Shown: piece by piece, positions 1-64,000 of the stretch | Layout: each line of letters begins with the position of its first letter | Numbering within the stretch: position 1 is the stretch's first letter | Assembly (NCBI GenBank): GCA_012862575.1 | Contig: BLSF01000001.1 | Span: 620,001-684,000, forward strand | From: Parietichytrium sp. I65-24A | Taxonomy: Eukaryota > Sar > Bigyra > Thraustochytrida > Thraustochytriidae | Direction of reading: 5' to 3' | Length of the DNA: 64,000 nucleotides | Program-made: the position numbers and the translations under genes | The notes under the pieces: model-generated | The model's input: only the letters and a program-made list of their open reading frames with translations | Database searches by the model: none | Told to the model about the DNA's origin: nothing

Positions 1-2
1 TA

Positions 3-3000
3 CTCCCAAATCGAACCTTAAAGCGGCAGACATCAAGTCGACAATCCCGGTTCCTTTCTGCCGTGGGAAGTTCTCACTTCTTTGATGCAGTGTCCTCGCC
101 CGACATCCCTGAATTCGGTCCTTCTGAGGTTGCAAGTCTGAGGTCAGACTCCTCAGACGACATTGATTTTGAGGATGCACGCTCGGAGGCAAGTTCCACT
201 GGCGAAAACCACATTTCTGAGGAGGACGAAACACTACCTGCCCCACCGTCCTTTCGAGAACTCCGCACACAAAATGAGGATCATAGTTTCCGGGAGATTG
301 AACCAGGCATGCGGAGGCAGGTAAGTTGGGATTCCAATTCAAGTGCCCGTGTCACACCCGAACCTGTATCGCACGATAAAGTCACGGTGAATTTCTTGTC
401 ATTTTCAATCGCTTCCTTGAGCATAGGCTTGATGGGCTCGCCGTTTTCACTGTACCCTCTTCAGGTGGAGGCCAAGATTGGTCTTTGCAAGATCTCAATT
501 TCAGACGCTCAACTCAGACGCATCATGATAATCGCCGGAGCTCTCAGTGCAATTCCTGACGAGTTTTTCAACAGAAGGACAAGTGCGAAATCCGTAGACG
601 AGCGCGCCGGTCGGATAAAAGCAGACATCACTCGATTTGCAAACTCTACGAACACCGCAGAGGCAATGCAAAAGCTGGAGAGAGGATTATGGACTTGCTG
701 CTTGCCGCTCTTCTTTTCGCCCAATGACAAAGCTCAACCCAAGAATCAGGGCGAGGAGCATAATTGGGTTTTGGCGCACCCAATAGAGCGCGGGCTTGCA
801 GAAGAGCTTAACGAGCAGGTGCTTCTTTTTCTCGGAAACGATTTTGGACCGGAAGTCGCTTCAAAAGCCCCTCCGGCATGGATGGCGGGGAAGACATTAG
901 ACGATGCAATACACCGAGTTGGGGTCTTCTTCTTTGGGCAACAGTGGTCGTCTGAACAAAAGAGTACGAATGATAATGCGAACAAGCCGACTTTAAAAAG
1001 TGTGGCACGGCTTGTTGAGAGAGTGAAGAAAATGCGAAACAGTTTGAGCTCGTTCAAAGCGCGGGGAACGTCGGCCGAGACCATGCACGACCTATCCAAT
1101 GAAAGACGAACTACCTCTCTATCTGCCGGTGCAATCGGGGGAAAGACTGACCTGGGCAAGTCCGCGGAGGATTTTCTCCGCCTCAAACAACTCATGAATA
1201 TGAGAATCCGAGTGGAGGTATCCGACTTGCGCATCTCATTGTTCTCACGCCTGAAAGTCAGACTTCGAAAAGCGACGGGAAGTTTAACATACTCGACGAA
1301 CCCAAACATCACTCGTGTCGGGTTGCGAGTGCACAAAATACGCATCGAGCAGTTTGACGGTTATGATATGAGAGATGTCAATGTTGTCACCCGGCGCCAA
1401 GAAGACGACGATGCCAGTGCAAATAGTTTGGAGATTTTCTATTCCGTCATCACTCCAGAAGCCAATGTCTCCGAAGGCGCGGACCTTTCTAGCGAGTGTC
1501 CAGACGAGGAGGAAGCGATTGGAATGGGGTACAGGGAGAGTAGGTCTAGTTCGACAGAGTCGTCGTTTGTTGACCAGAATCAAGTAAAGCCGGGTGACGT
1601 CTCAGGGTATGCATCAGATAGCGTCTCGCTGTCTGGAAATTTTAGTCCGCTGGACGATTCCGCATTTTCTGTGTCGGACAACGACGCCACCTTCACAGAA
1701 CGCGAGTCATTCCTCAGACATATCGATCGAGCAAGGCGGCGCTTACGGCGACGCTCGGCACGCCTGCACCACGGGATGACTTTGCAGCTCCCCGCTGTTG
1801 CTAAAGTCCTCAGCTCTCTAAAGAAGGTCGAAGAGCTGGTCATTGATGGGGCAGCTTCTAAAGTTCTGGAGGGTAGCTTTCGTTCCAACAAAGCTTTCTC
1901 TGGGGGGGAAGAGCTTTGGGCTAACTTGAAACCGGGCAATACAATGATGGATCGGGCCGCTCTGATTCAAAATACATTATCATCGCTACTCGACAAGGAA
2001 CTTTGCTCATCCGGAGATGGGCCTCAAACTCGTGCATCGACTGCATTTTCAGATGGCGGGCTGTCTGCTGTTACGAACCTTCCGGGAGCTGGAAAGGTTC
2101 AGCTTCTTGAAGAAGTGCGTTTCGCACCGCTCGAGGAATATATCTCGGAGTTACGTCCCGTTGCTCGAAAACTTCGCGCCGCTTTTGGCGTACATCCCGG
2201 GGTGTTGCGCCAAGAGGAGAATAAGGTGAGATTTCCGAGTCAGCTGCTTGAAGCGAAGGTGTCAGGGATTTATTGCCAAGCAAGTGATCACTTCCCATTT
2301 ACTCTATTTAGAATCTTGGATCGGGTCCAATACATCGTGGAACATTGCTCTGGGGAGGCTTCTACGCTTCAACAAGAAGAAAAGAGTGATCGGCCTCAGG
2401 AGCCCTCCCCAATTACCTTTTTCAATTCTCTGACGGTGGCGTTAGAACTGGATAGTGTTGCTGCTGCCATTGATTTCACAGGAAAAGGATTCCAGGGCCC
2501 AAACACTGATGCACCAATCTTGGAGACCTTTGAGTCCACTTCCAAATACAGCAGCAACAGTACCCCTACCATCGCCACCAGACACTCAAGGTACACGACC
2601 AAGAGTGTATTCACTTCGGCCTCTGGCCTTGACGATGACAGTGTGCGCGTAGAGGTTGGACTCAGCTGCTCGTTAGGTTACAGCGCAAAGCAAACTTGTG
2701 AAGCAGCGCTCTTCACGCTTGACAATTCTTCGGTCTCGCTGGGCTACAACAAGTCTATTCTGAAGAAAAAGCCAGCGCCAAGAAGAGGTGACCCGAGGTA
2801 TCGAAGAAATAAATGGCTGTCACGCGTCACAAAGAGGGAGCACCACCAAAGTCTGGTCACGCACTCCTTAATCGATCGTTGGCAAGGCAAATGCGAGTAT
2901 GCTTTATTTCGAGACCCAGATTCGCCGGAAGACCAGCTTGTCAGGCAGATCCGAATCGAACTTCAACCAGATCGCATCTCGTTATGGACAAACGATCTCA

Positions 3001-6000
3001 CAGCGCTTGCAGAATTGAACAACAATGTCACTTTGTTTTTACAGGCACTCGAAAATGACAGTTCCCGTCGCGATGGGACGCAACATCAAGAGCGGGTTTT
3101 TAAGCAGAGCTCTTTGAGTAGCTTGAACGCAGACCTGGATGACGATTGTCACAAAGCGCAAACAAAGAGCCAAAAAGGAACCGCAGCATTCAGCTCAACT
3201 GTAGCGGTCAACAAGACGCGGTCTATCTCTCTTCTCAGCATGGCTATGGGAGAGTCAACCCTGCTCTCGGACACGCTTGAGTATGCGGCTCTGCAAGGCG
3301 CTTCAGACTACTTGCAACGCAGAGTATGGGACAACGATGGGCGAGAGGTTGGGAGTAGTAGTCTCGCTCGACTTTTGTTTTCCGCTCCGATGGCCCTTTC
3401 ACTGGTGAATGACATTCATTCAGCTGCATCAAAACAGACTGTGCATCGTTTGTTCGAGGGCGCAAATCTCAGTGCGGAGCGTTTTGGCTTTGAAGTCTCA
3501 CCTCAAGACATCTTCGGGTCGCTTGCCACTATCGATGAGAAGCACGGCGAAGACGAAAGGAGCAGCCCCAAACGTTCTTCGCATCCGGAAAGCATGGAGG
3601 AAAGGATTAAATTGCGGAATAGCAAGAGCGTTGTACGCGACGAAGTCGTGGTGGATTTTTTCAGCAAAATCGAGGTTGAGCTCGTCAAAGAACTCTTTCG
3701 AAAGGAGACAAAGCTGGAGTCTTTTTTGCCAGTCTTACTGGTGGAGCTCTCAAGCTTCCGGGGACGCGGAGAGTCCTTCTCATCGTTCGTGGACGACTTC
3801 GTGTTGGCTGCACTGCTGAATTTGGAAGCAAGGTTTTACAATCGCCGAATCGGCTCTTGGGAGTTCCTTATTGAGCCCTGGACGCGAAACAAAATCGGAA
3901 TGTATATGGATTCGGAGTTTGGCAAAAACTTCACAGAGATTAGCTCCTATAACCGTCTCAATGTGAACGTCTCTGAGGATTTCCTAACCCTCGTATCTGA
4001 GCTTCAAAGGGATATCTCCACGACTTTGCAACGCTTCACTGAAGCTCCGCAAAATTCGGAGTTCCAAAAGTCTGACATGTTGCAATACATCAACACTGTC
4101 GGGTCGCAAAGAGTCCCGATCGAGAGTATTCCCATTGAGGAGGAGAGCGAGTTCAAAGAAGCAGAATCTCCTCCGGGTCCAACGAAGAATGGGGAAGAAG
4201 GGGACGAAGGCGATGTCGATGTTACCTCAAAGTCAAAAACAAAGGACGTTGAGTATTGGTTTATGAACAACACTGGCGTTCGAGTTGAGCTACATGACAT
4301 GTTTCAAATTGGATGCAACTTTAAGGGGTCTATGCAAGTGGAGTACCGTGGGGGCTGGGATCTTCCAGCGCGAAACAGGTGGACCGAACAGCCTCTCATC
4401 AGAATGACCTTGTTGCAGGCCAGGGAGGTCACGGTTGGATCCCTGGAGAGCAGAACACCCTTGGAAGAACAAAGCAGGTTAAGTGTTCATGATCGGAGGT
4501 TGTCAATGGACGAATCACAGGCAGAATTCTTAAACATGAGTACGAAGAAAACTCGCTTTGCGGATGACCTTTCGATCTTTTCTTCCGGAGACTCGTCCTC
4601 CGAGAACTCCGCCTTTAGCCGAAACGAAGCCGCCGTGGAGCTGGAGTTGAATGGTGAAGTAGGTACTCTATTTGAATTGCCTTATACTCCTTCGGTGTCG
4701 ATGGATCAGGTCCCGGAGCTTTTGGTTGAGATCAAAGATAGTTCGGGAAGGTACATGTCAACTCGTATCAACCTAGTCCCGCATATTTTGTTTCCAAATG
4801 TTTCAACCGCAGAATGGTTTCCGCTGACTTCTGAGGGGAAAGCTGCGTCCAAGAGCTCAGAGATCCTGTTCTCACTTCGATTCGTCCCAGACTCCAGTAA
4901 TGTAGAAGAGGACTTTGGTGAGGAATTGCACTCGGAAGAGAGCCGGGCCATTCAGCCTTTCAGCGTTGCGTCCGGAGCCACTGTGCCTATGGATTTCTCC
5001 AAGGTTCCGAAAAAGCATTGGTTCAAATCTTTCAACCATCAAAACATCAGCAAGGTGATCTCCAAGCGTCACGCAAGCGTGCTTCGGTCTGTTGCGCTCA
5101 ACTTTTCTGACGGGCTGGATTTCAAGTCTAGCTTAACTCCACTGCTCATGATTGTCCCCATAGACAATACTGGGGAATACATGGTTTCAGTGGAGACGAA
5201 GTCTGACGTTCTCCCAAGTGACAACGCCTACCAGACCAATCACGCATTCCTTCCCGTGCAGTCGCCTCCGTACGTTCAGAAGCAAGAAGCGACCAAAAAG
5301 TTAAAGAAGAGCCGCAACGGCGGACCCCAATCGGAAACCGAAACTACATTTCGCCTTAATATGCTTGCGACGAGTAGCATGCTGGACCGTCGGAGGAGAG
5401 TTTTGTTTTTGGAATCGCCGGTGAAGGTTGTCAACAGCACCACGATTGACCTGGAAGTTATGCTTTGCGAAAAGGATTACCTCCCGGAACGAGACAGCAC
5501 GTTTCGCTACCCGACGCTTCGAGAAATCCCTGTGCATTCCGCCAACCTTCAAACCAGCGGAAACTACCTGGACGAATTTGGGCTAGGGAAGAAATCGCTG
5601 TTGTCTATCTCTCCTCAGTCCAAGTGGGTGGACGGGGGCCACTTGGCTTCTGCAGACATGCCTGCCAAAGGAGTTTCCTCTGACGAATCTTCAAACCGAC
5701 GGGACGAAGCCGACGAACTGGGTTCGTGGGTCCAATGGACCTTTCCGGCTCCAAAAGCAATCTGCATGTACATGATCACGCCCCCAAAAGAACACGTCAC
5801 GAAGGCCAATCACGCGCAACGGGTGGAAGCCACACGTGATGCTCAGGTGGATAGTCGGCAACTAGGCATTGATCCCATTGGGTGGATAATTCTGGGGCGC
5901 CTTGCGGAAGAAGACGGCGACCCGCTTGCGGAGCGCGCGGAATGGGTTGAACTGGACCGAAGAGTGGGTATCATTTTCGACTCCCGTCGACAGCCAAAGC

Positions 6001-9000
6001 AGTTCTTCCTGCCGTATGTGGGATCGTTTGCCTGTTATCGCATACACTTTCTCCAACTCGATAAGATGATTACGAAGTATGACTACAGCGCCGCTGAGCC
6101 GGATGACTATGTGGATTTATTTCGAGCTGCGCGAGGCATCCATGGGACCTACCCAATTGCTGTGGCTGCCCTTCAGCTCTTTGAAGAATCTGTGTTTGCC
6201 GAAAACTTTTCCATAGATGAAGCCTTTCATCAAACCCAATCCTGGGGAGAAGATCCTTCCGGGGAGTGGACTCCGGTAGAGACTGCCACGGAAGAGGGCC
6301 CAAAGTTTATCCGGCCCAAGACGTGGGAGTGCATCTTATGCTTTGAAGAGAACTCAAAGTCGGTCAAACATTGTCAGCTCTGCGGGAAGAAGCGCGTTCG
6401 GCCAAGTCGCAGTCCAATGACCGGTTCCTTACTCTTGGGCAACATGCAATCAGGGAAGGACCCCAACGACCGACAAATTATGAGGCAGAACGCCAAACAG
6501 ATTCGAGCTCGTGCCAAATTGTGCATCAATGCAGCTCACCCTGTTGGCCAGTCGCGTCCGTTGGAGATAACAGCAATTCTCAAAGTCGGCCAGTCTAGAG
6601 CATCTCGCAAAATGCGCAAGAGAGAGGTTACGTTGACCGCGGATAGTTTAATTCTGACCCGCAACGACAGACAGACTCGCCAACTGTATAAGCAGATTCA
6701 GGCGAAATCCGCGCTGATGGGTGAAAGAGTGGGACTTATGCACAAAAACAACTCGTTGGTGCTGGATCTTACCCCGACTTTACAGGTGGGCGTGGCAGAC
6801 CCTTCCACCAACACGATATTAGTCCGCGAAAAAAATCGGAGCAAAGAGTTTCAAGTGGAACATCATGGTCTTTCGTTTGAGACAGGTCTGCTTTTGTCTT
6901 TCGAAGACTTCGAAATGGCGCGGCAGTGGAAGGATACAATCGAATCGTCAGTCAAGGAGCTGAAACGCGAAAAAGAAGGTCTGGATGCCGAATTTGCCGA
7001 ATTTTCTGGTTTGCGAAGGGTAGTCAGTGCAGGAGAGCACTTTCCGATCCCTATTAATTTTCTGTATAGTACCAAGAAGTGGTCACTTCGGATCAAACCG
7101 CATTTGAGTGATGAGCAGCTTGACGTGAAGTGGGCACAGGTGCTGGATCACATATCCGCACAAATATTTCGAATGTCACAAGACGTGATCCCGGATCTCG
7201 TTTGCGACCCCATCGATCCACCGTCATTTGTGAAAAAAGAGGACTGCGAAATTTCGGTTTTTGACGCGTCAAGCACGTTCAGTTTTTCTGCGTCGTTCCG
7301 GGAGAGTTTCCTCAAGTCTTTACGATCCGATGATGACGAGAATGAGAATGGGAAACAGGAGAGCGAACTTGTTGCGAGATCAACTATCTTCATCAACCCA
7401 TGGGTTGTCATTGTAAACGCGTTGCCATATGATATTGAGCTGGAGTTTGGAGCCAAACTTGGTCTGGACGAAAGTGATGCCGGCACGGATTCAGAGTCAG
7501 CTTATCACGAATCCTGGGATGATAGCATTGCAGGGTCTGCCGCTTCGCAATCTGAGTGGGAGCTTCAGTCCAATGAGGAGCGTCAAACACTTGTTGCTGG
7601 AGGAAAGCTTCCACTCTGCGAGGCTGGATACACGACTATGGTGAGATTCCGAATACCTCAGCTTGACACAGGGTGGTCGGAGCCGTGTCGCCTTCTAAAA
7701 TTGACCAATTTTCTTGTCGACGGGGAGTTGAAGAACGGCAAGCTGAACATCCCGCATGAGAAACGCATGCAACTACAGAACGAATCTCTGTTAAGCTTTT
7801 GGAAACTAGACTCTAGGCGAATGGATCCCATAGAAAAGCTGGCCGAGGCGCAAGTCGAGCGGTCACAAGACCCGCGCGGCCCTCTTCGCCTCGTCTTGAC
7901 AGCTCCCTTTTGGCTCTACAATTATTGCGATGTACCGTTAGTAGTTCGCCCAAGCAAAACCGTTTTGCAGAAGGAAAACGCTGTTGACATAATGCTAGAG
8001 CCAAACTTTCAGTCTGATGAGCGGGAGACGAAAAAAGTGCTTCCATATTTGTGCTGTATAAGCACAAAAAGTGTGGAAGCTTGCGTCGCGATTCGGCGGT
8101 CCAAAGGGGAGGGCAAACGCGAAGCACTTTCTAATTCAACGAGAATGAGTATCACTGGGAAAACGCCACATCAGTTTGGGATTGCAGATTGGTTGAATGC
8201 CAGTCCAGAAATGCTTTCCGCAGACGACCCAAACAATGCTTCAAATTTTTTGGTCTCGGGCTGGTGTAAACCAATTAAGGTCAAGTTCACGTCGGTGGAC
8301 ACGGAGAATCGAAGTTTCCGTTTCGTACTCAACTCGTTCACAATACTTCGGCGAGAAATTGGCGTGGAGATTGTCACCGTTGGAGCGAATTCATTCACAC
8401 CGTCAACGCAAATCATCTTTCGTTGCAAATACCTAATCGTCAACCGAGTGCCAAACACTGTGCTTCACTTTTCGCAAGCTCTGACCGACTCTGATAAAGA
8501 TCACGCAGGCATGTTCGAGGAGGCAAAGAAGAACATAATGCTCAAGGGAAGGAAGGCCGCTTACATGCGTGAGGAAGGTGTGATGGCATCAAGCGAAGAA
8601 AGAGAGGCAAGGAATGACACAGCTGGATCCTCAGAGGATATCGAGGAAGACAAACAGGATGACGAGTCGGCGTCAAATTCAATTCGCGGTGGAGCACACT
8701 CTTCTGAAGCAAGAGCTCACGAGCAGAGATTAACTCAGAGCGAATCTCTGGAAAAGCTCACTGATCTTGCCTCGGACGGAGGCGAGACATTTGCAGAGGT
8801 TTCAACGGGGTTCAGAGTGGCCCCAGACGACCCTCTTCTCCGTTCCAAAGAAACCTACAAGGAAGTGTTCTTGGAGCCTAATCCCCACCGCGTTCGCCCG
8901 TACCACTTCTCCGGGTTCCACCAGCACTACTTCGGTTACAACTCGCGTTTCACAATACAGGCGTGCAACTTGCAAGGGCAACCTCTTACATTTCCAAGCG

Positions 9001-12000
9001 CGTCGATACAGACCGGTGAAAGGGAGTTTAGTGTCATGTTGCGGTCTCTCACTGGCAGCGCGCGCGAAGAAAATGGTGCGAAGAGGGTGAGGGTGTGTAT
9101 TCGGAAAGAGGGAACAACAACCTTCATTCTATTTTCACCTGATGAGACCGTAGGTCCGGTGCCCCAGCCCTTTTATGTTCTCAAAAACGCAAGCTCTTCT
9201 CCGCTTGAAATCTGGCAGGAAGGGGTCCACCGTGCGTATCGAAATGTGGTTTTGGACCCCGAAAGTACTTTAAACTTTGCTTGGGATCAACCTCTGAGTC
9301 CTCTTCCACTGCTGAATGCGAGGGTGCTGGAGCCGCTCGACTTGAATGCCTTAAAACAGACTAATTCGAGAACAGTAGTGTGGGAGAGTGGTGCGCCAGA
9401 CTCTCGTCCATATCGAGCAGTCTCCAAGACCGAACAATATACAGTCGATTCGGTCAAACAATTTGATAGCATTGCCGTCAGCGAATCCTCGGAGTGCCCC
9501 GTTGGTTTCAAGGTATCGGTTGAAGGTTACATTGACGAGTCTACGCGAACCTTAGAATTTCGCGACGAGAAAAACTCGCGTCGGCCACGAGATCATGGCG
9601 CGATGGGAAACAGAACTATTTCAACGAGCTCTATTGCTGACGGAGCCATCCAGGGAGGGCCACGCAAGCTCCCATATTGTGTATCGCTTCGTGTAGTTTT
9701 ACGGATGGGCGGCCGTGTTTCGAGCCAGAAAAAGTACTCTATCGTTGCTCGATGCGGCGGCAAAAGCAGGGAATTTCGAGCGGAGGTGCTACAAGGCCAA
9801 ATCGACGATGTGGTCCTCGGAGCGTTCGACCATATTTCGTTCTTTCTCGAAGAGAAGCCTGAGCAGATTTTCTTGCTGGTCTTTGAGCGATCTAGCGCCC
9901 CGGGGGGCAAGAAGCGACTCATTAATTCAAAAACTCTGGAGCTGTACCCACCTGTTTGGAACTTTGAGTATGGCGAGGGTCCTGATTCGGACTGGATTCA
10001 CGTGAATGGTGAGGACTGGATTCGCATAGCCAAAGAAACGTCGGATTTTGCCACTGAAAGAAGGCGCAAAATCGAGCATTTACTGGGGTCAGAGATGACC
10101 TCTCTCAATTTTAATACACATGCAAGGCTGGCCCGCGTGAAGAGTCAGGAGCGAACAACCGATAGGCATGATATGTACAAAAACTCATCATTCCGAGAGT
10201 TTAATCAGCGCGCAGGCCACCTGGAAGAAACCATGCACTTTAGTTCTCCACGAATGAAATCAGGTGAAATGGACCAGAGCTCTAAATTGCTTCGAAGTAG
10301 GGGCTCACGAGGTTCCAAGACTTCTCATGCTGGCTCGAACCCGCCCTCATTTCAGACGACTGTGGCAAGTGGCGCAGAAGATTCTCTGCGACCAAGAGTG
10401 GGGTTCGCTGGTACCGAGACATTTCGCATGTTTGGCAGTGGAGAGGTGAAGAGTGAGAGTACAGAACGGATCCAGATCCAGCGAAACGGAACCTCATTAT
10501 CCAGCATTCTGGCAGAGCAGGTTTGGCCTACAGTTATTTTCGACGATCCCAACCGCCAGCGGCAAAGCCTAGCGGATCGCCTCGACCCGAGGCGTATCAC
10601 CAAAGGAATTAAAACTCAACTCGTTGGGGAAAGTGCTGCGTCAGAAGAAAAGAGGAATCAAAAGAGCATGGCGGAAGGTTGGGTGCAGATACAATGTCGC
10701 TGTGAATCGAAGGAAACTTTTGTGACGAGCGAGGGAAAAAAACTGATCGAGTCGGAGTATCGTGTGTTTTTATCCTCAATCGGTGTTTCGCTCGTTCATT
10801 CTGTGCAAAGAATGGAGGTATGCTACATAATTGGTCAGCGGCTTTCCTGCTCTGCGACCATGACACCGAGTGCAAACATGTTGTCTATGTCGGTTGGAAA
10901 TTTTCAAATCGACAATCACGATCCAAACGCCTTCTATCACGTCGTTCTCTCCCCAGAAGAGCTCGTACCAAAGTTCAACGAAGATGGCATGGCACTTAAG
11001 TACCCTTCTCAAGAGTACTTCGAGGCACGCAAGAACGTCCTAAGTGTGGACTCTATAACTCGGCAAAACAAACAAGAGTTCATGGAGATTGAGAGCATTG
11101 AGGTGGTTGTCGCCCCGCTTCGTTTGAGCGTTGAAGAGCTTTTTGTGGGAAGGATTCTCGCATTATTTTCGCACGTTTTCGCGGGGGATGAAATGGATGT
11201 GTCCCTGACATCTAAGAACGACGTTGAGCTTCCAGCGGCGATAAACGCTGAGTTCATCAACGAAATTAAGGCACTCTCGGACTTTGTGTACATTCACTGG
11301 TTTCGCATCGACAACGTGGAGATTCTGCTCGAGGCGAGCTTGCACGCTGGAGAGCAGATCAAAGCGCAGGATCCCCTGAGCTTGACCGCGAAATCATTCA
11401 TCCCAATGCTTGCCATTCAAAAGCTTCGCTTGGTGTTCCGAGAATTCACTCGGTCCAGCAGGTTTGAGCCTATGGCTGAGTTTCAGCGCCACCTCTTTGG
11501 ACACGTGAAAAGCGAAGTGCTGTACGGCAATGCCCCGAAGGTGCTTGCTCAGACCAATTACGTCATTAATCCCTTGCCATCTGTGAAGCTTATCTCGGAA
11601 GGTTTTCTCAACATATTTCGCCAGCCATGCTCGAGAGTGAACCAGGGATTCAGAGGAATCTGCGTTGGCTGCCAGTACGGTCTCACGTCTTTCATAGCGA
11701 ATCTCTCGACTGGGGTGACGGATATGGTGTATGCTTCTTCGAGAATTGGGGTGCTTATGATCGACTCCATCGCTCAGGCGAGCAGGTACGATGTAGCTTC
11801 TCGACCAACGAGCACGAGCCTCAAAGTTGTGCGAGAGATCTCTCAGGCAATCTCGCACAGCTCGTCGCGAATCGCAACAGAGGTGCTTAGTGATCAAACC
11901 TTGCCCGAGCCGATCCGTACTGCCAGAAAGTTTCCAAAGCGTGGGAAGATGGCTCTTTACGGTCAAGGAAACGTTCCTCACAAGCAATATCAGACCCATT

Positions 12001-12281
12001 TGACTCGCGCGTCCGCCGTCGTTCGTAGAAGGTGGACTGCAGCACGCAAGCTTCGAGCGATACGGCGAAATATCAAAGGCAGCGGTGGGTTGCAGAACAT
12101 TCTGAATAAGAAGGAGCTGGAGATGATCAAGAACACACAACCGCGCAAACGGGGCGGCTTATTTCGGCGTTGGTTCCGCTCCGCAAAAGACTCCATGCAC
12201 GTGTTTCGAACAGAGCTTGCCAATGCGCGCAGATCAGAAGCCGAGGCCAAAAGCGAGGAGAGCGCCGCGCTGCTTTCGTGA
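3..12281 (+). CDS. VPS13: VPS13-family bridge-like lipid transfer protein, 5' partial
   Basis: The reading frame is open to the left edge. The first listed start (position 63) is a GTG inside the open frame, so the true N-terminus, including the chorein domain expected in VPS13, lies outside the window. More than 4,090 codons are visible. Repeats of the VPS13 adaptor-binding (VAB/SHR-BD) type begin with an aromatic/Asn strand: VEYWFMNNTGV near 4250, NPWVVIVNALPYD near 7395, FWLYNYCDVPLVV near 7908, YLIVNRVPNT near 8430 and FYVLKNASSSPLEI near 9170. A RanBP2-type zinc finger (W-x-C-x2-C-x3-N-x6-C-x2-C) sits at about 6320-6400, followed by a PH-like stretch (about 6540-6960). The C-terminus near 11,450-11,800 resembles the ATG_C/DH-like end. 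Known role of the family: bulk phospholipid transfer at membrane contact sites. The finger and PH-like domain would be expected to help targeting; that is inference. Confidence 0.78.
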   Translation, partial: LPNRTLKRQTSSRQSRFLSAVGSSHFFDAVSSPDIPEFGPSEVASLRSDSSDDIDFEDARSEASSTGENHISEEDETLPAPPSFRELRTQNEDHSFREIEPGMRRQVSWDSNSSARVTPEPVSHDKVTVNFLSFSIASLSIGLMGSPFSLYPLQVEAKIGLCKISISDAQLRRIMIIAGALSAIPDEFFNRRTSAKSVDERAGRIKADITRFANSTNTAEAMQKLERGLWTCCLPLFFSPNDKAQPKNQGEEHNWVLAHPIERGLAEELNEQVLLFLGNDFGPEVASKAPPAWMAGKTLDDAIHRVGVFFFGQQWSSEQKSTNDNANKPTLKSVARLVERVKKMRNSLSSFKARGTSAETMHDLSNERRTTSLSAGAIGGKTDLGKSAEDFLRLKQLMNMRIRVEVSDLRISLFSRLKVRLRKATGSLTYSTNPNITRVGLRVHKIRIEQFDGYDMRDVNVVTRRQEDDDASANSLEIFYSVITPEANVSEGADLSSECPDEEEAIGMGYRESRSSSTESSFVDQNQVKPGDVSGYASDSVSLSGNFSPLDDSAFSVSDNDATFTERESFLRHIDRARRRLRRRSARLHHGMTLQLPAVAKVLSSLKKVEELVIDGAASKVLEGSFRSNKAFSGGEELWANLKPGNTMMDRAALIQNTLSSLLDKELCSSGDGPQTRASTAFSDGGLSAVTNLPGAGKVQLLEEVRFAPLEEYISELRPVARKLRAAFGVHPGVLRQEENKVRFPSQLLEAKVSGIYCQASDHFPFTLFRILDRVQYIVEHCSGEASTLQQEEKSDRPQEPSPITFFNSLTVALELDSVAAAIDFTGKGFQGPNTDAPILETFESTSKYSSNSTPTIATRHSRYTTKSVFTSASGLDDDSVRVEVGLSCSLGYSAKQTCEAALFTLDNSSVSLGYNKSILKKKPAPRRGDPRYRRNKWLSRVTKREHHQSLVTHSLIDRWQGKCEYALFRDPDSPEDQLVRQIRIELQPDRISLWTNDLTALAELNNNVTLFLQALENDSSRRDGTQHQERVFKQSSLSSLNADLDDDCHKAQTKSQKGTAAFSSTVAVNKTRSISLLSMAMGESTLLSDTLEYAALQGASDYLQRRVWDNDGREVGSSSLARLLFSAPMALSLVNDIHSAASKQTVHRLFEGANLSAERFGFEVSPQDIFGSLATIDEKHGEDERSSPKRSSHPESMEERIKLRNSKSVVRDEVVVDFFSKIEVELVKELFRKETKLESFLPVLLVELSSFRGRGESFSSFVDDFVLAALLNLEARFYNRRIGSWEFLIEPWTRNKIGMYMDSEFGKNFTEISSYNRLNVNVSEDFLTLVSELQRDISTTLQRFTEAPQNSEFQKSDMLQYINTVGSQRVPIESIPIEEESEFKEAESPPGPTKNGEEGDEGDVDVTSKSKTKDVEYWFMNNTGVRVELHDMFQIGCNFKGSMQVEYRGGWDLPARNRWTEQPLIRMTLLQAREVTVGSLESRTPLEEQSRLSVHDRRLSMDESQAEFLNMSTKKTRFADDLSIFSSGDSSSENSAFSRNEAAVELELNGEVGTLFELPYTPSVSMDQVPELLVEIKDSSGRYMSTRINLVPHILFPNVSTAEWFPLTSEGKAASKSSEILFSLRFVPDSSNVEEDFGEELHSEESRAIQPFSVASGATVPMDFSKVPKKHWFKSFNHQNISKVISKRHASVLRSVALNFSDGLDFKSSLTPLLMIVPIDNTGEYMVSVETKSDVLPSDNAYQTNHAFLPVQSPPYVQKQEATKKLKKSRNGGPQSETETTFRLNMLATSSMLDRRRRVLFLESPVKVVNSTTIDLEVMLCEKDYLPERDSTFRYPTLREIPVHSANLQTSGNYLDEFGLGKKSLLSISPQSKWVDGGHLASADMPAKGVSSDESSNRRDEADELGSWVQWTFPAPKAICMYMITPPKEHVTKANHAQRVEATRDAQVDSRQLGIDPIGWIILGRLAEEDGDPLAERAEWVELDRRVGIIFDSRRQPKQFFLPYVGSFACYRIHFLQLDKMITKYDYSAAEPDDYVDLFRAARGIHGTYPIAVAALQLFEESVFAENFSIDEAFHQTQSWGEDPSGEWTPVETATEEGPKFIRPKTWECILCFEENSKSVKHCQLCGKKRVRPSRSPMTGSLLLGNMQSGKDPNDRQIMRQNAKQIRARAKLCINAAHPVGQSRPLEITAILKVGQSRASRKMRKREVTLTADSLILTRNDRQTRQLYKQIQAKSALMGERVGLMHKNNSLVLDLTPTLQVGVADPSTNTILVREKNRSKEFQVEHHGLSFETGLLLSFEDFEMARQWKDTIESSVKELKREKEGLDAEFAEFSGLRRVVSAGEHFPIPINFLYSTKKWSLRIKPHLSDEQLDVKWAQVLDHISAQIFRMSQDVIPDLVCDPIDPPSFVKKEDCEISVFDASSTFSFSASFRESFLKSLRSDDDENENGKQESELVARSTIFINPWVVIVNALPYDIELEFGAKLGLDESDAGTDSESAYHESWDDSIAGSAASQSEWELQSNEERQTLVAGGKLPLCEAGYTTMVRFRIPQLDTGWSEPCRLLKLTNFLVDGELKNGKLNIPHEKRMQLQNESLLSFWKLDSRRMDPIEKLAEAQVERSQDPRGPLRLVLTAPFWLYNYCDVPLVVRPSKTVLQKENAVDIMLEPNFQSDERETKKVLPYLCCISTKSVEACVAIRRSKGEGKREALSNSTRMSITGKTPHQFGIADWLNASPEMLSADDPNNASNFLVSGWCKPIKVKFTSVDTENRSFRFVLNSFTILRREIGVEIVTVGANSFTPSTQIIFRCKYLIVNRVPNTVLHFSQALTDSDKDHAGMFEEAKKNIMLKGRKAAYMREEGVMASSEEREARNDTAGSSEDIEEDKQDDESASNSIRGGAHSSEARAHEQRLTQSESLEKLTDLASDGGETFAEVSTGFRVAPDDPLLRSKETYKEVFLEPNPHRVRPYHFSGFHQHYFGYNSRFTIQACNLQGQPLTFPSASIQTGEREFSVMLRSLTGSAREENGAKRVRVCIRKEGTTTFILFSPDETVGPVPQPFYVLKNASSSPLEIWQEGVHRAYRNVVLDPESTLNFAWDQPLSPLPLLNARVLEPLDLNALKQTNSRTVVWESGAPDSRPYRAVSKTEQYTVDSVKQFDSIAVSESSECPVGFKVSVEGYIDESTRTLEFRDEKNSRRPRDHGAMGNRTISTSSIADGAIQGGPRKLPYCVSLRVVLRMGGRVSSQKKYSIVARCGGKSREFRAEVLQGQIDDVVLGAFDHISFFLEEKPEQIFLLVFERSSAPGGKKRLINSKTLELYPPVWNFEYGEGPDSDWIHVNGEDWIRIAKETSDFATERRRKIEHLLGSEMTSLNFNTHARLARVKSQERTTDRHDMYKNSSFREFNQRAGHLEETMHFSSPRMKSGEMDQSSKLLRSRGSRGSKTSHAGSNPPSFQTTVASGAEDSLRPRVGFAGTETFRMFGSGEVKSESTERIQIQRNGTSLSSILAEQVWPTVIFDDPNRQRQSLADRLDPRRITKGIKTQLVGESAASEEKRNQKSMAEGWVQIQCRCESKETFVTSEGKKLIESEYRVFLSSIGVSLVHSVQRMEVCYIIGQRLSCSATMTPSANMLSMSVGNFQIDNHDPNAFYHVVLSPEELVPKFNEDGMALKYPSQEYFEARKNVLSVDSITRQNKQEFMEIESIEVVVAPLRLSVEELFVGRILALFSHVFAGDEMDVSLTSKNDVELPAAINAEFINEIKALSDFVYIHWFRIDNVEILLEASLHAGEQIKAQDPLSLTAKSFIPMLAIQKLRLVFREFTRSSRFEPMAEFQRHLFGHVKSEVLYGNAPKVLAQTNYVINPLPSVKLISEGFLNIFRQPCSRVNQGFRGICVGCQYGLTSFIANLSTGVTDMVYASSRIGVLMIDSIAQASRYDVASRPTSTSLKVVREISQAISHSSSRIATEVLSDQTLPEPIRTARKFPKRGKMALYGQGNVPHKQYQTHLTRASAVVRRRWTAARKLRAIRRNIKGSGGLQNILNKKELEMIKNTQPRKRGGLFRRWFRSAKDSMHVFRTELANARRSEAEAKSEESAALLS

Positions 12282-13282
12282 TTGAAGCCGGCAATGTAAT
12301 GTAGTTTTGGCTTTCTTTTTTCCTCTCATTCCTCTTCTTTTCACTGTCATTGTGTTTATAGAAATTATTATTGTTGACTCGACTCCATCTTTTGTACGCC
12401 TTTGCAGCTTTGGGCGAATGTTCAGTTGTCGAATCTGGAACCAACCAGAGACAGCCAGGCGCCATATTTCTCGCGTAGGACACTTGACAGCAAGAGAGCA
12501 ACGTGGGGCTCCAACGCTGAATGCAGCATACTAACATCATTTGTGCATCGTTGCTGTCGTCGATGCAAGCCTCGATAACAATCGAACTCTGACTTTACAA
12601 GAAACAATCACCTTCCAAAAGTCTCGGAAGCTTATAAAGCTATCTCCTTCCGCTGCTTATCATTCAGCAGAGCGCTTCAGTTTGATGAGAAGAGCACTTG
12701 ATCTGAGAAATCGAGGACGAGTTTCGTGAGAATGCATGCTTTCGCCGATGTGAATGAAATGACTGTGAATATACTCAGCAGAAAGAACAAAGAGCTGTTC
12801 GATGAAGAGATCGGTGGGGCAGTTAGCGGCAGTTACTGAATAAGTTAGTACCCGAGTGACTTGGCTGTTTCTCCACAGTCGGTAGCAATGTCATTATTCA
12901 TAACAGTAGTGTATAGAACGAAAACAAGAATCCGACCCATTGGCTACGCCGAAATCACTAACATCTCTACTACTACTCTTACCAACGACCAAATCAAGTA
13001 GGAGTGCTCCCCACATTTCGCAGCTAACGAATTCATTATAGTCGCGTAGGCGTTGGAACCTAACCATACTCTACTGTCTTTATTATTACTTAGTAAATCA
13101 CTATGCAATCTTCACTCAGTGAACACTAAAAGCTTAGTGGAACACGACGGGTACGCCATCTACCCATAAGCACTAGGGCCAGATCGTCAACAGCCGAAAC
13201 ACATTCAAAAAGTGTCCTCGCGCACCCTTCCTCCTCCTTCCTCCTCCCTTCCGCGCACCTTTTACCAGGCCGCGAGAAGCAC

Positions 13283-13330
13283 TCGCACTTTCTCACTTTC
13301 TCACTTTCCCACTTTCCCACTTTGCCATTT
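13283..13330 (+). repeat. 8-bp tandem repeat upstream of start at 13458
   Basis: Five to six head-to-tail copies of an 8-mer of the form TCTCACTT / TCCCACTT (first copy TCGCACTT, last TGCCATTT). It lies 128-175 bp upstream of the ATG at 13458. Confidence 0.9.
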
Positions 13331-13363
13331 TCGCGCTGCGGCGTAGCAGTGTGGGGTGGCTTC

Positions 13364-13391
13364 GGTGTGGGGTGTGGGGTGTGGGGTGTGG
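13364..13391 (+). repeat. 7-bp tandem repeat upstream of start at 13458
   Basis: Four perfect copies of GGTGTGG. It ends 66 bp before the chosen ATG and accounts for the Gly/Trp/Val-rich peptide in the upstream GTG-started extension of the frame, which argues that the extension is not coding. Confidence 0.92.
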
Positions 13392-13457
13392 TGGCCTGGT
13401 CCGCGTTGGGCGCCAGGCGGTCCGCGCGGAACGTTCCCGAAACGTTGCTCGCTCGCG

Positions 13458-14726
13458 ATGGGGCGGAAGCGGGCAGCGCAGTGGGTGGCGGTGGCGGCGC
13501 TGGCGCTGCTGGGTGCGGCGGAGAGCGCGGACGGAGTGCGACTGTCCGGAGAAAGCGTTTCGCTGGGGCCAGATATTGACGCGCTGGAGAGGGAAGCGAA
13601 AGAACTGGAGAAGGAGGTCAACGATCTGGAGGCGAAGGCAAACGCCATTTCCAACAACAATAACAACAACAACAGCTCATACAACAGCTCATCGGCACCG
13701 ACGGCACCGACGGGACCGACGGGACCGAGTTCTGCGAAAACGGACAGTAAGGAGGACAGTACGAGCGAGCTGAAGGCTGCGGCGGCGCCCTCGGCGCTGA
13801 CGGAGAGCGAGATTAAGCAGGAGTTTACGATGGACGTTGTGTTCGCCACGCTGGGTTGCGTGTGCGGGATGGTGCTGGTGTTCGGCGGGGTCAAGTTGCC
13901 GCGGGTGTCGACGCTGCTGGTGGTGGGGCTCGGGGCCGGAACGATGGGGTTCTCGATAGTGTGGTTTAGCATGGAGCACGGGTGGCAGAAGAGCGATGCA
14001 TGGTACTCGCCGTTCCTCGGCGGGTACATCGGGGCATTTGTGCTGGGGGGAATGTTCTGCTTTGCGTCGTCATCGCTCCCGGTCAACTCGATGTTTACGA
14101 CTATTTTCCTTGGCGCGAGCTCATACATGTTTTTGGGCATTATGCTTAACACAGTGGGTATGTTCTCCGTTGTGAGCGAGACGACGCCGAGCTACTTTAT
14201 GTTCTCTATCATGGCGGGCAGCTTTTTCCTGCTTGGAGGTCTGCTCCACATGACATTGGCGATGGGCGGTTTTGTTCAAAAGCGGATGCTGGCGCTTGGG
14301 TCTTTTTGCTTTGTGGGGTCGTATTTTATGATTAAGTTTGCCGGCACCATACCCGAAAAGTACCCCTATGAGTGGTCCAATCTCTTCACAGACCCGAATG
14401 CAAGGACCTGGCAGTACTATTTAATGTTTGTCTTCACCTTTTTGACGACAACATTGGCTTGCTTTTTTCAGATTTATTGTTACTCGTCGCCGACAAATGA
14501 CGTCTTCTCTGACACAAGATCCGCAGAGTACAAGGATGAATACTTTTCTAAGGATGCGTACCACTCAGGGAACTCGCTGCCGCCTCCACAACACGCTAGC
14601 TCAAGACGAGTGTATGGTAGCAAGCAGCCCTCTTCCCAGCCAGGGTTCGGTTCATCTTATGTTCCGCCCCAAGGCGTCCAAGGTCACTCGCTTCAGGGGG
14701 TGGAGCGCTACGTTTCACATTTCTAA
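13458..14726 (+). CDS. Polytopic membrane protein with signal peptide, TMEM198/TM7SF3-like (DUF4203)
   Basis: 422 residues. The frame is open further upstream to a GTG at 13356, but that part is repeat-derived; the ATG at 13458 gives a clean signal peptide (MGRKRAAQWVAVAALALLG). Then come a short acidic heptad-like helix (residues about 33-60), an Asn/Ser/Thr/Pro-rich low-complexity linker with poly-Asn, and about seven to eight hydrophobic helices rich in Gly pairs between about residues 125 and 350. The cytosolic tail is Ser/Pro/Gln-rich. The glycine-rich helix pattern after a luminal N-terminus resembles the TMEM198/TM7SF3 domain; the assignment is tentative and the function unknown. It is convergent with the coiled-coil gene at 15075-17135. 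Confidence 0.6.
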   Translation: MGRKRAAQWVAVAALALLGAAESADGVRLSGESVSLGPDIDALEREAKELEKEVNDLEAKANAISNNNNNNNSSYNSSSAPTAPTGPTGPSSAKTDSKEDSTSELKAAAAPSALTESEIKQEFTMDVVFATLGCVCGMVLVFGGVKLPRVSTLLVVGLGAGTMGFSIVWFSMEHGWQKSDAWYSPFLGGYIGAFVLGGMFCFASSSLPVNSMFTTIFLGASSYMFLGIMLNTVGMFSVVSETTPSYFMFSIMAGSFFLLGGLLHMTLAMGGFVQKRMLALGSFCFVGSYFMIKFAGTIPEKYPYEWSNLFTDPNARTWQYYLMFVFTFLTTTLACFFQIYCYSSPTNDVFSDTRSAEYKDEYFSKDAYHSGNSLPPPQHASSRRVYGSKQPSSQPGFGSSYVPPQGVQGHSLQGVERYVSHF

Positions 14727-15074
14727 AGGACACAGTTGTATCATGTACCGTATCATTACCCGTTCCCGTCCTCACCTTAATTGTGCCGTTCAGACTGTTG
14801 CGAAGCTGCACCCTTCATTGAACAAAACGGCGTTTGAAGCCTATTACTCTAAATTGTCTTTCGACTTTATACAAACGATATACAGAAAAATTGCCATCCT
14901 CGTATACGACCGACCAGAACTGTCCAGGCTCAAATCGATCAAATCATGAATTGCTTTGTTGCGTTGTTGAATATCTCTATCAGCTCTATTTGCCTTTTTT
15001 ATGGTTTATTATATTTATAAAATTAAAAGAGCAAGATCGCTTTACCTCCTGGCGCCTTTGATCCATCCTCCCAA

Positions 15075-17135
15075 TTACATAAGAATGCAGCCCTTCTTAG
15101 ACTTTTTTGCCTTTGGAGTGGAGTTAGGCGAGCTTGCACCCTCTACAGATGGAACTTCTGAAGTTGCCTGCTTTGGGGAAGAACTTCCATTGTTTTCAGC
15201 TTCCTTTGGCTCGGCTTGCGGGGATTTAGGAGCACCATCAGCATTCTGTGGTGACTTTGGAACAGCTGATTCAGAGGCATGCGGCGACTTTGGCGATTTC
15301 GGCGATTGAACTTGCACCGGCTCTGCTTGGGAGGATGGCTCCTTGGCAGCTTCAAGCGGCTTTGGCGATTGGACTGGCTCTGCTTGAGCGGCTGACTCCT
15401 TGGCAGCTTCAGCGAGAGCCTCTCCGCGAATGCTCTTGTGAATGGATTCGAGTTTTGCATCAACGTTCCTTGGGCTTGCCTCGGACACACGTCTTGCCCT
15501 CTCATTTTCCATCGCAGTGAGGCCCTGGGCCCGGTTCTTTTCACGCTCTGCAGTGGAGAGGGCCTCGCTTCGATTATCTGCCTCAAGGCGAAAGGATCGC
15601 TCAGCTTCGACAAGAGTCCGAACGGAAGCCTGGTTGTCTGCGCGAAGTTGCTTCTCACCGTCAGACTCACACTTTGCCACGATAATTCGCCTCTGGCGCT
15701 CGAACTCTTGCTCAAGAGACGCTATCTCAGCCTGGGCCTTGCGCTCGATCTTTTCAATCTTCTCTGCGTTAGCTGCGTTGAATTCGCGGCGTAAGCGTTC
15801 CTGGTCCATCTGAAAGTTTGCATTGAGAGCAGCAATCTCTCTTTCCGCTTTTGTCCGGAGCTCGGTTTCGCGTTCTTCGATTTCGCGTTCGCATGCCTCC
15901 TCTGCTTGTAGCAAGTTTGCAAGTTGGACATTTGTTTCGCGTTCAATCTTGTCCATGGACTCGTCCAGGGGCTCGTCCGCGTTCTCCTCCGCACTTGAAG
16001 CCTCAGCCTCAGCCTCTACTCTAGCAGCCGATTTCCGACGCTCCATGGTGGCTTTCACATTTTGGGCAAAGTCAGGATTTTGAGGCGCTGACTTTCTAGC
16101 TGCTTTTGGGCTTGCATGGCTTGACGCCTCTTTTGCGAGATCGGCCAGGAAAGCTTTATCCTCTTCCTGACCCTCAGTGTTGGCCGAAGCTTCAGCAACC
16201 CGACGAGCCTGCTCTTTCTCAGATGCTGCTTTGGCATTTAAAGAGCTGATTCTCCGCTCGCTGTTGTTTTTAACATCTCCGCGCTCGTCTTCGATGGCGA
16301 TTTTGCGCTGTTCCAAGTCCAGGAGAGCTGCGGCCCTAATCTGGTTCAGTTTGCGATCAAGAGCTGCCTGATTCTCCTCGCACTTTGCTTCAAGAACTCG
16401 CCTTTCCTTTTCTTCTTCAAGCTGGAGGTCAGCTTGAAGCTGCTGAATTTCTCTGTCGCGACGTGCAATAATCTCATCCTTCTTCTGTTCAAGAACACGG
16501 CTCAAACGCTCCTCTTCCTGCGCGATGTCCGCGATAGTGCTCTGCTGCCTCCTGAGTTCCTGCGCCTTTTTATCCTCGTTTTGCATCTCCTGTTGCACTC
16601 GCGCTTGCTCCTTTGCAAATTCGCTGTGAGCAAATTTCTTGGACGACTCCCTCTCTTTTGCCCCTGCCTCCTCATCGGCCTTCATTTCGGCAACCAAGCG
16701 AGAACGCTCTTCTTCGACTGCGTCCGTCGCAATCTTCTGGTTGCTTTTGCGAAGAAGCTCCTCGTGGACCGTGTTGGCTCCCTGTTCCACGGCGCGGCGT
16801 GCTTGCTCCTCACCTACGAGCTCCGAAGCCCGGCGCTGGTTCACCGTGCGCTGCAGCTGCTCCCGTGCCTGGTTGGCCATATCTTCGGTGATTCGTCTGG
16901 ACTTTTCTTCCTCCGCCTCTTTCGTCGCAATCCTCTGCGAGGACTCGCGCGCGAGCTGCTCGCGAACCTTGTTGCCAAGCTCTTCGGTCTCGCGTCTCTC
17001 CCGCTCCATTTCCATCTCGAGGGCAGCTTTTTCCTGCGCAGCCTTTCGCACCAGCTCCTCTTTCATATTGGCTCCCATGTCCACGACATCTTCCGACGGC
17101 ATCTTCTCCTCCACAGCTTCCCCCAAGGCAGACAT
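15075..17135 (-). CDS. Coiled-coil protein with C-terminal CaaX prenylation box
   Basis: 686 residues from the ATG at 17135; an 11-codon extension would need a GTG at 17168 lying in a tandem repeat. Residues about 20-560 are almost uninterrupted charged coiled coil rich in Glu, Arg, Ala and Lys, with repeated phrases such as EEERSR, EREKNRAQ and RRVAEAS. A Pro/Ser-rich tail carries many KSP/SPK motifs, a typical substrate for proline-directed kinases, and ends in KAKKSKKGCILM. The last four residues are a CaaX box; a terminal Met favours farnesylation, and the upstream lysines give a polybasic membrane anchor. The protein is therefore probably a membrane-tethered filament or scaffold. I recognise no specific family. 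Confidence 0.8.
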   Translation of the reverse strand: MSALGEAVEEKMPSEDVVDMGANMKEELVRKAAQEKAALEMEMERERRETEELGNKVREQLARESSQRIATKEAEEEKSRRITEDMANQAREQLQRTVNQRRASELVGEEQARRAVEQGANTVHEELLRKSNQKIATDAVEEERSRLVAEMKADEEAGAKERESSKKFAHSEFAKEQARVQQEMQNEDKKAQELRRQQSTIADIAQEEERLSRVLEQKKDEIIARRDREIQQLQADLQLEEEKERRVLEAKCEENQAALDRKLNQIRAAALLDLEQRKIAIEDERGDVKNNSERRISSLNAKAASEKEQARRVAEASANTEGQEEDKAFLADLAKEASSHASPKAARKSAPQNPDFAQNVKATMERRKSAARVEAEAEASSAEENADEPLDESMDKIERETNVQLANLLQAEEACEREIEERETELRTKAEREIAALNANFQMDQERLRREFNAANAEKIEKIERKAQAEIASLEQEFERQRRIIVAKCESDGEKQLRADNQASVRTLVEAERSFRLEADNRSEALSTAEREKNRAQGLTAMENERARRVSEASPRNVDAKLESIHKSIRGEALAEAAKESAAQAEPVQSPKPLEAAKEPSSQAEPVQVQSPKSPKSPHASESAVPKSPQNADGAPKSPQAEPKEAENNGSSSPKQATSEVPSVEGASSPNSTPKAKKSKKGCILM

Positions 17136-17162
17136 TTTCCCAACGCTCTTGCTTCCCAGCCA

Positions 17163-17194
17163 AGCCACTCAGCCACTCAAACACTCAAACACTC
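17163..17194 (-). repeat. 8-bp tandem repeat upstream of start at 17135
   Basis: Four 8-mers on the + strand: AGCCACTC twice, then AAACACTC twice. They begin 28 bp upstream of the ATG of the minus-strand coiled-coil gene. Confidence 0.9.
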
Positions 17195-18729
17195 AGCCCT
17201 CAATTTCAGAGTTTGCCCGCCACGTCTGAGAGCCCGCCCACCGTGTCCGTTCGAGCTCCTTTCTTCAAAGTTTCTTTCTTTCTTTCTTTCTTTCCCTTCT
17301 CTTGTGCCCAGAGCAATCCAGCGTCAAAGCAAGCACGTCTCTCTGTCTCTGTGTCTGCTTGTTTGTGTGTCTGAAGATTCCCGCTTTCTCACTTTGTTGA
17401 TTGACTTTGTTGTTTCTCTTTTGCAATGTAATCAATCTCAATCAATCAATCTTCTTCATTGAACAATGGGTTGATCAAAGTTGATCTCTCTTTTCTTTCA
17501 CGCATCTCATACTCTGCAATAGCCAGCTACTACTCAGTAATAGTGCTCCTTCACTCGGTAGCTTTAGCTAGTATATACTCTATACTCACCTCGAGTGTTA
17601 CTTGATAGCTACTAGCACTGTCTCGACGTTGATTTTTCGTCACTCCTGTTGGTACCATTAGCTATAGTATATCCTATGTGGCTAATAGATAGGAAAGGCG
17701 CTGAGATGGCCCGGGGAACAAACAGCGAACGGGTATGAATATAGTAATCAGTAGATAGCCTGTAGCCTTGCGGTTTGAGCGAGATAGATCTTGGGAGATT
17801 CGCTACTAGTACTAGGGCACGACTGTAGGTGGGAAAAGATAGGTTTGTGCAGAAGTTCGAAGTGTGAGCGTAAACGAGTATTAGACTATCCGCGTTTGCG
17901 TTTGCAAGAGATTGCAAGAGAGCTGATTGGCCGATAGTGAGTGAGATCGACTGCGGAAATAGCGGAAATAAATAAACTTCGTTGCGTTTGGATAGTTTGG
18001 ATCGACCAACTCACTATCTTATCTTGATTGAAATCTTGATCTCAATCATTCTCAACCAGTCAGTAATCACGTTTGTTTAGATCAATGAATCATCGAACGG
18101 TAGGAAGAGTAGGAAGAGCGTGGCAAGGTCAGACAGAAAACCGCTCCCCACTGCTCAGGAAGTTTAAAGTTAATTCTCATTTGGGTTCGATGTCGGGTCT
18201 CTCGTTGAAACACCGCATGCAGGTCATGATGGATGGTGATTCGGTCGTCTTCTTTCGCGCACTCGAGTGTCTCGAGTGAGCTGGACCCAGCTGCTGAGAC
18301 AGTGAGACTAGTGAGACGGACGTTTACTTGGGGCTCTGAGTTTAAAGAGCGGTGAACCGGCTTCCCTGTTTATCGGAACATATCGGAACCCTCGGGAGAG
18401 CGCGATGGAGAGCGAAAAAAAGTGCCAATTCACACGAGTGCGGTTTCAGACTGTGCTCTCCTTTCTTTATCAACGGTCGGCTGAGTCCTGTTTCTCGGAT
18501 CTTCCTAGCCCTATGCCATGCTAACCACTCTACTAGAAGACTCCGTGTTACCGGACTATTCAATCGGCTCTTATTCTGTGATTATCCGCAGCATTCACCT
18601 TGATATGCTCCACCATAAGTCGTCGCTAAAAAAGTCGTAAGTGGATGGCAAGTCTTGGTCAGGTGCGATTGTCACAAGACTTCCTCTGAACGCTCGCCAG
18701 TCTTCTTCGTGTGTTTTTGAAGAGATCGA

Positions 18730-18750
18730 ACCGCGTACCGCATACCGCGT
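18730..18750 (+). repeat. 7-bp tandem repeat upstream of start at 18919
   Basis: Three copies of ACCGCGT/ACCGCAT, about 170 bp before the ATG at 18919. A less regular duplication of CCATAGAGAT follows near 18768-18790. Confidence 0.85.
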
Positions 18751-18918
18751 GTGTGTCCCATAGTTTCTCCATAGAGATCCATAGAGTACGCATAGGGTAC
18801 GCGGGCACTGGGTATCATGAGCTGAATGCCACGCGGGTTTGTAGATATTCAAGAGTTCATGTGACTTTGAGCCCTCTCTGCGCAGTAGTACCAAAGCGGT
18901 TGAAGATCGCCAACGAGG

Positions 18919-19665
18919 ATGCTCAATCAGCAGGAGGAGCGGGAGCCGAGTGTGCTGTTCAGACCGACGAAAGGCAGCGCAGAAGCGGAAGAAAGTCAGT
19001 GGCTCGTGTCGAAAGAGGGGAGTGACGAAGGTTGGACCGAGTCGAGAGAGTCGGCAGATGACGACGCAAAGCCAAGGAAAGGGTCCGCCGTTCACGAGGC
19101 GTCATGGTCGGTGGCTATCAGGCACTCCAGAATGTACGCGGTCGCGACTGTGTTTCAGCTTGTTATAATTACTGCAATGCTTGTCTGGGTCGCAGTAGAC
19201 CATAAGGCCGTCCGTTACAAGGGTTTTCTGCTCATGGAGCTTTTGGTCACCCTTTCCATCGTCTTTGACACTATCCTGCAGATTCACTACCAAGGCGTGC
19301 AAGAATTCTTTTGCAACTATGCTGAAATTGCTGCAGACTCAGATGGCACGACTGCAGCGAAATCATCAGCTTCCGAGACAGAAGGCCGCCTCTCAAAGTG
19401 CATGAGGAAGTATGGCTTTATTTTCTTCAATTACGGTCAGCTTGCTCTAATGGGCCTTTGCATTGCCGGATTTGTGACTTCCGTTGCGGCTGGAGCGGCA
19501 AACTGGGAAGAGGACGTGACGTTAAGTCTTTTGTTATTACGTTATGTCGCCCTCCTCCTCTTTTTCGTCATGAACCACTACCGCTCCGTTTCCATACAAG
19601 GTGGCATGTGCAAGGTTTTCAGCTCGCAAAAATCAGTCGATGAGGACTGGGACGTAAAATTTTGA
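18919..19665 (+). CDS. Four-helix membrane protein, possibly voltage-sensor-like
   Basis: 248 residues from an ATG. The N-terminal 70 residues are hydrophilic and Ser/Glu-rich. Four hydrophobic segments follow, at about residues 72-92, 97-122, 160-182 and 190-215. Segment 2 is E-LLVTLSIVFD followed by GVQEFFCNYAEIAD, which recalls the S2 and S2-S3 loop of voltage-sensor domains. Segment 4, LLLLRYVALLLFF, resembles the arginine-poor S4 of TMEM266/Hv1-like orphan sensors. Only one arginine lies within that helix, so voltage sensing is doubtful. The family assignment is inference; the four-helix topology is seen directly. Convergent with the KAS gene. Confidence 0.65.
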   Translation: MLNQQEEREPSVLFRPTKGSAEAEESQWLVSKEGSDEGWTESRESADDDAKPRKGSAVHEASWSVAIRHSRMYAVATVFQLVIITAMLVWVAVDHKAVRYKGFLLMELLVTLSIVFDTILQIHYQGVQEFFCNYAEIAADSDGTTAAKSSASETEGRLSKCMRKYGFIFFNYGQLALMGLCIAGFVTSVAAGAANWEEDVTLSLLLLRYVALLLFFVMNHYRSVSIQGGMCKVFSSQKSVDEDWDVKF

Positions 19666-19856
19666 CCGTGTTTCTATTTGCTGCCGTTCCCTACTTGTGT
19701 GTCTTGGGGAAACGTCTTTGTCTTTTTTGTCTGTTACATATCTTCTCTTCGAAAAATCTCTCATGAACGTCATACTTTAAACAAGTCAAAATGTTATGTT
19801 TCGTTTTGCTGTTCTGACTCGCTCGAAGGTACTTTGTGCTGCAGCATCGTTTGGAT

Positions 19857-21143
19857 CTACTCAGGTTTGGAGAACAATATTGCCGCGTTTGTCCCTCCAA
19901 AGCCGAATGAGTTGCAGATGGCAGCATTGACCTGGCGCTCGGATGGGCTGTTCACAACCAGGTCAACCTTGGCGACGACGTCTGCATCGATGTCTGTCTC
20001 ACCAAAATTTATCGTGGGAGGCACAACGTTGTTCGCGATGCTCAAAATTGTGAATATGGACTCTACTGCCCCAGCAGCACCTAACAGATGTCCTACGTGG
20101 CCTTTGGTTGAGGAGACTGCGGGTTTGTGGGAAAAGACGCGAGAAATTGCCTCCACCTCAACTGCATCTCCAAGAGGCGTTGATGTGGCATGAGCGTTAA
20201 TATAAGCAACTTGATTCTCGTCCACGCCGGAGTTGCGAAGCGCGCTTCTCATGCACTGCATCGCTCCTCGCCCATCCTCCGACGGAGCCGTGAGATGAAA
20301 CGCGTCACCAGAGAGGCCATAACCCTTGATTTCTGCGTATATATTTGCCCCCCGCTTCTTGGCATGCTCGTACTCCTCCAGTACAAGTACGCCGGCACCT
20401 TCGCCCATGACAAACCCGTCGCGTTCCTTATCGAATGGCCGCGATGCTTTCTCTGGAGTATCGTTGAACTTGGTCGAAAGCGCCTTCAGACGAGAGAATC
20501 CCGCAAACGAGAGAGCATGAAGAGATGACTCCGTGCCACCGGCAAGCATGGCATCTGCGTCCCCGTACTTGATCATGCGGTAGGAATCTCCAATGGAGTG
20601 TGCACCGGTGGCGCATGCTGTGGAGACCGCGTGATTTGGGCCCTGGAGGTTGAAGTGGATCGCAACGTGGCCAGCTGCAAGGTTGACCAAAAGACGTGGC
20701 ACAAAGTAAGGCGATAATCTTCGGATGCCCTTGCTTGCAACGAGCTCGTACGCCTCCGCGACTTCTTCGACGCTGCTGCCGATTCCCGACCCTATGGAAA
20801 CACCTACGCGAGTCCTGTCCACACGTCCAGCTTCCAAACCCTCCACCAGCCTCGAGTCGTGGATCGCTTCGTGCGCGGCACAGAGCGCATAAGTTATAAA
20901 CTTTGGGGACTGCGACCTTGCATTCGTGACTACCTTCCTCTCCGACACTGCCGCAGCGAGCTCTTCCTCTGGCACTACCGCTGCAACTCTTGCCCCCACG
21001 TCAATCTTTTCGCCACGAAACTTTGCCTCCCAGCTCTTGCCGGCGCCGACACCCCCAAGGATGCCCTTCCAGCTGCTGCCCACACTTGCGCCTAGCGGGG
21101 ACACCATCCCCACACCTGTGACCACCACTCGTCGCGCCGCCAT
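19857..21143 (-). CDS. 3-ketoacyl-ACP synthase, FabF/KAS II type
   Basis: 428 residues, a full-length single-domain KAS. Catalytic Cys177 lies in STACATGAH, His318 in NAHATSTPLGD, Lys347 in STKGHVGH and His352 in GHLLGAAG; the spacing matches the C-H-K-H set of bacterial KAS II (C163/H303/K335/H340). GEGAG and the C-terminal NSFGFGGTNA are also present. It should condense malonyl-ACP with acyl-ACP in type II fatty acid synthesis, in mitochondria if it serves the lipoate pathway. The N-terminus starts directly with the fold (MAARRVVVTGVG) and has no transit peptide; an in-frame TAA lies 12 bases upstream of the ATG, so no unspliced extension is possible. Confidence 0.93.
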   Translation of the reverse strand: MAARRVVVTGVGMVSPLGASVGSSWKGILGGVGAGKSWEAKFRGEKIDVGARVAAVVPEEELAAAVSERKVVTNARSQSPKFITYALCAAHEAIHDSRLVEGLEAGRVDRTRVGVSIGSGIGSSVEEVAEAYELVASKGIRRLSPYFVPRLLVNLAAGHVAIHFNLQGPNHAVSTACATGAHSIGDSYRMIKYGDADAMLAGGTESSLHALSFAGFSRLKALSTKFNDTPEKASRPFDKERDGFVMGEGAGVLVLEEYEHAKKRGANIYAEIKGYGLSGDAFHLTAPSEDGRGAMQCMRSALRNSGVDENQVAYINAHATSTPLGDAVEVEAISRVFSHKPAVSSTKGHVGHLLGAAGAVESIFTILSIANNVVPPTINFGETDIDADVVAKVDLVVNSPSERQVNAAICNSFGFGGTNAAILFSKPE

Positions 21144-22275
21144 TTTCCCTCCTGCTTAAGTTGTATCTTCGCCCGCCTCTCACTTGTTTCTACTCTCCTG
21201 CCCAGAAGAAGCGAGAACGACTGGTGAGGCTCTGTACGCGAGGACACTATAGTCAAGATTATCTGTACATGTACACTATTTGACGTACAGTGTCATGCAA
21301 GCACTGGTGTGAGTGATTGTGAGTAAGTATGTGAGGAATTAATTTCCTGTGGGGCGTGAATCTCAAAACGCTGCACTCCACACACTATCTAAAAGACTAA
21401 CCATCCGCTAATAATAGGCCCTCGTACGACCGAGACATACTCGCATTTCTGTAATTCACGCTACCGCCATTTAGCTACTTACGGGTACCGGTACCGGTAC
21501 CAGTACAGGTAATGCATTGGAGAGAAGGATTCATTGATCGTGATCAGAGTGCTGTTCGCTGATAAGTTACCGTTGACGGCTCAGCGCTCATGTCTTTTGG
21601 TGCAGTGCACAATAGGGAACGCTGAGAGCTACTTTTCATCAAGCCAAACATCTTTAAACCGAAGAAGGCAGCAAGAAAGAAAGAAATATCTGAACACGTG
21701 CGGGGCCACCATCTTTTTATTATTTCATAACTTTTCATCATTCAGAGCCTGAAAATCGATTCAATTAAAACCATTCGATTGAAAAACTATTTGATTGACT
21801 GTGAATGAAAAAATTGCGTCGCCGATTGGACTGGCGCTGAGTAAACATGAGTAAACATCGCGGCCGGTAAGCTTACTGACAGTGAGTGACTGAGTAACCA
21901 ACCGGGTAACCGAGCACAAGGGAAAGGCAGAGAGAGCAAAGCAGAGCAAAGGAAAGGAAAGGAAAGGAAGAGCAGCAGGCTGTGCCTCCTATGCAAGGAC
22001 TTGGTATATATACTTGCTGTGTTGGTGACCGTTCATGCAATTCATTGTATTTGCTGAGCGCGCTTTGAAGTAAGGCAGCAGGCGATTGCGCTGGCGCGGA
22101 AGGCAACGAACGATCTGGGGTGCGGCGCCGAAGGAGAGCGACTAGCCGGAGCGGATCGCGCGTGAAGGGTCTGAACTGGGGAGAAATCGTTCTCGTAACA
22201 AGAGCGGAAAGGTAGTCGGGTCTGCCAGGTCGGGAGTCACGAATATACTATATTCATTCCTCTGGTCGAGGAGCG
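21144..22275. other. Divergent promoter region between KAS and CFAP47
   Basis: About 1.1 kb without a supportable gene. It holds three perfect tandem copies of the palindromic hexamer GGTACC at 21484-21501, followed by a degenerate copy, and a purine-rich GGAAA tandem run near 21946-21972. Confidence 0.6.
21484..21501. repeat. Tandem palindromic hexamer GGTACC x3
   Basis: Three contiguous copies of GGTACC, so the whole 18-bp block is its own reverse complement; a degenerate copy (AGTACAGG) follows. Confidence 0.9.
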
Positions 22276-25200
22276 ATGGCGAACAAGGGCGTCGGAGGAG
22301 AAGGCGGTCCCGTGCGAGTGTACCCGCCCTTGGTAGAGTTTGAAGATGTGGAGCCCGGGGTGCTGTACGTCATGACAGTGTTCATTCAGAACGTGTCGAA
22401 ACAAGCTAGCCGAATTAGATTTGAGAAGCCAGCGTCGAAATTTTTCTCGATAAATTATTTGCCCACGGAGGCTGTCGCGCCAGGCCTGGAGGTGAAGGCT
22501 GAGGTGGAGTTCCTCGTTCCAGAGGGATGCACGGAAACGGAATTTCACGATAGCTTGATCGTGTCATGTGGAAAACATCGGTACCAGGTCCAGCTGCGAG
22601 GCATGACTCCCGCGCCCAGAATTGAGGTGGAAGGGAATGGCCTCGTGGACCTTGGCATTGTTGTGCTGGGAAATACAACGACCAAATTTGTAGAATTACG
22701 GAACACGGGCTCGCGGCCAGGAACATTTCGAATTACCGGGGAAATTCCGTCTCACATCACAATTGCACCAACAACCGGAATACTCCAGCCTGTGCGTGGG
22801 GAGCTGAGTAAAGAAGTTGGCGCAAAGCTCTCGGAGAGGTTGAAGGTTGCTTTCCACGGCTCTACAGAGGGAGCCTTTAGAACGTGTATTAACCTGGAAA
22901 TCGATGGCCAACCAAGCAGGACAATTGATCTCTCTGCTAATGTTGTCCAGCAGTCGCTCGAGGTTGTGCATCCAAGCCGTGGAGGGCGGGTAGACTCGGC
23001 GATCAAGTTTGGATCGCTGTACTTTGGACAGGAGCGCTCCCATACTGTCATTCTCGTGAACAATGGTCCTCAGCCATCGCAATATAGCGTGTCGTTCAAA
23101 CCTGGAGTGGGCTATGAACTATATAAAGACACTCCGCTACCGGACGGCCAGGAAGCTCACGAAGACGAGGTGGACGAAGGCGATGACTCGGACCCTCTTC
23201 ACGGCTACACTCAAAGCTTGAGTGATTTGTCTCCTGTGCGGGTAACTCCTTGTGAGGGAGTTTTAAACCCGTACGAACAAGTCCCAATTACCCTCAGTTT
23301 TGTTCCCAAGAATCCCAGACAGCCCAAGGGGTTTAAAGCCAGAGGAGACTTGCATCTCTACGACTCAGTGGAAATCGGTCTTGATCTAATGATATCTTGT
23401 CCAGAAACGAACCAGCATGTCAAATTGTCGCTCGGCGGAAAAGCCCTCAAGCCCAAGGTCCATGTCAGCAAGAAACTGTTCAAGTTTGGCAAGTGCCCGT
23501 CTAACGACAGGCGCGACATTAGTTTTGTCATCACTAACCGAAACGAGGAGCTGCCAGTGGACTTTTCATTGAATAAGATTGCCTTCTTCGCATGCAAGCC
23601 CTCTAGTGGTAAGCTCCTGCCAGGTCAGTCGCAGACGGTTTTGATGACTTTTACTCCTGGTCAAATGGGCAACTTCAAAAACACGCTACATCTCGTTCTC
23701 AACAATGGAGTCGGCGTTATCCCACTCGGCGTGAATGGGTCTTGTACATCTCTCGGAGCCCCCAAGAAAATAGTTGGCGGCCCGACCGCTCTTCTCGCTG
23801 ATTTTCAAGCAGAAATCAAATATGTGGACGAGGAAGAAGTGAGACAACAAGAGAGAGAGAAGCCAGTCTTTAAGCGTGTACCGCCTTGGGAGAAGAAGAA
23901 GGCACGAGAGACAGATTTGAGTAGCCCCGTCAACAAAGACGCGCACCCGGCAACTCTGACGGCCGTCATCGGCAACAATAACACCATAGAGAACGCATTC
24001 GCCGCGGACCTTGCTCACGCAAACTTGGAAGACGATGATGACGAAGAGCACGATGAAGACAACGCTTTTGGGGCTGGGAAAACCTATGATCCGACGTACA
24101 CGTACCCAAAGTCCGACCTCATTCGCAAGCAGCACCACAGAGACCAGTATGCTGACTTTCTAAAGCGCGCGCAGCATGCGAGAGCAGAAAGAAAGGCCGA
24201 GCTAGCAGACAAGAAGAAGCGGGCCTCAAAATCGAAGTTCAACGGGACCTCCCGAAGACTTGTGGGGGAGCCAAGCGACAGCGATGAAGATGACGAGGAG
24301 TCCAAAGGCATCTCTAATCAAGACGGAAATACGAGCGATCCTGACCTCGATCTCGACCCGTATGGTGGCTTGGATTCTCCGTCGCTGGAGGTCCCAAAGA
24401 ATGTTGACCCTCTCTGGCTCGAACGACCGTTACAAGCAGGTGAGCAGGGTGGAAGTACAGGAGGCGCTCGGAGAATTAGGGCCAAACAGCACGACGAAGA
24501 TAAGCTTCTGAAACGCAAATACAAGCCCAAGCCTACAACCCAAGCGGAGATGGTAGACTGCTCAATGCTAATCCCATCAGCGGATTTGGTGCGTGTTTCG
24601 GCTGCCCCGAGAACAATAGACTTTGGTTCCGTGGCAGTGAGCTCTACGAGCGCAAAGTGCTTGGGTATCACAAATGACCTCTCACAGAACATCCTCGTGG
24701 AGGTTTTGTTCGACGAGCATGAGGAGCTAAAGACCTCTTTTCCCGCGAGCCAAGTCATTCCTGCGGGTGCAAAAGCTGGATTTGATGTAATATTTTTTAC
24801 AACCTCTCAACCACCGCAAAACCAGAGCACGAAATTCAAGCAGAGCTTGACGTACGTCATCAATGGCAAGCACAAGTTCAAGGTGAATGTCAGTGCCGAG
24901 GTCCATCCAATCAAGGTAGAGCTCGACCCGCCAGCACTCCACATGGCCTTTACAGATGATAATCTCAGCCCAGAGACGAGCGAAACTGTCGTTCTCACCA
25001 ACACAGGTAATGCACCTGCGCGCTACCAATGGGTTCATTCTAGAGATATGGGGGCCACAAACAACAAGGGCAGCCCCATGCACCACTCTGCGTTTTCGGT
25101 GGAGCCAGCCAGCGACGTCATTGAGCCGTTTCAAACAAAGGAGGTCTTGGTAACTTTCCGCCCATCATCTAAGGCTCCAAAGGAAGAGAAATTGTTCCTT

Positions 25201-28200
25201 CGGGTCCGGGGGGGATATGATGAGGTCCTAAGTTGCTATGGAGCCATCGATGAGCCAACGTGTGCATTTATTGACAAGAGGCTCGATTTCGGACAGATTC
25301 CGATCGCAATTGAGCAGGAGCGGACCATCGAAATGAAGAACACAGGAAATCACTCGGGCGTGTTTTTTATCGGTGAGCTCCCAGATGGAATGGAGGCCAA
25401 CCCTTCCAAATGTAAAGTCCCCCCGCAAAGTACCGTACCTATCAAAATCACCTATACCACTGCAAAACCCCTCCGGCTTGACAGCTCGTCCCACTTTCTC
25501 ACAGCCCAGTTGCGGGGGGGGCGGGATCTTCGTCTGCCGATTCTGTGCGAAGCCGTCTTACCAGAGATTGAGCTCTCCAACGAAGTGACCGACTTTGAAG
25601 GGACAACTGTCGGTTCGAGTGCTACAAAGTCCATCTCCATACAGAACAAGTCCTCAGTTCCTGCTGTGCTGAGTTTAGACTTGACTAAATATCCAGAGTT
25701 TGAGGTCTGTATAAGGGAGGACAAAATGCGCGCGGACGGCTATGAAGATGACGATCTCGAAAGCTGCTTTAGGCCGGTGACCGCTGACAAGGCGCAGCGT
25801 TTGGGCGCAATATCTCCGCAAGCTTTTGATGACGATGACTTTAACGCCGTGGACGCAGAATGCTCTTTGTTTCAAATCAAGGTTCCGCCCACGCGAACGT
25901 TGGAGCTGAGTATTACCTTCGCTCCCACCCAAGAGACAGAGCACGACTTTTTGCTACCTCTTCGCCTCACTGGCAGGGGCACCGTCATTCGTCACAAGGT
26001 CAAGGGGTCTGGTCTGCGACCCAAGCTCGTCCTGTCTGCAACGACAGTCAACTTCGAGACGCGTACAGTTGCAAGGGATCGAATTAAAAAAATTCCATTC
26101 TATCGCGAGGTTCAGCTCACGAACCGCCACAACGAAGTTTTGAAGTGGGAGGTTGGTAAGGCAGTCTTACATCCTCTCGGAGGCAGTGGTGGAGCGCCAA
26201 TCCAGGAGGAAGGCTCCGAGAAGAACAGAGACGAGGATTGCCCGTTTGTCGTCAAGCCAAGTCGCGGCCAGTTGGAGCCCGGAGACAACTGCATCGTTAA
26301 GATCGGATTCCTACCACAGCAAGAGGAGCAATACAGTGCTCACCTCCCGATTTTCATTGACGATGTCACTGATCGCGAGTACATTCACATAAACGTGCTG
26401 GGTGCAGGTGCTTTTCCAAAGCTCAAGTTTGATGTGTCTGAGGTAGTTCTCCCAACGGTACCGCTTGGTGTCAAGTCCGTGGGCAGATTTACTGTCATTA
26501 ATGACGGCTTTGAGAACCTTGAGCTTCAACACAAGCTTCCTCCTGAAAGCCAGCGAATTCCCATCACTGTGACCTTCCCTGAAGGCAAAAACATTGGAGT
26601 CGGCAAGTCCGAGGTTCCGGTGGACGTCACGTTTGCTTCGCGCAAGCCAATGTCGTTTACCGCAAAGATTGACTTTCTGGATCAGGAGGGCAACAAATTC
26701 AGTATACATGTCACAGGCACAACAGACAATTCGTTGCTCACGACATTCCCTTTTGTCGCGGCGGTGAGAGAGACCTTTGACTTTTGCTGCACTGATCCGC
26801 AGCGGCCTGTTCAATTCTTGCCAAGGGAGAACTCCGAGGAATTAAAGAAACCGGGCACAGCTGACAGCTCGACCAGGAACTTGCTTAGGGCTACTTCAAT
26901 GCTCTCCGGTATGGGGGATTCCGGAGATCTTCCTGCATCGAAGAAATCGAATGAACCATTCGTGGCAGATGAGAGCCTGTTGGAAACCGCCTCTTTGAGT
27001 CCGGAGTCTATCTACCAGGTGTTGAGGTTTCTGAACATATCTTACTTTCAGATTCCTGTGACGGATTTATCGGACCTGATTTCATCGAATGGCAAAGCAG
27101 TCTTGGATCTCATTGATTCACTCGCAGGAAAAACGGTTCCAGGCCGCGTCAAGGTACCAGCGAACCTGACGGCCAAGAAGCGCAAGGAGATGGTGCCTCA
27201 ATTTGTCGGCCAGTATGCCGCCATGCTCAAATTTCTGAAGTCACGAGGTGGGCTTCTTCACGACATCAGGCCGGAGCACTTTTTAAGCAAGGAAGATTAC
27301 GTACGTGTACGCGAGCGCGAATTCCAGCACGCTGACCACCCTGATGGCGGGAGTTCCTCCGCCACGCTGACGGTGGTCATGGCTGGGTCGGGCACTTCCA
27401 CACTGAGCATGGCACACAGCCAGGCTTTGCACCGTCGCCACCTGTACGAGCGCGAGCACAACGGCGTTTCCGTGACTGCTTGGAGTGGAGTTCTTCTGCA
27501 GGTGATCAAGCTTTTTGTGCTGAGCAGAGTCACCATCAAGCAGTTGAAGAGCTTGCCTGGAGTAGACCCCAACGCTGTTGGGGCGCTCAAGCACATAGCT
27601 CCCACAGCCAGTAATATTTACAGTCTCCCGGAGTCAATTCTGCTAGTGTGGGTAAATTATCACCTCCACTCTGGCTCTGAGAAGCTTCTCAAGGTCGGCG
27701 GGGGAGGGGTTTCAGCGGTGGATCGTCTTCAACCTGGGCAAACAAACAGATTTAAACACAATGACACCATCATCAACATGGATTCAGACTTGCGGAATGG
27801 CGTAGTTTTGTGTATGCTTGTCGCTTCACACGTACCAAACCTCGTCCAACCGAATCGTGCGTTGAACGGCGTGGTTTTGGAACCAATTGATGAGAATCAG
27901 TGCCTTTCCAATCTCCGTGCATTCTCTGCAGCCATAAAAGAGCTTGGGTTGGAATTCAACCGCAAGTCCGAGGACATTTTGAACTGCGTCGCAAACGCTC
28001 GAGACAATCTCCTTTTGCTCCTTTACCTGTATCAAAACCTGCCTCAATTCGTTCCGAAAACAACAATCGAGTTTAGCTGTGCGCTGGGTAGCAAAGTGAG
28101 CAAAAGCATTGAGCTCCGAAATCCTACTAACCAGCACGTTGGATACTACATCAGCCTGGACGGATCTCCGGATTTCGCAGTTCATAGTCAGAATGAACTG

Positions 28201-31200
28201 ATCGAGCCGAACGGAAGTGCCTCTGTGACTGTTGAATTAACAAGCAGATTCTCGCGCCCTGTGGAGGCTATCCTCATGCTCAAGCCTGACCGCAATCGTG
28301 GCGGTGGGATGACAAGCTCGTCGTCATCAGCAACGAGCTCCTCAATGGGTGCTTTGGTATTTCGGCTCGTATCCTCCGTTCACTCACGCCGGTCGTTGCA
28401 GACAATTTCATGCTCCACTCGAACGTACGAGCCCCTCAGTTTTGATGTGAAGGTTACAAACCCATTCAATGCGGAGGGCAAGTTTCAGCTCAGCTTGGTG
28501 CAGCAGCGTACTTTGGGGAGTGAAATACTTCAGAAACCAACGGGGAAGGCAAAGTCAAGTGGTGGTAAAGGCGGTAAAACTGGAGGAAAGGCGAGTTCTG
28601 GGCCACGCAGCAATCGAAGAGCAGGGGGGGGTGGGGCAAACGTAGTCGACGTCAAGATCGACAAGCCTTTGAACGAAACACTCCCAGATGCCTTCGTCTC
28701 TAAGAATGGACTCATCAAGCTCAAGCCGCTCGAATCGACTGTCATCAAGGTGCAGTTCTTGCCGTTCATGCCTGGAGAATACAGATGTCAGTTGATCTTT
28801 ATTGATGATACCGTCGGTGAATTTCTTTACGAAGTCGTCGGAGAAGCAGTGCTCCCCACTCCAATTGAGAGAATAGCCTTCAGCGCCGAGGCGAGACAGG
28901 CGGTTACAAAGGTAGTTAACCTTCCTCTGATGAACAAACAGCTGGACAAGGCATTGGTGCACCTCCCTCACGATGTTCCGGATTTTACAGGGCTCTCGGC
29001 GATTGAGCCTAGCAAATGCATCCTGTTCGGAGTCTCCGTGGACTCACCATTTTACACCGCTCCGCCAAAAATTTTCATCTCCGATATCCCGATGCCCGAG
29101 CCGAAGACAGATGACTCTGACTCTCATATTGAAGGAAGGAGGTCTAGCCTCTCTAACAAGGCTGCGGGCTCCCAGCAAGAGCTTCGCATCGAATTTGCGC
29201 CAGGGAGTGCCGGAGTTTATCCTTGTCATGTGATACTCAAGACGGAAACCCAAATTCGGGTTCTGGAGCTGGAATGTACTGTCTCCACGCCACCAGTCAC
29301 TTCGGAGCTGGAGTTTAACGCTCCCGCTCGCCAAAAGATAGTGCAAGGTATTCCCATAATGAATACTTCTGCAAATCCGTGGCAGATTCAGGCAATTTTC
29401 GAGGGAGACTCTTGTTTCGGGGGAAAGAAAATGATCTCGGTCCCAGCTGATGGCGGAAGCGTAGAGTATATGCTAGAATTCTCGGCGCCGTGGATTGGTG
29501 TGTATTCCGGCAAGCTAGTCCTTCAAAATGCTCAGACTGATGAGAGGATGATTTACAACTTGAAAGCTGTAGCCAAGGAGCCGCTTGCCGAGGATCACGT
29601 TCTGATAGATTGTCAAGCGCGCGAGAAAATTGTTCACTCCTTCAGAGTTCCAAACGAATTCGGAAAAGCAGGTTCGCAATTCAGTGTTGAGTCCGACATG
29701 CAGCACGTGTCCGGCAAGAGCCTGATGGTTGTCGAGCCGGGGCAAGTCGGAGAGTACAAGCTCACAGTGAACCCTCTTCTGGGCGGCATATACACAGGCT
29801 CTATCACTTTTTCGCTCGGGCCAGGCAAGCCTTACATATGGTACACGATAGAAGTAAGAGCATCGAGTCCAAAGCCAGAAGACACATTGGAAATAACATC
29901 AGTAGTGCGCAAGGCAGTCGCGGTGGAGATCACATTGTCTAATCCACTTGACATCCCCGTGGAGTTTGACGTGAGCCTTCAGGGCCACGGACTAATTGGC
30001 AATCCGGTGTTTGTTCTCGATGCAACCGAAACGGCCAGCTACGAACTCCTGTACTCGCCGCTGTTGGCCGGAGAACAGCTTGGATCGGTGTCATTCATCA
30101 GTGACCGCGTTGGAGAGGTTTGGTACGAGCTTCATTTGCAAGCACTTCCGGCTGAGCCGGTGATCGTGAAATCAATCCACAGTGCGGTTGGACAAAAGGG
30201 AACGGAGACAATTGTTTTGGAGAACCCCCTCGGAACTCCAGTTGAGCTGAAATCCATGGTGAGCAATCGTCAGAATTTCTCAGTGCGCCCTGCAAATCCA
30301 ACCATCGGGCCGTACGGGCAAGCGACTGTGTCGATAGACTATCTTCCATCGAGCGTTGGCAGTGAAGAACGTGGCGTTGTGAAATTTTCCAACAACCAAC
30401 TCGGAGACTGGGAATATCACGTAACTGGCGTTGGCGAAAACCCCGGAATCATGCCAACGGTGATGGTGTCTGCTTGTGTAAGCCATACAGAGTCATCGTC
30501 ATTTCCGTTTTTGAATCCGTTCCCTTCGCCCTTGAGGGTCTCTGTTCGAATGGAAACTTCAACGCCAGATTTCAAGTTGCTGACTTCTAAAGAGAAGCAC
30601 ATTATTCCCGCCTTCTCAAATTTGATGCTCCCCTTCTCATTTTCTCCGAAGGAGATGACCGAGAAGGTGGCGACTGTCTATGTCGTCTCGGAGGACGAAA
30701 CTATGTGCTGGACCTTTCCATTGAAAGGAACAGCAGAAGCTCCGCCGCATCTCGAGGTGTTTAAGATTGAGACCAAGGCAAGAGATGTCGTCGAGAAAGT
30801 GATTGAGCTGCCACTCCCTGGCCTTGGCCGGGTAGACGCGCCCGAGCCCTTTTCACATGAACTCGTGATCCCAAGCGACTCGACAACCCTGGTTCAGCGG
30901 AGCTTTCACATTTCCCCCCTGGAAACCCGAATCAAGTCTGTGGATCACAAAGTGAAGTTCCAGATTCGCTTCCAGCCTCTGCGACCTTTTTCAACGACAC
31001 TCGATCTAATTGTTTCGCGGAGATCTGGGGGGCGCTGGAGGTTTCAGTTGAGTTTAGTTGCGGAAGAGCCTCATGTCGATGACGTGATCAATATACAAGC
31101 GGGTATCTCTCAGACTTCGTCTGTATCTTTCACGTTGAACAACCTGTTCCCAGTCCCAGCTGCATTTGAGGCATTTCTCACTCTTGACAGCGCGTACCAA

Positions 31201-31482
31201 TTCTCCGTGCATCCTCCTTCTGGCGTTTTGAGGCCTGCCGGGGAGGCCGAAGGCACGACTTTTATCGTTTCCTTCACGCCTACTGAATACGGGAAGGCGG
31301 TGACCGGCAAGCTTATCATTCGCACTGAGGAAATGCAGTGGAGCTACCAACTTCGCGGAACGCACCCGGAGTACACTGCACCAAGTGCCGAAGCAAAGGT
31401 GTCGTCCCGTCCGAGCAAAAAAGTCTTGCAAGCGCTCGCTGATGCACAGGCTCGCAAAGCTCCCCAGACAAAGAGGAAGTAA
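22276..31482 (+). CDS. CFAP47: Cilia- and flagella-associated protein CFAP47 homologue
   Basis: 3068 residues, close to the ~3,190 of human CFAP47. Most of the protein is tandem ASH/MSP-like beta-sandwich domains; clear examples start at about residues 400 (KLFKFGKCPSNDRRDISF), 780 (RTIDFGSVAVSS) and 1000 (KRLDFGQIPIAIEQERTIEM). A calponin-homology domain lies at about 1780-1925 (LPESILLVWVNYHL ... LRNGVVLCMLV). The CH domain inside an ASH array separates CFAP47 from HYDIN-type and other ASH proteins. Acidic linkers (about 590-620) and a Gly/Ser/Lys-rich insert (about 2090-2115) interrupt the array. Known role: central-apparatus/axonemal protein needed for flagellar motility. The whole protein is encoded in a single exon. 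Confidence 0.88.
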   Translation: MANKGVGGEGGPVRVYPPLVEFEDVEPGVLYVMTVFIQNVSKQASRIRFEKPASKFFSINYLPTEAVAPGLEVKAEVEFLVPEGCTETEFHDSLIVSCGKHRYQVQLRGMTPAPRIEVEGNGLVDLGIVVLGNTTTKFVELRNTGSRPGTFRITGEIPSHITIAPTTGILQPVRGELSKEVGAKLSERLKVAFHGSTEGAFRTCINLEIDGQPSRTIDLSANVVQQSLEVVHPSRGGRVDSAIKFGSLYFGQERSHTVILVNNGPQPSQYSVSFKPGVGYELYKDTPLPDGQEAHEDEVDEGDDSDPLHGYTQSLSDLSPVRVTPCEGVLNPYEQVPITLSFVPKNPRQPKGFKARGDLHLYDSVEIGLDLMISCPETNQHVKLSLGGKALKPKVHVSKKLFKFGKCPSNDRRDISFVITNRNEELPVDFSLNKIAFFACKPSSGKLLPGQSQTVLMTFTPGQMGNFKNTLHLVLNNGVGVIPLGVNGSCTSLGAPKKIVGGPTALLADFQAEIKYVDEEEVRQQEREKPVFKRVPPWEKKKARETDLSSPVNKDAHPATLTAVIGNNNTIENAFAADLAHANLEDDDDEEHDEDNAFGAGKTYDPTYTYPKSDLIRKQHHRDQYADFLKRAQHARAERKAELADKKKRASKSKFNGTSRRLVGEPSDSDEDDEESKGISNQDGNTSDPDLDLDPYGGLDSPSLEVPKNVDPLWLERPLQAGEQGGSTGGARRIRAKQHDEDKLLKRKYKPKPTTQAEMVDCSMLIPSADLVRVSAAPRTIDFGSVAVSSTSAKCLGITNDLSQNILVEVLFDEHEELKTSFPASQVIPAGAKAGFDVIFFTTSQPPQNQSTKFKQSLTYVINGKHKFKVNVSAEVHPIKVELDPPALHMAFTDDNLSPETSETVVLTNTGNAPARYQWVHSRDMGATNNKGSPMHHSAFSVEPASDVIEPFQTKEVLVTFRPSSKAPKEEKLFLRVRGGYDEVLSCYGAIDEPTCAFIDKRLDFGQIPIAIEQERTIEMKNTGNHSGVFFIGELPDGMEANPSKCKVPPQSTVPIKITYTTAKPLRLDSSSHFLTAQLRGGRDLRLPILCEAVLPEIELSNEVTDFEGTTVGSSATKSISIQNKSSVPAVLSLDLTKYPEFEVCIREDKMRADGYEDDDLESCFRPVTADKAQRLGAISPQAFDDDDFNAVDAECSLFQIKVPPTRTLELSITFAPTQETEHDFLLPLRLTGRGTVIRHKVKGSGLRPKLVLSATTVNFETRTVARDRIKKIPFYREVQLTNRHNEVLKWEVGKAVLHPLGGSGGAPIQEEGSEKNRDEDCPFVVKPSRGQLEPGDNCIVKIGFLPQQEEQYSAHLPIFIDDVTDREYIHINVLGAGAFPKLKFDVSEVVLPTVPLGVKSVGRFTVINDGFENLELQHKLPPESQRIPITVTFPEGKNIGVGKSEVPVDVTFASRKPMSFTAKIDFLDQEGNKFSIHVTGTTDNSLLTTFPFVAAVRETFDFCCTDPQRPVQFLPRENSEELKKPGTADSSTRNLLRATSMLSGMGDSGDLPASKKSNEPFVADESLLETASLSPESIYQVLRFLNISYFQIPVTDLSDLISSNGKAVLDLIDSLAGKTVPGRVKVPANLTAKKRKEMVPQFVGQYAAMLKFLKSRGGLLHDIRPEHFLSKEDYVRVREREFQHADHPDGGSSSATLTVVMAGSGTSTLSMAHSQALHRRHLYEREHNGVSVTAWSGVLLQVIKLFVLSRVTIKQLKSLPGVDPNAVGALKHIAPTASNIYSLPESILLVWVNYHLHSGSEKLLKVGGGGVSAVDRLQPGQTNRFKHNDTIINMDSDLRNGVVLCMLVASHVPNLVQPNRALNGVVLEPIDENQCLSNLRAFSAAIKELGLEFNRKSEDILNCVANARDNLLLLLYLYQNLPQFVPKTTIEFSCALGSKVSKSIELRNPTNQHVGYYISLDGSPDFAVHSQNELIEPNGSASVTVELTSRFSRPVEAILMLKPDRNRGGGMTSSSSSATSSSMGALVFRLVSSVHSRRSLQTISCSTRTYEPLSFDVKVTNPFNAEGKFQLSLVQQRTLGSEILQKPTGKAKSSGGKGGKTGGKASSGPRSNRRAGGGGANVVDVKIDKPLNETLPDAFVSKNGLIKLKPLESTVIKVQFLPFMPGEYRCQLIFIDDTVGEFLYEVVGEAVLPTPIERIAFSAEARQAVTKVVNLPLMNKQLDKALVHLPHDVPDFTGLSAIEPSKCILFGVSVDSPFYTAPPKIFISDIPMPEPKTDDSDSHIEGRRSSLSNKAAGSQQELRIEFAPGSAGVYPCHVILKTETQIRVLELECTVSTPPVTSELEFNAPARQKIVQGIPIMNTSANPWQIQAIFEGDSCFGGKKMISVPADGGSVEYMLEFSAPWIGVYSGKLVLQNAQTDERMIYNLKAVAKEPLAEDHVLIDCQAREKIVHSFRVPNEFGKAGSQFSVESDMQHVSGKSLMVVEPGQVGEYKLTVNPLLGGIYTGSITFSLGPGKPYIWYTIEVRASSPKPEDTLEITSVVRKAVAVEITLSNPLDIPVEFDVSLQGHGLIGNPVFVLDATETASYELLYSPLLAGEQLGSVSFISDRVGEVWYELHLQALPAEPVIVKSIHSAVGQKGTETIVLENPLGTPVELKSMVSNRQNFSVRPANPTIGPYGQATVSIDYLPSSVGSEERGVVKFSNNQLGDWEYHVTGVGENPGIMPTVMVSACVSHTESSSFPFLNPFPSPLRVSVRMETSTPDFKLLTSKEKHIIPAFSNLMLPFSFSPKEMTEKVATVYVVSEDETMCWTFPLKGTAEAPPHLEVFKIETKARDVVEKVIELPLPGLGRVDAPEPFSHELVIPSDSTTLVQRSFHISPLETRIKSVDHKVKFQIRFQPLRPFSTTLDLIVSRRSGGRWRFQLSLVAEEPHVDDVINIQAGISQTSSVSFTLNNLFPVPAAFEAFLTLDSAYQFSVHPPSGVLRPAGEAEGTTFIVSFTPTEYGKAVTGKLIIRTEEMQWSYQLRGTHPEYTAPSAEAKVSSRPSKKVLQALADAQARKAPQTKRK

Positions 31483-31722
31483 CATCAGACACGACTCTCT
31501 ACATGCTTGGGTTCTATGTAATTTGGAAAATCAAATTGTGTTTTACTCACTTTTCACTTTTTTTAAATTAAACACTCAGAGACATTTCAGATCTTTCTTA
31601 GAGACGGGCGAGCGTTCTTGTCACAACGAAAGCTTTAAACTATAATTGTGGATTGATTGAAAATGAAGAAAATAAGTGATGGAACACGATATTATAGTAC
31701 CAGTAATTAGGCTTCCAATCTT

Positions 31723-34514
31723 TTACTCTTCCACCTTCTGATCGATTTGTGTGTCGCCAGATACCTCCTGCTGCGTGTTGTCTTCCTCGTCATCACTGCT
31801 GCTGTCGCTATCGCTATCACTGCTATCGCTGCTGTCATCATCATCATCGTCGTCGTCGTCACCATCGTCATCGCTGTCGCGTCGGCCAGAGAATAATTGC
31901 TGACGTTTCTTCATGATAAATTGCTTTTGAAGACTCTGGCTCTCTCGATTGATCGAGTCGATTTCGAACTTGAGCTCACTCACCTGCGCTCGGCTCTTGT
32001 TCAACTGTGATTCCATCTCCTTAATCTGCCTATTCTTATCTTTCAAATTTTGTTGATAGATGACAAGCTGCTCTGCAACCTCCGGCCCAGGTTGCCGAGC
32101 AAGGACGTTCTTGAGCTCCACGTAAAGCTTTTCTTGCTCTTCAATTTGCTGCGACTTCACAGCAACTTCCTCGGTCTTCTTAATCAACTTGACTTGAAGG
32201 CCCTGAATTTTGCGGATCAGAGCGAAGCGTTGAGGATCGCTGCTTTCCAGCTTGCGCCAGCGATGAACGTTGAGTGGCCGCTCCATCTCGTCGCTTAGAG
32301 CCTTGATCTTGCCACGCTCCTGAGCAATCTCGCGATCAAGGACAATACTCTCCTGTTCCAGTGCGGGAATCACTTTGATCTGCTCCTCAACTTCTGCTTG
32401 CTCAGCCTTCAGTTGGGTAACTGTCTGGCGAAGTGTTCCCAGATGGTTGATAATTTCATTGAACTGCGAATAGCCCTTCCTCAAGGAGCTTCCCTGGATT
32501 TTGATGTTTTCATACAGCTTAGAAAGTTCTTCATTCCGCTTGATAAGCTGCGTTCCCAACAGATCTCGCTCCGATATAATGCTTGCATACTCCTTCTGTT
32601 GACGTGATTGCTCTTCCTCAGCATCTGCGTGGCGGCAAAAAAAGCAACACATTACGCTTATTAGGAGCTGTTCCCTTACCCAAGCGACCCCAAAGGCCCG
32701 ACTTACCGTGCATAATTTGTGAGAGTTTGACAAGCTCTGCTTGTTGGCTTGCAATAATTTGTTCGGAAGAAAGCGTCTGCTTTTGTAATTTCGTGAGTTC
32801 ATTCTTCAAAATCTCGCGTTCCTTTTCCACTTTACTGTGGTCAAAATGCTCTTTCACCAGGCCGTGGTCCTTGCTCGTGATTTCTTCCTTCAGCGTTGTG
32901 ATTTGGTGGTTCATAATTTTAAATTTCCCTGCGCAAGTCAAAAGGAGAAACGGCGTTAGTATCGCATTTGCGCTTTTGCAACATCCTCATCGCTCAACCC
33001 AACTCACTTCTCATTTCCGAAATATCCTCTTGTGCATCAAGCAGGTTCTTGGAGTATAAATTCCTGTCACTCCGAACGGCTTCGTACAAATTAGCCTGCT
33101 GCTTAAGCTTAGTCTCTCCTTCTTGAATCTTCTTCTGCAATTCTAAAATCCGCGAGTCAGCAACTTTGACCTCCTCGATAGTGTTGAGGTATGTCTGGGT
33201 TTCCATCTTGAGCTGCTGCTCGTACTTTTGTACTTCTTCTTCAAGGCCCTCGATTGCCTGCCGATCCCTGATGGCGTCTGTTTTGTAACCTTGGATCTCA
33301 TTTTCGAGATTCTTCCGAGAGTTTCCATACACAGCGATGAGGTCGTGAATTTGCTTCGTGCGATCCTCTGCCTTCACTAGGGTTTTGTTCAAAATCTCTC
33401 TCTCCTTTTTGAGGTCGTCGACATGCCTCTGCAAGCTTTCATTCTGCTTCTTGGCGTTCTGAATCTCCCGCTCCACGACCTTCGTTTTCTCGCGAATGTG
33501 CAGTCTTTCAGTGTCGGCTTTCTTCTTTTGCCCATCGACCTCCTCCACTTTTTTTTCGGCTTGTGCGATTAGGGCTCTTATCTTTTTCAACTCCTTGTTG
33601 CAGCCTCGCTTCTCCGTGTCGATTTCGCCGATCGCCGTCTCCCGCTCCTCTATGAGTTCGCTCAGATGCTTGTTCACTCTGGCTTGATCCTCGAGTTCTT
33701 GTGTCAATCTTTGGGTCTGCTGAAATAGTTCGTCATATTGCTTCAAGTAGGTTTGCATCTTCTGCTTTGCCCCACGAACTCTTTGATCCATCATTTGAAG
33801 CTCCTGCTCCCCCTCCTTGTGGCGTTTTTCCTTGCTTGTCATCAGAATTTGGTACTTTTCAACATCTTGCTTAAGAGTTCTCAACTCTGCATCGACTCGA
33901 TCCCGACGAGTCTGAGCTTGTTTACATTCCGATTCAATTTCGTCGATTGCAGTTTGAATTTCGGCCAACTCCTCCTCGTGCTCGAGCTTTTTTGACTCCG
34001 CGGAGCGTACATTCGAAGTGAGTAGCTCGATATCGGAGCGGCTCACCTGAAGAGTTGTCAGACGCTGCTCCAACAAGTGGGCCAAGTCTGCCTCCTTCTT
34101 TCGTAACTGAGAAAGCTTCAGCTCCTGCTCGTGCGTCCATCCACTTCCGAATTGGGTCATTTCACCAAGCTTTTGAATCTCAACCCTCAAGTCTTCCACC
34201 TTGTCCTTCTTCTCCCTCTGCACCAGCTTTTGCTCTTGAATCTTCCGGCTGTTCCGCTCGATGTCTTCTTGTATGGTCTTCTTCGAGTGTTGCATGACCT
34301 CTTCGTCCGATTTGCACTTTGCGACCTTCTCGTTCTGCACCAGTATTTCTGTCTCCAGGTCCGCAGTCTTCTGCTTCAGCCGCGCATTCGAGTCATTGCT
34401 CTTTTCCAGCGCTCTGAACAACTTTTCGAATTCACCCTTCACCTTGTCCAGCCCTTCCAGCTTCATCACCGCATCTTCGAACAAGCCCTTGCTCTGCGCG
34501 AATTTGGCCTCCAT
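31723..34514 (-). CDS. CFAP58: Cilia- and flagella-associated protein CFAP58 (CCDC147) homologue, three exons
   Basis: The frame is interrupted by two short introns. Exons: 34514-33008, 32928-32707, 32624-31723. Intron 1 is 79 bp (donor GTGAGT, acceptor GCGCAG) and intron 2 is 82 bp (donor GTAAGT, acceptor ACGCAG); both are phase 1 and joining restores one frame of 876 residues, against 872 in human CFAP58. The protein is coiled coil throughout. The conserved C-terminal signature is present: PLNVHRWRKLE at about residue 690 and LARQPGPEVAEQL at about 750. A poly-Asp/Ser tail (about 830-860) follows. Known role: axonemal and mid-piece component required for flagellar assembly. It sits tail to tail with CFAP47, 240 bp apart. 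Confidence 0.9.
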
Positions 34515-35072
34515 CGCTGCTCCTCGGCTCGGATAACTCTTTGTTTACACCTGTCCGCTTTTACCTGACCGGTTGCCGAGACCTCGGGCCCCGTTCTTCC
34601 AATTCGAGGCTCTCTCTCTCGCGCGCACACGGTTGAACGAACGATGCCTGCCACAGTTACCCATCGATTTGCTGTTGCTTCTGTTTCGGATAGTCAAACG
34701 AGTAAGTAATTTTGACCAAATTAATTGCACCAAGTCTTAACTTTTTGATAGTCAGTGTCTTATGGGTACAACGGCTCCGAATCAGGAAGTTCAAGAGTTA
34801 GAGAATCTCCTTCTGTTAGCGACTTTACTAAGTTATGTTAGTTCACGGCTTTATTACCTCGGATAAGTTACTTGGAAGGGGAAAGGCTAGATGCTGGCCA
34901 AGGGAAGAAAAGACGAAATCATGTTTTCAGTACGTAACATGTGCTCTGCAATGATTTGCAGATGTTGTTGTTCTTTGCTCGCGACGATCTTTCATATGTT
35001 GAAGTCATTTATTTTCTCTCCGACGGCAAAAGGAAGGGCTTCCGATTGGACATTGGCTGTCTGAAGAGCGTC
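34515..35072. other. Intergenic region between CFAP58 and the GPCR gene
   Basis: About 560 bp separating two minus-strand genes. A short TCTCTCTCTCGCGCGC run lies near 34611-34626. Nothing else recognisable. Confidence 0.55.
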
Positions 35073-38000
35073 TCATTTCTCATAAACTGACGAAGTCATC
35101 AAGGCACTCGAGGGCTTCACAGAGCGCACCTTGGTAGTTCTTGCGGTGTCCTTAGTCGAAGCCAATCCCAATCCTCCTGAGACGAGAAGCACAGGAGGAA
35201 CCACAAGCGAGCCATTTACTATTGCAGATCCGAATGCCGTCCCTGTGCATTGAATCATAAATGCTGTGCCTTGATCGTCGGAGTTGATGAGAATGAGTAC
35301 CACACCGCAAAAGACCGCTGTGTTGTACACCGAAAAGATGATGTACTTGTGCTCCACAAATGATGAGGGAATGTGCTTGGAACTAAATACGAGAATGCAC
35401 GCAGAAGCGATCAGCATTATCTTGAAGAAAAGTACCAAGAGCCTGAAAATATCACCTGAGGACTTGCACACCGTGTATTCGACGAGGTTGTCGGTGTCTG
35501 CCGAGGTGCTCAACTCCCATGTCGGGAGGTTGGAGACGGGTACATCGTGGTCGTTGACAGGCTTGATTGGGTCTATGAGAAGCCATGCAGCAATAATGAT
35601 GAAATCGATCAACACCAGAGATGATACAAGTACGAACATGTCCTTTGTCCTCAATGCGGTATTGCGGGCCTTTAGGGAGCTCTTGGAGAATAGCTTAAAA
35701 ACGCGATAGATCTTTGCCCACAGTGTTGCAAATACAATGTCGAATGCGATGTTAAAGCAGAGAACCCTCGCACCGCAGAGGGCAGTGGTGGGCTTTCCAA
35801 GAAAGAGAAGATTGGATGCGCACAACAACGCTCCACCAGCAGCCATCACCATCACAAACACAGGTTGTGTTTTCCACACCTCACTATGCGCCTGGAATCT
35901 GGTCAGCACGACAAGAAGAACACCGTTGAACAGTACTCCAAACATGCTCAGAGCGATTCCCACGGACGCCGGGGTCGAGCTCACCGCGACATAATCGCAA
36001 GGGACTGCGTCCTCATGGACCGGTAGCTCCATGATCTGTGAAAACTTTCCAGCTACGTCAGCTTCGATTCCGCAAAACATGGTCTCGTTGCTCTCGTTCG
36101 TGAGCCACTCATAGTTGATGGTGGAGTTCATGGTGGCAGGATTGCATACCCCTCGAACAATTCTCCACTGACTTCCATCGCACTGCGGGTACGAGTAGGG
36201 AGACTCAAAAGAGCCTTTGCCGGCCTGAAGGCCGATCGCAGTGGTGCAGTTGCCGGCTTCGGTTCCGAATTTGCTTCCATGGATTACCCCGAAAGGAGTG
36301 ACCTGTGGTTCCATGATCTCGATGCCGTCCAAGAAGTAATCGTTCCTGCCGACGCTCTTGTACCGAACGCTGTACTCGTCCAAGCAATCCGTTTCGGTGA
36401 TGGTATCGTTGGTTGCCAACGCTGTACCGTCCGCGCTCCAAAAGTGGGTTGGATCAAAAGCAACAGGATCCATCTCACGTTCGAACTCCACCTGATTACC
36501 ACAACCATATTTCCTCGCTCCATCTTCGTAGATAAGACTCCATCGCTTCTTAAGATTTGGTCCGCAAAAGATGTGGTGATATGCGTCGGTTCCTTTTGCC
36601 TTCTTTAGCGCTGCCCGTTTTGCTAGTATATATTTTTGATGGACTGCATCCAGCTTTGGACTGAAGTGTTCGGAGATGTCCACTGCATCTTCTCCCATGC
36701 CAAAAAAGAGCGACTCTTGAAGACTTGTGTCGAGTGCGCGCTCGGTCACGTTCCAGATTCCGTCTCTGATCTGATTGATGTAATGCTTGATGGTGGATGT
36801 CCAAGTGATCGTCTCCGAGGTGATGACGGAGTCTCCGATTAAGTACTTCAAGTCATAGTTGGAACCAATACTCTGGCCGCCAGCGTTCCGATAGTACACT
36901 TGTGCTTCTCTAGAGTTTGTGGCTTGCATCAAGATTGAGCACTTGCCCACATTGAATAGGAAGGCGGCAGCATCTTCCTCCGTTTGAGGCTCCGAGTATA
37001 CATTCAGAAACACCATACGAATCACACAGTCTGAATACGCCTCCTTGCATCCCACAGCAAACGCGTTGACGGCGTATGGGCTGGCAAGTGCGAAAGTGTT
37101 CAACAGTCCAATGCAAGGCGGCTCGGTTGCATTGTACGTGCCGTCTTCCTCTTTCTTCGCCCTCTCTGCCTTCAGCACAAACCCTGCAGCCAGACCGGCA
37201 AGGTACCTCGTCTGGTACGTTTTCGCATATGCATTGGATACAATATCACCTTTGCTAAAGTAACTGGTTCCGGCTCCTCCAAAGTACGTGACATGTTCCG
37301 CGGCATCGGAATCAGAACCGTCGCCTTCTTTGCGGCACCCTGCATAGTCTGCCATGTCCAAAATCTGCTTGGAGTACGACGATGAGGTGCAGACAATGAG
37401 GTCATAGTCCTTATCGCAGAGTTGCCTCATCAGGTTGATGGCGGGGTAGTATATGTTCTCCACCAAGTTGCCTTCGCCATCGTCAATGTATTCTGATACC
37501 TCCACACCGTCGGCAAAAGTAGTTTGTACGCTCTTCTGGTATGGCGCGTAGTCACCTTCGACAATGTCTTCATAGTACGTCGACGCGTCGATGGTCAAAC
37601 CAAATATGGACTCGACTTCAATTCTTGCACTATTGATCTGTGAATTCCAACTAAAGTCATCGACAGTGCCAGCGAAGATAAAAGCGATCCGAAGGCGTGG
37701 GTGCCACCCGAACTTGATTTGTTTCGGAGTGGAATAAGTCTGTCCTTTGTCGATGGATACAGAGACATCGTAAATGAGGTCCGGAATGCAGTCTCCTTGT
37801 TGAACTGGTTTGAAGTCATCATCGCAAGATATGATCCAGTTATCAGGTCGCTCGACCGCGACAGTGGTTGTCTCCACCGCGAATGATCCACCCACCGCAG
37901 ACAAGGTGCCTGAGGCGGTTGCGAACCATCCAGTTGAGGGATTTTGATATTTAATCACCAGATTTTCCTCAGCAATAGGATAAAGTCCGTCAAGAACGAT

Positions 38001-38468
38001 CACGAGTTTGTCTTTTCCAAAGGCGTTCAAGAGCGGCTCGGGTGTCAGTGTACCCACCGAGTTCATCGTGTAGTAAGTGCTCCAAGAGAGACGTTCTCGT
38101 GCGACAAACCCTCTGGTGAAGTAAGAATTGCAGACCTCTAAGCCTTCGGCGTCTCTCACCACGACGTGATATGTTGTGTCCGCCACAAACCCTGCGTTAA
38201 ATACGCTGAGAGATAAACGATGGCCGTCATCGCTCCGAGTGAGCGCTGTCGACGAGAAGAGTGCGATAGAGGTGTTGGTGTGGTGGACGGACACAGTGCT
38301 CTCGACAGGAAAAGAAGACCCAATAATGTCCAGTGACGCCGAATTATTTGCAGGCACAATTGACGGCTCGAACCTGAAGATAGCGCACTGAGACGAAGTG
38401 CTTCCAGCTTGCGCGCCTTCAACAAGGAGCGTGAGCAGGAGGCCACGTCGGCACATCTTTGCTATCAT
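35073..38468 (-). CDS. Class C GPCR with BMP/PnrA-type ligand-binding ectodomain (Grl-like)
   Basis: 1131 residues from the ATG at 38468; the longer frame needs a TTG. The N-terminus is a signal peptide (MIAKMCRRGLLLTLLVEGAQA). Residues about 30-250 form an extracellular beta-rich part. Residues about 258-575 match the basic membrane protein/PnrA periplasmic-binding fold: RIAFIFAGTVDDFSWN, YDLIVCTSSSY, TRYLAGLAAGFV, GIGSNYD-type and ITWTSTIKHYINQI segments. Seven hydrophobic helices run from about 826 to 1095 with class C marks such as WAKIYRVFKLF after TM3, DFIIIAAWLLIDP in TM4 and a FKIMLIASACILVFSSK TM5. The short cytosolic tail is Ser/Thr/Lys-rich. The same BMP-7TM architecture is known from Dictyostelium Grl (GABA-B-like) receptors. 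Ligand unknown; PnrA proteins bind nucleosides. Confidence 0.86.
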   Translation of the reverse strand: MIAKMCRRGLLLTLLVEGAQAGSTSSQCAIFRFEPSIVPANNSASLDIIGSSFPVESTVSVHHTNTSIALFSSTALTRSDDGHRLSLSVFNAGFVADTTYHVVVRDAEGLEVCNSYFTRGFVARERLSWSTYYTMNSVGTLTPEPLLNAFGKDKLVIVLDGLYPIAEENLVIKYQNPSTGWFATASGTLSAVGGSFAVETTTVAVERPDNWIISCDDDFKPVQQGDCIPDLIYDVSVSIDKGQTYSTPKQIKFGWHPRLRIAFIFAGTVDDFSWNSQINSARIEVESIFGLTIDASTYYEDIVEGDYAPYQKSVQTTFADGVEVSEYIDDGEGNLVENIYYPAINLMRQLCDKDYDLIVCTSSSYSKQILDMADYAGCRKEGDGSDSDAAEHVTYFGGAGTSYFSKGDIVSNAYAKTYQTRYLAGLAAGFVLKAERAKKEEDGTYNATEPPCIGLLNTFALASPYAVNAFAVGCKEAYSDCVIRMVFLNVYSEPQTEEDAAAFLFNVGKCSILMQATNSREAQVYYRNAGGQSIGSNYDLKYLIGDSVITSETITWTSTIKHYINQIRDGIWNVTERALDTSLQESLFFGMGEDAVDISEHFSPKLDAVHQKYILAKRAALKKAKGTDAYHHIFCGPNLKKRWSLIYEDGARKYGCGNQVEFEREMDPVAFDPTHFWSADGTALATNDTITETDCLDEYSVRYKSVGRNDYFLDGIEIMEPQVTPFGVIHGSKFGTEAGNCTTAIGLQAGKGSFESPYSYPQCDGSQWRIVRGVCNPATMNSTINYEWLTNESNETMFCGIEADVAGKFSQIMELPVHEDAVPCDYVAVSSTPASVGIALSMFGVLFNGVLLVVLTRFQAHSEVWKTQPVFVMVMAAGGALLCASNLLFLGKPTTALCGARVLCFNIAFDIVFATLWAKIYRVFKLFSKSSLKARNTALRTKDMFVLVSSLVLIDFIIIAAWLLIDPIKPVNDHDVPVSNLPTWELSTSADTDNLVEYTVCKSSGDIFRLLVLFFKIMLIASACILVFSSKHIPSSFVEHKYIIFSVYNTAVFCGVVLILINSDDQGTAFMIQCTGTAFGSAIVNGSLVVPPVLLVSGGLGLASTKDTARTTKVRSVKPSSALMTSSVYEK

Positions 38469-38482
38469 GACCGCTCCTCGAT

Positions 38483-38506
38483 GCGCAATGCACAATGCGC
38501 AATGCG
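38483..38506 (-). repeat. 7-bp tandem repeat upstream of start at 38468
   Basis: Three copies of GCGCAAT/GCACAAT on the + strand plus the start of a fourth. It begins 14 bp upstream of the chosen GPCR ATG, so it probably lies in the 5' UTR. Confidence 0.88.
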
Positions 38507-39793
38507 TGAGGCAAGCAGTGCAATTGCCGTCTCTTGGATCTGCAGTGACCTTGAAGCTGCAGCTCCGAAGAGTTCTGCGGTGAGTGAATTCACTTCCATT
38601 GCACCCTGGTCATTTAAAAAGGCATCGACGCATTGCTACTCTCATGCAGGCCAGGCACAACCTAGCAACTGCCACATCTCTATGAGCTCTGCCATTTTGC
38701 GTTGGGGAGGGGTGCACATCAGGTGTACACGGCGTACCCAAAAAGTACCAAGTGCTCGTTTGGTGCGCATGTGGAGAAGAAGCACGGGCGGACAAAGTTC
38801 AAGTCCCTTCCTCACCAGCTCCCCGTTTCCGTGGCACCTGCATTGTAAAACTTTCGAGTTGCGATTTCAACAATGAGAAAGGCTTCTTTGCAGGACCTCT
38901 GTAACAGCAAGGCTTCCCCGTTCTTCTCGCCGTCACTCTCTTTGCGCCTAAAGAAAAATGAATCGCGCAAAAAAATGAGTTAAAGAAGTGCGACATATCC
39001 GTTAGAACGTTTGGGCTGAGCTGAGCCTGAGCTGAGCAGAGTTTACTTCACTTCTGAATAATAAACTTTATTGATTGAGCTTACAAGACAAGTGTATTTC
39101 TTGTTTAGCGCATATCGACGAGAATGTAGGGAGTGGCAAATAACGTACCCTTCTCGTACACCCGTGAAAGTTTCACAGAATTCTTCACTCGCCACCATCT
39201 CCCTCATCTCCCTGCATTTGCTCTAGGGACATAAATTTTTATGCGGTGCTCTTATACACCAAAATAGGCAATGGGCCGGTCAAACGCTGCGACACGGTGT
39301 CACCCCATCCGAATATTCAAATTGCGGAACGCATTACGGAAAGACCACAGTGCCATTAGTCGTTAGTAAATTAGAAGCTATCCTAGTCGATTTCCTAGTT
39401 CATGAATAGATATGGGGAAAAAATGAGGACAAGAGCCACTCAAGTGTCCTCGCGAGGCTAACTGTGGGAATTGCTCTGCACAGAGGAGCTAATAGTCAGT
39501 TATTGGGCGAGTACGCTGACCGAGAGCCCAGTCTGAGTGCTTAGTGTGCGACTACTGCGCACAAACGCGAAAGATCTTTCAGGTAGACCTTGGTAAAAGT
39601 CACATTCGAAGCAAATCTGGGCCAAGCGAGAACTGGGACGGAGTCACGGTAGGGTGAATTCGTTTCCCCGGTTCCGGCTTACAGTCCGCTGGGGCAGTCT
39701 GTTCGATGGGCGGGTAGCTCGGAGTTGGGAATAAGACGCGTTTCCTCGGAGTATCTATCGCGTATTCTCGTCGCGGTCGTGTGTGGGAAAGGA

Positions 39794-39830
39794 GCCTTGG
39801 AACCTTGGAGCCTTGGAACCTTGGAGCCTT
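39794..39830 (+). repeat. 8-bp tandem repeat upstream of start at 39898
   Basis: Alternating copies of GCCTTGGA and ACCTTGGA (four full units and a partial one), 67-104 bp before the ATG. Confidence 0.92.
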
Positions 39831-39897
39831 TCGGTAGTAGGTACGGCGTCGACGCAATCAAGATATCCGCGGAGCGTGTCCGCGCGCTGGATTCGCT

Positions 39898-42800
39898 ATG
39901 GACGTCAATAGCCCTGGCGCATTGCTTTCTCCGGACGGCTCTGAAGGCTCGCTCTCTAGAACGTCGTCAGTGTCTGGAGAAGTTGACGGTCTCGATGTGG
40001 CGGAACTTGGCGTTGCTTCTCGCAGATTGCGGCTCCTGCCAGTGGTAGCCGAGCAGCACGCCGCGCTACGGGAGCTCTGGCAGCGGGAAAGACAGGCCAG
40101 GGTGTCTTCGCAACGAGCTCGTGAAGAAGCGGAATGTGCCCTTCGTCAGTGTGAAAGACAGGCGTTGGCTGCGCGAACAGCACTGGAATGGGCAGTGTCT
40201 TCACGGTCTTGGGACGCTCTTGCTCGCGTTGTTGGGGAGAGCTTGCCTTCGCTCTGGCCCCGCGCGAGAAGATGTCAGCTGCTCCGTGCCCAGCAGAACG
40301 CTGCAGAGGAGGGCGGGCATGCGGAAATGGGCGCTCGCTACGTGAGTGAGAGTGGCGAGAGTCTTCGAAAGGATGGGGTGGTCTGGTTGCCAGTCATGGC
40401 TTTGGACACACGATTGGCCGGTGGATCTGTTGCCGCGGTCCTCCGGGTCGAAGAAGTCAGCAGTGAGGACTCAGATAGAGATGCGGACAGAAGCGAGGCT
40501 ATTGACGAAGAGGAAGAAATGGAGTTTCTTCGCGGGCGCTTAGCGCAAGCAGTGCACAGATGCCTCGTGGAGGAGGTCCAAGAGGAAACCGTCACAGCAG
40601 CGGAGAGAGCTATTGAGCTGTACAAGAATCGTCTACACCTTGCTTTGTCGGCAAGGCAGCGCCTTATCGCATTTCTCGGTTCCATAGTTTCTCTCGCCGA
40701 TGACCGAAGCATCCTTGACTCCGGAGATAGAGACTTTTGCCGTTTTGCAGAGCAAGCTTTGCGGGCAGTTTTAGAAGTCGACTTTTCGAGTGTTGAGCTG
40801 CAGGGTAAAGATGCCAGCACTGAGCAAGTTGCTGCCGTCCCACAGTCTATAAGGAGTCGGGTAACATCTTTTGATATCGATCTCTCCGGGAGGACAGAAC
40901 GCGCTCGCATTTCTCTTGCAATCAGCTCAGGCACGGGGCTTGACGAAGCCTCAAAAGATATGGCAATAATGGTGGTAAAGCATTGCTGGAACACGTTCCA
41001 TATTCACCGCGCTTGTCATAGAGCCCGAGAAAGCCTCGAAGGAACTCAAAGAGAGCTTGAGCAGGTAGTGGAGCAGGTTAATTCGAAAAATGAGGAGCGT
41101 CTCGCACTGATCAGTCTCAGAGAGCAGACGGAGCAGTTTCAAGACTTTCAAGACGGCATCGTAAATTGTAAATCGATCGGCGACCTGCAAGAGGTCGTGC
41201 ACTCCAAGGGAGCCCGATTTCTTGCGTGTGAGAAGCTTTCCCTCGAAATCACGCCTCGCGACGCACAGGTCGGGCCGGATGCTACCTCAAGAGCAACAGA
41301 TCGCTCGAGAAGCGACGTTAAAGTTCTCTTTGAGAGGCTGCCGTCCCTATTGGAGAATAGTGTTGTTGTTTTGCATGCAGAATTCGGTCCAAGCTCTGTA
41401 CTAACCCCTTCTCATGATCAATCATTCAAAAGAGTTCGCGACCTCATCACTCTAAGGCTTGGCGCGATAGAGCTGCTTCATAACGCTGGCGAGAAAGTGG
41501 ACAAAGCCAGAGCTGCGCAACATCAAGCAGAGCTGCAACTGCAGCAAAAGGAGTTGCACTTTAAGGCTGCAATCGCTTGTACTGAACGTACTGCTGAATT
41601 ATTCAAGTCAGCGCAGAAGGCTTTATATCTGACAGCTTTCTCGAAGAATCGGGATTCGGCCGAGAGAGTGATATCTCTCTGTGATAGCTTTGCTTCAATT
41701 GCACATGGGTTCTTGAGCAACGGAGCGGAGCAGCAGCAGAATGTTGCAGTAGCAATACTTCTCATGGATGATCTTCCATGCCTTGGCAACCTTGGTTCCA
41801 CGGAGAATAAGCCAGATCGAGAACTGAAAGTTATTACACCGTCGCAGCGAAGGGGCGAGAGGGTTGCATGCCAAGTAGGGATCGAAGGTCGTGTCATCGC
41901 CTCCGGGAAAACAAGCTGGGCCGACTATAAAGCCCTTGAACAGCTTGGATTTGCTGCTGCTGGTAACGTCGGGGACAAGTTTGACAAGATCGTAGTACTG
42001 CCCGTGAAGCAATGGTCAGAAGCCGTACAGGCACCAACCAAAGGATGCATAGAAATAGCTAGCAGGCTCGGCATCGAGGCGTCTGAAACTCCTCTCCCTG
42101 CAGATACGATAGAGCTCATGGAGATGCTCGGGCATGAGCTGTATTTGGGTCTTGTCATGCTTGACAACGTCGCGTTGCTAGAGAAAAGTCTCGAAGGCAA
42201 CAATTCATTGAGTTCTCAGCTGTCAGCACTTGCAAACAACCTGGAAAAAATAATGTCCTTTGAGGAGGAGGAAAACATCAAAGCTGAGTTAGCAAATATA
42301 TTCGAGGGAGAAGTCGAGAATTATTTCGCATCTTCGCCGAAGCTATCGATCCCATCGCCTCGCAAGTCAATGTCAGGCGGCGGAACGTCCAAGGAAGCGC
42401 AGATCACTCTAGAGAGGGGTACACTGGTGAAAGCGATATCCCACATTTTGTTTTACATTTTAAAAGATCGTTTGAAGGAGAAAACAATTGCAACTGACGC
42501 TTTGGCATCCAGCCAAGGTTTAAGCGCTGCAAGAGATCTTTTAATCGGAGCAACAGGCGCGATGGAGGAGAGCATAACACTGGCCTTACAGCCTTCTGGG
42601 GTCGCCTTGCAAGAATTGGCAAAAGTATCGTTTGAGCTCGTCTTCGCGGAGAGGTTCACAGTGCGCTACATCACATATCTGCCCAGCGAAGAGTATTCTC
42701 AATCCGCACCACACATGCATCGCGCCATTATTTCCAAGGACCTCGTCTTTGACGAATCTGATGGTTACTTTGCCCCACTTGTCGATGGAAGCCTGCAAGT

Positions 42801-45800
42801 AGTTGGGGTGATGAAATTGAGTTGGCGAGGAGATGCAAGCATTCATTCATACGACGACCTGGATGCAAATGTTTTGCGCATGCTGATGAAATGTATTCCA
42901 AAGCTCTACGAGTGCCGATCCGAAGTATTGGAGATCGAGAATAATGCCATGGAGGCGTTTGAGTCGCTTGCGGCGAACGAAAAGTTGCTTGATGCGGAAA
43001 AACGCTCAGCACAACTCCTTTGCACCATTTTGACCGCCTGCATTGTCTCACAAGACAGTGCTACAACGGAGATTGGAGACTTAATCTGCAAAGCTGCATC
43101 ATCCGTATCTGGACTTCGCTGCGAAATCAAAGGAACTCGTGAACACTCAGAGCTTGCGGGTAAACAAACGAGCGCCTTTGAAGCTTCGATTGGAGACGGG
43201 GAAGTTGTAGTTCTTCACTTGGATGCCCCGTCAAGCTCCGAGTCCTTTAAGGAGTACTTTGAGTTGGTTTGCAAGGTTGTCTCCTCGTGGAGAGAACAAG
43301 CGAGAAATGTTGAAAAGGGTGCCATGGACAGGTCAGAGCTGGAAACACAATTAAGTCAATTTAGGCAAACGCTAGCGGAGCAGAAGAAGTTGAACGAGGA
43401 GCTTAGGGATAGAGAAGCGGCTTTGACCACATTTGGAACAACGTGGATAGAGAGGATTGCCCGGAATTCGTTTCGAGGTGTCAAAGCGCACATTTCAGAG
43501 CTGGCCCAAGATTTGACGAAGCTGTCGCTCAAGTTCTCAAGGTGCGAACGCGTAGTTTTGCTGGATTCAAATGCTGACAAGTTTGTTTCAGAATTCGCCG
43601 CCACAATGGTTCAGCAAAAGACGACGAATCTGACGTCTAGGGCGGAGAACGCAGAGCGGCCAACGCATGTTGAAAACTTTGTCAAATACCTGCAGGATTC
43701 ATTTTTCTTGGATTCTGTCGTCAGCTTTCATGCATGCTTCGTTGGAAAAAGTAACACGTTGTTGCTATGTTTTGTAAACCTGCCAGAAGGCTGGCCGTTA
43801 AAGGGCTATGATTCCTTGTTGATACGCCGATTAGACGGGCTCGTCACTCTATCTGAAGGTCTCTGCAGTCTTGAAAACTCTCTTGATTTGGCAGAAGCCA
43901 CAGTTGAAACTTTGCAAGGCGACACACTGGCAAGCGCTGTCGAGAAAAACCTGCGAGGGTCGATGGTACAAGTGCTACATGCATCAATGTGTATCTGTGC
44001 GAAAGTGGCTCTCGAAAACGCCGATATTGTAGAGTCTTTTGATGTGCTGATACCTGAAACACTCTGTTGCGACGGATGTCTTTTGCTGCCTTCTGACAAC
44101 CAAGCCGAAGAACTTGAAGGCAAAGCCGGGATCACAGTTCCAAATTCAAAGGGGTTACTTGGTAGAAGCTACAGGTCAGGTGAGTGCGCCGTCATGGTTG
44201 CATCAAGCGACTGTAAAGAGTTCGATGCACAGGTTGACTTTGCCTTTTGCAGAGCGGGCAGCCATCCTACTTCAGTTGCCTACATACCAGTAAATCAGGA
44301 GCAGAAGCATAACACAGCTGCGGTCCTGGTGCTTTACAATCCACCTGAATCGATCCTTGCCTCACCAGAGGTTCGCGACGTCTTGCAAAATGTGGTCTCC
44401 ACCTGTCTTTTAGTTGCAAATCTTTCGCAGAGAGTATCACTCGGTCAAGAAGGCTGCAACAAACTTTTAGAAGATCTGTCGCTTCTTCGGAATCAAAACT
44501 CTGAACTGAAATCCGCGATCAAGGACTCGCAGACGCTCGTCGAGCTCTGGGACTCCGTGACAGCCTTTTCCGAGACTCTCGCTGCTGGTGATCAGATGCT
44601 TGAAGCTGATAGCGAGGTGGAGGACAACTGCAGCGTTCAGCTTAGTGAAGGGAGCTTGAAAGGTTTGGAGCGAGGGAGGGAGGACTCAAGATTAGTACTT
44701 TACAGACCCGCGCCTCCAGGAAGCCCGAAGTCTCGCCGATCGACCAGATCTATACACTCTACAGCTGACAGTGTCGCAGGCCGCGATGCCAGCGTCCACG
44801 AGGCTGCCCACCTAGCTGCACAATATCTCGAGGAGCGCCTTGACGTCCAAGAGCTATGTGTTTTTCTCCATCGGCAAGATGCCCTGGAGATGGGAAAATC
44901 GCCCGGTGAGCTTATTCTTGAGCGTGTGGATGCTAGCTCAAGTTCCACTGCATCTATGGTGCACATTCCTGATTCGCATTGTGGCATGCTCAGCCATATG
45001 GTCCGCTTGAAGCGAAGTGCCAGCACAGGTGGTCTACTAATTGTCCAAAATGTTGCGACACACCCGTGGTTTGATGAGCAAACCGACAATCTGGAGCCTG
45101 GTACAAGTGCGTTCTATTACACGGTGCCGAACGCAATTTCGAAGCCCATCATATTTGGCTGGCGAAAGAAAAGGCCCTTCAACGATACCGAAAAGGCAAC
45201 TATTGAGATTCTTTGCAGAGGGGTGACGGGTGGAATGCTTTCTCATTTATCCCAGCGCGACATCGCCGCACGCCTGGCACAAACCGCGAACGAAAAAGGG
45301 AGACTTCTCGCAGAGTCCGCACAACTCCGCAATCGCGTCGACGAGGTCTGGTCGCGATTTACTGCTCTTGAGCGAGACAGGAAAGGCGAAGGCATGATAT
45401 CCCGCCTGGCTCTAAAATTCTGCGTAGCTGCGGGGGAAGGCCAAGCAAATATTTCGCGCATCGTCTCCAAGGATATGATACCTATACTGGATGATTTTGC
45501 TCCTGGGCTGTCGGAGACTTCACTCTACATACTCAATTGCCAGGGGGGATTGATGGCCTTTCATGGTCAAGCAGAGCAAGAATCTAGAAGAGCTTGCAGG
45601 ATAGTTGATCATGTTTTTGCCACTGGTCAGCGCCAGCGCTCTAAAACTCGACTGAGTCTGCCTCTAAATATCAGAGCGGAAGATGGCAATGAAAACATGG
45701 AAACGCTTGGCGTACTTGATCTGAAAGGCACCCAAGGGGCTATTCTAGCGGTCGAAGAAATGCTACGCGCTGAGAGAAAGATCCTTCCACGCGCGCTTGA

Positions 45801-48654
45801 TTTGATGAAAGCGGCTCTTGTGACGGCAAGGAAACAAGAAGGGTTAATGCTTGGAGAGGACGCACTGAAATGCCTCCAAGGGGAGTTGCAGAGCAGAATT
45901 GAGAGTCTCGAAAACAAAAGGCGTGAGCAAGATGGTCAAGCACGGACAACATTGGTCGAGGCGAATGCCAAGCTCGATTCTGTGCTTGAGTATCTCACAG
46001 AGCTGCAAGACAAAGCTTATTTGATGTCCGAGTCGCCTCTCGAGGAGTTCGTGGAGACGATTCGAATCGGCTTGGTTGGACTTGTTGGCGCAAAAGATAT
46101 ACAATTGTTCATAGCGAAGGACAGTTTCCGCGGATTGGCAGCATTGAATTCAGATTCCTCCCTCCTTCCGCTACAGGGGCCGCAAGGTGATACAGTTGCG
46201 TTTATGCGCCTCCCTCAGTCCTGCTTTTCAAGGTGGCCAAAACAGAGCATCAGTTCGCTACTTTGCTGCATCGGACGAGTAATATTTCGTCACATGGCGC
46301 ACGCGAAGCTTTTGTGTAAGAATGTTGACCTGCAAGAGGAGCAAGAGCGAAGTGCTGCGCGATGCACTCTTTTGGAACAAGAGGTTGGCTCACACCGAGA
46401 CGCAGTTGTCGCCGAAGCTACGATGAAAAATCTGGCAATGCGATCGCTTGGATGCGGAGACGTTTCCACACTGTCACAAGTCTTGCAAAATTCAGCTGGC
46501 CCTTCCTTGGGATTTCGAGTACCAGATGCTGTCTCAGAGCTCTTCTTGTGGAGTAGTCCAGAAGACCGCCGACCGACCAAAGGTCTTGTTGGCTTTGTCG
46601 CTCGAGCCAGCCAGCCAGTGATTGTTGGAGATGTGAGGGCTGATTCCCGATTTCATCCAGACTACGACTCCAAAGCAGTGTACGGGACACCAAGTGATGG
46701 CCTTCTGTGCGCCCCGCTTTTAAATACTGACAATGGAGATTTACTTGGAGTAATTGCCGTATTTATCAAAGGCAAATTCGAGGTAACCGAAGACCATCAC
46801 AGACGTCTAGCTGAACTTGCGAGCGTGGTGGGAACAGCTGCAAAGTTTGTTTTAAGGGAAACTAAAGATAAGGAGGAGAGGGGCCAAATCGACTCTCTGA
46901 AGGTGGCTCTAAATCAGCAATCCAAGAGAGCAGCTGACGGGGAGGTGGCTGCGAAAATGCAAGCCATGATGCAAGAGTTCTTCTCTTGTTTCTGGTCCAG
47001 TGGCTGGTGCAGCCTTGGGAAAGCACTTACGACTCAATTGAACTCACTATGCTCCAAATTGCTCGGATCAGCTTGTACAGTACTGTACATTGTGTCAGGT
47101 GAGCAGCGTGATCAAATTTCGATGATCTCGTCCGAAGACGGCAAGTGGTATTCCATCAGTTCTGGCGCCGGCGAGGAAAGTGAGAAAGGTAGCGAAGTGT
47201 TGCAGTCCATAGCTCTGAAACAGGTCAGAATTGTTCGAGGAGAGCTTGCGGTTCGAGCTTTGCAATGGCCGAAATGCGCGCAAGAGATAAGAGGAAGGGT
47301 GTGCATCTTGCAGCCCCTCATCGACGGGGGTAGATCCAGAAATGTTGTCGGCGTCATTCAAATTATGAGTGACAAGCATGACATCCAGCCGTTCTCAGAG
47401 AACGAAATGCAGCTGCTGGCTTTGTTCGCAGATCAATTGGCACTTCACATTGGAGTAGCTTTGCAGCAGAGTGAACTTCAAAAATATCGAGATGCGCTGG
47501 AAACAAAGCTTGCCAAAGCTGAAGAGGCTGAGCAAAGTGCAAGTATGCGAGCTGCCGAGGCTCAATCACACGTCGAAGATTTGGAGAGCAAAGTGACCGC
47601 GCAGAGAGAGATTTTGTTGAGTAAGGTGGACGAAAGGCAATCTGTGGAGGACAACCTTGCAGGTCTCAGCGGAAAGCTCACAACTCTAGAGTTGGAGGCC
47701 GAACGAATGCGCAGAAAGGAAGCCACGAACATCGCATTGTTGCGAAACGCGGAGACAACGAATCGGGAGCTCGGGGCTACAGTAATAAAATTGCGCTCAG
47801 AAAACAATGATTTGGCGAACGCTTTGGATCGTGCGAAAGCGAGAGTGAAAGATGTTGAGCGAAACGCGCTGCAGGTATTACAAACAGCTAAAGCAGCGCA
47901 AATTGATACAAGACATGAGGAGCAGCAGGCTGCACGAATCGCGAAAGGAAAACAAGCATCAGTGGAGAGTGCGGTGCTTGCAGAACTTCGGAAAATCCAA
48001 TCTCAAATGAGCGCCTCGAGTATTCTGCACAAGAGGCGAGTCCAGGCGATGGAAAATGAACGTTTAAACTTGAGCAACAAGTTGCAAAGTTTGGAACAGT
48101 CGTTGAATTCTGCCCGCCAGGATGTGAAGAGATTGAAAGAAACTAATTTGGAGCTAGCAGCAAAATTGAACAAGCGAGAGGAGGCAGAATCAGCGAGAAT
48201 TTCAAAATTGCTTCTGCGTCATAGCGCAGAGCAGGAGCTCCCCGAGGAAGCTCCGCCAACGCCATTGCAGCCTTCAAATGAGCCTCAAAGAGAGATAATT
48301 GAGCCACGAGGCGATATCCCACAGCGTCGTCCCGAGAGAGAAGCTACTACGTCTTCACGCGCAACACCGGCTTTGCGCGAAAATTCTCAGCAGACCGAGT
48401 CGACAAAGCCAGAAACCCAACAAGAAAAGCTGAGTCGCTCAATGTTATCCTCAAACTCTTTCCAAACCCAGCGTTCATCGGAGCTCCAAGAGCTCAAGCT
48501 TATGTGTGATAGGATGAGGTTCTCCCAAGAAAGGCGAGCTGCAAGCCTCCAAAAGCTCATCGAACTGGAGCAGCGCCAACTCTCAGCAAATGAGAGGGAG
48601 AGACGCCCTATGTTGGAGGTTCAAAGTATACGGTCAAGCTACATTGCGAAGTGA
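39898..48654 (+). CDS. Giant multi-GAF, coiled-coil protein
   Basis: 2918 residues in one uninterrupted frame from an ATG. I count about 13 GAF-like units joined by amphipathic or coiled-coil helices. The clearest are at about 1350-1530, 1639-1770 (LDVQELCVFLHRQ ... GLLIVQNVATHPWF), 1835-1980, 2207-2335 (GLVGFVARASQPVIVGDV ... PLLNTDNGDLLGVI) and 2385-2510 (VCILQPLIDG ... VVGVIQIMS). The N-terminal units are more diverged and inferred from their helix-strand rhythm. A long coiled coil occupies about 2520-2775, followed by a Pro/Gln/Ser-rich linker and a short basic helix. I see no kinase, cyclase, phosphodiesterase or DNA-binding domain. GAF domains bind small ligands such as cyclic nucleotides, or act as dimerisation modules. 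Tail to tail with the CNBD2-like gene. Confidence 0.8.
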   Translation: MDVNSPGALLSPDGSEGSLSRTSSVSGEVDGLDVAELGVASRRLRLLPVVAEQHAALRELWQRERQARVSSQRAREEAECALRQCERQALAARTALEWAVSSRSWDALARVVGESLPSLWPRARRCQLLRAQQNAAEEGGHAEMGARYVSESGESLRKDGVVWLPVMALDTRLAGGSVAAVLRVEEVSSEDSDRDADRSEAIDEEEEMEFLRGRLAQAVHRCLVEEVQEETVTAAERAIELYKNRLHLALSARQRLIAFLGSIVSLADDRSILDSGDRDFCRFAEQALRAVLEVDFSSVELQGKDASTEQVAAVPQSIRSRVTSFDIDLSGRTERARISLAISSGTGLDEASKDMAIMVVKHCWNTFHIHRACHRARESLEGTQRELEQVVEQVNSKNEERLALISLREQTEQFQDFQDGIVNCKSIGDLQEVVHSKGARFLACEKLSLEITPRDAQVGPDATSRATDRSRSDVKVLFERLPSLLENSVVVLHAEFGPSSVLTPSHDQSFKRVRDLITLRLGAIELLHNAGEKVDKARAAQHQAELQLQQKELHFKAAIACTERTAELFKSAQKALYLTAFSKNRDSAERVISLCDSFASIAHGFLSNGAEQQQNVAVAILLMDDLPCLGNLGSTENKPDRELKVITPSQRRGERVACQVGIEGRVIASGKTSWADYKALEQLGFAAAGNVGDKFDKIVVLPVKQWSEAVQAPTKGCIEIASRLGIEASETPLPADTIELMEMLGHELYLGLVMLDNVALLEKSLEGNNSLSSQLSALANNLEKIMSFEEEENIKAELANIFEGEVENYFASSPKLSIPSPRKSMSGGGTSKEAQITLERGTLVKAISHILFYILKDRLKEKTIATDALASSQGLSAARDLLIGATGAMEESITLALQPSGVALQELAKVSFELVFAERFTVRYITYLPSEEYSQSAPHMHRAIISKDLVFDESDGYFAPLVDGSLQVVGVMKLSWRGDASIHSYDDLDANVLRMLMKCIPKLYECRSEVLEIENNAMEAFESLAANEKLLDAEKRSAQLLCTILTACIVSQDSATTEIGDLICKAASSVSGLRCEIKGTREHSELAGKQTSAFEASIGDGEVVVLHLDAPSSSESFKEYFELVCKVVSSWREQARNVEKGAMDRSELETQLSQFRQTLAEQKKLNEELRDREAALTTFGTTWIERIARNSFRGVKAHISELAQDLTKLSLKFSRCERVVLLDSNADKFVSEFAATMVQQKTTNLTSRAENAERPTHVENFVKYLQDSFFLDSVVSFHACFVGKSNTLLLCFVNLPEGWPLKGYDSLLIRRLDGLVTLSEGLCSLENSLDLAEATVETLQGDTLASAVEKNLRGSMVQVLHASMCICAKVALENADIVESFDVLIPETLCCDGCLLLPSDNQAEELEGKAGITVPNSKGLLGRSYRSGECAVMVASSDCKEFDAQVDFAFCRAGSHPTSVAYIPVNQEQKHNTAAVLVLYNPPESILASPEVRDVLQNVVSTCLLVANLSQRVSLGQEGCNKLLEDLSLLRNQNSELKSAIKDSQTLVELWDSVTAFSETLAAGDQMLEADSEVEDNCSVQLSEGSLKGLERGREDSRLVLYRPAPPGSPKSRRSTRSIHSTADSVAGRDASVHEAAHLAAQYLEERLDVQELCVFLHRQDALEMGKSPGELILERVDASSSSTASMVHIPDSHCGMLSHMVRLKRSASTGGLLIVQNVATHPWFDEQTDNLEPGTSAFYYTVPNAISKPIIFGWRKKRPFNDTEKATIEILCRGVTGGMLSHLSQRDIAARLAQTANEKGRLLAESAQLRNRVDEVWSRFTALERDRKGEGMISRLALKFCVAAGEGQANISRIVSKDMIPILDDFAPGLSETSLYILNCQGGLMAFHGQAEQESRRACRIVDHVFATGQRQRSKTRLSLPLNIRAEDGNENMETLGVLDLKGTQGAILAVEEMLRAERKILPRALDLMKAALVTARKQEGLMLGEDALKCLQGELQSRIESLENKRREQDGQARTTLVEANAKLDSVLEYLTELQDKAYLMSESPLEEFVETIRIGLVGLVGAKDIQLFIAKDSFRGLAALNSDSSLLPLQGPQGDTVAFMRLPQSCFSRWPKQSISSLLCCIGRVIFRHMAHAKLLCKNVDLQEEQERSAARCTLLEQEVGSHRDAVVAEATMKNLAMRSLGCGDVSTLSQVLQNSAGPSLGFRVPDAVSELFLWSSPEDRRPTKGLVGFVARASQPVIVGDVRADSRFHPDYDSKAVYGTPSDGLLCAPLLNTDNGDLLGVIAVFIKGKFEVTEDHHRRLAELASVVGTAAKFVLRETKDKEERGQIDSLKVALNQQSKRAADGEVAAKMQAMMQEFFSCFWSSGWCSLGKALTTQLNSLCSKLLGSACTVLYIVSGEQRDQISMISSEDGKWYSISSGAGEESEKGSEVLQSIALKQVRIVRGELAVRALQWPKCAQEIRGRVCILQPLIDGGRSRNVVGVIQIMSDKHDIQPFSENEMQLLALFADQLALHIGVALQQSELQKYRDALETKLAKAEEAEQSASMRAAEAQSHVEDLESKVTAQREILLSKVDERQSVEDNLAGLSGKLTTLELEAERMRRKEATNIALLRNAETTNRELGATVIKLRSENNDLANALDRAKARVKDVERNALQVLQTAKAAQIDTRHEEQQAARIAKGKQASVESAVLAELRKIQSQMSASSILHKRRVQAMENERLNLSNKLQSLEQSLNSARQDVKRLKETNLELAAKLNKREEAESARISKLLLRHSAEQELPEEAPPTPLQPSNEPQREIIEPRGDIPQRRPEREATTSSRATPALRENSQQTESTKPETQQEKLSRSMLSSNSFQTQRSSELQELKLMCDRMRFSQERRAASLQKLIELEQRQLSANERERRPMLEVQSIRSSYIAK

Positions 48655-48785
48655 AAATATTGCGCACCTCTGCTGTGGCGAACGAAGATTGGAGGAATAA
48701 TGTAAATTGTGAACAGTAGGAAGGAATGAAGGTGGCCGTCCTCAAGTGAGGAAGGCTTCCAGACGAAAATAATTTCTGTGATGTG

Positions 48786-50888
48786 CTACACGTAAACAAT
48801 ACTTTTACAAAAAAATCGCGCTCCTTGGCTCAATGCATTGTCGTATACATGCCGAGTCAATGTGAAGCCGTCTTCCAGGAACTCTTGCATCTCCTGAGCA
48901 GCACTTGAATAGGCTTCCCGCTGCTGTTGTTCTTGGTCGGCTCGACGAGCCTTCGAATTGGTAAATTCAAGAGCCATGCTGCCATGGTCTTCAGTATTAT
49001 GTTCATTGAGATGTAAAACGGGCATTTTTGCGCTGTCAGTCATGCCTACATCTGCAGCATGGTTTTGATCTGCCACTCTTGAGTACAATGGCTTCGAAGC
49101 CAAGCTGTTTCCAATATTTCTTTCGAATATACTCTTTCTGTTGGTGCTTGGTCTTGTGGTTGTTGTTGGTCTGTGAGAAGCAGACGATTCGCGACGGGAA
49201 GTCTCACTCGGCCTTCTAGCAATGGACGTCTTGTCTGGGGTCCCCACTCTGGACCGAAGCTGACCTTCTAAATCTCTGGCGCGCAATTTCGCTTCTGTCG
49301 AGAGGCTTACACATTTTCGGTCATTTTTCTTGTTGGCAAGCACCGAATTGATCAAGTCTTCCTTGTACCTCTTCCAGCCAACAGAAACAGCGTATGCATT
49401 CTTCACAGTTCGTTCATCAGGAAACTTACTCACACGCAGCTGAATTGACTTGAGAGCCTCCGCACTGAGCTTGCCAAGCATATCGTGCTTGGAGATGCAA
49501 TAGTACTCGGTGAGGGTGTTTGCAACCACGGAGAAGGTGAAGTGGTCACTGGAGTGCTCTCTGCCGCATAGAAATCTGTAGTCGCAGACAGCCTCTGACG
49601 GACCCATGAGGCATAAGCTGAGCTGGTTGTACTTTTGTTTGCCCGGAGAGGATGGCGACTGTCCTGTGGTGCGATTCATCGCTACCCGCTTCCTCACTTC
49701 TACTTCTCCACGCTTGACAACGATGAAGAACCTCAGCGGATCGATGGGACTGCCTTCCTTCATAAGCATAGTGCCGACGCGAGCTTTTTGGAGCTGCACG
49801 GAGATGGCAATGTTGAAAATGTCCTTTTCGGTGAGCCCTTCGAAAGCGTGCACTTTCTGAAAGAACTTGATCTTTTGATCAAACAGGTCCTGGTGAGTGT
49901 CCCTCAAAATTCTCGTATAGTCTGTTTTGTGAATAATCAGCAGGGTACAAGGTTCCAGCGTTACGATCGACGCAGTGCGAATCGAGCCTATGCTGGTTCC
50001 CGTAAGTGCCAATTCCCCAAAGCTTGCTCCAGCATCTAAGCGTGCAACGGTGCGATCGATTTCCGCTTTGCCAGTTTTTCTTTGTACAGCAACGCTACCC
50101 TCCAAGATAATAAAGAACTCTTCCCCTGTGTCACCTTGGCGGAAAATGTACTCGTGCGAGTTTTCGATTTTGCGCACCTTCATCGTTCTACAAAGCTCGA
50201 AATGTTGCGCTTCCGAAACTTCCACGCGTTCCGAGCTCGGAGCTTCTTGCCTAGTGGCCCCAGCGGATGGCTCCGTGAGAGTTGACTTTGTGCGGCTGAA
50301 GAAGGCAAGGTGCGCTGTTGATCTCATCAAGTATTGCAAGTCGGAGCGCGATCTGGCAGATGGATGCATCGAGAGGACCTGAATGAACCGCGTATAGTTC
50401 TTAATCCCGACTCGCGAGTCAGCTTGGTCGCGTTTGTCAGTAATCAGAGACAGGGAGATGGCGGCTCGCGCTATTTGCCGGACCATGTCCCAGTGTCTCT
50501 TGATTCTCATCTTCTTTGCGCTTTCGCTCTCCTGGTTTAAGCGCTGAATTGCGCTGGCTATTTTGACTGCTGATCGAACCTTACTCCACATGGTCTCCGA
50601 CTTGACGCTCAAATACTGGTGTGTCGGCTTTGAAGGCGCTGCGCCATTCTCGACAACTGCTTTGGAGCTCTTTTTGGGGACAAAGGCTTGAAAGTTCCTC
50701 CGCTTTTTGGAGGTCGAATTGGATGTGTTTAGTCCGCTCTGTTGTCTAAAGAGCTCCTTCTTGCTCCCACTTTTCTGCCTGGCAAGCAGATTTGTTCGCG
50801 ACCCAGTTGCATCCTCGATAGCAAGTCGAAAATTCGACCCACCAAGCCCGAGCTTGGATATCTTGCTCTTTGGCGGACCGGGGTTCAT
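48786..50888 (-). CDS. Cyclic-nucleotide-binding protein, CNBD2-like
   Basis: 700 residues from an ATG. A basic N-terminus is followed by a helical stretch (about 105-150, with RHWDMVRQIARAAISL) as in CNBD2. The first cyclic-nucleotide-binding domain is at about 230-345 (YIFRQGDTGEEFFIILEGSV), with the phosphate-binding cassette FGELAL at about 288 and the arginine-bearing SIRTASI. A second, degenerate domain follows at about 350-500, without a recognisable cassette. The tail is Ser/Thr/Arg-rich and low complexity. There are no channel helices and no kinase domain. CNBD2 in mammals is a cAMP-binding sperm protein; an axonemal role here is inference supported by neighbours. Alternative: a PKA-regulatory-like orphan. 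Confidence 0.72.
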   Translation of the reverse strand: MNPGPPKSKISKLGLGGSNFRLAIEDATGSRTNLLARQKSGSKKELFRQQSGLNTSNSTSKKRRNFQAFVPKKSSKAVVENGAAPSKPTHQYLSVKSETMWSKVRSAVKIASAIQRLNQESESAKKMRIKRHWDMVRQIARAAISLSLITDKRDQADSRVGIKNYTRFIQVLSMHPSARSRSDLQYLMRSTAHLAFFSRTKSTLTEPSAGATRQEAPSSERVEVSEAQHFELCRTMKVRKIENSHEYIFRQGDTGEEFFIILEGSVAVQRKTGKAEIDRTVARLDAGASFGELALTGTSIGSIRTASIVTLEPCTLLIIHKTDYTRILRDTHQDLFDQKIKFFQKVHAFEGLTEKDIFNIAISVQLQKARVGTMLMKEGSPIDPLRFFIVVKRGEVEVRKRVAMNRTTGQSPSSPGKQKYNQLSLCLMGPSEAVCDYRFLCGREHSSDHFTFSVVANTLTEYYCISKHDMLGKLSAEALKSIQLRVSKFPDERTVKNAYAVSVGWKRYKEDLINSVLANKKNDRKCVSLSTEAKLRARDLEGQLRSRVGTPDKTSIARRPSETSRRESSASHRPTTTTRPSTNRKSIFERNIGNSLASKPLYSRVADQNHAADVGMTDSAKMPVLHLNEHNTEDHGSMALEFTNSKARRADQEQQQREAYSSAAQEMQEFLEDGFTLTRHVYDNALSQGARFFCKSIVYV

Positions 50889-52023
50889 TGTTGTTTCACC
50901 AGTCGTTTCTCCTGATCTTTACTCAGGCACCGCAACCGCGCCGCGCGGCACTTCAAGCGAGCTTGCGCACAACGCAAGCCCAAGATGCTCTTTCAGAGCA
51001 GCCCTAATTCAGAGCGCTCTCGACGCTCACGATCACACAAGAAATCCGGTGTTTTCGCGTCCACTGCAACCGAAAAACGCGCGCACAGCACTCCGCACCC
51101 CGGACAGACAGACGCGCCCCTTTCGTTCTATCGCAGTTTCGCACTTTTCCTGGCGGCCTTTGCTTGAGAGTGATACCTTTGGGACAACGCTCGCCGCGTG
51201 AGCTTGGCAGGGATCTCGTGCGTGCTGCGGTGTTGCGCTTCCACTTCAACCCATTCACGGCCAATTCAAACTCAATGTAGTCTGCGTGTGCAAGTCTCGG
51301 AGCACGGGCGAGCACTGGTAGTGTGGGCTGCGTGAGCATCATGATTGGGGAGATTGGTGCCAAGTGAAAGAAGATATGCGAGGGTACTGTACGCAAATGT
51401 TTGTTACCAAGTTCTAGAGACTGTCCCGGTCTTGCATTGAAATTCGAGTAATTGGAGCGCAGAGGAAAGAAAGCAAAAGTTGGGATTTTAGTTGTTCTAC
51501 TAATTTAGAAAGCTGCTCAATCAGAATTCAGAATTGGAAATTCAGATTCAGAATCCTGCTAATCTGTGAGTCGAAACGTGTCTGAACGACCGTCCTTCTT
51601 CTCAGTCAAAACACTTTATGCACGTCTTCCGAGCTTGCGTGCCGCACATCACCCACCACTCATGCTGCTGCGGCGATTGCCGCGTCTTTCTCACGCGCTT
51701 CGAGCGACGTACCCTTCGCATGAGCGTCGCACATCTCATTATCGCATTCGCAGTTAACATAACACTACGACTCATCACTCCTATCTACTAACAATAGTAG
51801 TAGTTTTTCCTCACCTGAACGGATCATTTTTGCGGAACGCAAAGATAGAGAGTTCATGAGCATTCTTTTGGTGTTCAGGTTAAAGGACCCCGTGACGGGG
51901 CGCGAGTGTACCAGACTCGGCGCAGAAGAAGAGAGATTGAGTTGTGAGTGTGAGAGTGTGAGAGTGGATATTCTTGTTGACTTTTGGTAGGTCCGCGCGC
52001 ACGTCCGCGCTGGGTCAGGTAAT
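50889..52023. other. Divergent promoter region between the CNBD2-like gene and RGP1
   Basis: About 1.1 kb with no supportable gene. An 8-mer tandem repeat lies at 51942-51967, just before RGP1. The sequence near 51520-51560 contains small AATTCAGA duplications. Confidence 0.6.
51942..51967 (+). repeat. 8-bp tandem repeat upstream of start at 52024
   Basis: Two full copies of GTGTGAGA with partial copies on each side, 57 bp before the ATG of RGP1. Confidence 0.85.
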
Positions 52024-53865
52024 ATGGCGGGGGACGTGGGACTGGATGTGGTGCTATCGCAGAGCTGCTTCTTCGCAGGGGACACGGTGCGGTGCCGGGT
52101 GTACCTGTACTCGTCGAAAGAGGCAGTCATGTTGGAGTGGGCCACGGTTCAACTGCACGGGCACGTGGCTTTTGACCCTTATTTGGTGTCCCCAAGCGAC
52201 GCTGCGGACTTGGCAGAGGAGGCAGAGACAGGGTTTGACCTCCAAGACCGAGAGAAACGGCTACAGTTTGCGCATGAGTCCGGAGTGGTGCACAGAGCCG
52301 AGGATTGCATGGAGGTGATTCGCAAAACGCGGGAGATGACTCAGGTCGGGAAGGTTGGAGTCCGAGAGCGAACGAGGAGCTCGAGTTTCAGCGAAGTTAA
52401 TCTTGCGAGCCTTGACGCATATGACGATTCCCAGGAGTTTCTGGCGGAGATCAGCTCGTTTCAGAGCCAAAGTATGCCAGATGTGACTCTGCTTGCAGGG
52501 AAATTCGGCAACTGCTTGTTCACGAGCCCACCGGAGGTCCTCGCTTGTGCTTACAACTGCAAGCCACGCTCTGAAGTAGCATTTGCTTACGAGGCTCGCT
52601 TGCCAGACTCTATTCCACCTTCGTACAAAGGGCTGGCTGCTCGGTATTTCTATGTCTTGACTGTCGGTTGCAAGCTAGACTTTAGAGAGAAGGCTTACGT
52701 TCTCCACGTTCCTATTCGAGTTTGCTCCACGATGGGGGAGCTCTCTGCGCCTAGTCCGAGGACAGAGCTCGGCCAATCTTTTAGTGATGATGGGAACGGG
52801 GAAGTCTCGGATCGGATACGCAGCAGAGATCGCATCCGCTCATTCTCCTCCTTTGTGCTGGAGGAGCATGACTACAATGTGAGAAGCTGGGTGCTCGGCG
52901 TGACCAGCTTCAGAAGGAGCCGCTCCATGAAAGGCGTCCAGTCAGAGAGGTTTTCACCGCCCTCAACAGCCCTCCCGGTATCGGTGAACCCCAAAAAAAA
53001 CACGTTTAGTGTAGTAGATTTTGATAGCACAGGCTACTTAGAGAAGGACAGGCTGGAAGAGCTCGCGAGCCAGGGAAGAGCAAAGCGCAAAGATGAAAAC
53101 GCAGAGCTCGGAAACGGGCTCTTTCGAACACTTTCCGAGTCAAGCATCTCGGGAATTCCAACTGCCCCAAGGACGATTGGAGAGCAAATTTTTAGAATCG
53201 GCAGCGAATCCAGACACATGGCCAACCTACACATGTTCAAAGACACTGTGTGCCCAGGAGAGCAGCTCTTGCTTTACTTTGACTTTGCCGAAGCGGTTGT
53301 ACCGTGCTATCAGGTTACTGTGGCACTCGAAATCGAGGAGAGGAGTAAGTGCCCTGCTCCTTTGCAGGCTGCGTTCCAGCCTTTAATGTCTTTCGCGTCT
53401 GGAGCCCGTAAGAGCCCTACTAATTTGGGAAGGGAGATGGAGGATCCTCATTCTTTTGGGGTTGGGCCCTGGACACGGACACTTCAGACGCGGACGGTGC
53501 AGGTCGCTTCCAATCTCAACAGGTCTATGATTCTATCCATCCCTTCGGACAGTACACCGGATTTTGAGACGGACCTCATCAGCGTAAAGTCATTTTTACG
53601 GTTCGAATTCGTTACTGCAAGCCGAGCCAGCGATGCTTCGACGAATGGTTGGGACAAACCTGCACCGGAGCCCCCGACGCCGCGACGCCGGAAAATAGAA
53701 TTTCCGTTGACAAACAAGGGCACTCAAACTTCGCCTTGGCGAATTCCGTTGCGTGTTCTTCCTCCACCTGGGTACTACAATGACCCAGTAGGTGAAGAGG
53801 ATGGTATTTTGTTGCTGAGCAGCAGCACACAATCTAGTATGCTACATGTCCGCACTTGGTTATGA
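52024..53865 (+). CDS. RGP1: RGP1 homologue, subunit of the RIC1-RGP1 Rab6/Ypt6 GEF
   Basis: 613 residues from an ATG. Arrestin-like fold in two halves. The N-terminal half has FFAGDTVRCRVYLY, LEWATVQLHGH and, after an insert, LFTSPPEVLACAY, YKGLAARYFYVLTVGCKL and LHVPIRVC; the same phrases line up with human RGP1 (FLAGEALEC, LAWASAQIHC, KYVYKLTIGC, LRVPLRV). The C-terminal half has CPGEQLLLYFDF, LRFEFVTAS and WRIPLRVLPPP. The protein is longer than human RGP1 (391 aa) because of inserts at about 55-150 and 240-390, both Ser/Arg-rich and probably disordered. With RIC1 it activates Rab6 at the Golgi for retrograde endosome-to-Golgi traffic. Confidence 0.88.
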   Translation: MAGDVGLDVVLSQSCFFAGDTVRCRVYLYSSKEAVMLEWATVQLHGHVAFDPYLVSPSDAADLAEEAETGFDLQDREKRLQFAHESGVVHRAEDCMEVIRKTREMTQVGKVGVRERTRSSSFSEVNLASLDAYDDSQEFLAEISSFQSQSMPDVTLLAGKFGNCLFTSPPEVLACAYNCKPRSEVAFAYEARLPDSIPPSYKGLAARYFYVLTVGCKLDFREKAYVLHVPIRVCSTMGELSAPSPRTELGQSFSDDGNGEVSDRIRSRDRIRSFSSFVLEEHDYNVRSWVLGVTSFRRSRSMKGVQSERFSPPSTALPVSVNPKKNTFSVVDFDSTGYLEKDRLEELASQGRAKRKDENAELGNGLFRTLSESSISGIPTAPRTIGEQIFRIGSESRHMANLHMFKDTVCPGEQLLLYFDFAEAVVPCYQVTVALEIEERSKCPAPLQAAFQPLMSFASGARKSPTNLGREMEDPHSFGVGPWTRTLQTRTVQVASNLNRSMILSIPSDSTPDFETDLISVKSFLRFEFVTASRASDASTNGWDKPAPEPPTPRRRKIEFPLTNKGTQTSPWRIPLRVLPPPGYYNDPVGEEDGILLLSSSTQSSMLHVRTWL

Positions 53866-54340
53866 GTGACGCTATCAGATTCTGAATGAATGAAAGAAAG
53901 AAGTCTCGTCTCCAGTGTGAAAGATATATCATGGGCAAAAGAGCGGACATACTTTCATTCAAGTTGATTCGTTTTCGATTAAAATACGTTAGGTTGACAA
54001 AAACAAAGACAGAAAAGTATTGACAAGTCGCGATGTTACCAGTACCATGATGCTGCAGTCGAAAGATCCTGTGTTGCTCAAGCTGCTGGAAAAGCCCTTC
54101 CATGAATTTGTTTAGAAGGTTGGCAAGTGAGTTGTTAGGTTGCAGACAGCTGTTGACCTGTGCTCGAAGATGAGAAAAAAAATCTTAGAAACTCAATACA
54201 TACTTCCAAATTGCGCCAGAATAAAAAACTGTAAAATTTAGCCGTCTTGCGGAAGGTGCATCTCTGCACGCCATTTCATCTACACCTGTCACTTCGCTCT
54301 TTTGCGATAAAAAAAGAAAAACGAACGGATAGGCGCTATG

Positions 54341-55441
54341 CTACAATTTCGCGCTCGGGAAGGACCTGATCTTACCTCTCCTCTCTTGAATCATTTCCAA
54401 CCTCTTAAAACTTGGATTCATCTTCTCATCTGGTCCCAGACGCTCCATGAAAGCTTTTACGACCTCGTCGTTCAGCATACCAGTGAAAAGCCACTGCTCG
54501 TCCTCGCGGAGTCTGTCCAACATGACACTGTTGCAGTAAGCAACCAGGGTTTCCAGATCCAGAAACTGTTCCAATTCGATGAGGGCAGCTCCGGTCATGA
54601 TTAACGGATCTCGCCTCCTCCTTCCGACACGGTAAAACTCATTCTTCTGCCACTCGTTCACATAAACATCCTCCAACACGCTGGTCAAGCATTGCTCAAA
54701 AGCTTGTTCCAGAGGTACCCATTGGAGTTGATACACCTCGGGACTCATAGCTTCCTTTTCTTGCTTGGAGTACTTGAAGTAAGGGCAGTCGGGGAGCTTT
54801 AGAAAGGCCTGAAAGTTCTCGCGCCTTTGCTTCAGTGCGAGGTTGATCTCATCGATGTCCAGGTTGTTGAGCCAAGGATTTTCTTCGGCAATCGCCACAA
54901 AATTGTACATCAAATTGGATCGGGACCTGATCGGCCTCGTCTGCTTGACTGAGAATGGCCGAAGGAAGATGCTTTCCGAAGGGACCTGAGTCTCAGCGGG
55001 CCTCAGGAATTCCTCTGCCAGCTCGCGTTTCGCAGCCTCTTCTACCGTCTCATCAGAGTCCACATTCCCCCCAGCAAGCTTAAATTCTCCAGGATATCGC
55101 ATCGTCACGAGCTTCTCTGGCGTACTTCGCATCCAGTTGATGACTTCAGACTGCCCAAGAAGAACCTCCCACGGGGACTCAAAGAAGAACCCGCTTCCGC
55201 TGAGATACTGTCTCAAGAACGGGTGCTCCAGGGACTCTTGACCAAATTTCTTCACAAACGACTCCTTAAAGCACGCCTTCTTTGCCTTCGCCTGGCCCCC
55301 AGCGTCCCGTCTTCTCCGAATGCACATCACTGTCGCGCTATCTCGAACTGTAAGCTCCCCGCGGACCTCAAAAGGGTCGGGCTTTTTCCCTCCGAACCCA
55401 GCCAACCCGCCGCCTTCTGCTTGCGCTCCAGCCTGCGCCAT
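54341..55441 (-). CDS. NUDIX hydrolase-domain protein
   Basis: 366 residues from the ATG at 55441; the longer frame begins with a GTG. The NUDIX box lies at about residues 123-144 with GNVDSDETVEEAAKRELAEE, matching G-x5-E-x7-REU-x-EE; the usual glycine after the EE pair is replaced by leucine. Flanking regions are long for the family, and residues about 250-366 are mostly helical and unassigned. The substrate (a nucleoside-diphosphate-linked compound in general) cannot be predicted. A strong splice donor (AG/GTAAGA, intron from 54375) and acceptor (polypyrimidine tract then CACAG, exon from 54157) would replace the last 11 residues by QQLSAT with a stop at 54135; the unspliced stop is given here. 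Confidence 0.75.
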   Translation of the reverse strand: MAQAGAQAEGGGLAGFGGKKPDPFEVRGELTVRDSATVMCIRRRRDAGGQAKAKKACFKESFVKKFGQESLEHPFLRQYLSGSGFFFESPWEVLLGQSEVINWMRSTPEKLVTMRYPGEFKLAGGNVDSDETVEEAAKRELAEEFLRPAETQVPSESIFLRPFSVKQTRPIRSRSNLMYNFVAIAEENPWLNNLDIDEINLALKQRRENFQAFLKLPDCPYFKYSKQEKEAMSPEVYQLQWVPLEQAFEQCLTSVLEDVYVNEWQKNEFYRVGRRRRDPLIMTGAALIELEQFLDLETLVAYCNSVMLDRLREDEQWLFTGMLNDEVVKAFMERLGPDEKMNPSFKRLEMIQERRGKIRSFPSAKL

Positions 55442-55460
55442 ATTCCCCTCCTTTTCCACC

Positions 55461-55487
55461 TTCCACGAATTCCACGAATTCCACGAG
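55461..55487 (-). repeat. 9-bp tandem repeat upstream of start at 55441
   Basis: Three copies of TTCCACGAA on the + strand, starting 20 bp upstream of the NUDIX ATG. Confidence 0.9.
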
Positions 55488-55532
55488 CACCGTAGAAGGG
55501 CGAGCCAAGTGTGTCACGTTCACGCCGTTGGA

Positions 55533-55597
55533 GCACTTTGCCGCACTTTGCACTTTGCACTTTGTCAAAGTTCCAAAGTTCCAAAGTGCCAAAGTTC
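55533..55597 (-). repeat. Compound 7/8-bp tandem repeat with inverted arms
   Basis: Three contiguous GCACTTT units (55543-55563) are followed by 8-mers TTCCAAAG, TTCCAAAG, TGCCAAAG (55571-55594). The first block (CACTTTG) and the second (CAAAGTT/CAAAGTG) are partly complementary, so an imperfect hairpin is possible. Confidence 0.85.
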
Positions 55598-56327
55598 TAG
55601 TACTGCACGCTTCACATGCACTCTTTCAAAGCTCAGTCATGCTCAGTCCGCCTGTCTCACATGTGCAGAATGTGCAGTGTCTCATGTGTCTCATGTCTCT
55701 CCCATGTTCAACTCTAGTTCAACTAGTTCAACTCAATCTATCTATCAATCAGTGAAAACGCGGAGCACTGAGCTGATAATTGATCAATACGAAGCCTTCA
55801 TATTCGAATATTGGGGTATTTGCCAATATTTAAAACCTTCACTCTTGAAATCTCTTGAACTGTATTGAAGTGGACTGAAAGCCAAGACCCATCGAATACC
55901 AGGAAATTGTAGCGCTCAGCTAGAGGATACCATAGGCTTGCAGATGAGGGTGGCAGTGACGATGAGGACTTGGAGGATCACCAGGTCCACTCTGAGCATA
56001 CTCGTCCGCGCGCACCGAGGGGAAGTTTAAGGATTCGGTAGGAAACTAGCTATATAATTTCAGGGGACATACGTGCGTCTAGTATCATTGGTGCTGAGAC
56101 AAGTTGGTGGGGACCTTGTGGGATCAAGAGATTAGATCACTTGGAGAGTGAAGGCGTGATCTGCCTCTGCTGTTGGGGCTGTTTTGCTACGTGGAGAACA
56201 CGATAGTTTGCTGCGTCGGAGAATCGAGGAAGGACTCGCAAAGTCTCGGGTGAAAGGGGGCAGAGTAAGATTAGAGCATTTACGCGTCGCCGGACACAGT
56301 CGGCGGCGGAAGGTGCGCGCCGCCAGG

Positions 56328-57107
56328 ATGAGCGCGGGCAGGACTGCAGTATTTTACTATGTTCCCGAGGACGGGGACGAAGAGGAGCATCCAAACTTCT
56401 TCACAATTGGGAGGCCAGCCAATAAGATTCGACTCGGGGATGTGAAGAAGACGTTCCCGCTGCCGGGAGCATATCACTTCAGGTTCAAGAAGGCCTTTAA
56501 GAACACCTATGTTTGGCTCGACGCAACGGACGACTACGAGGTAGTCCCAAAGTTTGACAGCCAGATTTTGTGTAAAGTCGCTCGTCTAAGAAGCGTCTCG
56601 GCTGGGGCCGGCGCTGCATCTACAGGCGTCCCAGCTCAAAGCTCGGCCAGTTCTGCAGCAAGTGCAAGGCCGCCACTTCACACGACACAAGGTTCAGGTC
56701 AGCGGCCCAACGTGCTTCAGAAAACGAGTAGTGGCGACCTCCTTGGACTTGGATCTCCGCCAAACGCAGTTGCCTCCAATTCCGGCGCCTCCGCAATGGG
56801 TTCTGCACAGAAGCCCCCGTCAGCGTCCGAGTTTCATAATTTCAGTTCCGGTGGATTGGGGTCGAGTTTCTCCTCAACGCAGAGCAATGGCTCGGACAGC
56901 AAGATGATGGACCTTGACTGGTCCTCAATCCCTTCGCCCTCGCCAAGCCCACCGCCGCCGTCCATGAATGCGATGCGCAACGGCGGAATGTCGTCAGCAG
57001 CGCAAGGCAGAGCCACGTCACCTTCGAAACGGGCTTCCCCCCCTGCCAAGCAGACGGTGCAAATCCCTACCGATCTTTCCAGCGCTGCCAAAGATTTCAG
57101 ACTGTGA
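56328..57107 (+). CDS. DIX-domain protein
   Basis: 259 residues from the ATG at 56328; the longer frame needs a TTG at 56184. Residues about 4-87 match the DIX fold of Dishevelled/Axin and plant SOSEKI: TAVFYYVPED first strand, IRLGDVKKTFPLPGAYHFRFKKAF (a TL-x-DFK-like helix then a Y-x-F-x-FK strand), VWLDATDDYEVVPKFDSQI and KVARL last strand. The rest is Ser/Pro/Ala/Gln-rich and probably disordered. DIX domains polymerise head to tail and concentrate signalling or polarity complexes at membranes. No PDZ, DEP, RGS or coiled coil is present, so it is not a Dishevelled or Axin orthologue. Function here is unknown. Confidence 0.78.
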   Translation: MSAGRTAVFYYVPEDGDEEEHPNFFTIGRPANKIRLGDVKKTFPLPGAYHFRFKKAFKNTYVWLDATDDYEVVPKFDSQILCKVARLRSVSAGAGAASTGVPAQSSASSAASARPPLHTTQGSGQRPNVLQKTSSGDLLGLGSPPNAVASNSGASAMGSAQKPPSASEFHNFSSGGLGSSFSSTQSNGSDSKMMDLDWSSIPSPSPSPPPPSMNAMRNGGMSSAAQGRATSPSKRASPPAKQTVQIPTDLSSAAKDFRL

Positions 57108-57336
57108 GAAAAGAGACCTGTGAACACTTCTTGTCGTTGCGTACAAAATTGCGTGCATGCTTTCATTACAAAATATCACCTATTACATAATTTTGGTTAG
57201 TTCTATCGCAAGGGTTTGTATCTATGTTCTATGTTCATTCAAAAAAAGCCGCGAGCATGCTTTGGCCCACTTCGTCTGCCAATCAGCGTTGCTTGCGCGC
57301 AAAGGAGCTGCCGAAGCACTCGGTGTCGAGAGCAGC

Positions 57337-57675
57337 TCAGATGCGGCCCATAGCATTAAAAAGATATGGAGTAGTACGTCGCTTTGCAGCTTTGACTCGG
57401 CGGTCTTTCGCGTTCGGAGGCTTGTAATCCTTTTCAAACTCTTCTTCGCCAAGGCTCTCGAAGCAGAAACTAAGTTGCCGTTCGCAGCGAAAGACCACGG
57501 GTTGTTGCTCCTCCTGACTAGGTTGGATCGGGTCCAACTTCTTCATTGCCACCTCTTGAGGAGCCTCCGGCTCGGAACATTTGCGGGCCTTTTCACATTT
57601 CTTTGCAGGCTTGAATGGCCAGATGCGGGCAGCGCTTGGCGCTGATCGTTCTAAATACGGGGATGCAGCGGCCAT
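57337..57675 (-). CDS. Small unknown protein
   Basis: 112 residues from an ATG in good context (ACAAAATGGCC); the longer frame begins with a TTG at 57714. The composition looks coding: balanced charged residues, a basic N-terminal third, VVFRCERQLSFCFESL in the middle, an acidic EEEFEKDY and a basic C-terminus ending in TTPYLFNAMGRI. No domain is recognised. It is convergent with the DIX gene, 229 bp away. It might be one exon of a longer gene extending into the gene-poor stretch to the right. Confidence 0.5.
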   Translation of the reverse strand: MAAASPYLERSAPSAARIWPFKPAKKCEKARKCSEPEAPQEVAMKKLDPIQPSQEEQQPVVFRCERQLSFCFESLGEEEFEKDYKPPNAKDRRVKAAKRRTTPYLFNAMGRI

Positions 57676-58751
57676 TTTGTCGTGAAGTCTGCTTCTGTCG
57701 CGACTCTTTTGCAATGCCTACTCTTGCATTCACTTTTCCTCGCCCGGAATTCGGGTTCTGCCTTGCTTAAGCGCTCTGCTCTGCCAGGATCAGGCATCTT
57801 TATGATTATCTCTAGCGAGGCGGCAGTGCAAGCCCGACTGCAGCGCTGTGCGGCGGACGTTTTTCATCAGCAGCCATTGTTCCCCGTACGGTTAATGATT
57901 TCTTGAACATTCAGCAGGCCGCAGCACGCCATCCATTCAAAGATACCTAGCAAGTTGCTGGAACAGTGCTCTGGACGGGTATGGAGGTCGTGTGCCACAA
58001 TGGTTTGACGGTTGAGCTAGAGATAGCTAGAGCTCCAACGCTTTTCATTCTCATATACACGAAGCCTCGCGAGGCTGCCAGTGGAATTTTTGTTACTTGC
58101 ATTGTTGGACTTTTTCATCCCGCCGTCCACATTTGGTCCTCACACATTCTTCGCCCGATTCACAGTAGATTCCTAACTACAGGCGTAGCACTAAAATGCA
58201 TGCATGTCTAAAAAAGTGCGATGAAAGTAAAAGCGAGATTTGGAAGCCCTATAGGAGTCATACCCGCGTCGTAGTGGGGCCATCTCGCGGATATTTTCCC
58301 GCTCTCCCCCGTTCCTTTGATTTTTATCATCGAATGCAAAAGACGTCAAATTTCAGTCCAGACTTCCAAGATGCAGGTTTGAGTCGCAAGTGTCTGTGTA
58401 CTAGTACTCAGTACCCATGGCTCGCGCGAAGGCCAATGCGAGATGGATTCGCCTGCGCGAGGTTCTTCAGGTATATGAACGCGCCAACGTTTTAGTCCAC
58501 TGAACGCCACCTTATCGATTGGATGGCGTGCAATCGACCGCTGTATACTTTGCATCCATCCCATCTGACAATCCCCGCCATCTCCGCCGCGCCATTCATC
58601 GCCAGCCGACTGCGTTCACTGCGCCGAATTAGCGAAATGACACAAACTTTCATTTCTTTTCCCAAATTGAAATACTAATTGAACTTGCCTTTGATGAGGT
58701 ACTGACTGTGAGTACGCTTGCAGCGATTCCGGTTTGGAATAGTTAGCAGAA

Positions 58752-58772
58752 AGTACTCAGTACTCAGTACTC
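58752..58772. repeat. 7-bp tandem repeat AGTACTC x3
   Basis: Three perfect copies of the near-palindromic AGTACTC in the gene-poor stretch. Isolated copies of TAGTACTCAGTAC occur about 350 bp to the left, near 58399. Confidence 0.9.
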
Positions 58773-60188
58773 CGTCCTTCACGGGCCGTCGCTTTAGACC
58801 ATCATCCGAGTCATTCGGGCTCACGAAGCCTTATCGGAGTCCCGCACCACATCACCGCACACGCAAGATCGTCTCAACAGTTTAGACAGTGCAGTGCTGG
58901 TGCAATCATCGCTTCATCGGATCATGTGTCAATCCAAATCCTATATCCGTCCGTCGTCTGCTTCTCGAAGCACTTGGAGATCATCGAAGCCGCAACCATT
59001 TACTCACCCCCATTCCAAGTCCACCTTGCTCTTCGTCACCGATTTCGAATGCAATGCACTCTTCGTGCTGAACAGATGTCCCTCTAGGAGAGGCACGTAG
59101 ACAGCCTCACAGGATTCGCGCAGGGTAGCCAGATTACGCGAATTGTTAAAGCCACTTGCTAGAGCTCCAGAGGTGCATCATCCTTCACATAGATGCCTTT
59201 GCTGGATCTCGATGCGACCATGCACTGGTCTGATCCAATTCAAGACTTCCGTTCACACTGCGCGCACACCGTTATGTCTCTTGCGTGGAGTTCCGCAAGT
59301 CCCGGGCTACTGTACGTACTCGCAGTCGGTACCTTCGCTTCAGGCGTCGTTGCCTGAAAATGCCTGCAGATGTTGTTTCTTATTGACAGTGAACAGCTCT
59401 CCTTTGCTGTTCAATCAAGTTTCTCTTCCTCTGTTTCCGTTTTTGATAGCTTGCTGGGTCATTCTGGGCCATGGGGCTCGGCAGCTGAGGTCCAAGCCAA
59501 ACCGCGCGCTACAACGGAAGCCAGGGTTTGGAACCAGGACCAATGCGAATCGCAGAGCTGGCATGGGTTCCTAACTGACTAATGCGTCCTCACTGCGACC
59601 CCTCTCTCAAGAGCTGCTGAGCTGTCGCGGTCTTCGCCCCGTCCGTCCTTCGCCGTGCGGAACTCTTTCTTTCCTGCCTTCCACCATCATCCACATTCAC
59701 ATCCACATATATCCACATCCACCATCACAGTATCACAGCTTTGTCACATTGTCAACATTGTCATCTGTCCTGGTTTTCCCGATTATCCCGAAAAAGCGAG
59801 CGAATTACCGTTCCTTCTGACCGCAGCCTACTTCGCCTACCACCATCGGCATTATCCACTCAAGCTACCACCGCCACTACCATTTCGGCTACCAACTACT
59901 ACCCAGATAGAGCTACTCATTAGCAGAGTCATCTGAGGGTATAGATTTAGCTCTAACCCTCCTCATAGTGACGAGCGACTACTATTGATTGTTCCATTTT
60001 CATTGGAATTGATTGACCTCGAGTCAGGTCAATCGGCGCATCGGTGTTGTCGGTGTTTCTCTGGTTTCTCGATTGAAAGAAAGTGGCTCAATTGGCGAAA
60101 GCGCAGTGCTCACAGCAACACAGCAAGACAGCCGCCGGGAAACGGGGAGACGAAGAGACGAACAGGGTTTACTCGAGCAGCGCGAGGT

Positions 60189-60215
60189 GAAAGACGAAAG
60201 GCGAAAGGCGAAAGG
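60189..60215 (+). repeat. 7-bp tandem repeat upstream of start at 60348
   Basis: GAAAGAC once, then GAAAGGC twice and a final GAAAGG, four units in tandem; 133-159 bp before the ATG. Confidence 0.88.
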
Positions 60216-60233
60216 TGTTAGTGTGCGTGCTGC

Positions 60234-60275
60234 TCTGTGGTCTGTGGTCTGTGGTTTGTGGTCTGTGGTCTGTGG
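60234..60275 (+). repeat. 7-bp tandem repeat (TCTGTGG x6) upstream of start at 60348
   Basis: Six contiguous 7-mers, five TCTGTGG and one TTTGTGG. It ends 73 bp before the ATG and produces the Val/Cys/Gly/Leu/Trp peptide in the GTG-started upstream frame, which is therefore unlikely to be translated as part of the enzyme. Confidence 0.93.
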
Positions 60276-60347
60276 TCAGTGCCGCGAAAGCGAGAGAGGA
60301 ACTCCGGTCGGGAGTTATTTGAGGAAGGAGCGAAGAGCGCGCGGAAG

Positions 60348-61814
60348 ATGGCGGCGGAGGATGCGGGGTCGCTGGAGCTTGCGCCGTTCCGGATGCGGCG
60401 GAAAGTTCAGCTGGGACAAGGGTTCAGCCAGATGGACTGGATGCGAATGACACAAAAGTCTAGCAAGCTGGGCGCGGATGGACCGCCGAGGGCGATGACG
60501 ATCGAAGAGGTGAGAATGCACAATAATATGGAGATGGACGCCTGGATGGTGATTCGGGGCAAGGTATACAATGTGACAAAGTACGCGCCCTACCACCCTG
60601 GTGGAATTGCGGAGCTCGCTAGGGGAATTGGCGATGACGCTACGACAGTTTTTGAAGAGCTGCATCCCTGGGTGAGCGAGACGATGGTCGAAAAATGTGT
60701 GGTAGGGTATCTGGTGCCATCTCCTTCTTTGCAAGATGCGGAGAGCGGCTCACAAGACGCCAATAGTCCTGCGCCGGATCCTGCAACTGAAAAAGGAAAG
60801 AAGACAACGTTCATGTCTCGTATCGGGCTTTCCATATCGCGTTCGAGCAAGAAAGCTACGAAAGAAGCCGACCAAAGCGGCGCTTTGGCGACACAAGGCA
60901 ACTGGCACACGTGCACATTGAAAGGCAGGACTCTGAAGGGTATGGCCAGGTCATGCATTCTCGTTCAACTGGATTGCTCTACAGTGCCTGACAAGGACAT
61001 TGCAATGCTGCAGCATCCTGGAGTCATGGTGAAACTGCGCAAAGAGATTAATGGGCTAATGTACGAGCGACCTTACACACCATTTCTGATGAATAGCGAA
61101 GGAGGCCTACTTCGCTCTGGAACCTTTTTGGACGATTTGTGTCCAGAAGGTGGTCCAATGGACACAGCGGCTACTAAAAGCGTGTTTTTGCTGGCAAAGG
61201 TGTACAAAAACAGTCAGGTTGGAAAGTACCTGGCACAGAGCGACAAAGGGGCAGAGCTCGAGATAGAAATCCGCCCAAACATGTTTACCGTCTCGTTGAC
61301 CGATGATGGCATGATGGCTGTTAGACTGTTAGGCGCCGCGAGTTTCAGGAAAGCCATGGATCCTTCTGTTGAGCATGTATGTATGATTGGAGCGGGAACT
61401 GGGATTATGCCGATGACCCAAATTTTAGACTTTGTAAACTGCCAGACAGAGCGTGGCGCGCTCAAAAGCTGTCCGAGCTTGTCGTTGGTGACAGCAAATC
61501 ATGGAGAGCCAGATATACCGCTTCGAGCGCTTATTGACTCAAGAAAAGAGAGCCAAGTTAATTTTGTCAAGGTGACACACGTACTGTCGAAACCAAGTGC
61601 GGACAGCGAGTGGATGGGCCCGACAGGTAGAATGAGTCCGGAGATTATAAATGCCCACGTTCTCGAGGTCTATGCCACGGCACCACATGAAGAGGACCCT
61701 AGCAAGCCAAAGGTACGCTTTTTGATTTGCGGTTCATTTGAGTTCAATGCGGATGTCTCTAAAATGCTCTTGCAAAGCGGCTGGCCGAGCTCGTGTATCT
61801 TCAAAATAGACTAG
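60348..61814 (+). CDS. Cytochrome b5-cytochrome b5 reductase fusion (Ncb5or/CYB5R4-like, without CS domain)
   Basis: 488 residues from an ATG in GAAGATGGCGG context. The cytochrome b5 domain is at about 50-125: WMVIRGKVYNVTKY, YHPGG with heme ligand His83, and ELHPWV with His106. The 23-residue spacing is that of Ncb5or rather than of microsomal b5. A Ser/Lys linker (about 130-185) replaces the CS domain found in animal Ncb5or. The C-terminal part is an FAD/NAD(P)H module: ERPYTPF (FAD), IGAGTGIMPMTQIL (nucleotide-binding loop) and FLICGSFEFNADVSKML near the end. The usual G-x-MS FAD element is altered to SQVGKYL. No membrane segment is seen. Likely role: electron supply from NAD(P)H via FAD to heme, perhaps for lipid desaturation. 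Confidence 0.85.
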   Translation: MAAEDAGSLELAPFRMRRKVQLGQGFSQMDWMRMTQKSSKLGADGPPRAMTIEEVRMHNNMEMDAWMVIRGKVYNVTKYAPYHPGGIAELARGIGDDATTVFEELHPWVSETMVEKCVVGYLVPSPSLQDAESGSQDANSPAPDPATEKGKKTTFMSRIGLSISRSSKKATKEADQSGALATQGNWHTCTLKGRTLKGMARSCILVQLDCSTVPDKDIAMLQHPGVMVKLRKEINGLMYERPYTPFLMNSEGGLLRSGTFLDDLCPEGGPMDTAATKSVFLLAKVYKNSQVGKYLAQSDKGAELEIEIRPNMFTVSLTDDGMMAVRLLGAASFRKAMDPSVEHVCMIGAGTGIMPMTQILDFVNCQTERGALKSCPSLSLVTANHGEPDIPLRALIDSRKESQVNFVKVTHVLSKPSADSEWMGPTGRMSPEIINAHVLEVYATAPHEEDPSKPKVRFLICGSFEFNADVSKMLLQSGWPSSCIFKID

Positions 61815-61859
61815 TAGATAGGGTTATTAGATTGTATCGGTACACTTATTTTCAGGGTT

Positions 61860-64000
61860 CTAAGAGCCTTCGTTTGACGAAGAGAATCTGTGCATATCCT
61901 CGGCGATCCTCGCCACGGTGAGTCGCACGGAGTGCGGAGCTTGCGGAAACGAATTCTTAAAACTCAGCCACAGACTCTCCAGCTCCTCACAGACAATTTG
62001 AGGGGACTTATGATATGCCATACCTGTCGCCGGGGCGTGCGTCACAGAGCCAAGTTGGCTCAACCTAACGCGTTTCCTTGCGCGCGTCGCCGACATTTGC
62101 ATCTCTTTCAATTCCGGTGTGTCCAGAGACAGAAAGCGCTTCAAGGGTCGACTGCTACTCTCTGGTCGGTCAAAAGGGTGCAGATCGTGGTCTGCGAGCC
62201 ATTGCAAGCTCGGCAACGTGTTTTCTGATTGAAAACTCTTTTGTGTCTGAAGAAACGAACAGAAAGGGCCACGGAACTCAACCGGTAAGATGGATGTCAA
62301 CGTCGCTTTGTCCTGACGCGGAAAGTGACGCACCATTTTCGCAAAGCACGCGAGGGCCACCGTTTCGAGAGACTTATCTTGCCCCACACAAGCGCTTAGA
62401 ACAGTGGACGATACACTCTTAATATCCGTGAGCAACTTGGGCACGGTGCTCTCATCATTGACGCCCACTCCATGTAGGTTTGCGAGTAACGCGCAGGCGT
62501 TCGTCAGCCTGACAACACTATTGCTGCGGCACATTTGCCCGATGCAGGTGCATACTTCGCGAATCTGGTTCGCGTGCAGAGAAGTGAGGATCGGGGTCGA
62601 GCAGAGGACTTGTAGCCACTCGAATTGGACGGCCTGACAGAGATCTTGCTGCTTGGCTAACGAGGGGCGTTTTTTGCGCTTTCCTATCTCTCGAAGAACC
62701 CCTATTCCCCCAAAGTGATCGACATTTTCTGCAACGAAGGAAGGTGCAGCAGCGATGAGTTCAAGAGCGACGTACAACCCGAGGTCTAGTTCAGACCGAG
62801 TCGCGTCGGAATTGTCAAGCATTTCATAGAGTCCATTGAGGTATCGCTGCAGCATGTTAACAAAGGCGCTTGACACGCTGTCTGGAACAACACATCCTAT
62901 GCCGCGCAAAAGCACACAAAGCGCAGAGCACGACGCATTCCACCCAAACTGGTTAGCGATTGGCGTCTTTTGAGCGCCTTCAGATTCAAATAAATTTGTG
63001 ACTGCCGCGACTCTTCTCCCACCTGCTGCAAAGAGACCGGCAAGCAAATCTGCTCTGAAACTCTCTCTCTCTTTATCAGTCATGATCGCCTCAGCCCATC
63101 TCGAGAACCAGTCCACTGCGCAGCTGACCAAGTAAAAACCTTGGCTCTCGATATTCCCGTTGGAGAAGGTACCTTGAAAGTGCTCTAATGCATTAGCCTT
63201 GGCCTCTTGAAAGGCCTGCAGTGCGACATACTTGATCCAGCTCTGCGCAATTACTCCCGAAGACTCGCCCTCGCATAAAGACCTTGTCATCCCCACCAGT
63301 AACTCCAAAGACCAATTGTTGTCCACCAGCGCTTGACTTCCCTGCAATGGTCCAAGAACGAATTGACTCAAGCGAACGAGACGTACATTCTCCTCCCAGC
63401 AGGTACTCGCACTGCTCTGGGAGAATATGCCTTTACACGAATGAGACAAGAGCGCCACAATCTCGGGTATCATATCTGAGTGCTTTACAACTCCTTCCAG
63501 GACGATTGATTTGTTGTAGTGTTGCTTCAACAAAGCAAGGATTTTGAGAATGAGCTCCTCACCTGAAGCGCACTGCTCCAAAAATTGTGCCACGTTTGCG
63601 CTCACCCCGTTCAGGAAGAGGGAAATGGCATTTTGATTGCCCAACCCCAATAGTTGTTCCAGGATCGAAACAATCATTCCGTTCTCCAAAGTTGACGCTT
63701 GAGTGATCGAATCTACTAGTTTTGTAAAGCCATGGCGTACCAACGTAGAGGCAGACCCTGTCCAAGCCTGAGTATCGCCCGACATGATGTCATCCAAGCA
63801 GCTGTTTAGACCCGAGAGAAAGTAGGACAAACGAATATACAAGTACTTTTCACTTGGCATGCGCGCACCCTCTGGCTGGTCCTCGTGACTGTAGTCCTTT
63901 TGCTCTTCTTCTTCTTCTTCTTCCAAGCCATCCTCACCCATACCTTCGCTTTGTCGTGTGTCATCCTTTGGCCCCGACTTGGCAGTATTGATCCCTTTTC
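61860..64000 (-). CDS. Alpha-helical protein of unknown family, 5' partial
   Basis: The frame is open to the right edge. An ATG at 63941 would give 693 residues, but about 19 further in-frame codons continue to the end of the window, so the start is uncertain. The N-terminal visible part is an acidic poly-Glu stretch. Residues about 35-570 are Leu/Ala-rich amphipathic helices in the rhythm of a HEAT/ARM-like solenoid. A basic patch (ATRARKRVRLSQL) near 625 could be a nuclear localisation signal. The last 50 residues are again helical. I considered large nucleoporins and other solenoids, but no diagnostic motif settles it. It is convergent with the b5-b5R gene, only 45 bp apart. Confidence 0.65.
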   Translation of the reverse strand, partial: KGINTAKSGPKDDTRQSEGMGEDGLEEEEEEEQKDYSHEDQPEGARMPSEKYLYIRLSYFLSGLNSCLDDIMSGDTQAWTGSASTLVRHGFTKLVDSITQASTLENGMIVSILEQLLGLGNQNAISLFLNGVSANVAQFLEQCASGEELILKILALLKQHYNKSIVLEGVVKHSDMIPEIVALLSHSCKGIFSQSSASTCWEENVRLVRLSQFVLGPLQGSQALVDNNWSLELLVGMTRSLCEGESSGVIAQSWIKYVALQAFQEAKANALEHFQGTFSNGNIESQGFYLVSCAVDWFSRWAEAIMTDKERESFRADLLAGLFAAGGRRVAAVTNLFESEGAQKTPIANQFGWNASCSALCVLLRGIGCVVPDSVSSAFVNMLQRYLNGLYEMLDNSDATRSELDLGLYVALELIAAAPSFVAENVDHFGGIGVLREIGKRKKRPSLAKQQDLCQAVQFEWLQVLCSTPILTSLHANQIREVCTCIGQMCRSNSVVRLTNACALLANLHGVGVNDESTVPKLLTDIKSVSSTVLSACVGQDKSLETVALACFAKMVRHFPRQDKATLTSILPVEFRGPFCSFLQTQKSFQSENTLPSLQWLADHDLHPFDRPESSSRPLKRFLSLDTPELKEMQMSATRARKRVRLSQLGSVTHAPATGMAYHKSPQIVCEELESLWLSFKNSFPQAPHSVRLTVARIAEDMHRFSSSNEGS

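Follow-up and report, generated by a model that had tools for sequence, protein, structure and literature searches.

Tandem arrays of 7-9 bp units before gene starts and dispersed short duplications in noncoding DNA of Parietichytrium sp. I65-24A

Repeat landscapes are usually described by microsatellites with units of 1-6 bp. In the DNA of the thraustochytrid Parietichytrium sp. I65-24A, an earlier note on a stretch of 64 kb (the window, that is, the whole stretch analysed) pointed instead to short tandem arrays with units of 7-9 bp just upstream of the ATGs of at least eight genes, and read them as a feature of promoters or 5′ leaders. The question raised by this locus is whether such arrays really belong to gene starts and, if they do, whether they act as control elements or record the way in which the noncoding DNA mutates. 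The pattern described below resembles an unusual peculiarity of local mutation more than it does a control signal common to the genes.

Arrays of 7-9 bp are found at all eight starts named in the earlier note, each of them in the output of Tandem Repeats Finder (TRF), from which the coordinates and copy numbers below are taken.

13286..13332, no strand, 8-bp array of the CACTTTCC type, 5.9 copies, upstream of 13458+
13364..13391, no strand, 7-bp array GGTGTGG, 4.0 copies, perfect, upstream of 13458+
17163..17202, no strand, 8-bp array of the AGCCACTC type, 5.1 copies, upstream of 17135-
18730..18748, no strand, 7-bp array ACCGCAT, 2.7 copies, weak, upstream of 18919+
38481..38506, no strand, 7-bp array ATGCGCA, 3.7 copies, upstream of 38468-
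39791..39830, no strand, 8-bp array with GGAGCCTT and GGAACCTT in alternation, 5.0 copies, upstream of 39898+
51946..51966, no strand, 8-bp array GAGTGTGA, 2.6 copies, upstream of 52024+
55461..55486, no strand, 9-bp array TTCCACGAA, 2.9 copies, upstream of 55441-
55543..55564, no strand, 7-bp array GCACTTT, 3.1 copies, upstream of 55441-
55566..55597, no strand, 8-bp array CAAAGTTC, 4.0 copies, upstream of 55441-
60185..60215, no strand, 7-bp array AGGCGAA, 4.4 copies, upstream of 60348+
60234..60281, no strand, 7-bp array TCTGTGG, 6.9 copies, upstream of 60348+
58752..58772, no strand, 7-bp array AGTACTC, 3.0 copies, a distal exception, the nearest listed start being about 1.6 kb away

The array at 39791-39830 is also a 16-bp higher-order unit present in 2.5 perfect copies. 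The unit is 7-8 bp long in 11 of the 12 near-start arrays, and the array midpoints lie 25-180 bp from the start codon, at no fixed distance. No 7-9 bp array occurs within 200 bp of five of the 13 starts, namely 21143(-), 22276, 34514(-), 50888(-) and 56328; array-free starts become six of 14 once an additional candidate gene (57337-57675) is counted.

The association with starts was quantified for arrays with a 7-9 bp unit and at least 2.5 copies, taking as near any position within 200 bp of one of the 13 starts. Twelve such arrays fall in the 2,600 bp near starts, eight in the 8,739 bp of farther 5′ DNA and none in 1,430 bp of 3′ DNA (binomial p = 0.0001 for the split), and for arrays of at least 3.5 copies the numbers are eight, one and none. 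When the DNA is divided into 200-bp tiles, a 7-9 bp array is present in 8/13 start tiles versus 6/43 distal tiles (Fisher p = 0.0015), or 6/13 versus 1/43 at 3.5 or more copies (p = 0.0003). Counting in the candidate gene weakens the effect, which is still present (8/14 versus 6/35 tiles, p = 0.008; 6/14 versus 1/35 at 3.5 or more copies, p = 0.0013), and the contrast is also weaker when all periods from 5 to 12 are pooled (12 near versus 13 farther, p = 0.0018). These figures come from about 12.8 kb of noncoding DNA with 13-14 starts in one 64-kb window; within it, the excess of 7-9 bp repeats near starts on which the earlier note staked its claim is present for arrays. The five arrays of this class found in coding DNA (2.5 or more copies) all have period 9, a multiple of 3. 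Overlooked coding regions were considered as a cause and rejected: the 13 noncoding segments score like shuffled sequence for codon usage, the one exception being 57382-57573 on the minus strand (score 12.3, shuffled maximum 11.2).

How far these repeats exceed chance was judged from exact self-matches of at least seven bases in the 5′ and mixed noncoding DNA. At offsets 7, 8, 9 and 10 there are 11, 14, 14 and 16 matches, versus an expectation of 0.64 per offset taken from offsets 41-199 of the same DNA, while offsets 1, 2 and 3 give 0, 1 and 4 and offset 11 gives 2. Offsets 4, 12, 14 and 16 are raised as well (8, 7, 11 and 11 matches versus 0.64). Masking the arrays abolishes the excess at offset 14, which is thus explained as a harmonic of the 7-mers, and lowers offset 16 from 11 to 5. 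In all noncoding segments, runs at periods 7, 8, 9 and 10 number 12, 14, 16 and 14, compared with 1.1, 1.1, 1.1 and 0.36 in 200 order-2 Markov simulations, so that this background is exceeded more than 10-fold at periods 7-10. Among matches of ten or more bases in the 5′ and mixed noncoding segments, offsets 7-10 dominate, with three at offset 4, one each at 5 and 6, and none at 1-3. The longest homopolymer in the window is 8, and units of 1-6 bp are not the dominant class. Both the narrow range of unit length stressed in the earlier note and its contrast with simple microsatellites are borne out within the window, whose noncoding DNA has few repeats of 1-3 bp.

Beneath the arrays lies a second layer, absent from the earlier note, of two-copy pairs that occur throughout the noncoding DNA with no bias towards starts. 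With the arrays excluded, offsets 9 and 10 retain 13 and 11 matches versus 0.46 per offset, whereas offsets 7 and 8 retain 2 and 3; offset 12 is also raised (6 versus 0.46). Two-copy clusters at periods 5-12 number five in the 2,600 bp near starts, 29 in the 8,739 bp of farther 5′ DNA, three in the 1,430 bp of 3′ DNA and 21 in 51,172 coding bp, the simulated chance level in noncoding DNA being about 0.47 per kb. The 9-10 bp pairs are equally frequent close to starts and far away, and two groups illustrate their density.

17902..18389, no strand, seven 9-10 bp pairs in distal intergenic DNA, at 17902, 17953, 17986, 18100, 18262, 18301 and 18371
55631..55859, no strand, five 9-10 bp pairs between 55441- and 56328+, at 55631, 55661, 55677, 55714 and 55842

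In the first group two exact copies are separated by 0-1 nt, and TRF stretches the pair at 18301 to 2.7 imperfect copies; in the second it stretches those at 55677 and 55714 to 2.8 each. Because two-copy duplications occur all through the noncoding DNA, promoters are not marked by short duplication in itself.

The junctions of these pairs have a structure of their own. Pairs at offsets 9-10 often carry one or two odd bases where the copies meet, and outside arrays 12 of their 15 single mismatches lie in one of the two outermost positions at one end or the other (p = 0.003), a claim formed post hoc and resting on these 15 pairs at offsets 9-10 only. Elsewhere the outer positions hold 3/8 at offset 8 and 7/10 at offset 7, where 7.16 windows are expected by chance, and the one case at offset 11 is internal. 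The end bias at offsets 9-10 exceeds what uniform decay of perfect duplications predicts, and decay was set aside as its source. As for spacers, offsets 9-10 comprise five 8-mers with 1 nt, five 8-mers with 2 nt and two 9-mers with 1 nt, together with eight spacer-free pairs of 9-11 matching bases; at offsets 11 and 12 there are one 8-mer with a 3-nt spacer and three with 4 nt. The five 2-nt spacers of 8-mers read AT, AT, AT, AT and GC, all self-complementary (post hoc chance 0.001), while those of three 7-mer pairs are not. Hairpin or snap-back copying was also rejected, short inverted repeats being only mildly enriched and well below direct repeats (arms of 6 or more bp: 8 and 10 at loops 0 and 1 versus 2.29 per loop; arms of 8 or more bp: seven cases over loops 0-20 versus 0.12 per loop).

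Taking into account both layers, we propose, tentatively and as somewhat short of an even chance, that pairs and arrays are products of local mutation and not a shared control element. In the first layer, short segments mostly 9-10 bp apart would be duplicated in place in noncoding DNA, leaving the two-copy pairs that are observed, by a chemistry that we infer; pairs in coding DNA stay near the chance level presumably because most duplications would shift the frame. In the second, units of 7-8 bp would grow to the 3-7 copies found within 200 bp upstream of start codons, a zone that is probably core promoter and 5′ leader, through slippage or unequal exchange, possibly aided by open chromatin and by single strands exposed during transcription. 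The arrays would be tolerated because the DNA is noncoding, and might change expression incidentally. The start zone has a sense-strand excess of G over C of the kind linked to R-loops: in successive 50-bp bins going upstream from the start, the skew begins with 0.243, 0.270 and 0.222, and it is about 0 beyond 300 bp. Masking the arrays gives 0.228, 0.168 and 0.237 for these three bins, and of the 13 genes 12, 11 and 12 respectively have a positive value. The difference in unit length between pairs and arrays lowers our confidence in the proposal: with offsets 7-8 low outside arrays, the arrays are not simply enlarged pairs, and separate causes may underlie the two layers.

Some other observations also run against this proposal. 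Three of the 12 near-start arrays (13286, 18730 and 38481) lack an excess of G over C on the sense strand, and five of 13 starts have no array although the skew is general. Ordinary slippage should also yield the 1-3 bp repeats that are rare here, and neither the end-biased mismatches at offsets 9-10 nor the raised offset 12 outside arrays sits well with the proposal.

The regulatory reading, under which the start-proximal arrays are selected cis-regulatory elements that tune each gene through their copy number, acting as repeats of a binding site or as DNA that excludes nucleosomes, gains from the concentration of the longer arrays in start tiles, from the difference in unit length between arrays and generic pairs and from a precedent in yeast promoters described in the available part of PMC3899988. 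Against it, the unit differs from gene to gene, as the earlier note had said and as a 6-mer comparison of upstream regions and arrays confirms. The most widespread 6-mer, TTCCTC, occurs in 8/13 upstream regions and in 0/12 near-start arrays; when nine widespread 6-mers were checked, seven were absent from every near-start array and the other two occurred in one array each, and none is common to the 12. CACTTT or its complement is found in 5/13 upstream regions, mostly from two genes. The variable distance and the five array-free starts weigh on the same side, and there is no evidence of conservation: no relatives were confirmed for four proteins tried, a 7tm_3 receptor, a cytochrome b5 reductase and Rgp1 (viral_contigs) and one CFAP58 ORF (genome_contigs), with single-protein queries that reach close relatives only. 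We regard selected regulatory elements as unlikely. Of the earlier interpretation, the narrow length, the varied units and the clustering at starts stand, and three further suggestions find no support. A common, tunable regulatory element is unsupported because the units share no motif, and nothing in the window speaks positively for it. A helical-spacing effect would favour about 10.5 bp, while near-start units are almost all of 7-8 bp, offset 11 has only 2 matches and offset 14 vanishes with the arrays masked, and it was rejected as the main cause. The supposed hazard for gene callers is likewise unsupported because the in-frame open stretches upstream of the ATG (12-168 nt, mean 68 nt for 13 starts) have about the length expected in random sequence; they cover the array at 4/8 genes.

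Other origins bear mainly on the pairs. Double-strand breaks whose staggered ends carry overhangs of about 8-9 nt, made by a topoisomerase, a nuclease or an abortive transposase, would duplicate short segments by a molecular ruler when fill-in is followed by end-joining, at times with 1-2 untemplated bases added; the concentration at offsets 9-10 and the end-biased mismatches are consistent with this, and fill-in with end-joining is established for 2-4 nt duplications at trapped Top2 in the available part of PMC11477040. Top2 overhangs of 4 nt are too short, however, an enzyme with an 8-9 nt stagger is hypothetical here, offset 8 lacks the post hoc mismatch effect, offset 7 is mostly background and offset 12 is also raised, which makes such breaks decidedly doubtful. 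A broader version also seems improbable: a molecular-ruler mechanism would copy about 8-9 nt in place all over the noncoding DNA, the joins often receiving 1-2 untemplated, A/T-rich and perhaps self-complementary bases, and a second process, tied to starts, would multiply units of 7-8 bp into promoter arrays. We find it very unlikely that the pairs are excision footprints left by a cut-and-paste DNA transposon whose target-site duplication is about 8 bp, the start arrays being a separate matter. Excision would leave two 8-9 bp copies with few bases between, as in the frequent pairs with 1-2 nt spacers, and the five self-complementary spacers are what one base per inverted end would give; but at the thresholds used no candidate in the window combines an 8- or 9-bp target duplication with inverted ends, no transposase family is among the Pfam matches listed for 17 proteins (for one, the best 25 of 28 families), and both the eight spacer-free pairs and the 2-nt spacers of the 7-mer pairs fit poorly. 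Finally, the whole might be the ordinary short-tandem-repeat background of eukaryotic noncoding DNA seen in a small sample. The offset spectrum and the Markov simulations already strain this view, and according to the part of PMC12699852 available to us mononucleotide repeats are the most frequent class in all eukaryotic kingdoms, unlike in the window; we hold it doubtful even with so few starts.

Noncoding DNA poor in microsatellites but rich in 7-10 bp duplications would suggest that insertion mutations have a different source, and such a protist would offer a clean system for separating how duplications arise from how they expand. Should the copy number of the start arrays differ from strain to strain, the arrays would offer natural variants of expression for testing. 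If the molecular-ruler reading were true, germline mutation would bear a distinct signature, in which duplications of 7-10 bp take the place of the usual 1-3 bp microsatellites.

Among known systems, excision footprints of hAT-type DNA transposons, with their 8-bp target duplication, resemble the pairs in having 8-bp direct repeats a few bases apart. They differ in that no element or transposase was seen in the window and that spacer-free duplicates of 9-11 bp also occur. Copy length gives a mixed picture, being often 8-9 bp at offsets 9-10, as a constant target-site duplication would lead one to expect, but 9-11 bp in those duplicates, and the arrays have units of 7-8 bp. A literature search of titles and abstract openings found no description of arrays with 7-10 bp units upstream of protist genes, and 'tandem' does not occur in the available part of a Theileria noncoding-DNA paper. 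De novo duplications induced by Top2, as covered in the available part of a review (PMC11477040), are likewise short tandem copies where none existed, made by end-joining, and measure 2-4 nt, the larger ones mainly five; the duplications in the window measure 7-10 bp, often with extra junction bases, and offset 4 is only mildly raised (8 versus 0.64), although 2-4 bp duplications are poorly detectable in static sequence and may form a minor class. The tandem repeats of yeast promoters (Vinces et al., as described in the available part of PMC3899988) share the position just upstream of genes, seen here in 8/13 start tiles; the present arrays are known from sequence alone, are dominated by 7-8 bp units with 1-3 bp ones rare, and are missing at 5/13 starts. 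Repeats also concentrate near gene starts in various protists and fungi, the survey of all eukaryotic kingdoms, protists included, giving mono- and dinucleotide repeats as the enriched class in the part available (PMC12699852); the window shares that concentration, but it is poor in mono- and dinucleotide repeats and units of 7-10 bp dominate.

The arrays of 7-9 bp units that the earlier note placed upstream of eight ATGs are all present in the Tandem Repeats Finder output, with 2.6-6.9 copies, those at 18730-18748 and 51946-51966 being the weakest. Counted as Tandem Repeats Finder rows of period 7-9 with 2.5 or more copies, the arrays number 12 near starts (up to 200 bp from one of 13 starts; 2,600 bp in all), 8 in more distant 5′ noncoding sequence (8,739 bp), 0 in the regions that separate convergent genes (1,430 bp), and 5 in coding sequence (51,172 bp); periods of 5-12 give 12, 13, 0 and 6, respectively (p = 0.0018). 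Because several arrays belong to one gene, 200-bp tiles were also counted. An array was found in 8/13 start tiles versus 6/43 distal tiles (p = 0.0015), and one of 3.5 or more copies in 6/13 versus 1/43 (p = 0.0003), so that the proposed proximity to starts holds within the window, a sample of 13-14 starts. The start 63941 (minus) was excluded, as the window holds just 59 bp of its upstream DNA. No 7-9 bp array lies within 200 bp upstream of starts 21143 (minus), 22276, 34514 (minus), 50888 (minus) and 56328, or of the candidate start 57675 (minus). Some starts are ORF-based guesses, and 34514 especially may be wrong; without it, arrays accompany 8/12 listed starts, or 8/13 with the candidate gene.

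The 64-kb window has a G+C content of 50.6%, contains no tRNA, and encodes large, eukaryotic, mostly uninterrupted proteins.

Proteins encoded in the window
Window: VPS13-like protein
Window: HYDIN/CFAP47-like ciliary protein
35073-38468, minus strand: 7tm_3 receptor with a PnrA-like Bmp domain
31723-34514, minus strand: CFAP58 domain split over two ORFs
Window: further proteins (ketoacyl synthase, Rgp1, NUDIX, DIX, GAF, cytochrome b5 reductase)

The split of CFAP58 implies an interruption, such as an intron, around 32803-32993 in a window that is otherwise intron-poor, and we infer that the source organism is an intron-poor protist, flagellate because of its ciliary genes; its origin may be labyrinthulomycete-like. 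A 112-aa ORF at 57337-57675 (minus) overlaps the sole noncoding stretch with a codon-usage score above its shuffles; it may be a short gene, absent from the gene list, that runs towards the DIX gene in a convergent arrangement. When it is included, array tiles amount to 8/14 at starts versus 6/35 distally (p = 0.008), and those with 3.5 or more copies to 6/14 versus 1/35 (p = 0.0013).

Clusters of periods 5-12 were also counted by an exact-run definition, which is stricter than Tandem Repeats Finder for imperfect copies and treats the tetranucleotide repeat at 17271 as an array of 8-mers. Subtracting clusters of 2.5 or more copies (11, 3, 0 and 3) from the totals (16, 32, 3 and 24) leaves 5 two-copy clusters near starts (2,600 bp), 29 farther upstream (8,739 bp), 3 in 3′ DNA (1,430 bp) and 21 in coding DNA. 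Therefore, pairs are generic to noncoding DNA and multi-copy arrays are start-proximal. Pairs occur in noncoding DNA several times more often than the roughly 0.47 per kb that chance gives in simulation.

Exact self-matches were tallied offset by offset, and large offsets served as the control. The 11.4 kb of 5′ plus mixed noncoding DNA contain 11, 14, 14 and 16 matches of at least 7 bases at offsets 7, 8, 9 and 10 versus 0.64 expected, 0, 1, 4 and 8 at offsets 1 to 4, and 2, 7, 1, 11, 4, 11 and 3 at offsets 11 to 17. For all noncoding segments, 12, 14, 16 and 14 were observed at periods 7-10 versus 1.1, 1.1, 1.1 and 0.36 in an order-2 Markov simulation. In coding DNA, the excess of matches of 8 or more bases falls chiefly on offsets divisible by three (8, 6, 6, 5 and 3 at offsets 3, 6, 9, 12 and 15 versus 0.94); offsets 2 and 4 have 3 apiece, and offsets 7, 8 and 10 have 0, 2 and 0. 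That all this reflects an ordinary background of short tandem repeats seems improbable to us. Homopolymers in the window reach at most 8 bases, and of its four perfect dinucleotide runs of at least five copies one is noncoding (34610). With arrays excluded, offsets 7 to 12 have 2, 3, 13, 11, 2 and 6 matches of at least 7 bases versus 0.46, while 11/12 near-start arrays have 7-8 bp units, a contrast that arises partly by construction, since masking the arrays takes out 7-8 bp matches. Given this difference in unit length, we cannot claim that arrays grow from the same kind of pair.

Outside arrays, copies in 8-base matches are separated by one extra base at offset 9 (n = 5) and by two at offset 10 (n = 5), two 9-base pairs have a one-base spacer, and eight more pairs at offsets 9-10, with 9-11 matching bases, have none. 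Single-mismatch windows at offsets 9-10, for which about 0.9 (0.68 + 0.22) are expected by chance, carry the mismatch in their first two or last two positions in 12/15 cases (p = 0.003; about 42% under uniform decay); the effect is absent at offset 8 (3/8). The two-base spacers between 8-mers (pairs at 55631, 55842, 58015, 59701 and 12818) are all self-complementary, AT four times and GC once, with a nominal chance of 0.001 for a pattern spotted post hoc at n = 5; the spacers of three 7-mer pairs are CA, GA and TG. This small sample hints at copies joined with extra bases, as in staggered-break end-joining or transposon footprints. A search of the window for elements with target duplications of 8 or 9 bp yielded none. 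Fill-in and end-joining after trapped Top2 yields, in the results cited here, duplications of 2-4 nt, larger ones being mainly of five (PMC11477040), a mismatch in size that leaves the duplications here unexplained by Top2 fill-in.

On the sense strand, G exceeds C in the 150 bp immediately upstream of starts (skew 0.243, 0.270 and 0.222 per 50 bp), and the skew declines to about 0 beyond 300 bp. Masking the arrays leaves values of 0.228, 0.168 and 0.237, with 12, 11 and 12 of the 13 genes positive. Transcribed leaders prone to R-loops typically show a skew of this kind, and the pattern here suggests transcribed leaders of roughly 150-200 bp. Since array-free genes have it too, the skew is at most permissive for arrays; 9/12 near-start arrays are themselves richer in G than C on the sense strand, and three are not.

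Taking into account the observed spectrum, location and coding depletion, we propose a model in which both the duplication chemistry and the link to transcription are putative. A mutational process would duplicate short segments in place across noncoding DNA, mostly 9-10 bp apart. Near gene starts, exposure by transcription would favour the growth of 7-8 bp units to multiple copies, and in coding DNA selection would purge pairs and arrays alike. The model is the best supported reading and a tentative one, our confidence being lowered because pairs and arrays differ in unit length; our confidence in an ordinary background of short tandem repeats, still low, was raised slightly.

The expectation that unit sequence differs between genes was borne out. 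No motif is common to the array units, which leaves a shared regulatory element unsupported: seven of nine widespread 6-mers are absent from all near-start arrays, and the other two are each present in a single one. CACTTT, in this or the complementary form, is found in 5/13 upstream regions, chiefly at two genes. In-frame open extensions upstream of the 13 starts measure 12-168 nt (average 68 nt), near random expectation, and cover an array at 4/8 genes; hence, contrary to the earlier suspicion, these zones do not mislead gene callers in any special way.

Start-linked repeats are of a known kind. In the literature cited, roughly one yeast gene in four has tandem repeats, which are enriched in nucleosome-free promoter DNA (PMC3899988), and a survey of short tandem repeats with units of 1-9 bp found the mononucleotide class most frequent in all eukaryotic kingdoms, with mono- and dinucleotide repeats enriched around starts in a range of protists and fungi (PMC12699852). 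This one window, with its 13-14 starts, differs in unit length from these systems as there described.
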